Assembly: GCF_022095675.1 (NCBI RefSeq)
Contig: NZ_JAHYSG010000037.1
Location: 1-64,000 of the forward strand
Length of the DNA: 64,000 nt
From: Dactylosporangium sp. AC04546
GTDB taxonomy: Bacteria; Actinomycetota; Actinomycetes; Mycobacteriales; Micromonosporaceae
Reading direction: 5' to 3'
Positions 1 through 64,000 of the stretch are shown one piece after another. The translations under genes and the position numbers were made by a program. The notes beneath the pieces were generated by a model. That model was given only the letters and a program-made list of their open reading frames with translations, was not told the origin of the DNA and made no database searches. Each line of letters starts with the position of its first letter. Positions within the stretch are counted from its first letter, which is position 1.

Positions 1-528
1 AGCAGCGGCAGGGGCGGGCGGGGCCGTCGAAGGCGCCGCAACGACCGCGACCTCGGCCTCGATGACGACCGGCTCCGCCACGACCTTTTCCACCACCACA
101 GGGGCGGCAGCGGCGGGAGCGGCGGCGCAGGCGGGGGCGGAGTCGTCGGTGATGCAGGCGTTGACGGCCGCGATGACCCCGGAGTCGTCGCCCTCGGCCT
201 CCTGGCCGCGCTCCTCGATCTCCGAGAGCAGCCCGCGGACCGTGTCCACCATGCGCAGCAGCGCGTCGGTGGTGGCCGGCGTCATGCCCTGAGCACCGTC
301 GCGCAGCCGCGACAGCAGCGACTCGCCGACGTGCGTGACCTTCTCCAGGCGGTTGAAGGCGAGGAAGCCCGACGTGCCCTTGATGGTGTGGATGGTCCGG
401 AAGATCGAGGACAACAGCTCGCGGGAGCCCGGCTGGGCCTCCAGTGCGACCAGGTCCCGGTCCAGCTGGTCCAGGTTCTCGTGCGACTCCACGAGGAACT
501 CCTGAACAATGTCACCCAACTCGCTCAC
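1..528 (-). CDS. cheA: Chemotaxis histidine kinase CheA, N-terminal part (runs off window)
   Basis: CheA autophosphorylates in response to chemoreceptor state and passes phosphate to CheY. The visible 176 codons hold the N-terminal Hpt (P1) domain: acidic helices, then the phosphotransfer motif HTIKGTSGF with the phospho-accepting His at about residue 47. An Ala/Pro/Val-rich linker begins near residue 130 and continues past the edge; dimerisation, ATPase and CheW-like domains would lie outside. The GTG start at 528 is chosen because GAAAGGAG lies about 10 nt upstream on the minus strand. CheA is the most likely identity; a standalone Hpt protein is possible because the kinase core is not visible. 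It suggests a motile actinomycete. Confidence 0.8.
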   Translation of the reverse strand, partial: MSELGDIVQEFLVESHENLDQLDRDLVALEAQPGSRELLSSIFRTIHTIKGTSGFLAFNRLEKVTHVGESLLSRLRDGAQGMTPATTDALLRMVDTVRGLLSEIEERGQEAEGDDSGVIAAVNACITDDSAPACAAAPAAAAPVVVEKVVAEPVVIEAEVAVVAAPSTAPPAPAAA

Positions 529-764
529 GGCCAGGCGCTCCTTTCGACCCCAGCGGGGACACACGCACACATCGGGACGAACCCACCGGGACAATCGGCA
601 CCAACGAGGTGCGGTGAAGGAGATTCGTTGCGATTTGGCGAGCACGCGGGCGGTCCGGCCTGAGCCGGAGACTCGGCGCCCGCGCCACACGCGAGCACCG
701 ACGTGCTGAACCGCCATGCACGCCGTCGCGCAACCGGGCTGCACCGGCGGTACGGCTTGATGAG

Positions 765-2975
765 ATGGTGCGGATCTGGCTCTGGTTTCTGACGTGCGCC
801 CTCGCGGTGTCCGCCGTCGCCGCGGTGCTCTCCCCCGACGGCCTCGGCGGCTTCTGGCTGGCGGTGCAGTCGCTGTGCCTGGCCGCCGCCGTGGCCGGCC
901 TGCGCCGGCACCGTCCCGGGCCGGCCGCGGCCTGGTGGCTGCTGCTGTCCGCGGTCGCGGTGTCGGCCGCGACGAGCCTGCTGCGGACGCTGGTCCCGGA
1001 CGCGCCCGTGGGCGTCCAGGTCGGCTACCTGCTGTGCTACCCGCTCACCGCCGGCGGCCTGTGGCTCATCGCGCGCCGGGTGCGGCCGTGGTCGACGACC
1101 CGGCTCCTCGACGCGGCCATCGTGGCGATCGGCGGCGCGCAGGTGACGTGGGCGCTGCTGGTGTACCCGCTGCTGCACCACGCCGGCCTGGGCCCGGGGA
1201 CGACGGTGGGCATCGTCGTCCTCGCCGCCTGCGAGCTGCTCGTGGTCGCGCTGGTGCTGCGCCTCGCCTTCGCCGTCCGCCCGGGCCGGGCCGCCGTGCT
1301 CCTCTTCGGGTCCACGGCGGCGATGGTGCTCAGCGACACGACGTTCGTGGTGACGTACACGCTGGGCAGCAACGCGATCGCCGACTCCGTCACGTCGCTG
1401 GGCTGGCTCGCGTGGAGCGCCCTGCTCGCCGCCGCCCTGCTGCAGCCGGACGTCCGGCGCGTCGCCGAGCCGGTCCGCCCGGCCGGTCCCGGCGACGACG
1501 GGGCGACGCCGATCGCCGGGTTCATCGCCCTGGCGCTGCTCGGCCCGGTGGTGCTCGTCGCCGACCTGGTCCTGCGGCCCGGCAACTCCTGGCAGCACGC
1601 GCTCGTCCCGGCCGTGCTCACCGCCGGGCTCATGGTCGCGATGGTGCTGCGCCTGGGCCGGGCCCTGCAGGACCGCGTGCGCCTCCAGCGCGAGCTCGCC
1701 TTCCGCGCCCAGCACGACGTGCTGACCGGCCTGGCCAACCGCGAGCTGTTCCGCAGCAGCTTCCAGGACGGCGTCGATGCCGGCGGCGAGGTCGGGCTGC
1801 TGCTCGTCGACCTCGACGGCTTCAAGGACGTCAACGACACGCTCGGCCACCCGGCCGGCGACGAGCTGCTGCTGGAGGCGACCGCCCGGCTGCGGCGGGT
1901 GGCGGGCGCGCACCTGCTGGCCCGGCTCGGCGGCGACGAGTTCGCGGTCATCTGCCCGCCCGCGGCGCTCGACACCGTGTCCGCGGGCTGCGTGCGGGAG
2001 CTCGCCCGCCCGTACGACGTCGCCGGCCGCGAGCTGCGGCTGACGGCGAGCATCGGGATGTACGCCGGAAACCCCGCGTCGACCGGCGAGGCGCTGCAGT
2101 GCGCGGACATCGCGCTCTACGCGGCGAAGGAGGCGGGCCGCAACCGCGCGGTGCGCTACCACCAGACCCTCCGCGACTCCCACCAGGCCCACACCGCCCT
2201 CGCCGAGCAGCTGCGCGCGGCGGTCGCCTCCGGTACCGGCTTCGCGGTGCACTACCAGCCGGTGGTCGACGTCCACAGCGGCCGGGTCACCGCCGTCGAG
2301 GCGCTGCTGCGCTTCCGCGCCCCGGACGGCACCCCGGTCTCCCCCGCGGTCTTCGTGCCGGTCGCTGAGGAGATCGGGCTCATCGGCCGGATCGGCTCGT
2401 GGGTCCTGGAGCAGGCCTGCACCGACGCCCGCGCCTGGCACGCCTCGCACGGCATCTCGGTGACGGTGAACGTCTCCGGCCGCCAGCTGAGCAACCCGCG
2501 GTTCGCCGACGAGGTCCTCGCCGCCCTGCAGCGCACCGGCCTGCCGGGCACCGCCCTGGTCCTGGAGATCACCGAGACGGTCCTGGTCACGGCCTCCCTG
2601 GAGGAGACGGCGGAGGTGAGCCGCCGGCTGGCCCGCCTGCGCGCCTTCGGCGTGCGGATCGCGATCGACGACTTCGGGACCGGCTACTCGTCGCTGGCCT
2701 ACCTGCGGACGCTCCCGATCGACGTGCTGAAGATCGACCGCGCGTTCGTCTCCCGGATCGAGGAGCGCCAGGACAAGGCCCTGTTCCGGGCGGTCGTGGA
2801 GCTGGCCCGCAGCATGTACCTCCAGCCCGTCGCGGAGGGCGTCGAGACCACGGGTCAGGCGTCGGTGCTGCGCGAGCTGGACTGCGGGCTCGCCCAGGGC
2901 TTCCTGTTCGCCCGTCCGATGCCCGCGGACGCCCTGTCGGCGGCGCTCACGGCCCCGGCGCCCGTGTCGCCCTGA
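765..2975 (+). CDS. Membrane GGDEF-EAL protein (c-di-GMP synthesis/degradation)
   Basis: A 736-aa bifunctional-type cyclic-di-GMP enzyme. The first ~300 residues are strongly hydrophobic with about eight predicted membrane segments, resembling an actinobacterial multi-pass sensor. A diguanylate cyclase domain follows with an intact GGDEF active-site motif at residues 389-393; no RxxD product-inhibition site is visible just upstream. The EAL phosphodiesterase domain starts near residue 485 with VEALLRF (EAL at 512-514), then DDFGTGYSSL and KIDRAFV, which carry metal-binding and catalytic residues. Both halves look catalytically competent. It is monocistronic, diverging from cheA and converging on the HAD gene 4 bp downstream. 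Which activity dominates cannot be told from sequence. Confidence 0.93.
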   Translation: MVRIWLWFLTCALAVSAVAAVLSPDGLGGFWLAVQSLCLAAAVAGLRRHRPGPAAAWWLLLSAVAVSAATSLLRTLVPDAPVGVQVGYLLCYPLTAGGLWLIARRVRPWSTTRLLDAAIVAIGGAQVTWALLVYPLLHHAGLGPGTTVGIVVLAACELLVVALVLRLAFAVRPGRAAVLLFGSTAAMVLSDTTFVVTYTLGSNAIADSVTSLGWLAWSALLAAALLQPDVRRVAEPVRPAGPGDDGATPIAGFIALALLGPVVLVADLVLRPGNSWQHALVPAVLTAGLMVAMVLRLGRALQDRVRLQRELAFRAQHDVLTGLANRELFRSSFQDGVDAGGEVGLLLVDLDGFKDVNDTLGHPAGDELLLEATARLRRVAGAHLLARLGGDEFAVICPPAALDTVSAGCVRELARPYDVAGRELRLTASIGMYAGNPASTGEALQCADIALYAAKEAGRNRAVRYHQTLRDSHQAHTALAEQLRAAVASGTGFAVHYQPVVDVHSGRVTAVEALLRFRAPDGTPVSPAVFVPVAEEIGLIGRIGSWVLEQACTDARAWHASHGISVTVNVSGRQLSNPRFADEVLAALQRTGLPGTALVLEITETVLVTASLEETAEVSRRLARLRAFGVRIAIDDFGTGYSSLAYLRTLPIDVLKIDRAFVSRIEERQDKALFRAVVELARSMYLQPVAEGVETTGQASVLRELDCGLAQGFLFARPMPADALSAALTAPAPVSP

Positions 2976-2979
2976 GGGG

Positions 2980-3495
2980 TCAGGTGCGGCCCTCGCGCTC
3001 CTGGGCCACCTCGAGGGTCGACGAGTGCGGGACCCAGTCGGCGAGGCGGACCGGGTAGCCCAGGCCGCGCAGCTTCTCGATCACCTCCGGGTCGTCGTCC
3101 ACGACGATCTCGATCGGCGACTCGCGGGCCAGGCGGGCGACCTGCCCGGCCTTGAAGTCGCGGGACGGGCGGCGGTCGTTCGCCGGGCGCATGAACAGCA
3201 GCTCGGCGGGCAGGTCGTGGCGGCGCAGCCAGTCGGTCGTCACCGTGCGCAGGTGCTCGGGGCGGCCGGTCAGCCAGACCAGGACGTGGGCCGCCGCGTA
3301 CTCGCGGGCCAGCGCCACCCCCACCGCCAGGGCGGGGTCGCGTCCGGCGGCGGCGAAGAAGCGCGACCACTGCTTCGGGCGGCGGTCGAGGTGGTGCAGC
3401 CGGTGCCGGACGTCGGCCACCACGCCGTCGACGTCGAAGACCGCGATCGAGGAGTCCACCAGCACATCTTTCCCCACGAGAACCCCGCGGCGCAT
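2980..3495 (-). CDS. HAD-superfamily phosphatase-like protein
   Basis: Up to 171 aa. The haloacid dehalogenase core is visible: motif I FDVDGVVADV (Asp nucleophile and acid/base Asp), motif II in LTGRPEHLR, a lysine in the RDFKAGQ stretch, and motif IV in VVDDDPEVIEKL. This resembles the small-molecule or polynucleotide 3'-phosphatase branch; substrate unknown. The first ~10 residues are doubtful: an internal GTG about 33 nt in, preceded by GGGGAAAG, would start the protein right before the DSSIAVFDVDG strand. It ends 4 bp from the GGDEF-EAL stop on the opposite strand. Confidence 0.75.
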   Translation of the reverse strand: MRRGVLVGKDVLVDSSIAVFDVDGVVADVRHRLHHLDRRPKQWSRFFAAAGRDPALAVGVALAREYAAAHVLVWLTGRPEHLRTVTTDWLRRHDLPAELLFMRPANDRRPSRDFKAGQVARLARESPIEIVVDDDPEVIEKLRGLGYPVRLADWVPHSSTLEVAQEREGRT

Positions 3496-3554
3496 CGGTC
3501 ACGCACGATCGTGCCAGCCGGGGCATCACCCGGTTCGGGTTACGCGAAAGTGGC

Positions 3555-3579
3555 GTTTCCGCAGGTCAGCGAGGGGTAG
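3555..3579 (+). promoter_or_regulatory. Candidate SigF/SigB-type promoter
   Basis: GTTT (3555-3558), 15 nt spacer, GGGTAG (3574-3579). This matches the general-stress sigma pattern GTTT-N14/16-GGGTA(T/G). It lies 147 nt upstream of the phosphoribosyltransferase gene. A matching sigma factor is encoded 2 kb downstream. Inferred from motif only. Confidence 0.5.
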
Positions 3580-3725
3580 GCTTCGCCCCGACGCGGCGTG
3601 TCGCGGCAGAGCGACGACGGGGACGGACGGGTGAGACCACCGGCCCCACCGCGCGAGTGAAGGGGGTGTCCGCTTGATGCGGATCGATGGCCTGCGGGCC
3701 GCACAGGTGACGAAGGATCACGGCC

Positions 3726-4439
3726 ATGTGGCCGCCTGAACACGAGCGCTTCGCGGACCGGACGGCCGCGGGACGCACGCTCGGCACCGCGGTCGCGGCT
3801 CACTTGCGGCAGCTCTCGATGGCCGGAAGGCGCCCGACCGGCGAACAGCCGCCGATGGTGCTCGCACTGCCCCGCGGCGGCGTGCCCGTCGGCGTGGCGG
3901 TGGCGGAAGCCATCGGCGCCGACTTCGACCTGGTGATCTCGCGCAAGATCGGCCTGCCCTGGCAGGCAGATCACGGAGTCGGCGCGATCGCGGAGAACGG
4001 GCCGCCGGTCTTCGACCGCAGCGCGCTCGCCGCGGTGGGGCTCAACGCCAGCGATCTCGGTCCCGCGGTACAGCGGGAGCGGGTGGAACTGCGAAGGCGC
4101 CAGGAGCGCTATCGCGGGTCGCGACCGGCACCCGACGTGGCCGGCCGGATGGTGGTGGTCGTCGACGACGGCCTCGCCACCGGGGTGACCGCGCGGGCGG
4201 CGGTCCGGGCCCTCCAGGCGGGCAAGCCCGCCCACCTGGTGTTCGCCGCGCCGGTGTGCGCGGCGGAGTCGGTCGACCTGCTCGCCACCGACGTCGACGC
4301 GGTGATCGACATGCACAGTCCGCGCGAGTTCCACGCGCTCGGGCTCTACTACCGGAATTTCACCCAGCTCACCGACGCCCACGTGGCCGAGCTGTGCATG
4401 CGGGCCTGGGGCGCGACGAAGGTGCCGGCCCCAGTCTGA
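3726..4439 (+). CDS. Phosphoribosyltransferase-family protein
   Basis: A 237-aa stand-alone type I PRTase fold. The PRPP-binding loop is clear (VVVVDDGLATGVTA, about residues 139-152), and LALPRGGVPVG (about 45-55) matches the N-terminal substrate loop of this stress-associated family, often found beside erythromycin-esterase-like or dienelactone-hydrolase domains. The true base substrate is unknown. The ATG at 3726 is preceded by GAAGGA. A SigF-type promoter candidate at 3555-3579 fits membership of the local stress regulon. Confidence 0.8.
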   Translation: MWPPEHERFADRTAAGRTLGTAVAAHLRQLSMAGRRPTGEQPPMVLALPRGGVPVGVAVAEAIGADFDLVISRKIGLPWQADHGVGAIAENGPPVFDRSALAAVGLNASDLGPAVQRERVELRRRQERYRGSRPAPDVAGRMVVVVDDGLATGVTARAAVRALQAGKPAHLVFAAPVCAAESVDLLATDVDAVIDMHSPREFHALGLYYRNFTQLTDAHVAELCMRAWGATKVPAPV

Positions 4440-4518
4440 GGACTGATGTCGCGGATACCAATTCGGCCAAGAGCCGCAGGCCGCGACCCAGGGAAGAATT
4501 CAACTGCCCGCCCGTGGT

Positions 4519-4542
4519 GTTTATAACGCCGCGGGCGGGTAG
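4519..4542 (+). promoter_or_regulatory. Candidate SigF/SigB-type promoter overlapping a GC hairpin
   Basis: GTTT (4519-4522), 14 nt spacer, GGGTAG (4537-4542), ending 11 nt before the ATG at 4554. CCCGCCCG (4507-4514) and CGGGCGGG (4532-4539) form an 8-bp inverted repeat overlapping it. Placement directly before the anti-sigma gene suggests autoregulation by the sigma factor encoded next door. Confidence 0.6.
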
Positions 4543-4553
4543 AGCATCACCCC

Positions 4554-5288
4554 ATGAGGGCGGGAGGCCTGCGGGCCAGCATCGAGCGTCGGGGTGACGC
4601 GACCGTCGTGCGCCTCGGCGGGGTGCTCGACGTCGACAGCTGCCCGTCGCTGCGGTCCGCCGTGATCGGATGCCTGGCGACGGAGCCGTCGGTGATCGTG
4701 CTGGACGTCGCCGACCTGCGTCACCAGGACGACGTGGCCCTGACGGTCCTGCCGGCCCTCGCCCAGCACGCCGCCGCCTGGCCCGGCAGCGCCGTCACCC
4801 TGGCGGCCGCTCCCCCGCCGCTGGTCTCGGCGCTGGACCGGATGGCCGTCATGCGGCTCGTGCCGCTCTTCCCCACCACCGACGCGGCCCTCGCGCACCG
4901 CCCCGACAGCGCCGGCCCCCGCCGCCTCCAGGCGATCCTCCAGCCGATGGTCGACGCCACCGCGGCCGCCCGGCACCTCGTCGACCGCGCGTGCCACCTC
5001 TGGGACGTCCAGCACGTCAAGGACCTCGCCGAGCTCGTCGTCACCGAGCTGGTCAGCAACGTGGTGCGCCACGCCCGGACCGAGATGGAGGTCTGCGTGG
5101 CGCTGCGCCGGCGGCTGCTGCACGTCGCGGTGCGCGACCACAGCGCCGAGCCGCCGCGGCCCGGCGCGACCAATGACTCACTGCGCGAGGACGGTCGCGG
5201 CCTGTTGGTCATCGGCGCTTTGACAGCTGGATGGGGATATACACCTGTGCCCGACGGCAAAGTCGTCTGGGCCACCATTCGAATCTGA
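4554..5288 (+). CDS. STAS-HATPase fusion: anti-anti-sigma plus anti-sigma kinase
   Basis: A 244-aa protein joining two halves of a partner-switching module. Residues ~5-105 form a STAS (anti-sigma-antagonist) domain; residues ~115-244 form a GHKL ATPase of the RsbW/SpoIIAB type, with the N-box in VTELVSNVVRHA and a later G-box region (DGRGLLVI). RsbW-type kinases bind sigma and phosphorylate a STAS Ser. Here the usual D-S-S-G phosphosite aligns with QDDVAL, so the STAS domain lacks the acceptor Ser and may act as a fixed binding or dimer module. The neighbour downstream is a STAS-sigma fusion 159 nt away, so the two probably pair. A SigF-type promoter lies immediately upstream. Confidence 0.85.
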   Translation: MRAGGLRASIERRGDATVVRLGGVLDVDSCPSLRSAVIGCLATEPSVIVLDVADLRHQDDVALTVLPALAQHAAAWPGSAVTLAAAPPPLVSALDRMAVMRLVPLFPTTDAALAHRPDSAGPRRLQAILQPMVDATAAARHLVDRACHLWDVQHVKDLAELVVTELVSNVVRHARTEMEVCVALRRRLLHVAVRDHSAEPPRPGATNDSLREDGRGLLVIGALTAGWGYTPVPDGKVVWATIRI

Positions 5289-5447
5289 GGAAAAAGGTCA
5301 CCCGCCAGCTCACCCCTTCGCATGGAAATCGGCGACTTCGCCGTGCGTACAGTGATGCGGAAAGCCAATCCGCCCACGTCCGTGACCGCACGCTCAACCG
5401 CGAATCGCTTGCCCCGCAATGCGATGGGATAGGGGGGAGTCTCCACC

Positions 5448-6611
5448 ATGGAGACAATGCCCATAGAAGAAGTCCGAAGTGATTCGGTACTTTCACTGGA
5501 GACCTGGCGCAATGGCGACGACGAAGTCCTGCGACCGTCGGGAATCCTCGACTACGCGGCCAGCCTCGATCTGCGCGTGGCCCTGTTCGAGCGTCTCGAC
5601 GCCGGACACAAACAACTGACCGTCGACCTTTCCCGGCTGCGCCTGCTCGACTGCGCCGCCGCCGACACCTTGCTGCGGGCCCAGCTGGAGGCCCAGGAAC
5701 GCGGCGGCGCGCTGCGCGCCCCCGGCGCCAGTGAGCTGGTCCTCGACGTCCTGGAGATCATCGGGGCGGCGAAGCAGCTCAGGGCGTACGACGACCCGCC
5801 GCCCGGCTCACCGCCGGCCGCGGAGTCCGATGCGGACGAGGCGGGGGACGGTCCGCCGAGCCAGTGGACGACCGTCAACGAGCTGCTGCGTCAGGCGGCC
5901 GCCATGGACCGCAGCGACCCCCGGCGGGGTGCGCTGCGGGAGCGGGCGATCGAGCACAGCCTGCCGCTCGCCGACCGGCTGGCCCGCCGCTTCCACGGCA
6001 TGGGCGAGTCACCGGCCGACCTGAGCCAGGTCGCCGCCCTCGGGCTGATGAAGGCGATCGACGGCTTCGACCCCGACTACGGCACCGACTTCGGCGGCTA
6101 CGCGACGCCGACGATCGTCGGGGAGCTCAAGCGGTACTTCCGGGACAAGGGCTGGGGCGTCCACGTCCCGCGCCGCCTCCAGGAGCTGCGGATCGAGATC
6201 AACCGGGTCCGCGACACGCTCGGCCAGCGGCTGGGCCGGTCGCCGACCCCCAGGGACGTCGCCGAGCACCTCGGCGTCGACGAGGAGCAGATCCTGGAGG
6301 CGCTGGTCGCCTCGTCGGCGTACCGGCCGGTGTCGCTCTTCGCGCCGCTCGGCGGGGACGACGACGCGGGCACGCTCGCCGACGTGCTCGGCGACGACGA
6401 CCGGGACATCGACGGGGTGGAATTCCGGCAGGCGATCAAGCCGCTGATCGCCCGGCTGCCGGAGCGCGAGCGGCGGATCCTGTCGCTGCGCTTCTACGGC
6501 AACCGCACCCAGGCCCAGATCGCGGCCGACCTCGGCATCTCCCAGATGCACGTGTCGCGGCTGCTCAGCCGGACCCTCGAGGGACTGCGGAGGGCGCTGC
6601 TGGACGGCTAG
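5448..6611 (+). CDS. SigB/SigF-family sigma factor with N-terminal STAS domain
   Basis: A 387-aa RNA polymerase sigma subunit. Residues ~1-110 are a STAS domain, followed by a Pro/Glu-rich linker and a full sigma-B/F/G core: region 2 (around AALGLMKAIDGFDPDYGTDF), region 3 (LQELRIEINRVRDTLGQRLG) and region 4 with a C-terminal HTH (RTQAQIAADLGISQMHVSRL). Ordinary SigF proteins are about 260 aa and lack a STAS domain, so this is a fusion. The STAS phosphosite aligns with LDCAAADTL, again without Ser. The ATG follows AGGGGGGAG at good spacing. It likely drives the GTTT/GGGTAG promoters nearby and is controlled by the adjacent STAS-HATPase protein. Confidence 0.88.
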   Translation: METMPIEEVRSDSVLSLETWRNGDDEVLRPSGILDYAASLDLRVALFERLDAGHKQLTVDLSRLRLLDCAAADTLLRAQLEAQERGGALRAPGASELVLDVLEIIGAAKQLRAYDDPPPGSPPAAESDADEAGDGPPSQWTTVNELLRQAAAMDRSDPRRGALRERAIEHSLPLADRLARRFHGMGESPADLSQVAALGLMKAIDGFDPDYGTDFGGYATPTIVGELKRYFRDKGWGVHVPRRLQELRIEINRVRDTLGQRLGRSPTPRDVAEHLGVDEEQILEALVASSAYRPVSLFAPLGGDDDAGTLADVLGDDDRDIDGVEFRQAIKPLIARLPERERRILSLRFYGNRTQAQIAADLGISQMHVSRLLSRTLEGLRRALLDG

Positions 6612-6619
6612 AGGCTGGC

Positions 6620-6645
6620 GGTTGGGATCTTCGGTCGTGGGGTAG
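6620..6645 (+). promoter_or_regulatory. Candidate SigF/SigB-type promoter
   Basis: GGTT (6620-6623), 16 nt spacer, GGGTAG (6640-6645), 65 nt before the GTG of the GAF-ANTAR gene. The -35 is one base off GTTT, so this is the weakest of the three matches. Confidence 0.4.
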
Positions 6646-6710
6646 AAGGCTCCCCGGTGCGGGCGCCGACGCCGTCGTGTGTCTGCGCCCGCCCGACCGA
6701 AGGGGGAGAT

Positions 6711-7427
6711 GTGACTGACCTCCACACCGTGGAGATCGCCGCCGTGCTGCGCCAGCTCACCGCCCGCCTCATCGCCAGCGACGACCTGGACGAGGCCCTG
6801 GAGGACCTGGTGGAGACCGCCGCGGACCTCGTCGACGGGGCCTCGTGGTGCGCGGTGACCCTGGTGCGGGCCGGCGGCCCGTCGACCGCGGCGGCATCGT
6901 CCGGGCTGCCGGAGGCGCTCCTCGACAGCCAGTACGACAGCGGCACCGGGCCCTCGATGGAGGCCATCCGCTCCAGGGATCTCATCCTGAGCGACGACCT
7001 GGCCGTCGACACCCGGTGGCCGCGGTGGCGCGAGCGGGCCCTCGATGCGGGCGTCCGCGGGGTGCTCACCGTGCCGGTCGACATCGACGAGCAGGTGATC
7101 GGGGCGCTGACGGTCTACTCGGCCGCGGCGGGCTCGTTCACCACGGACGTCGGCCTGACCGCGATGCTGGTCGCCGAGCACGCCGGGCTGCTGCTGTCGG
7201 CCGTCCTCGACCGGGGCCGCCAGGCCGGGCTGCACGCGCAGCTGGAGGAGGCGCTCGCCGACGGGGAGACGGTGAACCGGGCGGTCGGGATCATGATGGT
7301 CCAGCGCGCCTGCTCGGCCGACTCGGCGCTGGAGGTGCTGCGCAGCACGGCGGGGCGGCTCCAGCTGCCGCTCACGACGGTGGCGCAGCGCCTGGTCGAG
7401 ACCGTTGAGCGCCGCGCCACCGTGTGA
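6711..7427 (+). CDS. GAF-ANTAR RNA-binding antiterminator regulator
   Basis: A 238-aa protein: an N-terminal GAF sensor (about residues 10-165; QYDSGTGPSMEAIR and GVLTVPVDIDEQVIGALTVY are typical) and a C-terminal ANTAR three-helix domain (about 180-235; NRAVGIMMVQR is the characteristic helix). ANTAR proteins bind paired hairpins in nascent RNA and prevent termination. The GTG at 6711 is preferred because AGGGGGAG lies just upstream; a longer frame from 6657 adds unlike residues. It sits just after the sigma gene behind its own possible SigF promoter. Its RNA target and ligand are unknown. Confidence 0.87.
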   Translation: MTDLHTVEIAAVLRQLTARLIASDDLDEALEDLVETAADLVDGASWCAVTLVRAGGPSTAAASSGLPEALLDSQYDSGTGPSMEAIRSRDLILSDDLAVDTRWPRWRERALDAGVRGVLTVPVDIDEQVIGALTVYSAAAGSFTTDVGLTAMLVAEHAGLLLSAVLDRGRQAGLHAQLEEALADGETVNRAVGIMMVQRACSADSALEVLRSTAGRLQLPLTTVAQRLVETVERRATV

Positions 7428-7439
7428 TCAGCGGGGTGG

Positions 7440-9032
<1,593 letters not shown>

Positions 9033-9139
9033 GCGGCAGACCCCTTCAGCTCCGACGACTGTGGAGCCTCAAGCGTCGGGTCGCTCGGGTGCGCGCCGCG
9101 TGCCCGTCGCGTTGCCGGGCGGTTGCCGCGGTTCGTGGG

Positions 9140-9502
9140 CTAGTTGGACAGGCAGCTGATGGTGGCCAGCAGGTTGTTCAGCGGGCGGCCGCTGGTCAGG
9201 CCGGTGTCGGCGAGCGACAGCCCGTGGACCGACGTCGCGTGGGGCGCGTTCGCGCTGTAGAACACCACCGGGAGGCCCGCCGTGGCCCGGTTGGCCCGCA
9301 GGAGGTCGAGCAGCTCGGTCCCGTCCTGGCGGGGCAGGTGCAGGTCGAGCACGGCCACGTCGAACTGCGGGTGCTCGGCGGCCATCGACAGGGCTTCCCG
9401 CGGGCTCGCCGCGGTGATCACGTGGTGGCCGCCGATCTGGAGACGGATCGCCGTGGTCTCCCGGATCGCCGCGTCGTCGTCGATGAGCAGGACTCGCGCC
9501 AT
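9140..9502 (-). CDS. Single-domain response regulator (CheY-like)
   Basis: A 120-aa receiver domain without an output domain. MARVLLIDDDAAIRE supplies the acidic pocket, VAVLDLHLPRQDG the phospho-accepting Asp, and VVFYSAN the conserved Ser/Thr region. The usual C-terminal switch Lys is not obvious (TSGRPLNNLL), so signalling may differ from CheY. The ATG at 9502 is chosen because the receiver fold begins there; GGGAAGGGAA lies about 9 nt upstream. Confidence 0.82.
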   Translation of the reverse strand: MARVLLIDDDAAIRETTAIRLQIGGHHVITAASPREALSMAAEHPQFDVAVLDLHLPRQDGTELLDLLRANRATAGLPVVFYSANAPHATSVHGLSLADTGLTSGRPLNNLLATISCLSN

Positions 9503-9581
9503 GACAGCATGGTTCCCTTCCCGATGGGGCCGCAACCTCCCCATCGGTCGGAATCGGCCGGAACCAGCGGGAACCTGAGGG

Positions 9582-9782
9582 CTACTGCCGCGGGCGACGC
9601 CGGCGCATGACGATGATGACCACCACGACCGCGGCGATCACGACCACCGCGCAGCAGCAGGCGCCGATGAGGCCGCCGCTGGTGCGTGGGCGTCGCTTGG
9701 CGACCTCGCCGCCGAGCTCCAGCGTGGAGGCGTCGACGACGGTGGCGAGATAGGCGTGCAACCAGGCGAAGACTGCGCTCAT
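9582..9782 (-). CDS. Small single-pass membrane protein
   Basis: 66 aa. An N-terminal amphipathic part (FAWLHAYLATVVDASTLELG) is followed by a basic stretch and a hydrophobic segment rich in Val/Ile/Cys (CCCAVVVIAAVVVVIIV), ending in a positive tail (MRRRRPRQ) that would stay cytosolic. I do not recognise the family. It lies between the response regulator and the glucosidase on the same strand. The start at 9782 is the internal ATG; a longer frame upstream looks non-native. Confidence 0.5.
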   Translation of the reverse strand: MSAVFAWLHAYLATVVDASTLELGGEVAKRRPRTSGGLIGACCCAVVVIAAVVVVIIVMRRRRPRQ

Positions 9783-9804
9783 CCCGCCACCGTAGCCGGT
9801 CGTG

Positions 9805-11424
9805 TCACGCCCGCAGCCAGGCCGTGGTGTCCGGGGGCAGGGTGCCGTCGGCCGCCAGGTCCGCGCTCGCGAGCAGCACTTCACCCGGGGGCAGCGGTAC
9901 CGGGACCGGGCCGAAGTTGGTGATCACCCGGATGCCGCCGTTGCGGAAATCGACCACATCGTCACCCTCACCGGACCAGGCCAGGGTGCCGCCGCCGAGG
10001 GCGTGCTTGCGGCGCAGGCGCAGGGCCTCGACGTACATGGTCAGCGTGGAGCCGGGGACCTCGCGCTGGGCGGCGGCGGCGAAGCGGGCCCAGTCGTCCG
10101 GCTGGGGCAGCCAGGACGCCGGACCGGGGCCGAAGCCGTACGACGGCGCGTCGGGCGCCCACGGCACGGGCACCCGGCAGCCGTCGCGGCCGCGGACCTC
10201 ATGCTTCGAGCGGAACCAGGTCGGGTCCTGGCGCACGTCGTCGGGCAGCTCGGTGTGCTCGGGCAGGCCGAGCTCCTCGCCCTGGTAGAGGTACGCCGAA
10301 CCGGGCAGCGACAGCATGAGCAGGGTGGCCGCGCGGGCCCGGCGCAGGCCGAGGGCCTCGTCGGGCTGCCGGTCGCCGATCCCGATGCCGCCCTGGGTGG
10401 AGTAGCCGGGCTCGAAGCCCAGCCGGCTCGCGTGCCGGACCACGTCGTGGTTGGACAGCACCCAGGTGCAGCTCGCGCCGACCGGCTCGACGCCGGCCAG
10501 GCTGGCCTCGATCGCGGCGCGCTGGTCGGTGGCGGTCCACGGCGCCATCAGGTAGTTGAAGTTGAACGCCTGGTGCATCTCGTCGGGGCGCACGTAGCGG
10601 GCCAGCCGCTCGGCGGGCGCCACCCAGGCCTCCCCCACCATCATCCGGTCGCCGTCGTAGCTGTCCAGCACGCGGCGCCACGAGCGGTACACCTCATGCA
10701 CCCCGTCCTGGTCCCACATCGGGGGGACGCGGTGCTCGGCGCCCGGGCTGGTGATCGGCACCTGCGCCTCGGTCCAGTCGGGCAGGCCGCTCTCCTTGAT
10801 GAGGCCGTGGGCCACGTCGACGCGGAAACCGTCGACGCCCCGGTCGAGCCAGAAGCGCAGCACGTCCTCGAACATCGCGCGGACCTCGGGGAGGTCCCAG
10901 TTGAGGTCCGGCTGGCTCGTGTCGAACAGGTGCAGGTACCACTCGCCGTCGGGCACCCGGGTCCAGGCCGGTCCGCCGAAGACGCTCTGCCAGCCGTTGG
11001 GCGGCAGCTCGCCGTCGACGCCGGTGCCTTTCCGGAAGTGGTACCGGTCGCGCGCCGCACTGCCGGGCTCGGCGGCGAGGGCCTCCTGGAACCAGGCGTG
11101 CTCGCTCGACGTGTGGTTGGGCACCAGGTCGACGACGACCCGCAGGCCGCGCTCCTTGGCCGCGGCGACCAGCGCGTCGAAGTCGGCGAGCGTGCCGAAC
11201 CGGGGGTCGACGTCGCGGTAGTCCGCGACGTCGTACCCGGCGTCGTGCTGTGGAGACGGGTAGAACGGCGACATCCAGAGGGCGTCGACGCCCAGTTCGA
11301 CCAGGTGGTCGAGGCGCGACGTGATGCCGCGCAGGTCGCCGAGGCCGTCACCGTCTGCGTCGGCGAACGACCGCGGGTAGACCTGATAGATCACGGCATC
11401 GCGCCACCAGACCAGCTGACTCAC
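9805..11424 (-). CDS. GH13 alpha-glucosidase (oligo-1,6-/maltase type)
   Basis: A 539-aa cytosolic glycoside hydrolase of family 13. The barrel starts with WWRDAVIYQVYPRSF. Region I is DLVPNHTS; the nucleophile Asp203 lies in GFRVDVAHG, the acid/base Glu265 in VGEAWV and the stabilising Asp327 in SNHDVVRH. No signal peptide. It is the last gene of the sugar ABC operon, overlapping the MalG-type permease stop by 4 nt (ATGA), so it very likely hydrolyses the imported alpha-glucoside. Maltose, isomaltose, sucrose or trehalose specificity cannot be settled from this. Confidence 0.92.
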   Translation of the reverse strand: MSQLVWWRDAVIYQVYPRSFADADGDGLGDLRGITSRLDHLVELGVDALWMSPFYPSPQHDAGYDVADYRDVDPRFGTLADFDALVAAAKERGLRVVVDLVPNHTSSEHAWFQEALAAEPGSAARDRYHFRKGTGVDGELPPNGWQSVFGGPAWTRVPDGEWYLHLFDTSQPDLNWDLPEVRAMFEDVLRFWLDRGVDGFRVDVAHGLIKESGLPDWTEAQVPITSPGAEHRVPPMWDQDGVHEVYRSWRRVLDSYDGDRMMVGEAWVAPAERLARYVRPDEMHQAFNFNYLMAPWTATDQRAAIEASLAGVEPVGASCTWVLSNHDVVRHASRLGFEPGYSTQGGIGIGDRQPDEALGLRRARAATLLMLSLPGSAYLYQGEELGLPEHTELPDDVRQDPTWFRSKHEVRGRDGCRVPVPWAPDAPSYGFGPGPASWLPQPDDWARFAAAAQREVPGSTLTMYVEALRLRRKHALGGGTLAWSGEGDDVVDFRNGGIRVITNFGPVPVPLPPGEVLLASADLAADGTLPPDTTAWLRA

Positions 11425-12350
11425 CCCTTGACTCCACCGGCCAGCAGGCCGCGCACGAAATAGCGTTGCAGGGACAGGAACACGATCAGCGGGATGACCA
11501 TCGACACGAACGCGCCGGACGTCAGCCGCTGCCAGTCGTTGCCCCGGGTGCCGGCCAGCTCGGCGAGCCGGACGGTCAGTGGCCGCGAGTCCACACCCTG
11601 GGTGAAGACGAGGGCCACCAGAAGATCATTCCAGATCCACAGGAACTGGAAGATGGTGAGCGACGCAAGTGCCGGCGTGATGAGCGGCAGGACGATCCGC
11701 CGGAACGTCATCGCCGGGCCCGCGCCGTCGACCCGGGCCGCCTCGAAGAGGTCCTTCGGCAGCTCGGACATGAAGTTGTGCAGCAGGAACACGCCGAGCG
11801 GGAGGCCGAAGCAGGTGTGGGCGAACCACACCGCGAAGAACCCGCCGCCCATGTCGGTGAAGCCGCTGAGCAGCTTCAGCATCGGGATGAGCGCCATCTG
11901 GATCGGCACGATCTGGAGGGCGAACACGCCGATGAAGATCCAGTCCCGGCCGCGGAAGTTCAGCCACGACAGGGCGTAGGCGGCCATCGCGGCCAGGCTG
12001 ACCGAGAACAGCACGGCCGGCACGGTGATGGTGAGCGAGTTGATGAAGTAGCTCGCCAGCTGGCCGGACGAGGCCGATGTGCCGAAGACCACCTCGTTGT
12101 AGTTCTCGAGGGTCAGCGTGGGGTTCTTGAAGAACGTCCACCAGCCGGTGGTCTTGATGTCGTTCTCGGGGCGCAGCGACGACACGAACAGGCCGAACGT
12201 CGGTATGGTCCACACGATCGCGATGATGATCGAGATGACGCTGGCGGCCCGGGTGGTGAGCCTGCGCCGCACCCGGCCGGCCATGGTGCTCGGCTCGGGG
12301 CGGTGGAGCGGGCTGGCCTCGGGAGCGTCGGTACTGACGGTGCTGCTCAT
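11421..12350 (-). CDS. ABC sugar permease, MalG type
   Basis: A 309-aa inner-membrane permease with six hydrophobic segments and the EAA cytoplasmic loop (EAARVDGAGPAMTFRRIVLP) that docks on the ATPase subunit. A cytosolic N-terminal tail of ~35 residues precedes the first membrane span. The ATG at 12350 overlaps the MalF stop by 4 nt, and the gene overlaps the GH13 start, so the operon is tightly coupled. No ATPase gene is present; a shared MsiK-type ATPase encoded elsewhere is usual for actinobacterial sugar importers. Confidence 0.92.
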   Translation of the reverse strand: MSSTVSTDAPEASPLHRPEPSTMAGRVRRRLTTRAASVISIIIAIVWTIPTFGLFVSSLRPENDIKTTGWWTFFKNPTLTLENYNEVVFGTSASSGQLASYFINSLTITVPAVLFSVSLAAMAAYALSWLNFRGRDWIFIGVFALQIVPIQMALIPMLKLLSGFTDMGGGFFAVWFAHTCFGLPLGVFLLHNFMSELPKDLFEAARVDGAGPAMTFRRIVLPLITPALASLTIFQFLWIWNDLLVALVFTQGVDSRPLTVRLAELAGTRGNDWQRLTSGAFVSMVIPLIVFLSLQRYFVRGLLAGGVKG

Positions 12351-13333
12351 CGGATCTCCGTTCGGTGCCGCAGCTGCCGGACCTGGAAGATGACGATCGG
12401 GATGACGAGCACGAACAGCAGCACCGCGAGGGCGGAGCCGTGGCCGTTCTCGTACGCCCGGAAGGCCTGGTTGTACATCTCCAGCGCGAGCACGCTGCTC
12501 TTGAACTGGCCGCCGGTCGACGTCCGGACGATGTCGAAGACCTTCAGGGTGGCGATCGTGATGGTCACGACGACGACCACGACGGCCGGCCGGATGGACG
12601 GCATCGTCACCCGCCAGAACATCTGCCACGGGTTGGCGCCGTCGAGCCGCGCCGCCTCGACGATCTCGGCCGGGATGGCCTTGATCGCGGCGGAGAGGAT
12701 GACCATCGCGAAGCCGGCCTGGATCCAGATCAGCATGATGATCATGTAGAACGTGTTGCTCGGCGAATTGCTCAGGAACTGCTGCGGCTCCAGGCCGAGC
12801 CAGACCAGGATCTGGTTGAGCAGGCCGATCTGCTCCTGGTCCGCCTCGCGGAAGGCGTAGATGAACTTCCAGATGATCGCCGCGCCGACCAGCGAGATGG
12901 CCATGGGCATGAAGATCAGCGACTTGGCGATGCCCTCGCCGCGGGCCTTGTCCACCAGGACCGCGTAGATCAGGCCGAACGCGGTGGACAGCAGCGGCAC
13001 GCAGACCACCCAGATGAGGGTGTTGCGCAGCATGAGCAGCGTGTCGTCGTTGGTGAAGATCCACTTGTAGTTCTCGATGCCGACGAACTCCTGGCTGCTG
13101 GCATCGAAGAACGAGAGGTACACTGTGCGGATCAGCGGATAGACCAGGCCCAGACCGAGCAGGACGAGCGCCGGGCCGAGGAACCCGGCCATCTGCAGCC
13201 GCTCCTTGCCCTTCCCCCATCTGGGCAGGATGTCGAGCACGAACAGCAACGCGCCGACCACGACGATGAACCCACCCATGTAGGCGAGCGCAGGCCAGAT
13301 CTTGGCGACGTCTTCGGAGAAGTCGTATTCCAT
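12347..13333 (-). CDS. ABC sugar permease, MalF type
   Basis: A 328-aa inner-membrane permease that pairs with the MalG-type protein. It has an extra N-terminal span (IWPALAYMGGFIVVVGALLF), then six core segments, with an EAA loop at EAARLDGANPWQMFWRVTMP. Separated from the upstream binding-protein gene by 66 bp that contain a strong hairpin, and overlapping malG-like by 4 nt. Confidence 0.92.
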   Translation of the reverse strand: MEYDFSEDVAKIWPALAYMGGFIVVVGALLFVLDILPRWGKGKERLQMAGFLGPALVLLGLGLVYPLIRTVYLSFFDASSQEFVGIENYKWIFTNDDTLLMLRNTLIWVVCVPLLSTAFGLIYAVLVDKARGEGIAKSLIFMPMAISLVGAAIIWKFIYAFREADQEQIGLLNQILVWLGLEPQQFLSNSPSNTFYMIIMLIWIQAGFAMVILSAAIKAIPAEIVEAARLDGANPWQMFWRVTMPSIRPAVVVVVVTITIATLKVFDIVRTSTGGQFKSSVLALEMYNQAFRAYENGHGSALAVLLFVLVIPIVIFQVRQLRHRTEIR

Positions 13334-13351
13334 GGGGTGTCCTCCGACCAG

Positions 13352-13388
13352 CCGGGTCCGGCGCCGTGGTGCGTGGCGCCGGACCCGG
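13352..13388 (-). terminator. Intercistronic hairpin between binding protein and permeases
   Basis: A 14-bp perfect inverted repeat (13352-13365 with 13375-13388, 9-nt loop) with no T-tract. It stands between the binding-protein stop (13400) and the MalF start (13333). It probably acts as an attenuator or 3' stabiliser, so that binding protein exceeds permease, as at malE-malF in enterics. Confidence 0.7.
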
Positions 13389-13399
13389 ACTTCAGTTCG

Positions 13400-14737
13400 C
13401 TACTTGGGCCAGGTGCTTTCGATGTAGTCCAGCGTGGCCTTGGTGTCCTTCGTGCCGTTGATCCAGTCGGTCATGCCGGTCCAGAAGGACTTCGAGCCGA
13501 CCGCGGCGGGCATGAGGTCCGAGCCGTCGAACCGGGCCACGGTGGCCGGGTCCTGCAGGATCGTCACCGAGAGCTTGTCGATGGTGCCGGTGACGTTGGC
13601 GGTGTCCAGGCCCTTGTTGGCCGAGATCCAGTCACCGAGCTTGGCCTTGCTGTTCGCCCACTCGGCCGAGGCCAGGTAGGTCTGCACCTTGACGACCTCG
13701 TCACGGTCCGAGAAGGCCGAGACGAACTCGCCGCCCACGAGGACCGGCTTGCCCTTGGCCGGGTCCAGCGCCGGGAAGTAGAACGCGAAGACGTCGCCGT
13801 CCTCAGCGACCTTCGTGCCCTTCTGCCACTGGTTGGAGTAGAAGTTCGCCTGGCGGTGCAGGCCGCACTTCTTGTCCTTGACCGGCAGGCCACCCTCCTG
13901 GAACGAGGTGGTGACGATGGTCTTGGGGTTGCCCACGTACTTCGGGTTCTTGAGGATCGACGCGGTGCGCTCGGCAGCCGAGAAGATCTTCGGGTCGTTG
14001 AACGGGATCTCGTGGTTGACCCACTTGTCGTAGGTCTCCGGGCCCTGGTCGCGCAGGACGATGTCCTCGATCCAGTCGGTGGCCGGCCAGCCGGTGGCGT
14101 CACCGGACTCGATGCCAGCGCACCACGCCTGGATACCGCTCGCGGCGATGTCGTCGCTGAGCTTGATCATCTCGTCCCAGGTGGTCGGGACCTTGTAGTT
14201 CTTCTCCTTGAACAGCTGCGGCGAGTACCACACCAGCGACTTGACGTTGGCGCCCATGGGCACGCCGTAGACCTTGCCGTCGACCGTGGCGTACTTGGCC
14301 CAGTCCTTCGACCAGTTCTTGTCGAGGTTGGCCTTGACCGGCGCCGGCAGCTCCTTGAGCTGCTTGCTCTTCACGAAGGAGGCAAGGAGGCCAGGCTGCG
14401 GGAAGACCGCGATGTCCGGCGGCTGACCACCGTCGGCGCGCACCTTCACCTGGGTCTCGAACTCGCCCGAGCCCTCGTAGTTGATCTTGATGTTGGTGCA
14501 GTCCTCGAACTGCTTCCAGGACTGGGTCAGCTTGTCAGCCTCGGCGTCGCGAATGGTCGCGTAGATCGAGACTTCCTTCTTCTTGTCGACCTTGTATTGC
14601 GCGTACGGCGCGCACTCGGGCTTGTCGGCGTTGCTGGAGCCGGAGTCGCTGTCGCTGCCGCAAGCGGCTGCCGCGAGGGCCAGACTGGCCACACCGGCGA
14701 GCGCGAACGCCCGACGCCGCCACGAGGGGACGGCCAT
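13400..14737 (-). CDS. Alpha-glucoside ABC transporter substrate-binding lipoprotein
   Basis: A 445-aa extracellular sugar-binding protein of the family 1 (MalE/AglE) type. A lipoprotein signal peptide ends in LAAAAC-GSDSD, the Cys being the lipid anchor. The mature part shows the usual bilobal pattern (GSGEFETQVKVRADGGQPPD, VYGVPMGANVKSLVWYSP). The ATG is preceded by AAAGGAGG. First gene of the sugar operon; a LacI-type operator lies about 72 nt upstream and the divergent LacI gene beyond. Confidence 0.93.
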   Translation of the reverse strand: MAVPSWRRRAFALAGVASLALAAAACGSDSDSGSSNADKPECAPYAQYKVDKKKEVSIYATIRDAEADKLTQSWKQFEDCTNIKINYEGSGEFETQVKVRADGGQPPDIAVFPQPGLLASFVKSKQLKELPAPVKANLDKNWSKDWAKYATVDGKVYGVPMGANVKSLVWYSPQLFKEKNYKVPTTWDEMIKLSDDIAASGIQAWCAGIESGDATGWPATDWIEDIVLRDQGPETYDKWVNHEIPFNDPKIFSAAERTASILKNPKYVGNPKTIVTTSFQEGGLPVKDKKCGLHRQANFYSNQWQKGTKVAEDGDVFAFYFPALDPAKGKPVLVGGEFVSAFSDRDEVVKVQTYLASAEWANSKAKLGDWISANKGLDTANVTGTIDKLSVTILQDPATVARFDGSDLMPAAVGSKSFWTGMTDWINGTKDTKATLDYIESTWPK

Positions 14738-14808
14738 GGTTAGCCTCCTTTGGCTTACCCGGTCCGGGCGGGTAGCCGCCCGCGTACCGGTGTGCTGTGT
14801 TCCTCGGA

Positions 14809-14822
14809 TGTAAGCGTTTGCA
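14809..14822. promoter_or_regulatory. LacI-family operator in divergent promoter region
   Basis: TGTAAGCGTTTGCA is an excellent match to the LacI/GalR consensus TGNAANCGNTNNCA. It lies between the binding-protein gene (start 14737, minus) and the LacI gene (start 14921, plus), so it could repress both. A GC-rich hairpin in the binding-protein leader lies at 14765-14782. Confidence 0.8.
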
Positions 14823-14920
14823 GGGCTGGTTTGTCGAGAGCCTTGGCCGCTTTCATCGATAACGAGTGAGTAACACGACGGACATATTGCCGTGGGGCAG
14901 TGTGTTGCTAGCCTCGCCCT

Positions 14921-15949
14921 GTGGCCGACCCTTCCGTGCCCGTGAGCATGGAGGACGTGGCCCGGCTGGCCGGCGTCTCGACGGCCACCGTGTCACGCAC
15001 CCTCCGCGGGCTGCCCAACGTCTCAGAGGAGACGCGCGGCCGCGTCCTGCAGGCCGCCGAGTCGCTGTCGTATGTGGTCTCACCGATCGCCTCACGGCTG
15101 GCCAGCGGGCGCACGCACACGGTCGGCGTCATCGTCCCGTACGCATCACGCTGGTTCTTCGGCCAGATCGTCGCCGGCGCCGAGTCGGTGCTGCGCGAGC
15201 ACTCGCTCGACCTCCTGCTGTACAACCTGGGCGACATCCCGGCCCGCCAGCGCTTCTTCGGCCAGCTCCCGCTGCGCCGCCGGGTCGACGCCGTGCTCAC
15301 GGTCGCGATGCAGTTCACCGACGCCGAACTCTCGGCGATGCGCAGCCTGGGCGTGCCGATCGTCGCCGTCGGCCACCACGTCCCGGGCGCCGGCTGCGTG
15401 CGCATCGACGACGTCGCGGCTGCCGCCACCGCGATCCAGCACCTGCTGGGCCTGGGCCACAAGCGCGTCGGCATGATCTCGACCTACAACGACCAGAGCA
15501 TGTTCCTGCCCGTCGCCCACGCCCGGCGGCGCGCGTACGTCGAGACCCTGGCCGCCGCCGGCGTCCCCTTCCACAGCGAGCTCGTCATGTCCGTCCCCCA
15601 CGGCATGGACGGCGGTGAGCAGGCGATGCGCCGCCTGCTGACGCTGGCCGACCCGCCGACCGCGGTCTTCGCGGAATCGGACGAACTCGCCTTCGGCGCG
15701 CTGAGCGCCCTTCGCCGTACCGGACGTCACGTATCGGTCATCGGCTTCGACGACCACGAGCTGAGCGCATTGCTGGACCTGACCACGGTCCGCCAGCGCG
15801 TCTTCGAGCAGGGCGTGCTGGCCGCGGGCATGCTCCGCCGCGCGATGACCACGAGCGACTGGACCCCGGAAGAGCTGCTCATGCCCACGACACTGGTACT
15901 TCGCGCCTCCACCTGGCCGGTCGCGGTTAGGACGCCGGACGCCGGGTAG
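14921..15949 (+). CDS. LacI-family transcriptional repressor of the sugar operon
   Basis: A 342-aa regulator. The HTH is at the N-terminus (MEDVARLAGVSTATVSRTLR), followed by the hinge helix (SPIASRLASGRTHTVGVIVP) and a periplasmic-binding-protein-like effector domain ending in TTVRQRVFEQG. It should bind the 14809-14822 site and release it on binding an alpha-glucoside or derivative. The GTG at 14921 is used; GTG 14942 or ATG 14948 would also leave the HTH intact. Confidence 0.93.
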   Translation: MADPSVPVSMEDVARLAGVSTATVSRTLRGLPNVSEETRGRVLQAAESLSYVVSPIASRLASGRTHTVGVIVPYASRWFFGQIVAGAESVLREHSLDLLLYNLGDIPARQRFFGQLPLRRRVDAVLTVAMQFTDAELSAMRSLGVPIVAVGHHVPGAGCVRIDDVAAAATAIQHLLGLGHKRVGMISTYNDQSMFLPVAHARRRAYVETLAAAGVPFHSELVMSVPHGMDGGEQAMRRLLTLADPPTAVFAESDELAFGALSALRRTGRHVSVIGFDDHELSALLDLTTVRQRVFEQGVLAAGMLRRAMTTSDWTPEELLMPTTLVLRASTWPVAVRTPDAG

Positions 15950-15996
15950 GTCGCCGCCGCCACTTTGGAACTCATTCCGGAACCCGGGGGTGTGCC

Positions 15997-16149
15997 ATGA
16001 CAGCGGAAATGCCGAACCCACCCGTGACGTGGGACCAGCCCGACGATGAGCTCGAAGAGCTGGTCGGTCCCGACGCCGACATGATGATGGAGGAGGACGG
16101 CGACCAGGCTCCGCAGACGGACTTCTTCTGGGAGGACGACGAGGAGTAG
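15997..16149 (+). CDS. Very acidic 50-aa protein
   Basis: Fifty residues, of which about nineteen are Asp or Glu and none is Lys or Arg; it contains two aromatic patches (TWDQPDDELEEL and DFFWEDDEE at the C-terminus). The ATG is preceded by a GGGGGTG stretch. I do not recognise the family. It sits between lacI and tRNA-Lys with a 47-nt leader. The lack of positive charge, high codon bias and C-terminal FFWEDDEE argue for a real gene rather than chance. Confidence 0.55.
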   Translation: MTAEMPNPPVTWDQPDDELEELVGPDADMMMEEDGDQAPQTDFFWEDDEE

Positions 16150-16228
16150 CCACGCACGCCGGATGGGCGGGGGTATCTCGTTGGTGGGGCACGCGGGGGG
16201 CGTGCTAGGGTTACCTCCGTTCAGCCGG

Positions 16229-16301
16229 GCGCCGCTAGCTCAACTGGCAGAGCAGCAGACTCTTAATCTGCGGGTTGTAGGTTCAAGTCCTACGCGGCGT
16301 A
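16229..16301 (+). tRNA. tRNA-Lys (anticodon CTT)
   Basis: Seventy-three nt fold into a standard cloverleaf: acceptor GCGCCGC pairs with GCGGCGT (one G-T), D-arm GCTC/GAGC, anticodon stem GCAGA/TCTGC with loop CTCTTAA, T-arm GTAGG-TTCAAGT-CCTAC, discriminator A. CCA is not encoded. Such genes are frequent integration sites, and an integrative-element remnant begins just downstream. Confidence 0.95.
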
Positions 16302-16312
16302 CTCATTTTGAA

Positions 16313-16352
16313 GGCCCCTGACCTGGGATTTCCCCTGGGCGGGGGCTTTTTT
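16313..16352 (+). terminator. Rho-independent terminator after tRNA-Lys
   Basis: GGCCCC (from 16313) pairs with GGGGGC (16341-16346), followed by six T residues (16347-16352). Confidence 0.75.
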
Positions 16353-16461
16353 CGCGTCGGCGGTCAATGGGTTGGGTGGTCGGTGGGTGCTCGTCCGGGA
16401 TCCCCAATCCGGTCCGCCGGCGCCGGGTGCGGGTGGCGTTGATCACGCCATGGGGCGGCAC

Positions 16462-16962
16462 TCATCCCGGGATGGTTTGCACCAGAGCGGTGAACGCACG
16501 GTCCGGGCTGATGTGGGTGCGATAGAGCGGGCTGCAGGGTGTCGCCGCGAGCCGTGCCGCCAGTTCGTCGAGGTTCGGTTGCCTGCCCGGGTCGCGGTAG
16601 ACGTCGGCGAGCGAGCTGAACTCGTTCATGATCCCGACGACGCTGCGGTTGGCGGTGGTACCGATCCGGTGCGTTCGCATCCGTTCGAGCTCGGCGGCGA
16701 CGATCGCGTCTGAGGCGCCGTGGGTGGCCATTGCCGCGGCGATACCGTCGGCGGCCCGGGACAGTGCGGTGGCGGCCGGCGCCAGCGGGAGCAGCACGGG
16801 CAGCAGCGTCGACTCGTTGACCAGGAGCAGGACGTCCGGCCGCCAGCCGAACCTGGTCGCGTACCACTCGCCGAGCGCCGTCGTGGACTTCTCGTCGCCG
16901 CGCAGGTCCGGCGGACCGATCCGGTCACGAAGCTTCTTCGTCGCACGCACGATCAACACCAC
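16462..16962 (-). CDS. DUF6933-like protein of unknown function
   Basis: About 167 aa from the GTG at 16962 (16959 also possible). The sequence VLIVRATKKLRDRIG, then LGEWYATRFGWRPDVLLLVNESTLLPVLLPLAP and a late segment with paired Asn-Glu (VVGIMNEFSSLADVY), resembles DUF6933; no catalytic function is known to me. It follows an XRE regulator by 44 nt on the same strand, so the pair may be co-expressed; a toxin-antitoxin-like relation is possible but unproven. Confidence 0.6.
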   Translation of the reverse strand: MVLIVRATKKLRDRIGPPDLRGDEKSTTALGEWYATRFGWRPDVLLLVNESTLLPVLLPLAPAATALSRAADGIAAAMATHGASDAIVAAELERMRTHRIGTTANRSVVGIMNEFSSLADVYRDPGRQPNLDELAARLAATPCSPLYRTHISPDRAFTALVQTIPG

Positions 16963-17006
16963 GCCATCGTCCCCGACGAGGTCCAGGTCTCGTGGGCGCC
17001 GACCGG

Positions 17007-17285
17007 TCAGCGCTGGAGCCGCTCGGCGCTGGCTTGCTGCAGCTCCTGCAGCGGCACGTCGAGGCAGGCGGCCAGCAGTTCCAGTGCCTGGCGGCGTGGC
17101 CATCTGACTCCACGTTCGTAGCGGGATAGCTCGTGGCGTGTCACGGTTGATCGCCCTGAGGTGGCGCACATCTGGTCGGCGAGGTCCCGCTGGCTCAGGC
17201 CGAGCTGGCGACGGCGCCTCGCGATCCACTCCCCGAACGACTCGCCATCGTGGCGCATTGTGGTGTCGTCGGCGGTTGGCGCCAT
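17007..17285 (-). CDS. XRE-family HTH regulator
   Basis: 92 aa with a Cro/C1-type helix-turn-helix (LGLSQRDLADQM ... VTRHELSRYERG). The ATG at 17285 is preferred over the frame's first ATG (17321) because GGAG lies about 9 nt upstream. First gene of the pair with the DUF6933-like gene; likely autoregulatory. Confidence 0.75.
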   Translation of the reverse strand: MAPTADDTTMRHDGESFGEWIARRRRQLGLSQRDLADQMCATSGRSTVTRHELSRYERGVRWPRRQALELLAACLDVPLQELQQASAERLQR

Positions 17286-18039
17286 GGGGCCGATCTCCTC
17301 GCGGGCGATGGGGCGGAGCATGGACGTCGATCCACGCTCGACTTCCCGCGAAGGTCAAGTCGTCGGCCGCTGCCCCACACCGGACCCGGCGGCCTGACAG
17401 CGCGAAGTTGGCACACTGTCGCGGCACGGACATTCGGCACCGTTTGAGGACGCGCAGGGACGCTTTGGCACGCATTTACATTGGTTGGGACTATCTACCG
17501 TGGACTGGCGCGGGCATAGCCGAAATTGAGGCGGCAGAATCGCTTGACATCACCGGACCGGCGCGGCGTACTGGAGGCACGTTCCCCGTGCGGCGTCTCG
17601 TTCGCCGGGCCATATAGGTCGATGGGTGGGCGCTCCGTGGGGGCGCTCATTGTCGTTTGTGGCCCGGTTGTTCAGCGGGCCTGTCGGCCGGGTGCAGTAC
17701 GACTGACAGGAGGACCGTCATGAAGGATCTTCTCCCGGCAGACTGAGCCGGCACCTCGTCAGGTCACGCGTGTCGGCGGGTGGCCTCTGTCACGGACTGC
17801 CGGTGCGGGTGTCGTGCCCGCCGGTTCGCACCGCTGCTGTTGTCCCTCCCCATTCACGGCGTGCTCGCCACGGTCGTGGCGATGACTCCTGCCCTGCTTC
17901 ACCTCACGCCGCCGGCACGCCGGACGGCACGTTCCTTTAAACCTCCATAGTGGACGCGCCACCTTGGCCTCCATCTTGCGGCCCGCCCGGCCGGGCGTAA
18001 CCCGGCAGGGTTCCTCACATCCTTGACAAAGGAGTTCCG
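17286..18039. other. Long non-coding stretch with an 8-codon mini-ORF
   Basis: No convincing protein gene. At 17720-17746 a perfect ribosome site (ACAGGAGGACCGTC) drives MKDLLPAD and a stop; it could be a leader peptide. Downstream are several GC-rich inverted segments (for example CCCGCCCGGCCGGGCG around 17983-17998). The block sits in front of the replication-relaxation gene and may carry the element's control region. Confidence 0.4.
17720..17746 (+). CDS. Eight-residue mini-ORF (MKDLLPAD), possible leader peptide
   Basis: ATG-AAG-GAT-CTT-CTC-CCG-GCA-GAC-TGA directly after AGGAGG at ideal spacing. Such a strong ribosome site with a tiny frame suggests a leader or regulatory uORF. No function can be assigned. 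Confidence 0.35.
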   Translation: MKDLLPAD

Positions 18040-18276
18040 TTGTCATTCCACTGCTCACCATCACCGCTGCGGTCATCAGCCGGCGGCGGTTTCCGGCTTG
18101 ACCCACGTTCGGGCGTCCGTCTTGGCGTCCGCATTAGGGTCGCTCTTCAACCTGACCCCCGGACTGACCCCCGGTTCCCGCTCACACCGCAGGTCGTGGC
18201 GGCTGTCAGGAACTACCGATTGTCCTCCGAGAGACCCTGCATGGTCTCGGGTCTCCCCGGGGGAGGTGGCACTTGA
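18040..18276 (+). CDS. Possible small protein coupled to replication-relaxation gene
   Basis: A 78-aa frame from a TTG preceded by AAAGGAG at 6 nt spacing; its stop overlaps the TTG start of the next gene (18273), a layout typical of translational coupling. The protein is Pro/Arg-rich and has no domain I recognise. The alternative is that only the leader and coupling matter. Confidence 0.35.
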   Translation: MSFHCSPSPLRSSAGGGFRLDPRSGVRLGVRIRVALQPDPRTDPRFPLTPQVVAAVRNYRLSSERPCMVSGLPGGGGT

Positions 18277-19163
18277 TAGATGATCCTGTCCTGCGCGTAC
18301 AGTCCCAGCTCACCGACCGCGACCGGGTCCTGTTGGGCTGGCTGTACGACCACGGCGTGCTGACCTCGTTCCAGATCGCCCACGCCCTGTTCAGCTCGCT
18401 GGACTTCTGCCAGCGCCGCCTGCGCACCCTGCACCGGCTGCGGCTGGTGGCCCGGTTCCGGCCGCAGCGCGCCGAGGGCGGCTCGTACCCGTACCACTAT
18501 GTCATCGACCAGCTCGGGGCCGAGGTCGTCGCCGCCGCCCACGACGAGCAGCCGCCGCGCCGCGACCACGCTCGCACCGAGCGGCGACGGTGGACCTCCA
18601 GCCGTACCCTGGCTCACCGACTCGGCGTCAACCAGCTCTTCACCGACCTTGCCGGCTACGCCCGCACCCACCCCGGCGCGAACCTGCGGCAGTGGCTATC
18701 CGAGGCGGCCTGTGCTCGCTCCGGGGCGTTCACGACGGCCGACGACCCAGCGTTGGTGCGCGCGTACCAGCCACGGGTCCGGCCGGACGGCTACGGCGTG
18801 TGGGCCGAGCACGGCGTCACCGTGCCCTTGTTCGTGGAGTACGACGCCGGCGGTGAGCAGCTGTCGGTCCTGGTCGACAAGCTGGCCGGCTACCGGGAGC
18901 TGTTCACCACCATCGGACGGGTGTGGCCGGTGCTGTTCTGGCTGCACTCCGCCGCTCGGGAACGCAACCTGCACCGCCTGTTCGCCGAGGTACCGCCGCC
19001 GGTACCGGTCGCCACCAGCGCCCGCGACTGGGCCGCGTCAGCCAGTCTGTGCCCCGCCGAGGCGGTGTGGGCGACCCCGCACGGCGACGGCCAGCGGCAC
19101 CGGCTCGTCGACCTCGCCGCCTACGCGGCCGACCTGCGACATCCGCGCGGCGAGGCGGCATGA
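18273..19163 (+). CDS. Replication-relaxation family protein of an integrative element
   Basis: A 296-aa protein matching the Replic_Relax family. A winged-helix-like N-terminus (LTDRDRVLLGWLYDHGVLTSFQIAHALF ... RRLRTLHRLRLVARF, positions ~10-60) precedes a relaxase-like region with VEYDAGGEQLSVLVDKLAGY. Such proteins are typical of actinomycete integrative and conjugative elements and are thought to start plasmid-type replication or transfer. The TTG start is supported by GGGAGGTGG 5 nt upstream. Confidence 0.8.
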   Translation: MIDDPVLRVQSQLTDRDRVLLGWLYDHGVLTSFQIAHALFSSLDFCQRRLRTLHRLRLVARFRPQRAEGGSYPYHYVIDQLGAEVVAAAHDEQPPRRDHARTERRRWTSSRTLAHRLGVNQLFTDLAGYARTHPGANLRQWLSEAACARSGAFTTADDPALVRAYQPRVRPDGYGVWAEHGVTVPLFVEYDAGGEQLSVLVDKLAGYRELFTTIGRVWPVLFWLHSAARERNLHRLFAEVPPPVPVATSARDWAASASLCPAEAVWATPHGDGQRHRLVDLAAYAADLRHPRGEAA

Positions 19164-19305
19164 GGCCCGGACGATACCTCGCCGACCGGCGTGACAGCAC
19201 CACCCCTGCACTGTCACGCCGCTGTCAGGGCCGGAGCTGTCCCGGTCGACAGCGCTGTGAGAGTCCCAACTTCCTTCGACATGACGCCATCGAAAGGCCA
19301 ACGAC

Positions 19306-20131
19306 ATGACCGCCGTGCATCGACCGACCAGATCACCAGCGGGCGGCGCCGCCGCCACCGTCCGAGCCGAGGAGGTGTCCCGCCACGACCACACCGCCGT
19401 CCGATCCGGACGGTCCGCAGCGGACCGGCCGGACTGAGAGCGCCGTCCAGATCCTCATCATGCTCGCCATCGGCGGCGCGGCCGGCGCGGCGAGCTTCAC
19501 CCACGTCCACAACGTCGCCGCCGCCCACGGGCAACCCGGCTGGCTCGCCTGGGCCGACGCGATCGTCCTGGAACTCATGTCCATCGCGTCCGGCCTCGAA
19601 CTGCGCCGCCGCAAACGCACGCACACCTCGACGACATTCCCGGCAACCGTCCTCGGCTGCGCTGTCACCCTCTCGCTCGCCGCGCAGGTCGTCGAGGCGG
19701 AACCCTCCCCGATCGGCTGGACCGCCGCGGCCGTACCGGCACTCGGCTTCCTCGTCATGGTCAAAGTCGCCCTCGGCTACACCGGACCAGCGAACCGGAC
19801 CGCGGTGGTCCGGTCCACATCGCCTTCGGTCAACGCACGGCGGCCGACCTCGGCGCCTGCCACCGCCCGGACCGTCCAACCGGCACCAGCGGACCGCCGA
19901 CCAGGCGGACGGTCCACCAACGTACGGCGGCTGCTTCCACCGGCGAAGCGCGCCCGCGACCAGCTCGCCGCCGAAGGACGGGCACTCACCCGCGGCGCAC
20001 TCGCCGAGACCCTGCGCGATGCCGGTCACACCGTCTCCAACACCCGAGCGTCCGAACTGCTCAAGCTCCTCAAAGCCGAAGTGCCTTCGGCTGTCACAGC
20101 CCTCGACCCCGCAGGAGACCCGCCATCATGA
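19306..20131 (+). pseudogene. DUF2637 membrane protein, probably frameshifted near 19430
   Basis: The intact part (ATG 19460 to 20131) has four membrane segments in the DUF2637 pattern (AASFTHVHNVAAAHGQPGWLAWADAIVLE..., shown in parts) and a soluble C-tail ending in a winged-helix-like motif (GALAETLRDAGHTVSNTRASELLKLL). A good ribosome site (GAAAGG) lies before ATG 19306, but that frame stops at 19437. Removing one C near 19429-19430 would join them (ADR-RTESAVQILIM). No start codon exists in the DUF2637 frame between 19310 and 19460. So either a one-base frameshift has truncated it or translation begins at 19460, losing ~45 residues. Its stop overlaps the next ATG. Confidence 0.65.
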
Positions 20132-20499
20132 GCACCCACCAGTCCCCGTTGGGAGCCGCCGACAGCGACGTCTGGACCTTCGAACGGATCCGCGCCCTCG
20201 GCGTCACCACCACCCTCACCACAGCCGCGTCAGTGCTGGGCATCAGCCGATCCCAGGCGTACCAGCTCGCCGCCGCCAACACCTTCCCCGTCCCGCTGAT
20301 CCGGGCCGGCACCCGCATCATCGTCCCGGTAGCCGGCCTGCTCCGCGTCCTCCTCGCCGACGACCCCGTACCGGTGCCCGCTGGCCAACGACTTGATCCC
20401 GGCACCAAGGCGAGCGTGGATGCAACGACCACACCACCAGCGGATTACGCCACACGACGCTGGCGCGCCCGCACCGATCACCCGGGAGACGATGAGTGA
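20128..20499 (+). CDS. Excisionase-like HTH protein
   Basis: 123 aa with a MerR/excisionase-type helix-turn-helix at residues ~30-70 (TTAASVLGISRSQAYQLAAANTFPVPLIRAG). It overlaps the DUF2637 gene by 4 nt upstream and the integrase start downstream, the usual xis-int order of pSAM2-like elements. The C-terminal third is a polar tail. Expected role: recombination directionality and int control. Confidence 0.8.
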   Translation: MSTHQSPLGAADSDVWTFERIRALGVTTTLTTAASVLGISRSQAYQLAAANTFPVPLIRAGTRIIVPVAGLLRVLLADDPVPVPAGQRLDPGTKASVDATTTPPADYATRRWRARTDHPGDDE

Positions 20500-21956
20500 A
20501 GGGAACCACCCTCAAACGCTGCGGCTGCCGCGACATCACGTCGGGCCGGCGACTGGGACAGTCCTGCCCCCAGCTTCGCCGGCCCGGCGGCGGCTGGTCC
20601 CGCAACCACGGCCAGTGGCACTGGCAGATCGAACTCCCCACCCGCGCCGACGGCACCCGCCGCCCACTGCGCCACGGCACCTACCCCTTCCAAGCCGACG
20701 CCGAAGCGGTCCTCGAGCGGATCCGCGCCGCGCTCGCCGTACCCGACCCCACCGACCAGCACGCCACGACCAAGACCGGCGACCTCATCGAAACCGCCGT
20801 CAAGACCGGCGCCCCGATCCCCACCCCCGACCAGATCCGCCGCGCCCTGCACCTCGACATCACCCCGACCGAACTACCCACCATCGCCGAGTACCTCACC
20901 GACTGGCTCGCCAGCCGCAAGAACATCAAGCAAGGCACCGCGCGCAACTACGAAGGCCACATCCGGATGTACCTGATCCCGTACCTCGGCCACCTGCGCA
21001 TCGACCGGCTCCGCCCCGGCCACATCGACGCCATGTACGACGCCATCGACGAGCGCAACGCCACCATCACGGCCTTGCGCGCCAGCCACGAGCAAGTGAA
21101 GGGTCAACGCATCGTCGGCCCGGCGACCCAGCACCGCATCCACGCCACGCTGCGCAAAGCCCTCAACGACGCGATCCGCCGCCACCGGCTCATCGACACC
21201 AACCCCGCCCTGATGGTCGAGCTACCCCCGGCCCGGGCACCCAAGCCCACCGTCTGGACCGACCAGCGCGTGAAGACCTGGCGCGACACCGGCAAGACCC
21301 CCAGCCCCGTCATGATCTGGAACCCCGAACAGACCGGCCTGTTCCTCGACCACACCCACGACGCCGACGACCGGCTCTACGCCCTCTACCACCTCGTCAT
21401 CTTCACCGGCCTCCGCCGCGGCGAAGCCTGCGGCCTGCACTGGGACGACGTCGACCTCGACGCCCGCACCCTCACCGTGCGGTGGCAGATCGTCCAGCAC
21501 GGCTGGGCCACCGCCATCGACACACCAAAGACCGCCGACAGCGAAGCCGCCGTCGCCCTCGACGCCGAAACCATCGCCGTCCTCCATACCCACCGCACCC
21601 GCCAGAACCGCGAACGCCTCGCCGCCGGCCCCACCTGGAACAAAACCGGGCTCGTCTTCACCACGCCGCTCGGCGGGCAGCTCCATCCCGCCGACGTCAC
21701 CGACCACTTCCACCACCTCGCCACCCAGGCCGGACTGCCACCCATCCGGCTCCACGACCTGCGGCACGGGGCGGCGACCATGGGTCTCGCCGCCGGCGTC
21801 CAGATGAAAGTCATCTCCAACCGGCTCCGACACTCCAGCCCACACTTCACCGCCAAGTTCTACGGCGACGTCCTCCCCGAACTCTCCCACGCCGCCGCCG
21901 AAGCCACCGCCGCCGTAGTACCCCGTAACCGCCGTCAAGGCGAGCGATCCGCATAA
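20496..21956 (+). CDS. Tyrosine integrase of an actinomycete integrative element
   Basis: A 486-aa site-specific recombinase. The N-terminal ~125 residues include a Cys-containing arm-binding region (GCRDITSGRRLGQSCPQL); then a core-binding SAM-like domain (YLTDWLASRKNIKQGTARNY) and a catalytic domain with Arg307 (TGLRRGE), His420-Arg423 (HDLRHG), a later His in LRHSS and the nucleophile Tyr456 (KFYGDV). The catalytic set is complete, so it could be active. GTG start inside the excisionase stop. Its attachment site is not visible directly adjacent. Confidence 0.93.
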   Translation: MKGTTLKRCGCRDITSGRRLGQSCPQLRRPGGGWSRNHGQWHWQIELPTRADGTRRPLRHGTYPFQADAEAVLERIRAALAVPDPTDQHATTKTGDLIETAVKTGAPIPTPDQIRRALHLDITPTELPTIAEYLTDWLASRKNIKQGTARNYEGHIRMYLIPYLGHLRIDRLRPGHIDAMYDAIDERNATITALRASHEQVKGQRIVGPATQHRIHATLRKALNDAIRRHRLIDTNPALMVELPPARAPKPTVWTDQRVKTWRDTGKTPSPVMIWNPEQTGLFLDHTHDADDRLYALYHLVIFTGLRRGEACGLHWDDVDLDARTLTVRWQIVQHGWATAIDTPKTADSEAAVALDAETIAVLHTHRTRQNRERLAAGPTWNKTGLVFTTPLGGQLHPADVTDHFHHLATQAGLPPIRLHDLRHGAATMGLAAGVQMKVISNRLRHSSPHFTAKFYGDVLPELSHAAAEATAAVVPRNRRQGERSA

Positions 21957-21963
21957 GAGTCCG

Positions 21964-22150
21964 GCCGGTGAGCGACACAGGTGAGGAGACCGACCGGTTG
22001 GAGCGTGAGATCGAGGCCGCGCTCGATCCGGGCCGGCTCGTGTCCGAACGGGGCTGCTTCACGTTCACCGGCGACCTCGAACAAGTCGAGGCGAAGGTCG
22101 CCCGACTCGTTGCCACCGATCGATCACGAGCCACGGCCGTGCCTACTGAG
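21964..22150 (+). pseudogene. Truncated 5' end of a conserved actinobacterial gene (repeat copy A)
   Basis: From GTG 21968 the frame reads MSDTGEETDRLEREIEAALD, followed by the LEQVEAKVARLVATD segment, the start of a larger conserved family (DUF6880-like by my recollection). Family resemblance ends around 22125-22150, where the convergent gene of the defence island begins (stop at 22160). So the 3' part is missing. A second, frameshifted copy of the same ~155 bp lies at 62848-63003. Confidence 0.65.
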
Positions 22151-22159
22151 GAGTCGAGG

Positions 22160-23473
22160 TTAGGCAGCGACCGCAGGGAACACTACGAGCGACCCGTCGT
22201 TGCTTCGTTCCATCTCAATCGCAACGTCAGCTTGGTGGATTCCCACGTTGAGGCCATCACCCAAGGCGCGAAGGCGATATGCGGCTTTGAGTAGGTCGTC
22301 GACCTCGTTCGGCGTGAACATGATGCTTCGGAAACCGCCGTAACGCTTCAACTCGAGCGTCGACAGTCGAAGTAGGACTGAGTTGATGCCTGATTCCAAC
22401 TCGTCGACGCGACGCTCGTCGTCGTGCAATGTTCCGATGAAGCTCTTAAACGGATTGTTCGTTCCCACCAGCTGAGCGTGTTCAACTGCTTGAAGCACGA
22501 GCACTCGGCGTTTGAGAGCAATGGCGAGTCGTGCAAGCTCCAAGTGTGCACGGAATGCTCCGCCATCCTCGTTGATACCGGGGAAGGAGTTCGTCAATGC
22601 ACCGACTTCAACCGGGCCGTCGGGCAGCGCAGCTAGCGCATCTTGCCATTTAATGAGCCGACGCTTGGCTCGTTCGATCGCCGTGCTGATCGCGTACGAC
22701 GAGGAATCCAGTCCTAACGATAGGCCGATTCTACCCTGGTCGAGGAGAATCGATGTCGCCTTGTCGATCGCGTCACGACAACCGTCTAACTCGCTGCGTT
22801 CCTTCTCGAGGTTGTCTTCGTGTAACTGCTCCAGGAGGTCGGTGATTCGCTCGATCGCTTTCTGGCGTTGGTGATCAGCATAGGCGCTGACGCCGACCGC
22901 GACGGCCATCAGCACAAGTGGCGCGGCCACTGTCAACGCTCCGGCGCTGGCCGCGGCCACACCGGCTGTGGTGGCCGAGCCGGTTGCAGCACCTGCAACA
23001 GCAGCCTTGCCAGCAACGGGCACAAACGTCGCGTGGGCTGCGATGCCGGTGGAGTTGACCAGCGCGCTGTGAATACCTCCCGCAGCTGCATTCGAAGCCA
23101 TGGGCTGGACAAGTCCTTTACCGAACTGTGCGGCGACCTTTGCCGGGACCACCATTCGGTAGAGCACGCCACCGGTAGCGGCGACGTTCAGCGTCGGAGG
23201 CGCTGACTTCGCTGTCTGAGCCACGAGTTGCGATAACTGCTGAGCGAGCGGACTGGCTGCGTGCAGCGGAATCCCGCCATTCCGATCGCGCTTGGCTGAC
23301 ACCGGATGCGCTTCCAGCGTGGCGATGGGGGAATCCGCAAGTGCTGCTAGGACTGTTCTCAGTTCTGCGAGTCGGGCCGGCGTCATGCCCACATCGCCTA
23401 GCACGTTCGGCACGCTCACGGCCTCCGTGGCGAGTGTCCATACTGGCACGGGTGCCTTGTTATCACTGGTCAC
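22160..23473 (-). CDS. Unknown protein with central membrane helix and coiled coil
   Basis: 437 aa from the GTG at 23473 (GGGGAGGGG upstream). About residues 150-200 are Ala/Gly-rich and end in a hydrophobic helix (VAAPLVLMAVAVGVSAYADH), followed by a long charged helical region (IERITDLLEQLHEDNLEKER, then RAKRRLIKWQDALAAL). N-terminal half looks soluble. Base composition is visibly lower in GC than its neighbours, a sign of transfer. I do not recognise the family; a membrane-anchored effector or sensor of the island is conceivable. It is the last gene on the minus strand before the integrase remnant. Confidence 0.75.
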   Translation of the reverse strand: MTSDNKAPVPVWTLATEAVSVPNVLGDVGMTPARLAELRTVLAALADSPIATLEAHPVSAKRDRNGGIPLHAASPLAQQLSQLVAQTAKSAPPTLNVAATGGVLYRMVVPAKVAAQFGKGLVQPMASNAAAGGIHSALVNSTGIAAHATFVPVAGKAAVAGAATGSATTAGVAAASAGALTVAAPLVLMAVAVGVSAYADHQRQKAIERITDLLEQLHEDNLEKERSELDGCRDAIDKATSILLDQGRIGLSLGLDSSSYAISTAIERAKRRLIKWQDALAALPDGPVEVGALTNSFPGINEDGGAFRAHLELARLAIALKRRVLVLQAVEHAQLVGTNNPFKSFIGTLHDDERRVDELESGINSVLLRLSTLELKRYGGFRSIMFTPNEVDDLLKAAYRLRALGDGLNVGIHQADVAIEMERSNDGSLVVFPAVAA

Positions 23474-23566
23474 GTCTTGTCCCCTCCCCAAACTGATCCA
23501 CCATAGGCGGTGGTAGCGACACCAACAACAACCTCGAGCCGCGAGCCGGAAGCCTCACCAGCTCGT

Positions 23567-24013
23567 TCAGGACCGGTTGACGACCTCGGTCGTCAGCTTC
23601 CGGTTCTTGATCTTCGCGTTGCAGGTCAACGACAGGGTGTTCGGCACCGAACCGACCAGCGCGGCGGTGGCCGCGTAGTGAACGGTGTAGTTCACCTGGT
23701 AGCCGTCGCTGGTCTTGACAGTCTCGTCCATGTCGATGCCGGAGACCGTGACGAGAATCTGCTTGTCGGACGACGCCCGCTCGACGCGGGTGCGGAACTC
23801 GCGCTCGACCGCGGTGCGGCATTCGCGTTGTGCGTCGTCCTGCGACGGGCTTGTCCGCAGCCACACGCCGTACGCCGCTGCGGCGATGACGGCCAGGAGG
23901 AGCACTACTGCAGCGGCGATGACTGCGATCAGCACGGTTGGCGAGCGGCGGTGTACCGGCTGCGGCGGGATCTGGTGCTGACCCGTGTTCGGTTCGCTGG
24001 TCGCGAAGGTCAT
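23567..24013 (-). CDS. Unknown single-pass membrane protein with extracytoplasmic domain
   Basis: 148 aa from the ATG at 24013 (GGAG 6 nt upstream). A Pro-rich cytosolic tail (~22 residues) precedes one membrane helix (LIAVIAAAVVLLLAVIAAAAYGVWL) and a ~95-residue extracytoplasmic part with two Cys (ECRTAV and SLTCNAKI) that may form a disulphide, of DUF4333-like type. The upstream region carries the 34-nt element at 24080-24113. Its role in the island is unknown. Confidence 0.72.
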   Translation of the reverse strand: MTFATSEPNTGQHQIPPQPVHRRSPTVLIAVIAAAVVLLLAVIAAAAYGVWLRTSPSQDDAQRECRTAVEREFRTRVERASSDKQILVTVSGIDMDETVKTSDGYQVNYTVHYAATAALVGSVPNTLSLTCNAKIKNRKLTTEVVNRS

Positions 24014-24079
24014 TGGGGGCTCCGGATGTTGTTGGGGATTGATCCGGATCATACTGCTGCGTCATCGAACGCGATAGAC

Positions 24080-24113
24080 GTTGACGCGGTTCACAGACGA
24101 AAGTCTGATTGAC
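24080..24113. repeat. 34-nt island repeat, copy 1
   Basis: Starts GTTGAC and ends ATTGAC with GTTCACAGACGA in the middle; 27 of 34 bases equal copy 2 at 45353-45386 in the same orientation and register. It lies between the end of the second kinase gene and the start of the minus-strand membrane protein. Each copy can be read as TTGAC(A/G)-N17-TCT(C/G)AT, so a promoter, an operator or a recombination site are all possible. Confidence 0.6.
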
Positions 24114-24180
24114 GGCGGCACAGTCCGCCGACGGCCCTCACCCTGAAGTCGGGTCGGCCAGCCCGCTGAGCGTCAGCCAG

Positions 24181-25647
24181 CTACGCTTCGAGCTCGTTCC
24201 GCGTCCCCTGAAGATCGCCGATTCCGGCTGTCAGCATGGCGATCTGGTGGCGCAGTCCGACAATCTGCGGCGCATCAGCCGATAGCACTCGCTGCTCATC
24301 GGTGAGCAGTGCACGCAATGCCAAAAGGGCGGCGGGCACGTCGCCCAGCTCGGCATGGCATACAGCCGCTTGCTGCCGGCAGTGCCAGACCAGTTCGCGG
24401 TCGGCGCTCGCCCATCCGGCGAGGTCGGCTGCGAGCTGAACGAACTCGGACAGTGCCTCGCGGTACGCACCCGCGAGCATGTGCAGGTTGGCCAGGTCGA
24501 GCCGCAAATCAAGGAGGCGTGCCTCGTTCGCGTCGGGCTCTTTGGCTGCGACCTGCAGCGCCGTCGCCAGCAGCTCTGCTGCCTGCGTGAAGCGCTCCGC
24601 CTCGGCGAGTGCCCGCACCCGGTCCTGGACGTCCTCCAGTTCCTCGATCGGCAGCGGCTCGTACACCCTGGGCTTTCCAAGCACCTCCATCATTGCCGGC
24701 ACTGGCGGCGTCGGGCGTGGCAGCGGACCGAACGGATAGCGATACGGCATGGTCGGGTCCACGGACTGCCCGCTGGGCAGGATGACCGCCGGGTCTTCGG
24801 CGAGCCCACTCGCCGCAGTGGCGAAGGGGACGAGGAGCTCGTACACCTGGGCCGCAGACTCCGGACGGTCCGCGGGGTCCTTGGCGAGCAGCCGCGTGAC
24901 CAGCTCGACGACGCCACCGGGTACGCCGCCCCGGTAGTCGGCGACCAGCGGAATCGGGTCGGTCAGGTGCCGGTGCAACATTTCGGCAGCGCTGTCGGCC
25001 GCATAGGGCGGCGACCCGGTCAGCAGCTCGTAGAGGACGCAGCCGAGCGCGTAGAGATCGGTGCGCGGTCCGACGGCCGTGCTCTGTGCCTGCTCCGGAG
25101 CGATGTAGGCGGGCGTGCCGAGGGGCTGGCCGCTGATGGTGAGTCGCGGCAGGTCCGCCCCGAGCAGGGCAGTCACGCCGAAGTCGAGTACCTTGACCGT
25201 GCCCGCCGGGGTGATCATCACGTTCTGCGGTTTGAGGTCGCGGTGCACCAGCGACGCGGCGTGCGCTGCGGCGAGCACCGAGCAGATCTGCGCCCCGATC
25301 GCGGCGGCCCAAGGTACAGAGAGCCGGTCGCGTTCGGCGATCAGGTCGGCGAGCACGAGTCCCGAGACGAGCTGCATGACGATGTAGATGTCCCCGTCGT
25401 GGAACCCGACATCGTGGACGGCAGGCACACCCGGGTGATCCAAGCGGGCGGTGGCCCGGGCTTCTCGCTTGAAGCGTTCGATCGCGGTCGCCCGCTCGCG
25501 GCCCGCCGCCTCGGGCTGCCGGAGAAACTTGATGGCCACCGGACGGTCGAGCTTATCGTCGTACCCGGCCCAGACCTCACCCATGCCACCGCGGCCGACC
25601 GGGTACGTCAATTCATACCGCTCGCCGATGCGTGTGCCCGCCTGCAC
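24181..25647 (-). CDS. Ser/Thr protein kinase with TPR-like C-terminus (kinase 2)
   Basis: 488 aa from the GTG at 25647, one base after the UvrD stop. A complete Hanks-type kinase domain occupies residues ~8-270: glycine loop VGRGGMGEVW, lysine in VAIKFL, catalytic HRDLKPQN, DFG, and APEQ. A Pro-rich linker follows, then a helical repeat region (~residues 330-485) resembling tetratricopeptides (AERFTQAAELLATAL, AGAYREALSEFVQLA). No membrane helix or PASTA sensor, so it is cytosolic. Last gene of the minus-strand defence arm, so it probably signals within that system, much as PglW does in Pgl. Confidence 0.9.
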   Translation of the reverse strand: MQAGTRIGERYELTYPVGRGGMGEVWAGYDDKLDRPVAIKFLRQPEAAGRERATAIERFKREARATARLDHPGVPAVHDVGFHDGDIYIVMQLVSGLVLADLIAERDRLSVPWAAAIGAQICSVLAAAHAASLVHRDLKPQNVMITPAGTVKVLDFGVTALLGADLPRLTISGQPLGTPAYIAPEQAQSTAVGPRTDLYALGCVLYELLTGSPPYAADSAAEMLHRHLTDPIPLVADYRGGVPGGVVELVTRLLAKDPADRPESAAQVYELLVPFATAASGLAEDPAVILPSGQSVDPTMPYRYPFGPLPRPTPPVPAMMEVLGKPRVYEPLPIEELEDVQDRVRALAEAERFTQAAELLATALQVAAKEPDANEARLLDLRLDLANLHMLAGAYREALSEFVQLAADLAGWASADRELVWHCRQQAAVCHAELGDVPAALLALRALLTDEQRVLSADAPQIVGLRHQIAMLTAGIGDLQGTRNELEA

Positions 25648-25648
25648 T

Positions 25649-27826
25649 TCAGGTCGCCAGTGGTTGCACGAGCCGGCTGGTGAGGAACGGGCTGGGCGTG
25701 CCGTGCCAGAAGACGGCAAGCTCGTCTCGGGCGCGCGTGGCGGCGACGAACAGCAGCGACCGGTCCTTCTGACGTTCGAGTTGGTAGCGCTTCGGGTCGG
25801 TGTCGCGGTACCGGCTGATCATCTGCCGCGGGACGAGCCCGTCGCTGGTCCCCGCGATGATCATGCGTTGGTACTCCAGGCCCTTGAACCGGTGCATCGT
25901 GCCGATGTGGACGCCGTCGGCGTGCTTCGGGCCGTCCGGCCCGATCTCCACGGTGCGCACCCCGTCAGCCTCCAGCCGTGCCGTGACGTCTCCGGCGAGT
26001 TCACGGGTCGGCACGCAGATGGCCACCGACCCGTCCGTCGGGTTGCCCCAGAAGCGCAGTTGCTCGGCGATGAGGTCCCGCTCCTGAGCCCACGTGGCCG
26101 CGCCGCGGAACGTCGGCCGGCCGCCCCGCAGGAGCGACCGGTAGCCGGCCAGGTTCTCCTCACCGCCGTCGAGGTCGTCGTACACCTCACCGCTCATGAT
26201 TTCCAGAGCGGCGGCCAGGATCTGTTTTGTGGTGCGGTAGCTCAAGGTCAGCCGGGACGACCGTCCACGGATGTTGATGCCAAGGCTGCCCAGCGTCACG
26301 TGGTTGTCGTAGATGCGCTGGTGAGTGTCGCCGACGAGGAACAGGTCGTCAGGACCTGGAGGGACCATGGCGCGCAGCATCTTCCAGTGCGCGGCGCTGA
26401 GGTCCTGGGCCTCGTCGACGACGATATGCCGGTAGCGGGGGCGGTGGAAGCTCCCGGAGCTCTCCTCTGCGCTCGCGGCCTGCGCGGCGCGATCGATCTC
26501 CAACCGTGCGGCTCGCTCGGCCACCTGCCGCCATGTCCACACGCCCTGACCGTCGAGCCAGTTGGTGAAGCGCTCGGTGAGTTGCCAGACCTGGTCACGC
26601 TCGGCCCTCGTGAGGCTGCGTCCCCGGTTGGGGCGGCGGGCCTTGAAGTAGTCGGTACGGGAGTTGAGAACCTGCCCAAGGATCACCTGGATCCATTCGG
26701 CCGCCAGGAACTCGGCGTCCCAGCCGGAGTCGCCTGTCTCCAGCAGGAAGCTCTGCCACAGCTCGGGGACCTTGTTGTCGTCGATCACGCGCTTCGCGAC
26801 GCCGGCCTTCGCCTCGGCGACGACGCGGCTGGCCAGCCGGTCGATGTTGACGATGTCCACCCGCGACACCATCTCCTGACCGCCCAGGGCGATGAGCCGG
26901 GTGCGCAGGTCAGCCGCGAGGTTGCGGTTGAAAGTGGTGAGCAGGATCGGCTTGTCCGATCCGGCCGGGAGCTGCTGCGCGAGGTGGGCGACCCGGTGCA
27001 GGGCGACAATCGTCTTGCCGGTGCCGGGCCCGCCGCCGACCCGGGAGGGGCCGCTGTAGCGGCGCTCGACCAGTTTCCGCTGAGTCGGGTGCAGGAAGAT
27101 CTGCCAGCGCTCGAACGACTCGCCGAGCATGGCCTGCAGCGCCTCGTCGTCGGAGGTGACCTGCGTGGCCGGCCGCTCGACGGCGGCCTCGAAGTCCTCG
27201 GTGTTGACCGGCTCTTCGGCCCGCACCGGATCGGTGATCTGCGCCAGCACGTCGTCGTAGGACTTGCCGTCGAAGAGCGCGAAGAGGACATCGGTGGTCA
27301 GCTGCGGTGCGCGGTCGAGCAGTTCGAGCAGCTCCGCTTCGGTGGTCAGCGCACGGATCTGCGGCAGCAGCGGTTCGGCCACACCCAGGTCGAGGAGCTG
27401 CGGGTCTGTGTATGCATCGAAGAGCGGCTTCTTGGCCGGCTCGGGCTCAGGCTCCGGCGGGACGACCCGGCCGACGATGCTGTCACCGACCGGCGCGAGG
27501 TCTACCACCTCAATGCCGCCGGTGACGCGGTTGATGCGGTAGGCGTACCGGTCAAGATCGTTGTAGACGGCGCTTCGGTGTTCGACGGCGACGAGCAGGT
27601 AGTCTGCGTCGGCAATGTGAAGTAGCAGTGCCCGGTAGTCGCGGTTGACCCGCGCCGACATGAGCCGGGAGTCACCGTTGAGCGACTTCAGGTTCAGACC
27701 GGGGTTGTCCGGGTTGTGGCGGAACTTGTGCATGAACTCGTACACGGCGCCGATGTCGGCCCGGGTGAGCTTCATGATCTCTTTGTCGGCGCGGTCGAGC
27801 ATCCGCAGCGTCGCTCCGGTGTTCAT
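25649..27826 (-). CDS. UvrD-family helicase with RelE-like N-terminal domain
   Basis: 725 aa. The first ~100 residues look like a RelE/ParE toxin fold (SARVNRDYRALLLHIADADY, VEHRSAVYNDLDRYAYRINR). A linker leads to a superfamily 1 helicase: Walker A GGGPGTGKT near residue 261, TTFNRNLA, Walker B VVDEAQDLS, LSYRTT, GTMHRFKGLEYQ and FVAATRAR. Start ATG overlaps the upstream helicase stop by 4 nt; stop is one base from kinase 2. Likely a DNA translocase in the restriction process; whether the RelE-like part still cuts RNA or only acts as a binding module is not visible. Confidence 0.9.
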   Translation of the reverse strand: MNTGATLRMLDRADKEIMKLTRADIGAVYEFMHKFRHNPDNPGLNLKSLNGDSRLMSARVNRDYRALLLHIADADYLLVAVEHRSAVYNDLDRYAYRINRVTGGIEVVDLAPVGDSIVGRVVPPEPEPEPAKKPLFDAYTDPQLLDLGVAEPLLPQIRALTTEAELLELLDRAPQLTTDVLFALFDGKSYDDVLAQITDPVRAEEPVNTEDFEAAVERPATQVTSDDEALQAMLGESFERWQIFLHPTQRKLVERRYSGPSRVGGGPGTGKTIVALHRVAHLAQQLPAGSDKPILLTTFNRNLAADLRTRLIALGGQEMVSRVDIVNIDRLASRVVAEAKAGVAKRVIDDNKVPELWQSFLLETGDSGWDAEFLAAEWIQVILGQVLNSRTDYFKARRPNRGRSLTRAERDQVWQLTERFTNWLDGQGVWTWRQVAERAARLEIDRAAQAASAEESSGSFHRPRYRHIVVDEAQDLSAAHWKMLRAMVPPGPDDLFLVGDTHQRIYDNHVTLGSLGINIRGRSSRLTLSYRTTKQILAAALEIMSGEVYDDLDGGEENLAGYRSLLRGGRPTFRGAATWAQERDLIAEQLRFWGNPTDGSVAICVPTRELAGDVTARLEADGVRTVEIGPDGPKHADGVHIGTMHRFKGLEYQRMIIAGTSDGLVPRQMISRYRDTDPKRYQLERQKDRSLLFVAATRARDELAVFWHGTPSPFLTSRLVQPLAT

Positions 27827-30800
27827 CGGCGTCGTTCTCCGCTCGTCGCTGCGATCTGTGCCGCAAGTTCGTCGACGGACCATTCCTGGGCCGTCCGGAC
27901 ATGCCAGCCGGCGTCCGCGTAGGCGCGGTCGCGGTCGGCGGTCTCCGGGTCGTCGTCCGGGCCGGACAGCACGACGGCAATCCGCTGCTCTGGCCAGGCC
28001 AGCTCGGCCGGCCACCCCTGGTCGCCGAGTTCGTAGCCAACGACAGGCAGCGAAACGTCACGACGGGCCAGGCTCCGTACGAGCGCTTCCAGTTCGGATT
28101 CCTCCGAGTCCAGGTACCGCAGGACGTCCTGCCATGGCGAGTCGGTCTGGACGCTGCGCGGCTCGACCGGCTTGGTCTCAGGCACAACGCCGAGCCAGGT
28201 CGCGGTCTCCTCGTCGAGGGCAAACGCCTGCTGGGCCAGTACAAGCCCGGTGCCCTCGGTGACCACGAGCGAGGCCGGATCGAAGGAACCGAGGGTAGAG
28301 AGGGCTAACTGCCCGCTGTCTCCCCCGCCACCGGCTAGGAACTGAATGATGTTGCCCCAGCTCAGCCAGCTGGTCCAGCGCCGCTTATGGCCATCGCTCG
28401 CCACCGTCGCCGGAAGATCGTCGATCACCGTCAACGCCGACCACGCGGGAGACTTCCCACGGCTGTCGACGATCAGAGTCACCGGGCAGTCGGCGTTGTC
28501 CTTGGCGCGGAACAGCGCGATCTTTCCAGGTGCGGCAGGAGGCAGTGGCTCGCCGCGTACGGACGCGAGGATGCGCTCGCCGATGCCGCGCGAGTCGGAC
28601 GCGGTTCTCTCACTGGTCTGCTTGAGTAGCCCGGCGAGGGCCGCTTCTGCGCGGGCACGCCAGCGTGCCGGGTCGGGATCGGCGAGGAACTGCATCAGCG
28701 TGTCGATGGGGTTGGCCCAGACGTACCGCTCCAGGTCGGCGGGGTCAGCGCCCGGGGCGGACTGACGGTAGAGGTTCCGGGCGGCCTGCTTGGCGTTGCC
28801 GGCGTATGGCTCCCACGGCCCAGCGCTTTCCGCGTTACCCCAGGTGTCGACGTCGTCCCAGGTAAGGGCGAAGACGTGATAGTCGTGGGCACGCAGTCGG
28901 GCCCTCTTGTCGGAGTCGTCCGCGAGCCGGTTGTACTCCGGGGACGCGTGGTACTTGAACCCGTCGAGGTAGACGGCCACCTCCTGCGACGGCGCGTCGA
29001 GGCGTCTGAAGTGCACATCGGGCCGGGTACCCCGGATCGTGTTCTGCAGCTTCATCTGCCAGTGCGTCACGTCGCGGCCGTTCGGCGCAGTCAGTCGCAC
29101 GTCGGCGACGCGGGCGCCGTCCTGATCGGTGCGCTTGTCGATCCGCAGGCCGGAGTGGGGCATGCCGGATCGTGCCAGCAGCTTGTTGAGGAACCGCATC
29201 TCCAGCTCGCTCTCCACCTGGTGGATGAGCGAGATCTCGTCGGTCCGCGTGCCTTCCTGGATCTGCCAGCCGTCGAGGAGCCCATCCAGCATGCCGAGTG
29301 CCTCGGCCCGGCTCATCAACGGGAACTCGTCGTTGCGGGCGTAACGCAGCAGACAGCGGTGGCAGGCAGCTCGGCCCTCATGCTGACAGACACAGGTGCC
29401 GATCAGTTGGCGGGCCTTCTCCAGGATGCCGCGGAACTCCTCCGGGTGAGCCAGCCGGTGCAGATACCCGGTGCCCTGCGGCTGGGTGTCGTAGACGACC
29501 ACGAAGTTCCGCGTGCCCCCGCTCTGGCCGTCGGGCATGGTGGCGCTCGTGATCCGCAAGTGGGCCGGGTCACCGCCGTACTCGGCGGCGATACCCAGCC
29601 GGACGGCGGCGGCAAACGATACGACGCGCTCCTCCACGACCGCGGTCACCGCGGGGATGAGGATGCGCAACGCCTCGGTCTGCAGCTCGTGCGCCAGGAT
29701 CAGCTCGACATCCTCGGCAGTGCCCGGCGAGCGCCGATGTTGGCACCAAGGCCGGTGGTGTTCGGCACCGGGGAGGACGGTCGAGCCGGACGCCTGCGCG
29801 GCGAGCTCCTGGCTGACGACGGGCTTGCCGTCGACTGTCGTGCCGCCGCACGCGGTACAGGTGCGGAACGGGTTGATGCGCACCTCGTCGCCGGCGAACG
29901 CCTCCGTGACCCGGTCGAACCGCTGCGCGCCCAGGTTGAAGTGGCGGATCATCGCCTGCCGCGTGTAGTCGACCCCGAACGTGTCGCGCGCATGGCGCCA
30001 CGATGAGTCGACCCGATCGGGGTCGACGTCGACAGTGACGGTGGTGGAGTAGAACCGGCGGTCCCGATCGTCGTTATCGTCGCGGATCCGCGCGTCATCG
30101 CGCTTGTCGCGCGTCAGCACCCGGGTCGGCTGGAGCACCTTGAACAGCTGGCCGTGATCGGCGATGCCCTGATCGCGGCAGCGCGGGCAGGCGCTGGTGT
30201 CCTCCCGCGCCAGGTGAGTCCGCACGTACCCGCACTGGGCGCAGACCCGCCAATGCTCGTACGCCGGCCGGTCCGCGGGCCCGATGTCCAGGCCCGAGAT
30301 CTCGTGCTTGTAGCCGCGGACGTAGTAGGTGTTCCCCGGCGCGATCTCTACCAGCGCCGGCCGGGCCGGCCGGTCGTACTCGCGCAGCTCGCTGTGGAAC
30401 CGCCGGGCACCATCCGGTGCCTGCTCCTCCCAGGTGAGGGTCGCCTCCAGCACGGTACGGCTGTCAATCAACGCGTAGTTGGGCAGCAGGCCGAGCTCGA
30501 CGAGCGTGCCGTGCGCGGCGGCCGACCCGATCTCGGCGAGCCGCTTGCGCACCGCCTTCGCCTCGGCGCGCAGCATCCTCAACTCGCGGGCGTGGTCCGG
30601 GTCGCTGGCCACCAGCTTGCCCGCCGCCTGGTCGATGCCCTGCAGCCGTCGCCGGAGGTCAGCCAGGCGAGCCTCCCACGCCTCCTCAGCCTCCTTGACC
30701 CGGTCGGTGATCCCAGTGTCGGCGAACTGCCGCAGCTGCTGCGCGGCGGCCTCGGACACCTTGGCGCCGAACAGGCCGAGAAACTCCTCGACGAGCAGCG

Positions 30801-33800
30801 AACCGTCACGCTGCCCGGCGTGGGCGAGCCCGGCGAGCCAGCCGCTCGGGCCGAACAGGACGTGGGCGCGGCGGGGCAGCGGCAGCACCCCGGGCAGCCG
30901 GTCACGGGCGGCGAGGTCGATGAGGTGGGCGAGGTACTGCCGGCGCAGGATCTCAACCGCGGACAGGAAGCAGCCGGGCGGGACGATCTGCCCGGCGATC
31001 ATGTCGCGGGGTTCGGTGAGGTAGTACCGGTCCCGCTCGGACCGGCCGACGAGGGTCAGCACGAACGCGTTGCCGCTCTTGCGGCCGGCACGGCCGGCCC
31101 GCTGCACGTAGTTGGCCGGGCCGTTGGGCAGCGACGCCAGCACGATCGCGGACAGCGCCCCGATGTCGATGCCCATTTCGAGGGTGGGCGTGCACGACAG
31201 CACGTTCGGGTCGGTGTACCGGATGCCGTCGCGGAACTGCTGCTCGACGGTCTCCCGCTGGGCCCGGGTCAGCATGCCGGTGTGCTCGCCGGTGACGACT
31301 CGGAAGACCGGGCTCTCCAGGTAGAGCCGCCGGTAGTAGTCGTCCGGGGCGGTGTCGTCGTCTGCGGCGCGCAGGCGGCCGGTGCAGCGGTACTGCCGAC
31401 ACGGCTGGCCGATCCAGTCAACGACCCGGTCCGGGTGCTCGGTCTGCTGCCAGTGGCAGGTGTCGCAGCCGACGCCGGCCGAGACGGCCGCCTCATCGGC
31501 GAGGCGGGTCACCCGCAGATGGCCGGGCAGCAGCCCATACACCGTGTTGCCGTCCTCCGTGTTGCCGGACGCGACGACGCCCGCGGCAGCCAAGGCCGGC
31601 AGCAGACGGGACAGGTACGCCGAGGCGTCTTGTGGCTGTAAGCCGAGGCAGCGCGTCGTCCAGTCCTGGTACCAGTTTCCCTTCGCGGTGATCGCGTCGA
31701 ACTCCGACCGCGCTTTCGGGCTGGCGAGCAGGAACGCCGGAGCCGACACGCCACGCGGGAACGCGGGCATCCCCGCTGGGCGGCCACCCCAGACCTGCCA
31801 GCGGGTGCCACCCCGCTTCAGGTACGGGGAAAGCCACTCGTGGTAGATCGCGCCACGGGTACGCAGCCGCTCCAGCAAGCCGCGCAGGAAAGCCAGGTAC
31901 CGCACCTCGTCCGGCAACTGCCCATCGAGCGGGACCGGCCCGGTCAGCTGGACGTCCCGGCACAACGCCACGGCCTGCGTCGGGTCGTCGAGTACCACCT
32001 CGACCGCGGCGGACCGAGTCAGCTCCAACGTCCGGCCCTGCCGGGCCCGCAGCCCCACCTCCATCACGGCGGCGAACGCGAGACGCTCGGCGATCAGCGT
32101 CCACGTCTCGTGCGTGCCCGCGTGCTCACCAGCGAGCAGGCTGTCCACGCCAGGCTGATCATGGAGATCGGGCGGTACCACCGTGGAGAGAATCTCCGGC
32201 TCCACCGCCGCGTCGATCATCTCGGCGATCAAGTCGTCCAGCCCGACTGGCACACCCGGCTGCAGCTGGCTAGCCAGCAGCGAACGCAGCGAGAACGCGT
32301 AAGCACGGTTGGCGACGAACCCGGCTCGGTGTGCGGCATCCTGCACCGAGTCGTTGAATAGCAGCGTCTTTCGCTCGGCCGCCGCCAGCTCGCCACCGGT
32401 GAACAGCTGCGTAATGGCCACAGAGGCCAGGGTCGCCAGGCCAGCACCGAGGAAGCGGATGCCGTGGTCCATCTCGCAGGACGGGCACCGGTCCGCCTCC
32501 GCCGCGTCGATCGCCGTCACGTCGCCGAGCACGACGACCGATTCATCCGTGCGCTCCCGGTCCCGCTGCGGGTCGAACGGGCGCGCCCGCCGGCCGTACT
32601 CCAGCACCAGCAGACCCCGCGACCGCTGCTGCACCTCGTCATCGGTGGCGGCGATGAACGCCCGCGCGCGCCGCTTGTCCCGGCTCACGCTCGCCCGGTA
32701 GATCTTGTCCGGGTCGATCTCAAGCTCGTGCTGGTCCTTCTCCAGCGAGAGCGCCATCCATCCGGACCGCCCACAGTGGCGGCAGTAGATGGCGGGCAGT
32801 CGCTGATAGCGCGCGTCGGCGACGACGGAGTCGATCTCCGGGGCGAACGGGTCCAGGTCGCGGGGCGGCTCGCCGTACCAGCCGAAGAGCGTCTCGTTGG
32901 CGACGCCGCGCAGCAGCCGCGACACTGCGCGGACCCAGAGGTGGGTCTCGATGTTGAGCAACGGCCGGCCCGGTGCCTCCGGATTCTGCGCCAGTGACAG
33001 CAGACCCACGAACCGCGCGAGGGCCTTGGCGGTGATCTCGGGCCGGGTCTTCATCGCGCTGCCCCAGCCGGTCGCGTTCTTGCGCGGCAGGATCTCGATG
33101 ACCTCACCGAAGGTGCGCGGCTCCGGCCCGAGCGAGTCGAGCACCGCCTTGGTCAGCGGATGCCGGCGCAGCAGCGAGCCGAGGCGGGCGGGGTCCTTCA
33201 CGCAGTCCTCGCCGAGCAGCAGCTCAGCGACCTTGGCCATCAACTGCTCGTCGCGGTCGTCGATCGCGGCGAGCTCCTCCGGGTCGGGCAGCGGCAGGTT
33301 GAAATCCTGGTGGGCGACGAACTCGCCCGCCTCGTAGCGGTCCTCGCCGACCAGCGAGCCCTCGTCGAACGCGACGCCGAACACCTGCTCGGCGACCTCG
33401 CGGATCGCCGTACGCCCGTCTTTGCCGCCACCCTCGCCGAGCGTGGCGGAGGTGGCGACCGGGCAGATCGAGCCGAGCGGGTGCTCAGAGGTGGTGAGCC
33501 GGAGCGCGGCGGCGAGGCGCCGCAGCAGCATCGCCACGTCGGTACCCTGCGCGCCGTCGTAGGTGTGGAACTCGTCGAGGACCACATACGCCGGGGCGGC
33601 GCCCTCCCACAACGGCAGGTCGTCGGCCCGCTGCAAGAGCAGGTCGAGCATCTTGTAGTTGGTGATGAGAATGTCCGGCGGCGTGCGGCGCATCTCGGAC
33701 CGCTTCGTCATCACGTGCCGGTATTCGATCGCCGCCACATCGCCGATGTAGAGCCCGGCGGTGACCTGGCTCAGCGCGGGGTCGGAGAGCAGCTCGTTGA

Positions 33801-34245
33801 TGCGCTGCGTCTGGTCGGTGGCGAGCGCGTTCATCGGGTACAGCAGGATCGCCTTGACCCCGGTGCGACCGTCACCCTTGGCTCGCTGGCAGTGGTCGAG
33901 CACCGGGATCAGGAACGACTCCGTCTTACCGGAGCCGGTACCGGTGGTGATCAGCGTCGGCTCGGCAGGCTTGTCCTTCGTGGACAGCCGCTGAAACGCC
34001 TTGGCCTGGTGCAGGTACGGCGTGAACCCGCTCGGCGTCCAGTCCAGGTGCGAACGCCAACCATCGTCCGCCGGCCGGAAGGGCGTGCGGATCCGCAGGT
34101 ACGGCCCGCGAAAGATGCCCTGATCAGGATGCGACAGGAACCGTTCCAGCCCGTCCCGGACACCCTCGTCAGTCAGCCCGAACGTCGTGGTCAGGTATTG
34201 GGTCAGGCTCTTCTGCAGCGTGTCAGCGGCGACGGTCGGCCTCAT
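27823..34245 (-). CDS. Giant DUF1998/MrfA-like helicase with nuclease-like C-terminal domains
   Basis: 2,140 aa. Helicase part: Walker A TTGTGSGKT (about 100-108), DEFH box in VVLDEFHTYDGAQGTD, and a C-terminal RecA half with VQRAGRAGR. A DUF1998/MZB zinc module follows, with Cys at CVCQHEGRAACHRCLLRY (about residue 1620). After it, EVAVYLDGFKYHAS and KRARLRAHDYHVFALTWDDV (about 1750) look like a Vsr/DUF559-type endonuclease; a second similar segment is near the end (AELAWPEQRIAVVL, DRAYADAGWHV). DrmA and DrmB of DISARM are separate helicase and DUF1998 proteins; here both functions are in one chain. ATG 34245 overlaps the methylase stop by 4 nt; GTG 34257 is possible. Confidence 0.88.
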   Translation of the reverse strand: MRPTVAADTLQKSLTQYLTTTFGLTDEGVRDGLERFLSHPDQGIFRGPYLRIRTPFRPADDGWRSHLDWTPSGFTPYLHQAKAFQRLSTKDKPAEPTLITTGTGSGKTESFLIPVLDHCQRAKGDGRTGVKAILLYPMNALATDQTQRINELLSDPALSQVTAGLYIGDVAAIEYRHVMTKRSEMRRTPPDILITNYKMLDLLLQRADDLPLWEGAAPAYVVLDEFHTYDGAQGTDVAMLLRRLAAALRLTTSEHPLGSICPVATSATLGEGGGKDGRTAIREVAEQVFGVAFDEGSLVGEDRYEAGEFVAHQDFNLPLPDPEELAAIDDRDEQLMAKVAELLLGEDCVKDPARLGSLLRRHPLTKAVLDSLGPEPRTFGEVIEILPRKNATGWGSAMKTRPEITAKALARFVGLLSLAQNPEAPGRPLLNIETHLWVRAVSRLLRGVANETLFGWYGEPPRDLDPFAPEIDSVVADARYQRLPAIYCRHCGRSGWMALSLEKDQHELEIDPDKIYRASVSRDKRRARAFIAATDDEVQQRSRGLLVLEYGRRARPFDPQRDRERTDESVVVLGDVTAIDAAEADRCPSCEMDHGIRFLGAGLATLASVAITQLFTGGELAAAERKTLLFNDSVQDAAHRAGFVANRAYAFSLRSLLASQLQPGVPVGLDDLIAEMIDAAVEPEILSTVVPPDLHDQPGVDSLLAGEHAGTHETWTLIAERLAFAAVMEVGLRARQGRTLELTRSAAVEVVLDDPTQAVALCRDVQLTGPVPLDGQLPDEVRYLAFLRGLLERLRTRGAIYHEWLSPYLKRGGTRWQVWGGRPAGMPAFPRGVSAPAFLLASPKARSEFDAITAKGNWYQDWTTRCLGLQPQDASAYLSRLLPALAAAGVVASGNTEDGNTVYGLLPGHLRVTRLADEAAVSAGVGCDTCHWQQTEHPDRVVDWIGQPCRQYRCTGRLRAADDDTAPDDYYRRLYLESPVFRVVTGEHTGMLTRAQRETVEQQFRDGIRYTDPNVLSCTPTLEMGIDIGALSAIVLASLPNGPANYVQRAGRAGRKSGNAFVLTLVGRSERDRYYLTEPRDMIAGQIVPPGCFLSAVEILRRQYLAHLIDLAARDRLPGVLPLPRRAHVLFGPSGWLAGLAHAGQRDGSLLVEEFLGLFGAKVSEAAAQQLRQFADTGITDRVKEAEEAWEARLADLRRRLQGIDQAAGKLVASDPDHARELRMLRAEAKAVRKRLAEIGSAAAHGTLVELGLLPNYALIDSRTVLEATLTWEEQAPDGARRFHSELREYDRPARPALVEIAPGNTYYVRGYKHEISGLDIGPADRPAYEHWRVCAQCGYVRTHLAREDTSACPRCRDQGIADHGQLFKVLQPTRVLTRDKRDDARIRDDNDDRDRRFYSTTVTVDVDPDRVDSSWRHARDTFGVDYTRQAMIRHFNLGAQRFDRVTEAFAGDEVRINPFRTCTACGGTTVDGKPVVSQELAAQASGSTVLPGAEHHRPWCQHRRSPGTAEDVELILAHELQTEALRILIPAVTAVVEERVVSFAAAVRLGIAAEYGGDPAHLRITSATMPDGQSGGTRNFVVVYDTQPQGTGYLHRLAHPEEFRGILEKARQLIGTCVCQHEGRAACHRCLLRYARNDEFPLMSRAEALGMLDGLLDGWQIQEGTRTDEISLIHQVESELEMRFLNKLLARSGMPHSGLRIDKRTDQDGARVADVRLTAPNGRDVTHWQMKLQNTIRGTRPDVHFRRLDAPSQEVAVYLDGFKYHASPEYNRLADDSDKRARLRAHDYHVFALTWDDVDTWGNAESAGPWEPYAGNAKQAARNLYRQSAPGADPADLERYVWANPIDTLMQFLADPDPARWRARAEAALAGLLKQTSERTASDSRGIGERILASVRGEPLPPAAPGKIALFRAKDNADCPVTLIVDSRGKSPAWSALTVIDDLPATVASDGHKRRWTSWLSWGNIIQFLAGGGGDSGQLALSTLGSFDPASLVVTEGTGLVLAQQAFALDEETATWLGVVPETKPVEPRSVQTDSPWQDVLRYLDSEESELEALVRSLARRDVSLPVVGYELGDQGWPAELAWPEQRIAVVLSGPDDDPETADRDRAYADAGWHVRTAQEWSVDELAAQIAATSGERRR

Positions 34246-37200
34246 GACGACGTCCACCCCGCGTCGATGGCGTCCTGCAGTCGCTTACTGAATACGGCGT
34301 GCGCCTGCCGGTACTCGCTCTCCCGATCCGCCTTGTAGAACGGCGCCACGTACCCTTCCGGGACCGGATTCCGCTCCGGGTCGTCGAAGTACGCCATCAG
34401 CTGCTCGTAATGCTCTTTCGTCTGGCCGTATCCGAACGCGTGGTGGCTGCGGGCAATCCGACGCCCCGCTTTGTCGAACCAGGTCTCTCTTTCGTAGTCC
34501 AACAAGATCGGATAGCGCGAACGGTAAACGGCGACAAGCTGGTCGGCCGTAATTTCAAGCCATACCGCCACAAGTGAGTCGAGTTCGACAAGAGCGGAGC
34601 GGCGGGCACACTCAGACCGCAGGGGGGTGATCCGATCCCACGCAGCAGTGACGCTTCCAAGGTCGGGGACTCCCGGCCAATCGATGGCCCACGTGTCCAC
34701 AGCCCAGATGGAGCGGAACAACTCAGCCCAAAGCGAAGCGTAGTCCGCGGTTAGGCAGTGTAGGCGCATGGTGCGCAGGAGAAGACCGTTGACGAGCGGG
34801 TGCTGAGGGCTGCCGGTTGGCATCTTGGGTGCGTCGCCGATCTGAAGGTCGGCACGTCCGACAGCCCGGAGCAGGTAGTCAAGTGGCAGCGCAGACCAGA
34901 AACCGGCGGCGATCGCAGTCGCCAAGTTGTCCGCCGCCGCCAGGGAATGAACTGCGTTGACATGAGAAGGGCCAGGCGGAATGAGCGCCGCGAAAAGGCT
35001 GCGCTCGGTATCGAAGGGAATCATCCGGCGCCAGGCCAGCCGAAAGAACTCGGTGTATGGGCGACGATCCCAGACGTCCTGAGCAGCGATCCATCGTTCC
35101 CGGTCGGAGGCGCGGACATAGTTCGTCCGGGGTATGACTTTTTCCGGAAGGCCGGTGATATCCCATGTCGACCAGTCGCGGTTAGTCTTGCAAGGATTGT
35201 TGGGTTGCTTACTGAAGGGAGTGGCCACAGACAGATGGGGGCCTTGCAGAATCACCTCATGAAGAGATTCCGGCGTAGTGCTGGACCATCGAATCAGGCC
35301 GTCCTTCTTGCCGTTCGCCTCATCGTATCCCCGGCTGATGCGGGGCGCATACGCCCCGAGGCGGTGCTCGGCCCTCGACAGAGCCGCAATGGCCCCTTGC
35401 TCCTCAACGGTCACCGGATAGAGCAATGGAGTCTGACTGATAGGCGTCTGCGAGTCACCGCCCGACAGACGCTGCCATTGCGCAAGCAGCTTCTCATCCA
35501 CCTTGATGAGTCTGGACCGGTGAGGGCGCAGCTCCCACTTGCCCTCATGCTTGATTCCTGGCACATCGCCACTACCGTCGTGCTGGAGGGAGTCCACCAA
35601 TGTTCGCGGCGCGAAGAGCCAGCTCGTATGGGTAAATTCAATGGACTGGCGGGCACCGTATATATGAATACCAAACTCGGTATTTGCGTGCACCTCCGGA
35701 AATACGCCGGCACGGTTGGAGAAATGTGCGTGGAACAGCAGGTTCTTGTACACCGCCGCCCGCAGTCGCCCCTCCTTCACACCGCCGAAATGCGTATCTG
35801 GATGAACCATGCCCGCGGCCCCGGAAGCGCCAAGGTTTCCCCATACGCGGCATATGAAGGCCCTGTAAAGATCAGCCTGCGTGCCCGCCAGCAGCGGGTA
35901 CGTCGCCGCCGAACCCAGTATCGCCACCGTACCGGCATTAGCGGCCAGCGAACTCAAGAAGTAGAGCGCCGCCGGAGTCGAGGTCAATACCAGACACTTC
36001 CGCCTCTGCCATTCCGTGACGCTGGGCTTGTCTGCCAGCATGAACCACGGTTCTAGCTCTGCGAGGATCACATCCTCCTGCCAACGCGGCCGAACCCACG
36101 GAGGATTACCCATCTGGAGGTCGAAGCCGCCCTTGGCGAAAGTCTGGGCGAACGTCAGTTCCCAATGGAAGAAGCCGTGCTGCTCGGCAATGGCCTCAGC
36201 GGTTTGCAGCCACGAGAAACGGTCGGCGAGGCGGTATGACTCGTCCATGCCCATCAGGCCGACCAAGTCGCCTTCGTAGTCACCGAGCTCGCTGAGCGAC
36301 TCGAAGTCGCTGACCAGCGAGTCGGGAGGAATGTCGGAGCGGCCGATGAGTGCTTCGGCGAAGGTGAGCCAGTCGTCCAGATCAGCCAACGGCACCTGCA
36401 TGCGAAGCTGTTCGGCTAGCGTCATCTTGCGGATGCCGGTCGGCTTGGTCGGCAGCTCGAGTTGCTGCGGCGCTGTCTGGCCAAAGAGGTCCTGCACCGC
36501 AAAACTCTCTGGCTCGTCGTACACCGGCAGGTCTTTGACGTGGGTGACCTCGACAGGCTCAGCGGGGTATACGGTGTCCGACCCATCGAGCAAGCCAACC
36601 TTGTCCAGCGGCCAGTACCACAGCGAGCACCAGACGTCCATCAGCGTTTTGAGTCGCCAGTACGGTGTGCCCGGTCTGGTCAGGTCTGCGACGATCTTCT
36701 CGCGTGGCACCGCCTCGGTGACCTTCGGCAAGTTCTGCGCTTCCCAGATCTTGATGTCGCGGCGGATCTCGCGCTCGGAGATCTCAAGTCGCCGCTGGAC
36801 GAGGTGCCACAGGTACTCGACGCGGCGGGCCAGCGCCTGTAACCGGGCGACCTGCGAAGCCCTGCCACGCGCGGTCGGCACGCGCTTCATCACCGCGCGC
36901 CACTTCTTGAACTTCTCAGTCTCGGTTGGCGCCAGCTCGCGAGCCTCCTTCTCCCCCGCGACCACGCCCCAGCCGTCGGCCGGAAGCAGGAAGTGATGGA
37001 TCGTGCCCTCGTCGATCGGGCCCTCGCGGAATGGCTGATCCTTCGGCGCGGTGGTGAGCCAGGACTTGTCGGCGAGCTGCTTCGGTGTGTACGTCTGCCG
37101 TCGCCCGCCAATCAGGGAGTTGCCGCGTTGCAGGTGCAGGCCGAACCAGGGCGCCTGAAGTCCCGCGTGCATGACGTTGAGCCAGAGCGACACTTCGGCC

Positions 37201-39143
37201 AGTTCGACCGCGGTGCGGTTAAGGTCGACGCCATAGCAGTTGTGCAAGGCGATGTACGCCTTCACGCGCTGGAGTTCGAGGTGGTACTGCTCGGGATCGA
37301 GTCGCTTGTCGAGTTCCTTCTGACGGCGGCGCAGGTATTCGGCAGCGACCTGATTAATCGCCTCGTTGAGGAACGCGCCCGAGCCCAGCGCAGGCTCGCA
37401 GATCGTCCAGTTGAGCAGCTCGCGAGCCAGAGTAACCGTGCCGTTCTGGTCGAGGCGGTACTTCAAGGCGAGCTGGACGGTGACTTCGGTCAGCGACTGC
37501 GGGGTGTAGTAGGAGGCGCTGGTTTGCCGGTCGCGGCCGGCGAGCCGATAGACGAACGAGCCCGGCTCGTAGGTGACCCGGCTGCGAACGCCTGTGTAAG
37601 GGTTCTCCTTGTAGACGAAAACCGCGTCGTCATATTCGTCCACTTTGGACGCCGGGATCATCCACGAACCGTCCTTTGGGTCGCCGTTCTTGGCGACCTC
37701 GTAGAGCTGTTCGGTGGCGACGAAGCCGGTGTAGGACATCAGGCCCTCGTAGACCGCACCGAGCTGATTGATGCCCAGCTGGGCGTACGAGATAAAGCCA
37801 CCCCGGCCCTTCTTGTTGCCCTTACGGAGCATGAGCCGGCGCAGTACCTGATACAGCGTGGCGTTACGCAGCCGCGTGTCAAGCTTCGGGCCGGCGGGGT
37901 CGTCCGGGTCGCTGCCCGGCTGGGGGACCAGCCGGCCGATCAGCTTCGTGTACTCGGGCAGGAATAGGTTAGACCTCATCGGCTCGAAGCGCAGTCCGAT
38001 ATCCTCGCTGGCCCTTTCGTCGACGGCTTCGCTACCACGTTCCCGATGACCCTTGTTGACCATCCGGAAGAGCAGGTCGAGCGACTCGTACAGGTGGAAG
38101 CCGCCCTCTGCCGAGGGAGCCATCCGGCGCGAGATTAGCTCGCCGAGGCGGCCGAGGCTGTAGCCATCGACGTACTCGGGGTCGTTCACCGGCAGCACGC
38201 CGAGCTCGGGTCGCGCCTCTGCGTAGAGAAGGAAGAGGATGCGGTACAAGTACCGCAGTGCCTCGCGGCCGAGATCCTTGGCGAGCTCGTCGAGGTCCAT
38301 GACCTGCTGCGGTTGGTAGCCGGCCTGCCGGATCCGGTCGAGCACCTCGTTGGCGATGAGTTCGACCGAGACGCGTAGTCCTTCACGCAATTCGCTATCT
38401 ACGCCGGATGCATGCTGCCGGGAGCCGGCGACAAGGTCGGCGAGCGGTTCGGTGCCGCCCTCGGCGGTTGGTCGCAATGAGTCGGCGCCGAAGAGCGCCG
38501 CGATGACGTCGAGTTCCTTGTCGTCGTTGCGGCCGTACGCGATGTCGAGGCTCACCGCGAGGTAGCGTCCCTCGCCCCAGACGCTTCGGTCGGCGAGGGT
38601 GAGGACGCCGCCGCTGAGGATCAGTACGTAGCGGGGCGGACTGTCGGCGGCCAAGAGCCAGGAGGCGAGTTTCGCGCCGGTTTCGATTGTCTGGCCGTCC
38701 GCGAGGGTGACCGGCTGGAGCAGGCGACCGGCATCGGTCGGGTCCTGGGCCGCGTCGGTGTCGACGGCCCAGCCGCAGTCGATGGCAACGATGCCGTGGC
38801 CGGCGGCCAGGTCCGCGTGGGCAACCTGGATCTGGTGGTCCTGTCGGCCCCGTTCGACGGTGATGGTCTGCGGCTTCGGTTCGAAGCCGAGCTGGGTCAG
38901 GATCTCGTTGTGCAGCTTGCGTAGCCGCTCGGGGTCGAAGAGCTCGAGGTCGGCCAGTTCGGTCTTGGCGTTGAAGTAGTCGCGGCGGTAATGGCGCAGC
39001 CCGGCCCGCGGCGTGGCCCGACCGGCCTTCTCCTCGTCGGCCCACCGCTTGAACAGCCCGCCCTTGAGGGTGGTCGGCAGGACTTCGGCGAGGTAGTGCG
39101 CGGAGAGGTATTCGCCGCGGTTGGTCAGCGATTCGAAGCTCAT
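34242..39143 (-). CDS. Eco57I/PglX/DrmMI-type adenine DNA methyltransferase
   Basis: 1,633 aa, class I SAM-dependent N6-adenine methylase. An N-terminal region of ~550 residues precedes the SAM motif CEPALGSGAFLNEA (about 581-594) and a catalytic NPPW motif (MGNPPWVRP, about residue 1012), with the large inserted region typical of Eco57I-like enzymes. The C-terminal ~500 residues probably select target DNA. No obvious PD-(D/E)XK nuclease. Expected role: host DNA marking, as DrmMI in class 1 DISARM or PglX in BREX/Pgl. Codon composition of the C-terminal half (about 34,400-36,100) is visibly lower in GC than the N-terminal half, hinting at a domain swap. ATG overlaps the SNF2 stop by 4 nt. Confidence 0.92.
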   Translation of the reverse strand: MSFESLTNRGEYLSAHYLAEVLPTTLKGGLFKRWADEEKAGRATPRAGLRHYRRDYFNAKTELADLELFDPERLRKLHNEILTQLGFEPKPQTITVERGRQDHQIQVAHADLAAGHGIVAIDCGWAVDTDAAQDPTDAGRLLQPVTLADGQTIETGAKLASWLLAADSPPRYVLILSGGVLTLADRSVWGEGRYLAVSLDIAYGRNDDKELDVIAALFGADSLRPTAEGGTEPLADLVAGSRQHASGVDSELREGLRVSVELIANEVLDRIRQAGYQPQQVMDLDELAKDLGREALRYLYRILFLLYAEARPELGVLPVNDPEYVDGYSLGRLGELISRRMAPSAEGGFHLYESLDLLFRMVNKGHRERGSEAVDERASEDIGLRFEPMRSNLFLPEYTKLIGRLVPQPGSDPDDPAGPKLDTRLRNATLYQVLRRLMLRKGNKKGRGGFISYAQLGINQLGAVYEGLMSYTGFVATEQLYEVAKNGDPKDGSWMIPASKVDEYDDAVFVYKENPYTGVRSRVTYEPGSFVYRLAGRDRQTSASYYTPQSLTEVTVQLALKYRLDQNGTVTLARELLNWTICEPALGSGAFLNEAINQVAAEYLRRRQKELDKRLDPEQYHLELQRVKAYIALHNCYGVDLNRTAVELAEVSLWLNVMHAGLQAPWFGLHLQRGNSLIGGRRQTYTPKQLADKSWLTTAPKDQPFREGPIDEGTIHHFLLPADGWGVVAGEKEARELAPTETEKFKKWRAVMKRVPTARGRASQVARLQALARRVEYLWHLVQRRLEISEREIRRDIKIWEAQNLPKVTEAVPREKIVADLTRPGTPYWRLKTLMDVWCSLWYWPLDKVGLLDGSDTVYPAEPVEVTHVKDLPVYDEPESFAVQDLFGQTAPQQLELPTKPTGIRKMTLAEQLRMQVPLADLDDWLTFAEALIGRSDIPPDSLVSDFESLSELGDYEGDLVGLMGMDESYRLADRFSWLQTAEAIAEQHGFFHWELTFAQTFAKGGFDLQMGNPPWVRPRWQEDVILAELEPWFMLADKPSVTEWQRRKCLVLTSTPAALYFLSSLAANAGTVAILGSAATYPLLAGTQADLYRAFICRVWGNLGASGAAGMVHPDTHFGGVKEGRLRAAVYKNLLFHAHFSNRAGVFPEVHANTEFGIHIYGARQSIEFTHTSWLFAPRTLVDSLQHDGSGDVPGIKHEGKWELRPHRSRLIKVDEKLLAQWQRLSGGDSQTPISQTPLLYPVTVEEQGAIAALSRAEHRLGAYAPRISRGYDEANGKKDGLIRWSSTTPESLHEVILQGPHLSVATPFSKQPNNPCKTNRDWSTWDITGLPEKVIPRTNYVRASDRERWIAAQDVWDRRPYTEFFRLAWRRMIPFDTERSLFAALIPPGPSHVNAVHSLAAADNLATAIAAGFWSALPLDYLLRAVGRADLQIGDAPKMPTGSPQHPLVNGLLLRTMRLHCLTADYASLWAELFRSIWAVDTWAIDWPGVPDLGSVTAAWDRITPLRSECARRSALVELDSLVAVWLEITADQLVAVYRSRYPILLDYERETWFDKAGRRIARSHHAFGYGQTKEHYEQLMAYFDDPERNPVPEGYVAPFYKADRESEYRQAHAVFSKRLQDAIDAGWTSS

Positions 39144-41938
39144 GCGGCTGTCTCCGGAGTATTGACGAGGACGGCGAGCACCCGCAGCAGCGGATCACCG
39201 GCGGTCTCCAGCCGGTCGAGCAGGTCGTTCTGCTCCTTGACGGTGCCGTGGACCTGCTTGCGGCGTTTCTGTTGCAGCGGGGCCGGCAGCTCGTCCAGCA
39301 GGCTCTGCTGCTCGAAGCGGGTCAGCCGGTCCCGGTATCGGCGCAGCGGCTCGGCGTTGGCGGCGGCCCATTCGTCGCGCTTGTCCGCAAGGTGCCGCCG
39401 GGCGGCGGCGACGGCCTGCGGTACGAGGGCCTGCACCTCATCGAGCGGGACGGCGATGGCGCGGTTGACCATCTTCGGGCCGACGCCGGCCGCGGCCAGC
39501 GCCTCGTCCATCGGCTTGATCACCGGCGCGCCGGGAAGGCCGGAGACGGCCATCCACTCGACCACGGTGGGCTGGCCGAGACGGTTGGCGTAGACGCCCT
39601 GCACGAGGAAGACCGGGCCGTCGACGTCTGCGGTGAGGACCGGTGCCTGCTGGCGGCCGAGGCGGATCAGTACCTTGTCGACCAGCCAGTCGATCATTGG
39701 GTGGACGTCGCTGAGGAACGCAATATCGGGCCACGTCGTCGTGGTGGCCTTGCGGGCCTCGTCGAGCTTGCGCTGCCCCAGCTTGCGGTCGAAGGTGACC
39801 TTGAGGCGAAGCTTGTCGCCCTCCTCGTGCGCCTTGAGGTAGGACTTCGGCAGGTCCGACAGCCGGTGCATGAGGTCGTCGGGTGCGAGGAACGTCAGCA
39901 GCTCGTCCTCGCGGCGCAGGTCGATGGCGTCCTCGGGTTTGTCGTCGTAGAGCTCGCGGAGCGCGATGTCGACGAATTCGCTCGTCGAGTCGAAGAGCTT
40001 GGACACCCGCGCCCGTGGTACCTCGGTTCCCGCCTCAAACTGCCCCACCCCCGCCATGAGATCTCCCAGGACGTCCACCTCGAAGCCGGCGTCGTAGGAC
40101 TCGTCCACCGTCTTTCCCTCGAGGAGGTCTCTGACCAGCCGGTCCTCTTCCACCTTGGCGTCGTACATGCCGGTCATTGCCTCGACGCTGCCGAGGCTGC
40201 GGTGGGCGATCTCCTCCCGATCGAGCAGCTTCTCGGCGACCGTGCGGTCGTCCTTGGCGTCGATCACCTCGGAGGTGAGGATCAGAGCGCGGAACTGCGG
40301 CTGGTGGCGTTGGCCGTAGCGGTCGATGCGGCCGTTGCGTTGCTCGATGCGGATCAGGCTCCACGGGATGTCGTAGTGGATCAGGTGGTGGCACTGCTGG
40401 TGCAGGTTGACGCCCTCGGATGCGACGTCGCCGGTGAAGAGCAGTCGCACCTCGCTGCTCTCCAGCTCGAACTCCTGCAGTACCTTCTGCTCGTCGGCGT
40501 CGGTCAGCCCGCCGTGCAGGACGCGCACCGCGCCGGGCTTGAGGCCGAGCTTGGCCGGCACGACTTCGGCGAGCCATTTCAGAGTTGGTACCCGCTCTGA
40601 GAAGACCACGACCCGGGTGGTGCTGCCTGGCTTGATGCCGATGGTCTCCAGCTCGGTGAGGAGCCGGTTGAGCTTGCTGGAGTCCCGGTCGGTCATAGCA
40701 GCTGTCAGCTCGGCGAGCTGGTCCAACGCGACGGCTTCGGTGCCGGTCGCGTTCTTGCGCCGGTTGGCGACGGTGGCGGCGAGCGCCTTGTGGGAGGAGA
40801 GGAAGGACTTCAGCAGCGTGTACGGGAACAGCCGGTCCAGGCCGCGCAGCGGCTGGTCGCTCCACGTGCCGGCCAGCCACACCTCGGCCAGTTCGGCGAA
40901 GATCTTCTCTTCGGCGTTGGTGGCGGGGCAGTGCAGCGGGACCGATGGGCCGCGGTCGGCCCAGCGGTCCCCGATCGCATCGCGTACCTCTGGGCTGATC
41001 TTCGTCCGGCGCAGGTACAGGTGCTCAATGTCCTTCGCCTGGTAGTCCTTCTTGTTGGCGATGGCCGCCGGGTCGAGCAGCGAGATGAGCTCGGCGAACG
41101 ACTCCTTGTCACCGTTGTGCGGGGTGGCGCTGGCCAGCAGCAGCGCGTCGGTCCTGGGGGCCAGCCGCCGGGCCAGCTCGTTACGCAGGTTGCCCTTGTT
41201 GATGAGGTTGTGGGACTCGTCGATGACCACGGCGTCCCAGGTGATCGCATCGAGGTGGTGGCCGAACTGGCCGGCGTCCTTGAGCGTGTCGACCGAGATG
41301 ATCGCTCGCTTGAAGTAGGTGAACGGGTTGCGGCCAGCCGGGATCTCCTGCTGGATGCGCTGAATGCCGGTCGAGTCGAGACGCACCAGTGGGATCGCGA
41401 AGCGGGTCCACAGCTCGCGCTGGAACTGCTCCAGCACCTGCTGCGGCGAGACGACCAGAATCCGGTCGCCGCGTCCGCGTCGGATCAGCTCGGCCAGGAT
41501 GAGCCCGATCTCCAGCGTCTTGCCCAGGCCCACCACGTCGGCGAGCAGGATCCGCGGGCGCAGCCCGGAAAGGGCGAGTTCCGCTGGTCGCTGTTGGTAC
41601 GGCAGTGGGTCAAGCAGGAACCGGTCGGCCAGCGCCAGCCCGCGCTCCGAACGTGGGAGCGGCGTACGACGGAGAACCGCCTCCAGGAAGAGCCGGCCGC
41701 GCCGGAACCGTGACGAGGTGTCCTGGACGAGGATCGTGTCCTCCGGTCGCATCGCGCGTACCTTCTCCAGGCCCGTGAAGAACGTCGCCTCCATGTCCTG
41801 CACGAACTCCGACACACCTACGGCCTTGACCATGGTTCCGTCGTGCGGGGTGGGCTTCGCGGTGCGGACGAGCCACTCCTCGTCGCGGACGAGGATTCGG
41901 GCACCGGGCGCGAACGACGCGGACTCCGGGTTGGTCAT
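39140..41938 (-). CDS. SNF2/RapA-type helicase, DrmD-like
   Basis: 932 aa. Superfamily 2 ATPase: Walker A ADVVGLGKTLEIGL (about 133-146), DESH box in VVIDESHNLINKG, and helicase motifs V-VI in DVASEGVNLHQQCHHLIHYD and EQRNGRIDRYGQ. An N-terminal ~90-residue SH3-like start (GARILVRDEEWLVR) is shared with DrmD-like proteins. Likely a double-strand DNA translocase that works with the methylase and DUF1998 helicase. ATG at 41938 with GGAAGG upstream; 13 nt after the kinase 1 stop. Confidence 0.9.
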   Translation of the reverse strand: MTNPESASFAPGARILVRDEEWLVRTAKPTPHDGTMVKAVGVSEFVQDMEATFFTGLEKVRAMRPEDTILVQDTSSRFRRGRLFLEAVLRRTPLPRSERGLALADRFLLDPLPYQQRPAELALSGLRPRILLADVVGLGKTLEIGLILAELIRRGRGDRILVVSPQQVLEQFQRELWTRFAIPLVRLDSTGIQRIQQEIPAGRNPFTYFKRAIISVDTLKDAGQFGHHLDAITWDAVVIDESHNLINKGNLRNELARRLAPRTDALLLASATPHNGDKESFAELISLLDPAAIANKKDYQAKDIEHLYLRRTKISPEVRDAIGDRWADRGPSVPLHCPATNAEEKIFAELAEVWLAGTWSDQPLRGLDRLFPYTLLKSFLSSHKALAATVANRRKNATGTEAVALDQLAELTAAMTDRDSSKLNRLLTELETIGIKPGSTTRVVVFSERVPTLKWLAEVVPAKLGLKPGAVRVLHGGLTDADEQKVLQEFELESSEVRLLFTGDVASEGVNLHQQCHHLIHYDIPWSLIRIEQRNGRIDRYGQRHQPQFRALILTSEVIDAKDDRTVAEKLLDREEIAHRSLGSVEAMTGMYDAKVEEDRLVRDLLEGKTVDESYDAGFEVDVLGDLMAGVGQFEAGTEVPRARVSKLFDSTSEFVDIALRELYDDKPEDAIDLRREDELLTFLAPDDLMHRLSDLPKSYLKAHEEGDKLRLKVTFDRKLGQRKLDEARKATTTTWPDIAFLSDVHPMIDWLVDKVLIRLGRQQAPVLTADVDGPVFLVQGVYANRLGQPTVVEWMAVSGLPGAPVIKPMDEALAAAGVGPKMVNRAIAVPLDEVQALVPQAVAAARRHLADKRDEWAAANAEPLRRYRDRLTRFEQQSLLDELPAPLQQKRRKQVHGTVKEQNDLLDRLETAGDPLLRVLAVLVNTPETAA

Positions 41939-41951
41939 CGAACGAACCTTC

Positions 41952-43025
41952 CTACAACGTCGGCCGACGGGCGTACTGGCGGCGAACCTTCTCGACAAGC
42001 CACATGACGTCAGGTCGAGGCTTGACCTGAGGCACAGGATCAACCGGAGTCGGCTCGGGTTCCGGCAGGTCGGCCGGCAGGACGACGGTTGTGACGGCGG
42101 TGTCCGTCTCCGGGTCCTGCTTGGGGTCGGTGAGGTGCGGCGGGACGAAGAGTTCCGCGCTGCGGTCAAAGGTCGACTCGCGGATCCGCCGGCGCAGATC
42201 GTCCGCCGACACTCCACCTGCGGTAGCGACTTCCAGCAGGCGTTTCTGCGCTGCTTTGAGCGTGGGACGAGCGGTCGGGTCGAAGGCGAGCATCGCCCCG
42301 ATCAGTGGTTTCAGCTCGGCTGGCACTCCCGCCAGATCGGGCAGGTCGGCTGGGTCGGTGATCCGGAGCAGGAGTCCCCACGAGTTGGTCGACGGATAAA
42401 GGCCATGGCCGGTGAGCGCGAAGACCAGCGTGGCCGCCACGCCGTAAACGTCGGCGGCCAGCGTCAGGTCCCGCTCGCCCTTCACCTGCTCGGGAGACAT
42501 GTAGGCAGGGGTTCCCACAATCTCGCCCGGCGCGGTCAAGTAGCTTTCCCGGTCCCGGAGCACCGCCAGCCCAAAGTCGATCACCTTCGGACCGTCTGGT
42601 CCGAGGATGATGTTCTGCGGCTTGAGGTCGCGGTGGAGCAGCCCAGCCTGGTGGACCTTGGCCAGACCGTCAGCGAGCATGGCTCCGATCATCGCGGCGA
42701 TCGGCAGCGGTAGCGGACCGCGGTCGTCGACGTACTGCCGCAAGGTCAGGCCAGGGATGTACTCGACCGCCAACCATGCCGGGTCCGCGGAGAGGTCGGC
42801 GTTTTCCAGCCGGGCCACTCGGGAGCCGTACACCAGTTTGAGGCTTTCCAGCTCCGAGGCGAAGCGGTCGCGGATCGTCGGGTCGGTGACCAGGTGGTGC
42901 TTGATGAGTTTGACGGCGACCCGGTCGGCGGTCGGCGAAACGGCGAAGTACACATCGCCCATGCCACCCGACCCGAGGCGCTGTACCAACTGGTAGTCGC
43001 CGACCGTTGTCAGCTCCGGCGTCAT
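41952..43025 (-). CDS. Ser/Thr protein kinase (kinase 1)
   Basis: 357 aa. Hanks kinase domain in residues ~10-265: glycine loop LGSGGMGDVY, lysine in VAVKLIKHH, HRDLKPQN, DFG and SPEQ, all intact. The remaining ~90 residues are Pro/Glu-rich with a basic end and no sensor or membrane segment. The start is preceded by AAGGGGGCC. It opens the coupled five-gene run that ends in kinase 2. No PP2C or PglZ phosphatase gene occurs in the window to reverse it. Substrates may be the adjacent helicase or methylases, but that is a guess. Confidence 0.9.
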   Translation of the reverse strand: MTPELTTVGDYQLVQRLGSGGMGDVYFAVSPTADRVAVKLIKHHLVTDPTIRDRFASELESLKLVYGSRVARLENADLSADPAWLAVEYIPGLTLRQYVDDRGPLPLPIAAMIGAMLADGLAKVHQAGLLHRDLKPQNIILGPDGPKVIDFGLAVLRDRESYLTAPGEIVGTPAYMSPEQVKGERDLTLAADVYGVAATLVFALTGHGLYPSTNSWGLLLRITDPADLPDLAGVPAELKPLIGAMLAFDPTARPTLKAAQKRLLEVATAGGVSADDLRRRIRESTFDRSAELFVPPHLTDPKQDPETDTAVTTVVLPADLPEPEPTPVDPVPQVKPRPDVMWLVEKVRRQYARRPTL

Positions 43026-43387
43026 CTGGCCCCCTTATATGGCTCCACACCGCGCCGGGGCCCGATAAACGACCAGCGCACAGTCGCGCATGTCCCGCAG
43101 AAGCCAAGGATGGCCGACGGACCACACAGCAGGGCGCGAGGCTCGGTCGTCGCCTGCCCGTGTCGGCGCGCAGTGTTCCCCCCGTTGCAGGTAGGCAGTA
43201 TCGCAGCGACCTTGCGTGCACGCATTCCCCCGATCGGCGGCCATTGCCAGCCACCGGCCGATGGCATACCGGCTCGCTGCACATCGAGCGACTCGCGGCG
43301 GTCGCTCTGATCACCGCCGCCGGGTTTCGCGCTGTGCTGGTTGGCAAAAGGGAGATCGCCGAGGTGCGACAAGGCTCGCATCGCAGG
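43026..43387. other. Intergenic region ahead of kinase 1
   Basis: No convincing gene. On the minus strand CATATAAG lies just before the kinase ribosome site and could be part of a promoter, which would make the kinase-to-kinase run a separate transcript from the upstream methylase. Confidence 0.4.
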
Positions 43388-45316
43388 TCACCGCACCGTG
43401 GGATCGTCAGGCTGGATTACACCGCCGGCCAGGCCATCGGCGGTGAGCTGGACGAGCTCGGCGCCGAGGGCCGCCGCTTCCCGTAGCGCGCTTTCGAAGG
43501 CGACCAGGCGGCGGAACGCCGCGCCGTGGGCACGCTGCTCCGCCAGTGGCAGCCGGCGTATCTGGGCCCGCCGGATGTCGAACCGCAACGCGCCCGCCAG
43601 GCTGCTCGCCTGTTTCTCATTGCCGGAGGTGCGCAGCTGTCCGGCGAGAAACCACGGGTCGAGCGCGGCCGGATTCGGGCGCAAGAGATAAAGGTTGCGG
43701 CCGAGCAACGGGCCGTCGCCGTTGACGACCCGGGCGGTGAGCTGTCGCGCGATCATCGGTACCACCACGTCACCTGGGGCCAAGCGGATCTCCTGCCCGA
43801 GCCGGCTGGCGTCGCGCCCGGAGGCGGCGTGGCCCTGCAAGACGTCCTGCACGCTCAGCACCGCAGGCCCGTCACCCACGCCGGACGCGTCATCGTCAGC
43901 ACCGGCGGCACGGATCGGGCCGATCAACTGCAGTGCACCGGTGCGGGCAAGTTCGGCGACCGAGACGGTTGGCGTGGCGGTGCCACCCTCCGACGTGGTG
44001 GCCATCCGCGGCATCAGGCTGGGCAACTCGGTGACGACGGCAGCGAGCCGCTCCCGCGTGCGGACCAGCCGTTCGCCGGTCTGCTCCCCGCCGGCGGGTT
44101 GTCGCCGGGCCGGGGTGAGGTCAACTTCCTCGTCAAGGAGGTCGATCACCGGTACTGCCCGGGCGAAGCCGGGCTCGTCGACGACCGCGTCGGGTGTGGT
44201 GGTCAGGTTGCAGGTCAACGCCACCACCCGGGCGTAGCTATCCTGCTGGTTACCGGCGGTGGCATCGATCAACAGCGTTCGTGCAGGCGCTGGGGTGTCT
44301 GGCACGGGTCGCTGCAGCAGCCACAGGTGCAGGGGAACGGCGTGCGGCGCGGCGGCTCCGCCTGGTAAGGCAACCACGGCGCGCAACGCGCCGCGACGCA
44401 GCAGCTCGGCTCGGATGCGGCGGCCGGCTCTGCGGCTCGCGGCTGAGGGGGGCATCAGCAGCACGGCGCGACCGCCCGGGCGCAGATGCGCCAGCGCGTG
44501 CTGCACCCAGGCCAGTTCGGGCTCCGTCCGCGGTGGCGCTCCATATGCCCAGCGAGGGTCGTAGCCGAGTTCCTCCTGGCCCCAGTTGGTGACCCCGAAC
44601 GGCGGGTGGCAGACGACGGCGTCGAAGCTGCGCTCAGCGAACGCGTCGGCACGTAACGAGTCGCCGGTCATGACCTCACCGGGCATGCCGCACAGGTTCA
44701 ACCACAGCGTGGCGAGCCGGGCAAGGGGTTCGTCGAGCTCCTGCCCGTACGCCGAAGTACATCCGGCGCGGGCGGCGGCCCGCAGGGTGCCACCCGAGCC
44801 GGCGGCCGGATCGAGCACCGCACCGCCGGCGACTTCGGCGAGCGCGACCATCAGATCGGCGAGGTCGTCCGGCGTGGCTCGTGGACGTCCGGGCGACGGC
44901 TCGGAAAACCGTCGCCACAGCTCGTCGAAAGCCGTTCGGGCTCCCGACTCGTCGGCCAGTTTGTCGATTTCCGGCAGCAGGTGCCTGACGTTCGGGTCGA
45001 TCCGTCGGGCGGTAGGCCACTCGTTGCGTTGATGGGCGACCAGGATCGCGGCGACCGATGCCAGGGTGGCCGCGGGGTTGTCGCCGGCAGCGACGATATG
45101 CCGCCACAGCTTGTCCACAGCGGACAGCTCGGGCACCTTGCCCTGCCGATGAAGCCACCGCTCGATCTCGGCCATGTCGAACTCCGGACTCGCCGGCGTG
45201 CCGCCGACCGGAGCGGGGAAGTCCGTGTGCCGCTTGCGCCAGTTGCTCACCGCAGCGCGGCCGACCCCGGCTAGCCGGGCGATCTCCGCCGCCGTGATGG
45301 TCGGTTCCTCCTGCAC
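43388..45316 (-). CDS. HTH-fused type I-like N6 DNA methylase with HPPF motif
   Basis: 642 aa. An N-terminal helix-turn-helix (ITAAEIARLAGVGRAAVSNW) is followed by an HsdM-type methylase: SAM motif LDPAAGSGGTL (about 165-175), and a motif IV of VVCHPPFG where the normal NPPF/NPPY Asn is His. The C-terminal ~200 residues look like a specificity (HsdS-like) domain (RLAPGDVVVPMIARQLTARV, LLGRNLYLLRP, PWFLAGQLRTSGNEKQ). The His could impair catalysis or represent a diverged site. The GTG at 45316 has a weak ribosome site, and an inverted repeat at 45335-45360 lies upstream. Regulation by its own HTH is plausible. Confidence 0.85.
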   Translation of the reverse strand: MQEEPTITAAEIARLAGVGRAAVSNWRKRHTDFPAPVGGTPASPEFDMAEIERWLHRQGKVPELSAVDKLWRHIVAAGDNPAATLASVAAILVAHQRNEWPTARRIDPNVRHLLPEIDKLADESGARTAFDELWRRFSEPSPGRPRATPDDLADLMVALAEVAGGAVLDPAAGSGGTLRAAARAGCTSAYGQELDEPLARLATLWLNLCGMPGEVMTGDSLRADAFAERSFDAVVCHPPFGVTNWGQEELGYDPRWAYGAPPRTEPELAWVQHALAHLRPGGRAVLLMPPSAASRRAGRRIRAELLRRGALRAVVALPGGAAAPHAVPLHLWLLQRPVPDTPAPARTLLIDATAGNQQDSYARVVALTCNLTTTPDAVVDEPGFARAVPVIDLLDEEVDLTPARRQPAGGEQTGERLVRTRERLAAVVTELPSLMPRMATTSEGGTATPTVSVAELARTGALQLIGPIRAAGADDDASGVGDGPAVLSVQDVLQGHAASGRDASRLGQEIRLAPGDVVVPMIARQLTARVVNGDGPLLGRNLYLLRPNPAALDPWFLAGQLRTSGNEKQASSLAGALRFDIRRAQIRRLPLAEQRAHGAAFRRLVAFESALREAAALGAELVQLTADGLAGGVIQPDDPTVR

Positions 45317-45334
45317 CTCAACATCGTGACACGG

Positions 45335-45360
45335 CTGTCAAGCATCCCATCTGTTGACAG
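45335..45360. promoter_or_regulatory. Inverted repeat upstream of the HTH-methylase gene
   Basis: CTGTCAA (45335-45341) and TTGACAG (45354-45360) are exact inverted arms with a 12-nt spacer, 19 nt before the GTG at 45316. It is operator-like; the HTH-methylase is a candidate binder. Its right arm overlaps the 34-nt repeat. Confidence 0.6.
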
Positions 45361-45386
45361 CGTTCACAGACGATGCTCTCATTGAC
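45353..45386. repeat. 34-nt island repeat, copy 2
   Basis: Second copy of the 24080-24113 element, same orientation, 27/34 identical. It lies in the divergent space between the methylase (minus) and the lipoprotein (plus), so the two copies bracket the whole minus-strand arm. Confidence 0.6.
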
Positions 45387-45522
45387 ACCGCACCTGCACC
45401 TCAGGTGCCACCCGGATGAGACTTCCGGCAGGCATCGCCTGCCCGCCGCAGACCCGCACCACCGCATCGCCCCGCGCCGGACAGCCCGCCCGGGGTTCAA
45501 TCCGCGAAGGAGCAACAGCACC

Positions 45523-46050
45523 ATGCGCAAGATCGTCACCGGGCTGGCCGCCGCCCTGGCACTGTTCGTCATCGCCTGCGGCGCCGCCCCGAAGAGCGAC
45601 ACCGTGAGCAAGGCGCCCGCCGCGAGCGGCACGGGCGCACCCGTCGCCGGCGCCGCGGCGGACACCCAGGCCGCCGCGCCCGAGGGCCCGAAGAAGTTCG
45701 CCGTGGGCGAGGTGGGTGTCCTGTCGATGGCGAACGGTTCGACTGGTGAGGTCGTCGTCAAGAGCGTGAAGATGCAGGGCAAGGTGATCGTGGTGGCCGT
45801 TTCGATCACCTGCAAGAGCGGGTCGATGGACTACAACACCTTCGACTGGTCGATGCTGGCCGGTGACGGCACCAAGCTCGACATCGGCTTCAGCATCGAC
45901 GTGAAGAACCAGCTCAACTCCGGCACCATCGGTGCCGGGCAGTCGGTCACGGGCAACCTCGTCTTCGAGGGCACCGCGGCGCAGATGAAGGGTGCGCAGG
46001 TGCAGTTCTCCCCGTCGTTCGACACCCTCGCCTACTGGGTCAACCCGTAG
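45523..46050 (+). CDS. Lipoprotein with DUF4352/telokin-like domain
   Basis: 175 aa from the ATG at 45523 (AAGGAG upstream). A signal peptide ends in the lipobox FVIAC; an Ala/Pro/Thr-rich spacer to residue ~50 leads to a beta-rich domain (VVVKSVKMQGKVIVVAVSIT, then GNLVFEGTAAQMKGAQVQF). Such domains are immunoglobulin-like and surface-exposed. It diverges from the methylase and precedes the plus-strand helicase arm, with a strong hairpin after its stop. Its connection to defence is unknown. Confidence 0.85.
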   Translation: MRKIVTGLAAALALFVIACGAAPKSDTVSKAPAASGTGAPVAGAAADTQAAAPEGPKKFAVGEVGVLSMANGSTGEVVVKSVKMQGKVIVVAVSITCKSGSMDYNTFDWSMLAGDGTKLDIGFSIDVKNQLNSGTIGAGQSVTGNLVFEGTAAQMKGAQVQFSPSFDTLAYWVNP

Positions 46051-46057
46051 CCCCGTT

Positions 46058-46090
46058 CGTGGCGCCGCCTGATGTTCTGGCGGCGCCACG
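46058..46090. terminator. Strong hairpin after the lipoprotein gene
   Basis: A 12-bp perfect stem (46058-46069 with 46079-46090, 9-nt loop), 8 nt after the stop, without a T-tract. It likely ends lipoprotein transcription before the SNF2 gene at 46367. The rest of 46,091-46,366 shows no gene. Confidence 0.65.
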
Positions 46091-46366
46091 CACCCACCCG
46101 CATCTCGAAGTGTGTTCGCGCGGTGGACAATGCGGCGCTGTCCGGGTTCTCTGTCCACGGCTCAACGCACGTCGTTCCCCGAGGAGTGACCAACTGGAAT
46201 GCCCTCCACCGACCGACATCGTTGATCGGGCGAACGGCTTGAATCACTCCACCGAAGGACGAAGATCACCATCGTTGAGCAGCAACATCATTACGCTCAA
46301 TCCAAGTTTGACAGCCAACGATCACAACTGGCTAATGACCAGCGGACGGCAAGGGGTGCCTGCTCG

Positions 46367-49300
46367 ATGACTCTCCTCTCATCGACTGGTGATGTGACGT
46401 TCGGCTACTTCCCCAACCATGAGCGAATCGACGTCGCGCTCGACCACGGTCGGTTCGCGCGCGCGCTCGTGCTGGACACGCCCGTGCGGTCGCTCGCCGA
46501 CCAGGTGGGCGAGTGCCGGGTGCTGTGGCACCCTGAGGTGGAACTTCCCGAGGGCGTCTACTGGTTCCAAGGGGTCGACGGCGGCCCGATCATCCTGCAG
46601 GTCGCGGCCGGTGCCCTGCCGGGCGGCGCCATGGTGGAGTCGCCCTACGGCCTCGACGCCGAGCATCCGCTGCTCGCCGCGTGGGGCTGGGCAGAGGAAC
46701 TGTGGCACGAGGCCGCGACGGTCCCTGCTCCGCTCTTCGCGGTCAACGAGGCTGCCCTCACTCACCCCGGCGGCGTGGACGTGGTGGTGCGCGACCGCAA
46801 GTTCCTCCGCGAGCATTGGTCCTACACGGTGATGGTCGAGGGCCGCCAGCAGGACGTCGTGGAGTCGCGGCTGCGCCCATGTCCGCAGATCGACGGGCCG
46901 CCGGTATGGGTGACCCGCGAGCCGACCCCGGCAAGCAGGTTCGGTGCCACGCTCACCCGCGCGAAGCTGCTGGGCAAGTTCGCCAACACGCTCTTCTCGT
47001 TCCGCGCCACGCGGACGACGTTCCGGCCTTACCAGTTCAAGCCGGTACTCAAGCTGCTGCAGACCGGCAAGGCGAGGCTACTCATCGCTGACGAGGTCGG
47101 CCTGGGAAAGACCATCGAGGCGGGCCTGATCTGGACCGAGCTGGAGGCCCGTGCGGAGGCCGACCGGGTGCTGGTCGTGTGCCCGTCGAGCCTGGTGGGC
47201 AAGTGGAAGGAGGAGATGGAGGACCGCTTCGGGTTCGAGCTCACGGAGCTCGACAGTGCTGGCCTGAAGTCTTTTCTCCAGCGCCACCAGGAGAACCGGT
47301 TGCCTGGCCGCCTGGCCTATATCTGCAGCCTCGAGCGGCTGCGCGCGTGGGCCGGGCTGGAGGAGCTGCAGGCCGTGCCGCCAGAGTTCGACCTGGTGAT
47401 CGTTGACGAGGCGCATTCTATGCGCAACCAGGACACCAAGAGCTACGCGCTTGGCACTGAGCTGGCGGACTGGGCCGCGAACCTGGTCTTCCTCACCGCG
47501 ACACCGATCAACCTCCGCGAGCGGGACCTGCTCAACCTGCTCGAACTCCTCGTGCCCGAGGATTACGAAAGCAGCCTGGACCTGCAGCTACGGCTGGAGC
47601 CCAACCGGGTCATCAACGCCGTCACGGCGCGCCTCGTCGAGAAGGGGGTTCGCGGCCGGGATCTGATCGCCCAGCTCGATGAGCTCAGGACCACATCGCT
47701 CGGTAGCGCGCTCATGCGGCGGCCCGACTTCGGGCTCCTGCGTGACGTGCTGGCCAAGGACAAGCTGACGCCTCGCGACATCGTCGACGCCAAGCGCTAC
47801 CTGGCCGGACTGAATACTCTCTCCACCGTCATCACGCGCACCAAGAAGGTCGAGGTCGACGACCGCAAGGCCAAGCGCAGCGAGGACCGGCGGGAGATCG
47901 AGTGGACCGACGCGGAGTCGGACTTCTACACGGAGTACGTCCGATGGTGCGCAGACCGGGCCGCGGCGATGAACAGCAACCTCTACTTCGCGATGCAGAT
48001 GCCGCTGCGACTGGCCAGCGCATGCCTGCCGATGGCGCGTCAGGCGGTGCTCGATCCGCACGCCTTCGGCGACATCACCGACGCCGACTCGGACACCGCC
48101 GCCTACCGACTCGAGCCGCACGCCGACCTTGTCGCGGCCGCCCAGCGCCTCCCCGAGCACGTCGACACCAAGTTCGACACTTTGCGGAAAGTGCTGCGAC
48201 GGCTGCACCAGCGGGAGCGCCGGGCCCTGGTCTTCACACACTCCCGCCCGGCCCTGGCCTACCTCGTAGACCGGCTCGGCACCGAGTTCAAGGTTGCGGT
48301 CATGCACGGCGGGGTCAGCCGCGAGACGCGGCGCCAGATCATGGCCGACTTCCGTGCCGGCGCCTATGACTTCGTGCTCGCCAACCGGGTGGCCAGCGAA
48401 GGTCTGGACTTCGAGTTCTGCGCAGCGGTGATCAACTATGACCTGCCGTGGAACCCAATGGAGATCGAGCAGCGCATCGGCCGCATCGACCGGATCGGGC
48501 AGAAGGAGGAGACGATCCTCGTCGTCAACTTCGTCAACGAGGAGACCATCGACGAGCGCATCCTCGCACGCCTGCTGGATCGTATCGAGATCTTCGAGTC
48601 GTCCATCGGCGCGCTGGAGCCCATCATTTCCGCGCAGGCGCCGAGGGCACTGCAAGCCGGATTCGACTTCACGCTCACCGAAGAGCAGCGGGAACAGAAG
48701 CTGCACGAAGCGCTGACCGCCATCGAGGAGCAGCGTGCCGGCCTGCGGGACGTCTCGGACGCATCGAGCGCACTGCTGGTGAGCAACGACGTCGACGTTG
48801 CCGGGCTCGAGGACGACCTGGTGCGGACGGGCCGCTACATCGGGCAGCACGAGCTTGCTCTGCTGCTCGATGACTGGGCACGCACCGATGCCGCAACCGG
48901 CGTGAAGGTCGCGTCCGACGGCCTCACCCTGGAGTTACGTGGCAACGCCGCCATGGCCACCCGCGTTGACGATCTCGCCAAGTCCGCTCAGCGATCCCGT
49001 ACGGAGACACGGTCGATCTCCGCGGATCTGCGCAACGAAGTGCCGCTCACGCTCGTCCTCGACCAGGAGCACGCCCGCACCCACGGCGGCACGCTGCTCG
49101 CCGCCACGAGCCCGCTCACCATGGCGGCGGCGGCGATCCCCGGTCACCGGCAGGCACGCTTCGGGTCACTGCGCATCACAACAGACGGGGACGAGGTCGC
49201 GCCCGGCACCTACGTCGTCGTGCTGGCCACGGCGGCGACGGCGTCCCGACGTGGTGACGAGATCTGGGGCGCCGCCGTCACGGAGACCGGACGCAACGCA

Positions 49301-49726
49301 GGCAACGGACCCGCAGACGCCCTGCTGGCCGCGCTAGCGGAGGGGAGGCTCGTTGACGCACCGCTGCCCACCATTGACCGGCTCCCCACCCTCGCCGAGC
49401 GCGCGATGAACCGCCTGCATCTGCGCCACCTGGAGGAACAGGCCCGGCGGGACGGCGAGTTCGATGCGCTGCAGGAGGCGCGGACCGTCACGGTCACCGC
49501 CCAGCACGAGCGCAAGCTGGCGACGATCCGCAAGCGCATCGAGACTGCGCTGTCACGCGGCCGTGGGCACAGCGCAGTCGCGGGATTCCGAGGCCAGGAA
49601 CGCCGCGCGGAGGAAAAGTTCACCGCATTACTGGAAGACATCCGCACCGCGGGCCAACCCGAGATCCGGCTCGAGCCGCTCGCCGCATGCATTGTCCAGA
49701 TTGTCGACCGGACGGAGACGAGATGA
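46367..49726 (+). CDS. SNF2/RapA-type helicase of the plus-strand arm
   Basis: 1,119 aa. An unusual ~220-residue N-terminal domain (GYFPNHERIDVALDHGRFAR) precedes a SNF2 ATPase core: Walker A ADEVGLGKTIEAGL (about 240-253), DEAH in VIVDEAHSMRN, and C-terminal motifs RVASEGLDFE and EQRIGRIDRIGQ. The tail (~350 residues) is helical and ends in a charged segment. Its stop overlaps the next start by 4 nt, so it pairs with the UvrD-like protein. It is distinct from the minus-strand SNF2 gene, with a different N-terminus. Confidence 0.9.
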   Translation: MTLLSSTGDVTFGYFPNHERIDVALDHGRFARALVLDTPVRSLADQVGECRVLWHPEVELPEGVYWFQGVDGGPIILQVAAGALPGGAMVESPYGLDAEHPLLAAWGWAEELWHEAATVPAPLFAVNEAALTHPGGVDVVVRDRKFLREHWSYTVMVEGRQQDVVESRLRPCPQIDGPPVWVTREPTPASRFGATLTRAKLLGKFANTLFSFRATRTTFRPYQFKPVLKLLQTGKARLLIADEVGLGKTIEAGLIWTELEARAEADRVLVVCPSSLVGKWKEEMEDRFGFELTELDSAGLKSFLQRHQENRLPGRLAYICSLERLRAWAGLEELQAVPPEFDLVIVDEAHSMRNQDTKSYALGTELADWAANLVFLTATPINLRERDLLNLLELLVPEDYESSLDLQLRLEPNRVINAVTARLVEKGVRGRDLIAQLDELRTTSLGSALMRRPDFGLLRDVLAKDKLTPRDIVDAKRYLAGLNTLSTVITRTKKVEVDDRKAKRSEDRREIEWTDAESDFYTEYVRWCADRAAAMNSNLYFAMQMPLRLASACLPMARQAVLDPHAFGDITDADSDTAAYRLEPHADLVAAAQRLPEHVDTKFDTLRKVLRRLHQRERRALVFTHSRPALAYLVDRLGTEFKVAVMHGGVSRETRRQIMADFRAGAYDFVLANRVASEGLDFEFCAAVINYDLPWNPMEIEQRIGRIDRIGQKEETILVVNFVNEETIDERILARLLDRIEIFESSIGALEPIISAQAPRALQAGFDFTLTEEQREQKLHEALTAIEEQRAGLRDVSDASSALLVSNDVDVAGLEDDLVRTGRYIGQHELALLLDDWARTDAATGVKVASDGLTLELRGNAAMATRVDDLAKSAQRSRTETRSISADLRNEVPLTLVLDQEHARTHGGTLLAATSPLTMAAAAIPGHRQARFGSLRITTDGDEVAPGTYVVVLATAATASRRGDEIWGAAVTETGRNAGNGPADALLAALAEGRLVDAPLPTIDRLPTLAERAMNRLHLRHLEEQARRDGEFDALQEARTVTVTAQHERKLATIRKRIETALSRGRGHSAVAGFRGQERRAEEKFTALLEDIRTAGQPEIRLEPLAACIVQIVDRTETR

Positions 49727-51753
49727 CCTTGCGAAGGAAACAGCTCGATCTCGAGGACGAGCGGACCGCGCAGAAGCGCTACCGCAAGAAGATGCAGGAC
49801 AAGGTCGTATGGCCCGTCGCGCACTACGGTCCCAAGAACACCGCCAGGACCGGCAACGGGGCGCCCCGCCGCCCCGTCATGCCGCCCGGTCAGCTCGTCG
49901 GCCGCGTCGCCCTGACAACGCCCGATGAGGACCTTCTTAGCGGCCACGCCGACTTCTATATCGGTGAGAGCTACGCCGACCTCGAAGGCGTCAAAGTTTA
50001 CAGCTGGGCCTCCGACGTCGCCTGCACGTTCTTCCGCGGGTCCAGGCATCACGAGTTCTGCGAGGACGTCGCCGTCATTCGCGCCTTCGTCCACCGGCTC
50101 GACGAAATCGTCGACTTCCACGACGAGCCAATCGCAGACGAGATCCCGGCGCAGCCCTTCCGCAAGCGCACGCTGACCATCCCCACGGCACCGGGCCGCA
50201 AGGGCACGCTCCGCCCGCCAGCAAAGCCTCCGGTGGCGCCACAACCTCCGACCCCGCCGTCTGCGGCGCCCCGGTCCGCGCCGGCACACCGCGCCCCGAC
50301 ACAACCCACTCACCCGAAGCCCGCGACGCCGCCGCCCGCTCAGCCCGTACGGCCAGCGGTTCCGGCCGCGCGAGCGGCTGCCGGGTCGGGGCGCGCGGCA
50401 CCGCCGCCCGTGCGTGCTGAGGCCCTTCTTCGCGCGCAGCTCGCCGCACCTCGCACGAAGAGCCTCGCCCCCGTGCTCGCCACTCTCCAGCCGGACCAGT
50501 ACGACCTCGTCACCGTGCCAGCGATGGACAGCATGATCATCGAAGGTCAGCCCGGCACCGGCAAGACCATCGTCGCTTCCCACCGGGCGGCCTACCTCGT
50601 CAGCGACGACACTCGCGCGGAGAACACCCTCGATGGCGACGTCCTGATCGTGGGACCGACCAGTAGCTACTCGCGGCACGTACGGACGGTGATCGACCGG
50701 CTCACCGGCGGATCGGAGCGGGTCCGGGTCCTCTCGCTGCCCGAGCTGATGCTGCACATCCTCGACATGCGGCGCGAGCCCCAGGGCACGATCTCCCGAT
50801 CCTGGCAGGACGTCGACAAGGACCTGGCCATGTTCGTGCGCGCCGCGGTCACGCGGCTGAAGGCCACCGGCACGATGCCCACACCGGACGACGTCTACGA
50901 ACACCTCCGTCGCAACCACACCAGTGGACACCCGGTGACCAGGGACCCGGAGTGGGTCGCCTATCTGCGCAGGCTCCCACCGGCCCGGGGGGCGCTGACC
51001 ATGCGGGCGCACACCCCACTGCTCGCGACCATCCAATGGGAGGTCGCCAAGCCAATCGACCTCGTGGGCATCGAACACATCATCGTCGACGAGGCCCAGG
51101 ACGTTACCCCGTTGGAGTGGATCCTGCTGGCGTCGATGAACGAGGCCCACGCGTGGACACTCATCGGTGACCTGAACCAGCGGCGCTCCGACCACACGCT
51201 GGCGTCGTGGAGGCAGGTCCTGGCTCTGCTCGCCGTCCCTGACGGCGATCCCCCGATCCGCCGGCTCGAACGGGGTTACCGGTCCACCCGGCCGATTCTT
51301 GAATACGCCAACCGGCTCCTTCCGGCTGCGGAGCGTGCGGTACTGGCCTTCCAGGAGGAGGGGCCTGAGCCGACCGTCGAGAAATGCCAGCAGTCGGGGC
51401 TGGGCACCACAGTGCTCCGCCACGTCACCCGTCTGCAGGCTGCCCATTCTCAAGGCACCGTCGCTGTCATCACAGCCAACCCGAAGGCTGCCGAAACCAT
51501 GCTGCGCCTGGCGGGCTGGGCGAAGTCCCTGAACGACCCCTACACCTGGCAGGACTCGGAGCGCGAGGTGACTGTGGCCCACCCGGACAGCGCCCGCGGG
51601 TTGGAGTTCGATGGTGTCGTCGTGGTCGAGCCCGCCGACTTCCCGCAGAACCTGGGCCGGCAGGGACCGCTCTACACGGCGCTCACCCGGCCGAATCGCG
51701 AGCTGGCCGTGGTCCACACCAAGCCGCTGCCTGAGCGGCTACGGAAGAGGTAG
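49723..51753 (+). CDS. UvrD/HelD-like superfamily 1 helicase
   Basis: 676 aa. An N-terminal domain of ~150 residues with GHADFYIGESYADLEGVKVY and DVACTFFRGSRHHEF, then a long Pro/Ala-rich disordered linker (about 165-250), then an SF1 core: Walker A EGQPGTGKT (about 274-282), DEAQD in IIVDEAQDVTPLEW, LERGYRSTRP and a C-terminal VTVAHPDSARGLEFDGVVVV. HelD-type proteins handle RNA polymerase or DNA; here the partner is the overlapping SNF2 gene. The linker composition is unlike the rest. Confidence 0.88.
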   Translation: MTLRRKQLDLEDERTAQKRYRKKMQDKVVWPVAHYGPKNTARTGNGAPRRPVMPPGQLVGRVALTTPDEDLLSGHADFYIGESYADLEGVKVYSWASDVACTFFRGSRHHEFCEDVAVIRAFVHRLDEIVDFHDEPIADEIPAQPFRKRTLTIPTAPGRKGTLRPPAKPPVAPQPPTPPSAAPRSAPAHRAPTQPTHPKPATPPPAQPVRPAVPAARAAAGSGRAAPPPVRAEALLRAQLAAPRTKSLAPVLATLQPDQYDLVTVPAMDSMIIEGQPGTGKTIVASHRAAYLVSDDTRAENTLDGDVLIVGPTSSYSRHVRTVIDRLTGGSERVRVLSLPELMLHILDMRREPQGTISRSWQDVDKDLAMFVRAAVTRLKATGTMPTPDDVYEHLRRNHTSGHPVTRDPEWVAYLRRLPPARGALTMRAHTPLLATIQWEVAKPIDLVGIEHIIVDEAQDVTPLEWILLASMNEAHAWTLIGDLNQRRSDHTLASWRQVLALLAVPDGDPPIRRLERGYRSTRPILEYANRLLPAAERAVLAFQEEGPEPTVEKCQQSGLGTTVLRHVTRLQAAHSQGTVAVITANPKAAETMLRLAGWAKSLNDPYTWQDSEREVTVAHPDSARGLEFDGVVVVEPADFPQNLGRQGPLYTALTRPNRELAVVHTKPLPERLRKR

Positions 51754-51932
51754 CGACACTCGCGCCGCCTTCGACCCCTACAACGTCTGCGGTTTGACCT
51801 GGCCCTCCAACCACTCCAGCTCTTAATCCCGTCAATCGGTTAGCCCCGTTATTCCCCACAACCCCTGCACTCAACTCCGCGGACCGGCCGCCTTATCGCG
51901 ACCGGCTCGGCTCCCTCACCGAAGGATGCGCA

Positions 51933-53228
51933 GTGACAGCGGCACTTCTTGCACAGTTCCCGAGGTTCTCCGAGTACGACCCCGGTGCTGCTGGGGAAGG
52001 CAGCCTGGACCCGCTCGGCCTCGGTGCAGTCGCGGACCGAATCGCCGACCGGCTGGCGCCTGGTGTGCGCGCCCGCATGAGTCAGCCACGCTTCGTCGCG
52101 CTGTCAGCCGTCGGCGCATTCGCCTGCCAACCCATCAGCGACCTTGTCGCCAGCGACGGAAAGACGACGTTTGACCTCGCGTTTGAGTGGTTGGTCGTCG
52201 AGTCGCTGGTACAGCATCCGAACCCTGATCGCTTGAGAGGAGTCCCAGGCAGCCAGAAGGCTCAACGCGCCGCCAAGACCGGCGACCGCCTCAGCGCCTC
52301 GACCTATCTGGCCGGTCCCCGAGTCTTCGGCTTCACCGGCGTTTATCGGCCCTTCGCACAGGACGCTCAGGTGCTCGGCTCCGACGGTCTGCCCGCCGCC
52401 AACGCCGAACCCTTGATCGACGCTTGGGAGAAAGATCAGCAGCTCGGCGGTTTCATCACTGGCGAGTCCGGGTCGGCTGGCTTGAGACTCCGTCGAGAGA
52501 TCGAGAAGGAGTGCCTGGCTGCGCTTCGGGCAGCCCACTCGAGCGCACCGCGCACCGGTTGGCTAATGAAGCAACTGGCCGACACGATGGCCCCACGTGA
52601 AGGCGGACTCCACGAGCGAGCCGTGCTCCGCAACCTGATCACGACCGGCAAACACGAAGTCCGCAACGAACTCACCTGGCTCTTGAGCAGGGAGCTGCCA
52701 CCGCCAGACGCGAGTCAAAAAGAAATCGCCCAGACGCTCGCTATGCAGGCATCACCCGCCACCAGGATGGCCCTGATGGCCGCCATCAAGTTCGAGAGTT
52801 GCGCGACTGCGATCGAATACGCGTTCCGCCGATTGTTGGCATACGCCACTTCGCTCGGCGGCCTCTTCACCGTAAGCCAGGGAACGAATACACCGCAGCT
52901 AAGCGGCCTCGCGCCGGACCTGGGCACATTCACGAAGCGGGCGATCGACGCCGTCTCCGAGTTGGACGACTCGCTCGCCCATGAGGTCGTCGACTGTTTC
53001 GCTCACTTTGACCACGCGATGAGTCCTTCGGAGTTTGTCGACGCGCTCCTCGCTCGACACCAGCAGGTGCAGGATACGAAGGGCAAGCGCATGTGGCTCG
53101 ACCCGATCAAGCACCAGTGGGCGGTGCGCCCGCCCTATCGGAACCAAAGTGCCGATCTGGTCGACGACGTCTGGACCCATCCGATACGACTACACACACT
53201 CGTCTCGTTCCTCAAGGCCACGGCATGA
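51933..53228 (+). CDS. Unknown protein opening a PLD/helicase trio
   Basis: 431 aa, GTG start preceded by GAAGGA. Early segment LGAVADRIADRLAPGVRARM-SQPRFVALSAV loosely recalls DUF6361-type proteins (circular motif around 'TRARYF'), which are sometimes found with PLD nucleases, but this is from memory and weak. Mostly helical, no membrane span, no catalytic motif that I can name. Its stop overlaps the PLD start by 4 nt. Expected to be a component of the same complex. Confidence 0.72.
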   Translation: MTAALLAQFPRFSEYDPGAAGEGSLDPLGLGAVADRIADRLAPGVRARMSQPRFVALSAVGAFACQPISDLVASDGKTTFDLAFEWLVVESLVQHPNPDRLRGVPGSQKAQRAAKTGDRLSASTYLAGPRVFGFTGVYRPFAQDAQVLGSDGLPAANAEPLIDAWEKDQQLGGFITGESGSAGLRLRREIEKECLAALRAAHSSAPRTGWLMKQLADTMAPREGGLHERAVLRNLITTGKHEVRNELTWLLSRELPPPDASQKEIAQTLAMQASPATRMALMAAIKFESCATAIEYAFRRLLAYATSLGGLFTVSQGTNTPQLSGLAPDLGTFTKRAIDAVSELDDSLAHEVVDCFAHFDHAMSPSEFVDALLARHQQVQDTKGKRMWLDPIKHQWAVRPPYRNQSADLVDDVWTHPIRLHTLVSFLKATA

Positions 53229-55225
53229 AGCCGACGCCACTTCTCGACTTCTGGCAGAAGCCGGACGGGGCAGGGGACCCGGTCGCCGTTCTGGGCACCA
53301 CCTTTACCCTCGATCCCGACTTCTTCGAAAGAAGCTGCCTCGCCCGGTTTCTTGCCGTGGAGAGCGTCGACGAAGGCACGGGGTCAGCCGAGGACCTGGT
53401 AGCACGACTCGAGCTCGCGGACGGCCTCCTAGCCCCGATGGTCACGGTGCTCGCTGACCGCAGCGCCCAGTCCGAACGTTCGACACTTCGCTGGGACCTG
53501 CTGCATTGCCACGTGGACAGTGGGCTGCTGCACGCCAAGGTCGCGGTCCTGCTCTGGGAACGAGCCACGCGCGTCATCGTCGGATCGGCAAACCTCACGC
53601 CAGCGGGCTACCGCCACAACATCGAACTCGCCATGGCCGCCGACCTCGGCCCCAACTGCGTCGTCCCACCTGACGTGCTCGGTGCCATCGCCGACGAGAT
53701 GGAGTCCTACCTCGGCTTGGTGCCCGGTCTCGACGGCGACGTACCAGCAAACAGGCAAGCTAGGCGCATCCTGCGGGTCTTTCGCGATCGGATCGTAGCC
53801 CAGTCTCCAGTGCGCACGAAGCTGGCTGTCTCACTCGCCCCCACCAATGCCATCACCCGGCCCCTGGATCAGATCACCGACGTGTGGAGCGGCGCACAAC
53901 CGTTGGAAGCAACTCACGTCTCAGCGTTCTGGGACTCCAGCGACCCATCTGTTCTCAAGGCGGTCTCCGCGATGCTCACTGGCCGGCCGGCCTCCGATCG
54001 CTGGCACAGCGTCGCAGTCACCATCGGACCGGGCGGTGAGACCTCTTTTCCTCCCGACTTCCTGAAGGCCAGGCTTGTGGACGAGGTAGTGCAGCTCGGC
54101 CCGTTGGACGAGAACATCCGCCCATTGCATGCCAAGTGTCTCGTCATCAACAGCAAACAGTGGGTTGCCGCCCTGGTTGGCAGCTCGAACCACACAGCGG
54201 CCGGACTGGGGCTCGGAGGATCGCGCCGCCATCGGGAACTCAACGTGTGGCTCGGCGCGCCCCTGGACAGCGAAGAAGGACAAGCGCTGTGGAACCTCGT
54301 CCAGTGTGGCGCCCCAGTGGAACTGGACGCGCGATACGAACAGTCCGAGGACGAGGACGAAGCCGACGACCTCGCTGTCCTGCCACCGTTCTTCCAACTC
54401 TGCCGGCTCGCCAAGAACGGCGACGCTTGGGAACTACGGTTGTCGTTTGACCCGAAGGAACCACCTGCTGACTGGCGAATCGCACTGCCCACGCACGCCG
54501 TCGTGCTCAACCGGGAGGCATGGCTGGCTCAGGGATCTCCTATATCCTACTTTCACCCGGTCGAGGCCGATCAGCTCCCGATGTTCCTCGACGTCGAGTG
54601 GAGCGGCAGCGCGGCAACTTGGGCCGTCATCGCCGACCGCCGCCACGACCTGCCCCTCGGGCCGGGACTCTCGGACCTACATTCATCGCAGTTTCTCGAT
54701 GCCCTCGCTACCGGTAAGTCCCTGGCCCAAGTACTCCGCGAGAAGCTCGAACGCGACGCTCAGGCCGCCTCCGCAGGTGAGCAGTCCAGCATCGTCACCG
54801 ACCCTCTCAAACGCTTCGACTCGCGTAGCACGCTGCTCCGGCGTGGCCGCGCGCTTGCCGCCGCACTCACTGCGCTTGAACGCAGACTGGCCCGCCCCGT
54901 CACAACCCTGGACACATTGGAGGCCAGGCTCCTGGGACCACTGGGCCCACAATTCGTCGCATCCAAAGTCGTCGCGGAGTACTTCGAAGGCGCCCAACCG
55001 CGACCCGACACGATGTTCACGCTCGCTGAGATCGCCCTATCGGTTGCGCGGGTTCCGTGGAACGAGACGCTTCAGCACATCGACCGCGCCGAGGGCGTAC
55101 GGCTCGTCGAAGAGACGCTCGATCACCTCGACTGTCTTCGCGCCCAGCTAGGCGGCGAGCCGGCGGACCTAGCCGGCTACGCCACCCGCGCGATCAAGGA
55201 GGCCAAGCGATGCCTCGTCTCCTGA
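53225..55225 (+). CDS. PLD-superfamily nuclease-like protein
   Basis: 666 aa. Two HxK motifs fit a phospholipase D fold: His103 in LLHAKVAVLL followed by VIVGSANLTPAG, and His302 in PLHAKCLVIN followed by ALVGSSNHTAAG. The downstream Asp of a full HKD is not evident, but GSxN is conserved as in related nucleases. A Glu/Asp-rich stretch (EQSEDEDEADDL) sits near residue 375, and helical sequence follows. DrmC of DISARM is also a PLD protein but much smaller (~250 aa). ATGA overlap with the upstream gene and 16-nt overlap downstream show one operon. Confidence 0.88.
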   Translation: MKPTPLLDFWQKPDGAGDPVAVLGTTFTLDPDFFERSCLARFLAVESVDEGTGSAEDLVARLELADGLLAPMVTVLADRSAQSERSTLRWDLLHCHVDSGLLHAKVAVLLWERATRVIVGSANLTPAGYRHNIELAMAADLGPNCVVPPDVLGAIADEMESYLGLVPGLDGDVPANRQARRILRVFRDRIVAQSPVRTKLAVSLAPTNAITRPLDQITDVWSGAQPLEATHVSAFWDSSDPSVLKAVSAMLTGRPASDRWHSVAVTIGPGGETSFPPDFLKARLVDEVVQLGPLDENIRPLHAKCLVINSKQWVAALVGSSNHTAAGLGLGGSRRHRELNVWLGAPLDSEEGQALWNLVQCGAPVELDARYEQSEDEDEADDLAVLPPFFQLCRLAKNGDAWELRLSFDPKEPPADWRIALPTHAVVLNREAWLAQGSPISYFHPVEADQLPMFLDVEWSGSAATWAVIADRRHDLPLGPGLSDLHSSQFLDALATGKSLAQVLREKLERDAQAASAGEQSSIVTDPLKRFDSRSTLLRRGRALAAALTALERRLARPVTTLDTLEARLLGPLGPQFVASKVVAEYFEGAQPRPDTMFTLAEIALSVARVPWNETLQHIDRAEGVRLVEETLDHLDCLRAQLGGEPADLAGYATRAIKEAKRCLVS

Positions 55226-57924
55226 GCCACCATCTGCGAACAAGCCTCGGCAACAGTTTCGCCGAAGCCTGGGCACGGCAACAACGCACCGCCGAGGATG
55301 TTCTCCAGCGACTCCAGTCGCAGGAGGGCGTCGTGCTTGCAGACCAAGTCGGAATGGGCAAGACGTACGTGGCGCTGGCGGTGGCGACCTCTCAGATCCT
55401 CCGAAAGCCCCGGCTCGATCAGGTCGTCGTGTTCGTGCCGGCGCGGGTAGCCGAAAAGTGGGTCAACGAGTGGGGGAAGTTCCACGAGGCGCTTCTGGTA
55501 GACGCCCCTCAGATCCGATGCGTCAAGCACGCTGTCAGGAGCGGTGAGGACTTCCTCAAGGCTCTCGACGATCCCCCCAAGAGTCGCAACCAACTGGTCA
55601 TCGTCACCCACGAAGCGCTCACGGCCGCCCTGAAAGACAGCTTCATCCAACTCGCTCTGCTCTACTACGCCACACGCAACCGCCGCCAAGCAGCCATGAT
55701 CCGCGGCAGGATCGCCAAGTGGTCCAACGGAGCACGCGGCTTGATCCGTGACCGCAGGTTTACCCCTGAAAGAGTCGAACGCTTACTGGCAACGCCACCC
55801 GACCGGTGGCGCGACGAATGGGAGCGACTCACCGAGGACGACCTCGGTGACGATCCCATCCCGGCCGCGCTGCGGGAGGTCGCGCAGCATCTCGACCTCA
55901 ACGAGGTTTGGTCAGTGTTGCGGGAACTGCCGGTCAACTGGTCGCAAGGTTTGGAAGTCCGGCTCCGAAAGGCGCGCGCCAAGCTCAACGACGCCACACA
56001 AGCTGTGTGGAAACAGGTGCTGGTCGAAACCAAGCCTCGGCTCCCGTTGCTCATCGTAGATGAAGCCCATGCCCTCAAGAACGACAAGACGCGCATCAGC
56101 CGCCTCTTCAACCCGCTCTCCCACGAGCCGGAGGACGGCGCCCTGCGAGGGGTCTTCGACCGCATACTCCTACTCACCGCGACCCCTTTCGAGCTCGGGC
56201 ACGGCGAGTTGATCAACATCCTCCGCCGGCTCAACGCAATCCGCCCGATGCGGCCCCGCCCCGAAGAGCCTCTCGATCAGCGGCTGGACAGGCTGAAGGA
56301 CGCCCTGCGCCGAGCACAGGAAACCGCCATCGCCTTCGACCAGTCCTGGGCCCGGCTCTGCCCCCAGGACCTCACCGTTTTCGACGACTGGTCGATGGAC
56401 GCGGAACCCAGTACCCACGCGAGCCCCGAAGCTCGCCGAGCTTGGCGTGACGCGGGACTCGCCGTGCGTGCTCGTCGGGTCATGCACGACGAACTGCGAC
56501 CCTGGATCATCCGCCACCAACGCCCCGATCGCCGGGACTACCTCACGGGCGGCGCAATCCTCCCGGGGAGTGAAGCACAGACACGCGGCGGCCTAGAGAT
56601 ACCCGAAGAAAGCGCGCTGCCGTTCCTGCTTGCGGCGCGAGCGCAGGCCGTAGCCTCCGAGGATCGCAACGGTGCGGCACGACCGCTCTTCGCGTACGGG
56701 ATCGCGTCGTCCTACGAATCCTTCCTACGTCTTGAGGTCGGCGAGAACGCTGTCGACACAGACACAGACACGGACTCCGACGAAGGCGGAGGCCCCGCCG
56801 ACGGGCCGGTGACGCACGGAGCGTCGGGCACTCCAGCCCAGTGGTACCAACGCGAGATCCAGGGTCTGCTGAACTCGGATTCTCGGCGGGAGCAGCATCC
56901 GAAAATCGCGGCCACCGTAGAGCGCGCGACTGCCCTATGGCTCTCGGGGCAGAAATGCCTCATCTTCTGCTGGTTCATCCGCACCACGGGAGCCCTCCAG
57001 GACGCGATCCGAAACAGGCTTGACTCCCTCGTTCAAAGCCACGCGGCGCGCGAGCTGGGGATCCCCGCCACCGAGGTTGATGCTGAGCTAGAGCGGATCT
57101 CCAACAGGCTGCTCAAGAGCGATAGCAACAACTACGGACGCATCAGGGATTACCTCAATCGTGAGTTCGACGTTGCCGCGGCCGGGAACCACGAGTTGGC
57201 CCAGGCACTCACACGCATCGCCATCCGGAACCTCCGCACGCCGGCGTACCTGATCCGCTACACCAACCTTTCCGTGGACCTGGACGCGGAAGGACTCCTC
57301 AAAGGGATCGCCGGGGACAACCCGACAAGTATCCACCTTCTCTCCCGATGGACCGAGTTCGCTGAGCGAATGGCAGCGATGACCAGCGATGAGCGGACCA
57401 AGGTGCTCGCGAGGTTGCAGGGCGAGCATCCCTCCGACGACGATGAGATCACCGGAGGAAGCCGAGGCGCCAGCCTCGCTCAGGTGCGCCGGGCCTATGG
57501 CGGAACGCGGCGTGAAGATCGGGAGCGTCTGATCAGTGTCTTCAACACGCCGTTCGCTCCCGACATCCTCGTCGCCAGTTCGGTGATGGGCGAAGGCATC
57601 GACCTCCACCAAGAGTGCCGTCACGTAATCCACCACGACCTCGATTGGAACCCCAGCAAGCTGGAGCAGCGCACAGGCCGCCTCGACCGGATCGGCGCCC
57701 TCGCGGAGCGCGAGCAGCGGAACATCGAGGTCTACGAGCCCTATCTGGCAGGGACCCATGACGAGAAGATGTTCCGGGTAGTCAAGGACCGAGCTGGCTG
57801 GTTCGACATCGTCATGGGTAGGGCCGTCGGCACGGATGAGGACGCCACGGATGTCGAAGAGTCACGTGTCCCACTGCATCCACGGATCCGGGAAGCTCTC
57901 TCGATGGATCTGCAGAGTCGGTAG
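55210..57924 (+). CDS. SNF2-type helicase of the PLD trio
   Basis: 904 aa. SF2 ATPase: Walker A LADQVGMGKTYVAL (about 43-56), DEAH in LLIVDEAHALKND, and helicase-C motifs SSVMGEGIDLHQECRHVIHH and KLEQRTGRLDRIG. A long insertion with an acidic Asp/Thr repeat (DTDTDTDSDEGGG, near residue 517) separates the two RecA halves. ATG at 55210 lies inside the PLD gene. Third SNF2 helicase in the island; probably powers the PLD nuclease. Confidence 0.9.
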   Translation: MPRLLSHHLRTSLGNSFAEAWARQQRTAEDVLQRLQSQEGVVLADQVGMGKTYVALAVATSQILRKPRLDQVVVFVPARVAEKWVNEWGKFHEALLVDAPQIRCVKHAVRSGEDFLKALDDPPKSRNQLVIVTHEALTAALKDSFIQLALLYYATRNRRQAAMIRGRIAKWSNGARGLIRDRRFTPERVERLLATPPDRWRDEWERLTEDDLGDDPIPAALREVAQHLDLNEVWSVLRELPVNWSQGLEVRLRKARAKLNDATQAVWKQVLVETKPRLPLLIVDEAHALKNDKTRISRLFNPLSHEPEDGALRGVFDRILLLTATPFELGHGELINILRRLNAIRPMRPRPEEPLDQRLDRLKDALRRAQETAIAFDQSWARLCPQDLTVFDDWSMDAEPSTHASPEARRAWRDAGLAVRARRVMHDELRPWIIRHQRPDRRDYLTGGAILPGSEAQTRGGLEIPEESALPFLLAARAQAVASEDRNGAARPLFAYGIASSYESFLRLEVGENAVDTDTDTDSDEGGGPADGPVTHGASGTPAQWYQREIQGLLNSDSRREQHPKIAATVERATALWLSGQKCLIFCWFIRTTGALQDAIRNRLDSLVQSHAARELGIPATEVDAELERISNRLLKSDSNNYGRIRDYLNREFDVAAAGNHELAQALTRIAIRNLRTPAYLIRYTNLSVDLDAEGLLKGIAGDNPTSIHLLSRWTEFAERMAAMTSDERTKVLARLQGEHPSDDDEITGGSRGASLAQVRRAYGGTRREDRERLISVFNTPFAPDILVASSVMGEGIDLHQECRHVIHHDLDWNPSKLEQRTGRLDRIGALAEREQRNIEVYEPYLAGTHDEKMFRVVKDRAGWFDIVMGRAVGTDEDATDVEESRVPLHPRIREALSMDLQSR

Positions 57925-58499
57925 GACGCCACAGGTGAGAGGCGCCCGGCTGGTGACGTTGCCGGAGAACCGTGCCTACCAGCGGCGCCTGAACGGGTCT
58001 CGACCGTCAGCGGAGCGGTCACATTTGGAATGGGTGCGGGCGCTTCAAGCGGGTCACTGTATGGAGTCAGCAATTGCAGATCGGTAGCTAACCTGATCAT
58101 ATAGTTGGGGTTCAACCCGGGCCCCGGAAACGAACACCCACGCCGGACCGCAGTGGTACAGGGCTTCGCCTTCTGCCCGATCGGGCGAAGTTCACATCGC
58201 GGTCTTCGGCCACCGGCGCCGTGCCAGCGATGAGCAGCCATGACCGCCACATCGGGGCCTCTGAACAGGCAAAAGGAGGTTCCGCATTCCGCGCGCTGGG
58301 TCCGCAAGTTAAGGCGGCCGTTCACATCCGCAGATGCTTACCGCGATAAGTGCCCGACCATCGTGACCGGTCGCGCTCTGACGCCAAGGTCCCCGACCGG
58401 TCGACGCCGGCGATAGGCGCTACAGAACGAGCGCGAAACACTTCCCGGTCGCCCGGTGGGTGCTCGGACGCACCGGAGCTGAGCGTGCCTGCCATGCCC
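57925..58499. other. Non-coding stretch after the defence arm
   Basis: I see no gene on either strand. Around 58100 the sequence is AT-richer (GATCATATAGTTGG). It marks the end of the dense island. Confidence 0.4.
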
Positions 58500-58728
58500 G
58501 ACAGAGCCGGCTCGGCCACGACACCCCGCGAGCCGAAGAACGACTTGACCGTTGCCAGTACAAGCCGATCCGCGCGAGCACCGACCACGTCGACCTCAAA
58601 CCCGTGCGACTGCACCTCTACGTGCGTGGCCTTCTGAACTGAGAGCGGGACAGGGAACTTGACAGGCCCGAACACCACGAACCCTCGGACTCAAGAGCGA
58701 CCGCTACGAAGGACTCGAACGCTTCCAC
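58500..58728 (-). pseudogene. Frameshifted, truncated conserved protein fragment
   Basis: From GTG 58728 the frame reads EAFESFVAVALESEG; one base later in register it continues as FVVFGPVKFPVPLSVQKATH then EVDVVGARADRLVLATVKSF and FGSRGVV. These belong together in a protein family I have seen in actinobacteria, so a one-base deletion near 58685 splits it. Recognisable sequence ends around 58510. It lies upstream of the first toxin-antitoxin module. Confidence 0.55.
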
Positions 58729-58783
58729 ACGCCGAACATAGCTGACGGTAACTGCGCGACATCGAGGCCGAGGAGGTCTCCGG

Positions 58784-59116
58784 TCAGGCCACGTTGAGCT
58801 GGATGTTGCCGATGCGGGCGACGATGTCGAGGTGACCCCCGAGCCCGACGACGTAGGCGCGCAACGTCTCCAGCCCGACGGCGTCGCCGTTCTCGATCTG
58901 GCTGATCCGCGCCTGCGTCAGTCCGGTGGCCTCCGCCAGCTGCACCTGGGTCAACCCGAGCTGCTGGCGAATTTCGGCCAGTTGGGCGCCGCTGACCGAG
59001 GCGAGCATCTGCTCACGCATCTGCCGGCGGCGAGCCACCCGCTCAGCGCTGTCCCAGGTGGGATCGGCAGCACGGGCCTTCGCCTTGACGTCCCGCCAGT
59101 TCGCTGCCTCAGTCAT
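58784..59116 (-). CDS. HigA-like antitoxin (XRE HTH), copy 1
   Basis: 110 aa. A helix-turn-helix LGLTQVQLAEATGLTQARIS sits at residues ~57-77, followed by QIENGDAVGLETLRAYVVGL. The ATG lies inside the toxin stop (ATGA overlap), giving toxin-first order as in HigBA. It neutralises and represses its operon, probably at the 59494-59510 palindrome. Confidence 0.88.
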   Translation of the reverse strand: MTEAANWRDVKAKARAADPTWDSAERVARRRQMREQMLASVSGAQLAEIRQQLGLTQVQLAEATGLTQARISQIENGDAVGLETLRAYVVGLGGHLDIVARIGNIQLNVA

Positions 59117-59484
59117 GACTCGCCCTCCTCCTTCAACGCCGTGAGATGCTCCGTGAACCGAGCATCTGCCAACGGGATCGCCTTGCGGTACCAAGTCTGC
59201 CATTGACCGGACTTGTCTCCTGCCACCAGGAAGACAGCTTCACGTACCGGATCGAACGCGAAGATCAGCCGGACTTCGGTGACTCCGGCCGAACCTGGCC
59301 GCAACTCCTTCATGTTGTGATACAGGCTGCCCTTCAGCCGATCTACCAGCGGACGGCCAAGAGCTGGTCCTTGCTCGGCGAGAACATCGATCGCCTCGGC
59401 GACCAGGTCGGACGTGACCGGATCGGCCCGGCACAGCTCCAAGAACCACGCCTCAACCTCGGGATGCAGTCTAACCTCCCACAC
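59113..59484 (-). CDS. RelE/HigB-like toxin, copy 1
   Basis: 123 aa from the GTG at 59484. RelE/HigB features: DRLKGSLYHNMKELRPG, TEVRLIFAFDPVREAVFLVAGDKSGQW and WYRKAIPLAD. Such toxins cut mRNA on the ribosome when the labile antitoxin is lost, giving module stability or phage abortion. First gene of the operon, translationally coupled to the antitoxin. Confidence 0.88.
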   Translation of the reverse strand: MWEVRLHPEVEAWFLELCRADPVTSDLVAEAIDVLAEQGPALGRPLVDRLKGSLYHNMKELRPGSAGVTEVRLIFAFDPVREAVFLVAGDKSGQWQTWYRKAIPLADARFTEHLTALKEEGES

Positions 59485-59493
59485 GGACCAGAG

Positions 59494-59510
59494 TATAAAC
59501 CAAACTTATA
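59494..59510. promoter_or_regulatory. AT-rich palindrome before the TA operon
   Basis: TATAAACCAAACTTATA: arms TATAA and TTATA with a 7-nt spacer, 10 nt upstream of the toxin GTG. On the minus strand it overlaps a -10-like TATACT. Likely HigA operator and promoter. Confidence 0.65.
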
Positions 59511-59519
59511 TTGCGTGCT

Positions 59520-60303
59520 CGAGCCAGGCCGGACAGTCCGGAGGCGCCATACCTGATCCGCCTTGATGGAGCGCCTTGCGCTCCGCGCCGTGGACCCTTG
59601 GCGCCTCGCAGGAAACGTCGGGCTGCAGGCGCTTACACCTGTCCGAACTCCTTCAGGTCTGCGCATCGCCGACAGGGCGGCGCTGGCGGAACCGCCCAAT
59701 TGGGTGCTCCACGGGTGCTCGGTCGCCGTAGGACAGGCTCGGCACGGGCTGGACCGTGCGGCACTCCCGCGCGCTGGAAAACGGAGGAGTCGGACACAGC
59801 AGGGATCGGCGGGACTCAGCAGGATGGAAAAGCACGTTCAAAGCTGGCTCTTAATCTGCGGACTGTGCGGGACGGGTCCGGACGCCGTGGACTGAGGAGT
59901 TCCCAGCTGGACGCCAAGGTACGACGGCGCGACAGGTGATCTTCGTTGACGTGGCAGACCTGAAATCTGCTGGTGCCGGACGGCGTCCTGGCGACCAGCA
60001 CCAGGCAGACACGCCGTTCGCTACCAGACCACCTCGGCGATGGCGACCCCCTCGGTTGATCCGACGGACTTCCAGGAAGCCTGCCGACCCTTGCCCTACC
60101 GACCCGTTGCTCATGCTCACCGTCAACGACGGAACCGGGCCACTACATCCTCATCCGGAGCGCCGTCCGACAGCCAACTGACGCGCCCCATTGCCTGCGC
60201 GACAGCGAGGTCCGGGGCAGCAGCCGTCATCTGACGATGGATAGTGTCTCGACGTACCGTCACCGTCCGTCGGCGGCAAGGCAAGGCAAGGAGGCTACCG
60301 ATC
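59520..60303. other. Non-coding decayed region with tRNA-Lys-like segment
   Basis: No gene recognised. At 59842-59861, 18 of 20 bases equal the tRNA-Lys anticodon arm (16254-16273), including the unbroken CTCTTAATCTGCGG. The region before 60304 ends with AAGGAGG, the ribosome site of the next gene. Confidence 0.45.
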
Positions 60304-62052
60304 ATGACGGTATCGACCCGCTCCACTCCTCGGGGACTGGGCGAATACCTGGCGGTGTTGGAGCAACGACTGGCGGCTTTGCCCGTCGATGATCTGCGGG
60401 CGGCCCTCGTCGCCCACGCCGAACGGCTGCCTGTCAGAGACCGCGAGGCGTTCCTCGCGATCTTCCCTGCTCCCTCGGCAATGGTTTCGCAGGTGCCCGG
60501 TCGACGTGCGGTCCCCTCTCCCGACGGAACGAGGTTGCTGGCCGATATCGACGCCTTCGTCGATCGGGTCCGCTCCGGAGCTTTCTTCGAGGGCTGGGGA
60601 TGGGACGACGATCTGCACGAGGAGCGGGCGTGGGGTGACGAGTCGTGGGTCGGTGAGATGGACGAACTGTTCGCCGTGGCAGCCGACGCGTTCCTGGACG
60701 GTGACCTCGCCCTGGCCAGGGATGCCTACGGTCGGCTGCTGGGCGCCTTCGACCTCGACCAGGAGGTCGGCACGTTCTGCGGGCCTTCGATCCCGTCAGA
60801 CATGGTCGCCACCGACGTCCCCGAGGCCGTCGCCCGCTACCTGCGGGCCGTCTGCGAGACAACCCCGCTGTCCGAGCGCGCCGAGGAGCTCTACGACCGG
60901 TACGCCGACCTGGGCCATCTCGCCCCCGCCACCAGCCTGCACACGATCGCTGACACCCGGCGCAGTGGCCTGCCTGATTTGGACGACTTCCTTCCGGCCT
61001 GGATCGAGGTTCTCACCGAGCACACCAGCGGGTCCTGGGCTCGCGACCGCCAGCGTCTGCTCACCGAGGCCACCGTTTGGCACGCGGGTACCGACGGCCT
61101 GGCCACGGTGGCCCGCCGGCCTGGGGACCACCAGCCCACCGCATATCTGGACTGGATCGACGCGCTCACCCACGACGGCCGTCTCGACGATGCCGCTGCT
61201 GCCGCCCGCGAGGCGATGACTATTACGGGCCTGCCCGCCGAGCGGAGTGCCGAGGTCGCCGACCGGCTCGGGGATCTCACCGCCCGCCTCGGCGACCGAG
61301 CGGCCGCGCTCGACGCCCGCCGCACGGCTTGGCGTACCCACCGGACCCGCAGCCGGTTGCTGACGCTGGTCGTCGCGACCGATGCCGCCGGGCAACGCAT
61401 CGGGACGCTGGAGGCCGAGGCCGACCTCGTCTTAGCGGCCCCCGATCGGCTCGGCTGCGAACTGCTGCTGCTCGCCGACCGCATCGACGCCGCCGCCACT
61501 GCTCTGGTGGCATCTGATCCCCTAGGCTGGTCCAGTCCCGGGCATCCTGGCCCGGTCGTGTGGCCCTTTCTGCTGGCGGCCGCCGTCGCGCCGGTCGTTC
61601 CCGCCGCAGAAACCCAGCTCGGCCGGCAGTTCGCCGCCATCGACACCGCCGACCGGTGGCACGGATATTCCAGTCTCGACCGGCACGACAGCGATGCCGA
61701 CCGGCCGTCACCGGCGCCACCTCGCCTGTCTTCCCTGCTGGCATTCCACATCGCCGACCGTCCGGGTAGCGCGCAGCAGCGCCAGCAATGGCTCGACGCC
61801 GCACGAAGCGTCGCCGACCGGCGCATCGACGCGGTTGTCGGCAACAAGCACCGAGGCGCCTACCAGCGGGTCGCCGCCCTCGGGGTCGCCTACGCCGAGG
61901 CTCTGGCCCTTGCCGCAGATCAGGCGGCCGGGGCTGCTTTCATCACCGCCACCCGCAGCCGCCATCCCCGGCACGTCGCCTTCCGCGACGAACTCGACCG
62001 GGCGACCGCCGCTTCATCGCTGTTGCCAGCACCTCCCCAGCGCAGGCGATAG
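60304..62052 (+). CDS. Unknown 582-aa helical protein
   Basis: 582 aa; ATG at 60304 after AAGGAGG. Mostly helical with recurring Ala/Asp/Arg-rich segments that look like tetratricopeptide or HEAT-like repeats (AADAFLDGDLALARDAYGRL, ALTHDGRLDDAAAAAREAMT, AARSVADRRIDAVVGNKHRG). No signal peptide, membrane span or enzyme motif. A Trp/Asp-rich loop (FFEGWGWDDDLHEERAWGDE) near residue 98 stands out. I do not recognise the family. Downstream are fragments of conserved genes, so this may be a survivor of a decayed island. Confidence 0.78.
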   Translation: MTVSTRSTPRGLGEYLAVLEQRLAALPVDDLRAALVAHAERLPVRDREAFLAIFPAPSAMVSQVPGRRAVPSPDGTRLLADIDAFVDRVRSGAFFEGWGWDDDLHEERAWGDESWVGEMDELFAVAADAFLDGDLALARDAYGRLLGAFDLDQEVGTFCGPSIPSDMVATDVPEAVARYLRAVCETTPLSERAEELYDRYADLGHLAPATSLHTIADTRRSGLPDLDDFLPAWIEVLTEHTSGSWARDRQRLLTEATVWHAGTDGLATVARRPGDHQPTAYLDWIDALTHDGRLDDAAAAAREAMTITGLPAERSAEVADRLGDLTARLGDRAAALDARRTAWRTHRTRSRLLTLVVATDAAGQRIGTLEAEADLVLAAPDRLGCELLLLADRIDAAATALVASDPLGWSSPGHPGPVVWPFLLAAAVAPVVPAAETQLGRQFAAIDTADRWHGYSSLDRHDSDADRPSPAPPRLSSLLAFHIADRPGSAQQRQQWLDAARSVADRRIDAVVGNKHRGAYQRVAALGVAYAEALALAADQAAGAAFITATRSRHPRHVAFRDELDRATAASSLLPAPPQRRR

Positions 62053-62058
62053 CCTCCC

Positions 62059-62251
62059 GTGAACCCCCAACCACGCCGAACTCGAACGGCAGATCGCCGT
62101 GGTCGCCACGTCCGCGCTGCCAGCCCGACAGGTCGGAACCCCGGTCGAGGTTCTGGTCGGCGTCGGCTGGCTGAACGCAGCCAACGTTGAGGCATGGCGC
62201 CGCGGCCGCGTGCCGTACTGGAAATACGCGGGCCTGCCAGTCGGGCTATAG
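62059..62251 (+). pseudogene. Frameshifted, truncated remnant of a conserved small gene
   Basis: GTG 62059 begins NP, but a run of five C's (62064-62068) shifts frame; with one C fewer it reads NPNHAELERQIAVVATSALP and then VEVLVGVGWLNAANVEAWRR, GRVPYW. This is a familiar actinobacterial family, normally about 40 residues longer. So it carries both a homopolymer frameshift and a truncated end (stop 62249-62251). Confidence 0.55.
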
Positions 62252-62489
62252 CAGCTACTGGCTGCCCCGCCCGTCACCGAGAAAACGCTGCTTGAGCTCG
62301 GTCGAACTCAGCTGTCGCCGTGTCAACCCGAATTGGCCACAGCCGGCACCGGCCGGCATTGGTGAGTGGCAGGGACTGTGTCCTGCGACCCTATGGCAGC
62401 TGCAATACGATGCGACAAAGGAAGTGCAGGGTCCCGGCGGTCAGCCTGGGACGCCACGGCGACGGCGACTGCTCGGAAGGATCAGACTG

Positions 62490-62855
62490 ATGAGCCTGAC
62501 GGGCCGGTGGCGGATTGTGGCGATGGAGCTGTGGGACACCGACGCGATCGACTTGGCGGCTCCCGGGTTCATCGAATTCGACAGCGATCAGACCGGGCGG
62601 TTCGGGTTCATCGCCGTAGAGGGGTGGATGGACTGCCGTGAGGGGATCCGCGACGGGCGGCCTGGTGTCGAGTTCACCTGGAACGGCAGCGACGAGGGCG
62701 ACCCGGTCAGCGGCCGTGGCTGGGCGGTACTGGCCGATGACGGCACTCTCGACGGACGCATCTTCTTCCACCTCGGCGACGACTCGGGCTTCCAGGCGAG
62801 TCGAGCTGAGCCCGGGCCGCCCGTCACCAAGCGCGCCTCGCGGCGGCGCCGGTGA
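62490..62855 (+). CDS. Conserved small protein of unknown function
   Basis: 121 aa, ATG at 62490 with GGAAGG 9 nt upstream. Beta-rich: MSLTGRWRIVAMELWDTD, FIAVEGWMDCREG, VEFTWNGSDEGDPVSGRGWA, then a basic tail RRRR. I recognise the pattern as a conserved hypothetical often next to the gene whose 5' end follows. Its stop overlaps that remnant's GTG (62852), the native operon layout. Confidence 0.72.
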   Translation: MSLTGRWRIVAMELWDTDAIDLAAPGFIEFDSDQTGRFGFIAVEGWMDCREGIRDGRPGVEFTWNGSDEGDPVSGRGWAVLADDGTLDGRIFFHLGDDSGFQASRAEPGPPVTKRASRRRR

Positions 62856-63003
62856 GCGACACAGGCGAGGAGACCGACCGGTTGGAGCGGAGATCGAGGC
62901 GGCGGTCGATCCGGGTCGGCTCGTGTCCGACCGGGGCTGCTTGGCGTCCGTCGACAGCCTCGAACAAGTCGAGGCGAAGGTCGCACAGTTCGTCGCCACC
63001 GAG
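62848..63003 (+). pseudogene. Frameshifted 5' end of conserved gene (repeat copy B)
   Basis: Same sequence as 21964-22119 in the same orientation: GTGAGCGACACAGG, then a high match to CGAACAAGTCGAGGCGAAGG. A missing T after TTGGAGCG breaks the frame at about codon 14. Here it follows its probable native neighbour (62490-62855), so B may be the ancestral locus and A the displaced piece. Confidence 0.65.
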
Positions 63004-63101
63004 CCGGCGCAGACGGTCAGGCTGCGACAACCGGGGCTGGCCCGGTGATCGGGAGCCGGACAACCGGGCTCCCGAACGGGAGAATGTCATGACCCCGGAC
63101 G

Positions 63102-63218
63102 TACGCCGCAGTCGAAGGTGAATGCGAGTACGACACCCTCCCCGATGTCCCTCACATGTACGCCCACTTGCTCGGCGCCGCCGGGATCGACACGTTCGAG
63201 CAACTCTGCCGCTGGTAG
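63102..63218 (+). pseudogene. Possible C-terminal gene fragment
   Basis: A 38-codon frame ending in TAG at 63216-63218 reads VEGECEYDTLPDVPHMYAHL then LGAAGIDTFEQLCRW; it looks like protein rather than noise but has no start and no family I can name. Confidence 0.3.
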
Positions 63219-63322
63219 CCGACGGTCAGAACCCGGCCGTGTCCAACGCCTTCCGGAACGTCGTCCGCCGCTTGTGCCGCACCCGCAGCCGGTCAGACAC
63301 GCGTCGAGGCCAAAGACTCCGG

Positions 63323-63655
63323 TCAGGCCACGTTGAGCTGGATGTTGCCGATCCGAGCGACGATGTCGAGGTGACCCCCGAGCCCGACGACATAGGCGCG
63401 CAACGTCTCCAGCGCGACGGCGTCACCGTTCTCGATCTGGCTGATCCTGGCCTGCGTCAGCCCGGTAGCCTCCGCCAGCTGCACTTGTGTCAACCCAAGT
63501 TGCTGGCGGATCTCGGCGAGCTGCGCGCCGCTGACCGAGGCGAGCATCTGCTCGCGCATCTGCCGACGGCGAGCCACCCGCTCAGCGCTGTCCCAGGTGG
63601 GGTCGGCGGCACGGGCCTTCGCCTTGACGTCTCGCCAGTTCGCGGCCTCAGTCAT
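63323..63655 (-). CDS. HigA-like antitoxin, copy 2
   Basis: 110 aa, almost identical to copy 1 (visible change: GDAVALETL for GDAVGLETL). Same ATGA overlap with the toxin. Most base changes between copies are silent, so both remain under selection as proteins. Confidence 0.88.
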   Translation of the reverse strand: MTEAANWRDVKAKARAADPTWDSAERVARRRQMREQMLASVSGAQLAEIRQQLGLTQVQLAEATGLTQARISQIENGDAVALETLRAYVVGLGGHLDIVARIGNIQLNVA

Positions 63656-64000
63656 GACTCGCCCTCCTCTTTCAACGCCGTGAGATGCTCCGTGAACCGA
63701 GCATCTGCCAACGGGATCGCCTTGTGGTACCAAGTCTGCCATTGGCCGGACTTGTCTCCTGCCACCAGGAAAACCGCTTCCCGCGCTGGATCGAACGCGA
63801 AAATCATCCGTACTTCGGTGGCGCCGACCGAGCCCGGCCGTAGCTCCTTCATGTTGTGATACAGGCTGCCCTTCAGCCGGTCTACCAATGGGCGACCGAG
63901 TGCTGGTCCCTGTTCGGCGAGAACATCGATCGCCTCGGCGACCAGGTCGGACGTGACCGGATCGGCCCGGCACAGCTCCAAGAACCACGCCTCAACCTCG
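63652..64000 (-). CDS. RelE/HigB-like toxin, copy 2 (start outside window)
   Basis: The visible 116 codons (from EVEAWFLELCRADP) match copy 1 with a few substitutions (SVGATEVRMIFAFDPAREAV for SAGVTEVRLIFAFDPVREAV; WYHKAIP for WYRKAIP). Only the first few codons lie beyond the edge. No inactivating change is seen. Confidence 0.85.
   Translation of the reverse strand, partial: EVEAWFLELCRADPVTSDLVAEAIDVLAEQGPALGRPLVDRLKGSLYHNMKELRPGSVGATEVRMIFAFDPAREAVFLVAGDKSGQWQTWYHKAIPLADARFTEHLTALKEEGES

Follow-up and report, generated by a model that had tools for sequence, protein, structure and literature searches.

Dactylosporangium sp. AC04546 carries an ARMADA type II gene set flanked by two Hanks-type Ser/Thr kinases, and the upstream kinase, K2, immediately precedes ArmA and shares its strand in all 61 readable actinobacterial loci (80 fetched, 19 unreadable). 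The likelier interpretation, though far from a settled one, is that an actinobacterial lineage has made K2 a permanent part of its ARMADA II anti-phage system. The four-gene core is already known, and the conserved kinase is an addition to it. The cluster probably serves in anti-virus defence, and the presence of an own kinase in many actinobacterial ARMADA loci hints that DNA restriction there is switched on and off by phosphorylation.

The gene run and its ARMADA type II core

The window, the whole 64,000-nucleotide stretch of DNA analysed (contig NZ_JAHYSG010000037.1), belongs to a genome of 13.0 Mb in 348 contigs. According to the list of open reading frames and a Pfam scan, six tightly coupled minus-strand genes run from 43025 down to 24181 and encode, in order, Pkinase, SNF2-rel_dom/Helicase_C, Eco57I/MmeI_Mtase, DEAD/Helicase_C/MZB, UvrD and Pkinase domains, where MZB is the DUF1998 region of ArmC. 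The features of the window are as follows.

16229..16302, plus strand: tRNA-Lys (CTT), integration target (ARAGORN)
16266..16304, plus strand: 39-bp direct repeat at the 3' end of tRNA-Lys, one element end (exact repeat)
20496..21956, plus strand: tyrosine integrase of the element (Phage_integrase, E 1.9e-17)
24181..25647, minus strand: K1, Hanks-type kinase, ~488 aa from GTG 25647, C-terminal part TPR-like (Pkinase, E 4.6e-43)
25649..27826, minus strand: ArmD, UvrD helicase (UvrD-helicase, UvrD_C; structure model matches UvrD)
27823..34245, minus strand: ArmC, YprA/DruE-like helicase with fused DUF1998 (MZB), 2144 aa (DEAD, Helicase_C, MZB)
34242..39143, minus strand: ArmB, PglX/Eco57I-type DNA methylase, NPPW motif at residue 1013, 1633 aa (Eco57I, MmeI_Mtase)
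39140..41938, minus strand: ArmA, SNF2/RapA (BrxHII/DrmD-like) helicase, 932 aa (SNF2-rel_dom, Helicase_C)
41952..43025, minus strand: K2, Hanks-type Ser/Thr kinase, 357 aa, directly 5' of ArmA (Pkinase, E 1.5e-36)
41955..41999, minus strand: C-terminal tail of K2, VRRQYA, of the pattern [LIMV]RxxYA, possible docking peptide (pattern counts across K2)
43388..45316, minus strand: MT, N6-methylase-like protein with HTH-like N-terminus and type I M fold, 642 aa (N6_Mtase, E 2.2e-32)

The coupling is close throughout. The K2 stop codon (41952-41954) is separated from the ArmA ATG (41938) by 13 bases, ATGA overlaps join ArmA to ArmB (39143), ArmB to ArmC (34245) and ArmC to ArmD (27826), and a single base separates the ArmD stop from the GTG of K1 (25647). 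For ArmA, ArmD and K1, the starts of the longest ORFs lie too early, and better starts were assigned; ArmC has an alternative GTG start at 34257. A preliminary description of this DNA had listed six coupled genes with these domains, and that account stands. Its statement that the kinases open and close the run applies to the coupled run only, because the MT gene, a seventh gene on the same strand whose relatives recur beside these genes, ends 362 bases 5' of K2. Its remark that there is no phosphatase agrees with a Pfam scan of 26 open frames of the window, whose listed domains include none. A 119-aa frame overlapping K2 (43022-43381) has no Pfam match and was not taken as a gene; the frames 3' of K1 (22160-24065) also have none, and nothing above 80 bits was found for them across the 80 loci. 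Scans of 23900-43500 were uninformative, with no promoter-like site against 1.4 expected and three terminator-like sites against 6.2 expected.

The whole cluster lies on an integrative element of about 48 kb at the tRNA-Lys gene, the second copy of the 39-bp repeat being located just beyond the window at contig position 64388-64426. The ArmB-ArmC junction has no insert in the window. Among nine extended loci, eight carry ~6-17 kb of other genes at this junction, and L045 has 1.8 kb. Four of ten junction-insert proteins scanned have Pfam matches (GmrSD twice, CHAT, and AAA with PLD).

Judged by sequence, the four middle genes are the ARMADA type II set ArmA-ArmB-ArmC-ArmD and not DISARM. This gene order is named ARMADA type II in a preprint (Bell et al. 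2025, PMC12458937), and the window has both the order and the fusion of a YprA-like helicase, closest to DruE, with DUF1998. The four-gene E. coli system is reported to protect against 13 of 80 phages, with all genes needed (PMC12458937). An E. coli plasmid locus (L116) has the same four genes in the same order and no kinase; identity to the plasmid homologues is 34% for ArmA, 33% for ArmB, 30% for ArmC and 36% for ArmD. No ARMADA model appears among the PADLOC matches listed. There, ArmA matches DrmD (281 bits) and also BrxH, ArmB matches REase_MTase_IIG (955 bits) and DrmMI (159 bits), ArmC matches DruE best (304 bits), and ArmD matches GajB.

Two terminal regions of the core were compared with those described for ARMADA. 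The C-terminal region of ArmC, a Vsr-like nuclease according to PMC12458937, can be aligned to ARMADA relatives with P1746, D1747, D1765 and G1766 conserved in a six-sequence alignment, and no domain model matches there. The part homologous to the ArmD N-terminus is called RelE-like in the same preprint, and ArmD is homologous to the E. coli protein over this part too. Pfam ParE_like reached E = 0.09 on the UvrD protein, a PDB sequence search for RelE gave no match, and a Foldseek search, which covered the N-terminal part only within the whole ArmD model, listed UvrD-type helicases. A RelE-like part on ArmD is plausible.

Kinase K2 beside ArmA

Conservation of K2 was assessed in a scan for ARMADA II loci limited to one genome per species, in which the best 80 of at least 574 confirmed loci, the closest relatives, were fetched. 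The 61 loci with K2 comprise 27 as fetched, L092 through a closer query, nine extended on the same contig, and 24 recovered by searching for K2 and extending the locus (21 stay on one contig as judged by size, three continue on another contig of the same genome). An initial view that L092 lacks K2 was overturned by the closer query. In L043, L070, L073, L090, L103 and L092 the fetched sequence stops within the K2 gene. Gaps between K2 and ArmA range from -2 to 330 bases. Chance adjacency of K2 and ArmA is not credible given that genomes of 5.3-11.3 Mb (30 genomes) hold 43-116 first-look kinase candidates each, which is an argument rather than a computed probability. K2 also occurs in three further Micromonospora loci (G446, G457, G327) and on one Streptomyces plasmid; it was not found at G284, G204, G278, G000:C104, a Tsukamurella plasmid or the E. 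coli plasmid, which are more remote ARMADA II loci.

Among 296 sampled genomes of the phylum, five ARMADA II-like ArmC proteins were found beyond that of the window. All five further loci were kinase-free in the first stretches fetched; the reading that ARMADA II has no kinases was dropped, since G246 (the same locus as L051), whose stretch had been truncated, proved to have K2 on extension. In the remaining four, no K2 was found.

K2 keeps its catalytic residues. In an alignment of 38 rows (37 loci and the window), counting for each position only those rows that cover it, the glycine-loop Gly is present in 33/33, the catalytic Lys in 34/34, and the Asp residues of HRD and DFG in 37/37 each; L085 has T at the HRD+2 Lys position. 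K1 and K2 share 34% identity across 285 aligned residues, and the catalytic Lys and the Asp residues of HRD and DFG are present in each. A midpoint-rooted kinase tree places all K2 proteins on one side and K1 on the other (L103_K2 was dropped as too short). Across 36 loci, window included, K2 tree distances correlate with those of ArmC (r = 0.94) and ArmA (0.86), with 0/1000 permutations as high; ArmA and ArmC correlate at 0.90, and shared host ancestry adds to all of these values. K2 is strongly conserved.

After a variable linker, K2 ends in [LIMV]RxxYA, a pattern that was picked after inspection of the tails and lies within the last 30 residues in 62/66 proteins. The four K2 proteins without it (L097, L105, L107, L110) form one clade and have another ending in common. 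As controls, the pattern occurs in 0/119 K1-type kinases, in 66/13200 shuffled tails, and in 55/5390 open frames of at least 200 aa in the fetched loci, 51 of these being kinases; among kinase frames of the fetched loci, overlapping fetches included, it occurs in 52/106. Of the four matches outside kinases, two are ArmB proteins, from G000:C104 and G204, both loci without a kinase. A similar helix, mostly E[MY]RxAHAxF, closes other ArmB proteins. It may be guessed that the K2 tail imitates the end of ArmB.

Kinase K1 and the methylase-like protein MT

The preliminary description made the kinases part of a restriction system, and for K2 at least a conserved place in such a system is borne out. 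The two kinases differ in this respect: K2 keeps its place, and K1 varies freely. Of 74 loci that show 1 kb or more, K1 follows ArmD on the same strand in 13, is convergent in four and is absent from 57, and the convergent K1 proteins form a separate clade in the kinase tree. K1 is therefore an accessory gene. Its C-terminal part matches TPR_12 weakly (E 0.029).

The contexts of K1 extend beyond ARMADA. In a sample of 61 Micromonospora genomes centred on an ARMADA-bearing one, a K1-type kinase (cut-off E <= 1e-100) is found in 12, and all 12 lie inside restriction-type operons: seven ARMADA II, three type I restriction-modification and two class 1 DISARM. The type I operons include G439, with the order MT-HsdM-HsdS-HsdR-K1-NACHT protein, G425, which is alike with a weak HsdS match, and G421, in which HsdM and HsdR are accompanied by a 412-aa frame without a match at the HsdS position. 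The DISARM pair comprises G445, with the order DrmD-DrmMI-DrmA-DrmB-MT-K1, and G453, called class 1 DISARM by DrmD only. MT or its edge is present in 10/10 of these 12 loci where it is in view. MT also adjoins K1 in L041 and L103, and it lies 5' of K2 in L036 and in three of the 24 loci from the K2 search. The homologue lists of K1 and MT, with 93 and 88 distinct contig sizes, have 25 contigs below 1 Mb in common, assuming that equal size means the same contig.

These contexts suggest, as the bolder part of the interpretation and mainly on the Micromonospora sample, that MT and K1 form a movable pair. A fixed pairing is opposed by the number of Micromonospora MT clusters, which far exceeds that of K1-bearing genomes, and by the K1-adjoining MT proteins of DISARM loci, which are only distant relatives (42-43% identity). 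In the kinase tree, the K1 of the window does not group with Micromonospora ARMADA K1 proteins; it groups with an unplaced Dactylosporangium kinase and the type I-associated K1 proteins at modest support (0.76).

MT retains the SAM motif DPAAGSG, but the NPPF of type I m6A subunits is replaced in it by HPPF. The motif is present in 14 of 15 aligned MT proteins as HPPF (10), GPPF (1), SPPF (1) or NPPF (2, both on the DISARM side); among the best 120 of 4935 MT homologues, 119 have HPPF (112 by pattern, seven by reading) and one has NPPF. In PacII, a joint change of Asn and Phe in the M1 motif is reported to lower methylation (PMC9613975). HPPF is no proof of inactivity, and the conserved His may point to altered rather than lost activity. 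A structure model of MT (pLDDT 81, pTM 0.59) resembles subunits of type I methylases, PacII M1M2S among them, at a query TM of ~0.4. Because its fold is that of a type I methylase and its catalytic motif is altered, MT may read methylation rather than write it, a role that is a prediction.

Possible roles of the kinases

The preliminary description saw a DISARM-like core in a system conceptually between Pgl/BREX type 2 and DISARM, while noting departures from ordinary DISARM; the departures are real, and the core is instead ARMADA type II. In DISARM, the YprA helicase (DrmA) and the DUF1998 part (DrmB) are encoded by two genes. The window shares DrmD-like helicase, DrmMI-like methylase and YprA/DUF1998 parts with class 1 DISARM but has helicase and DUF1998 fused in one 2144-aa protein, without separate DrmA and DrmB genes and without drmC in the run. 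MADS combines the methylase MAD2 and the Ser/Thr kinase MAD6 in one defence locus, and BREX type 2/Pgl combines a PglX-like methylase with the kinase PglW; the window resembles both in having methylase and kinase, with ARMADA helicases in place of the MADS partners. These likenesses and the PADLOC matches of ArmA to DrmD and ArmB to DrmMI would favour membership in one of the three systems, yet the NCBIfam cut-offs are widely missed: DrmD reaches 303 of 610 bits, MAD6 144 and 112 of 460, MAD2 23 of 720, and PglW 77 and 42 of 990 for the two kinases. Membership is accordingly so improbable that it can nearly be dismissed. Druantia is linked to the window through DruE, the best PADLOC match of ArmC, and has unlike operon partners; ARMADA and Druantia helicases are sister groups according to PMC12458937. 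ARMADA type II of that preprint resembles the window in the ArmA-D order, in homology and in an element at a tRNA gene (E. coli), so the core is catalogued; the two kinases and the methylase-like gene are additional. The main text of the preprint does not use the word 'kinase' at all, and no earlier description of a kinase with ARMADA was found in the literature listings on kinases together with ARMADA, YprA, DISARM, MADS or type I systems.

Given the conserved position of K2, it is very unlikely that the kinases are only carried along in a defence island, unlinked to the system. The richness of actinobacterial genomes in Hanks kinases and the patchy occurrence of K1 fit that idea, which the 61/61 adjacency and the distance correlation already make hard to hold for K2. 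The kinases could also be independent infection-triggered effectors that act on host proteins like PD-T4-6, giving two defence layers in one operon. PD-T4-6 models are the best PADLOC matches of both kinases (313 and 188 bits), but these models match kinases generally, and an independent effector need not keep one place beside ArmA or track ArmC as K2 does; this explanation is unlikely, if still worth weighing. That K2 acts only on cluster expression, as an operon regulator outside the restriction complex, is a rather more doubtful option. K2 is first in the coupled run, with 362 bases upstream that hold no convincing gene, whereas its conserved tail and its coupling to ArmA suggest a protein partner within the system, and the loci examined have no conserved partner regulator beside K2.

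For the favoured reading, an ARMADA II system with K2 as a fixed component, the sequence features at hand are four Arm proteins in canonical order and a kinase coupled to ArmA, intact in its conserved catalytic residues, co-inherited with ArmC and bearing a conserved tail. ArmB would methylate and thereby mark host DNA, and unmarked DNA would be attacked by ArmA, ArmD and ArmC, the last with a putative nuclease at its C-terminus. We infer that K2 docks on the Arm complex via its tail and phosphorylates it, which would set when restriction is allowed; phospho-regulation of restriction, as the preliminary description suggested, would follow from this role. A kinase is dispensable for ARMADA as such, because the four-gene E. 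coli system protects without one (PMC12458937) and kinase-less actinobacterial loci exist. K1 and MT would supply a second, exchangeable input, with MT reading the methylation state and passing the signal on through K1. A wider plug-in layer of phospho-control in actinobacteria, with K2 as a docked ARMADA II subunit and MT-K1 as a movable input module common to ARMADA II, type I restriction-modification and class 1 DISARM, is a tentative extension that we regard as possible without expecting it. A kinase module on restriction-type systems has a parallel in the TerY-P triads found with CoCoNuT, for which a phosphorylation-dependent switch was proposed (PMC11090510). TerY-P consists of a kinase, a PP2C phosphatase and a VWA protein, and neither of the latter two is listed among the window frames scanned.

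It has long been asked how restriction-like systems avoid self-damage and time their attack, and nothing in ARMADA of E. coli points to control by a kinase. If K2 has the role proposed here, loss of one of its catalytic residues or of its tail should change restriction. If MT and K1 are indeed a movable pair, they would offer a first handle on signalling common to otherwise different restriction systems, and different restriction machines would obey the same kind of kinase signal.

The integrative element and its second cluster

The ARMADA II system shares an integrative element of ~48 kb, bounded by 39-bp direct repeats at tRNA-Lys, with a second, divergent candidate defence cluster.

16266-16304 and G000:C37:64388-64426 (same contig): 39-bp direct repeats at tRNA-Lys, ends of the integrative element
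46367-57924, (+) strand: second candidate defence cluster

The second cluster encodes a DrmD-like SNF2 helicase (420 bits), a UvrD-like protein, a ZacB/PLD-like protein and a ZacC/PDC-M27C-like helicase, along with a ZacA-like protein for which the match is weak. Long direct repeats also occur inside the element, one pair at 58778-59400 and 63317-63940 and another at 21983 and 62867, with 185 22-mers repeated >3 kb apart.

ArmB and the ArmB-ArmC junction

The terminal helix of the methylase ArmB, E[MY]RxAHAxF, is similar to the tail of the upstream kinase K2, and in two kinase-less loci this helix reads MRQAYA.

34245-34394, (-) strand: ArmB C-terminus, with the terminal helix

Insertions recur between ArmB and ArmC: in loci L037, L038, L044, L047, L051, L087, L101 and L112 this junction holds 6-17 kb of other genes, some of them defence-like.

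Related loci in this and other genomes

Contig G000:C104 of the window's genome carries another ARMADA II-like locus (L022, L023), which lacks the kinases; its ArmC is 39% identical, and its ArmA is matched only in part. A single Micromonospora genome, G327, has two ARMADA II loci (L083; L163-L164) that belong to different lineages. In genome G439 (L152, L153), the N6-methylase-like protein MT and a K1-type kinase flank a type I restriction-modification operon, which is followed by a NACHT/STAND protein.
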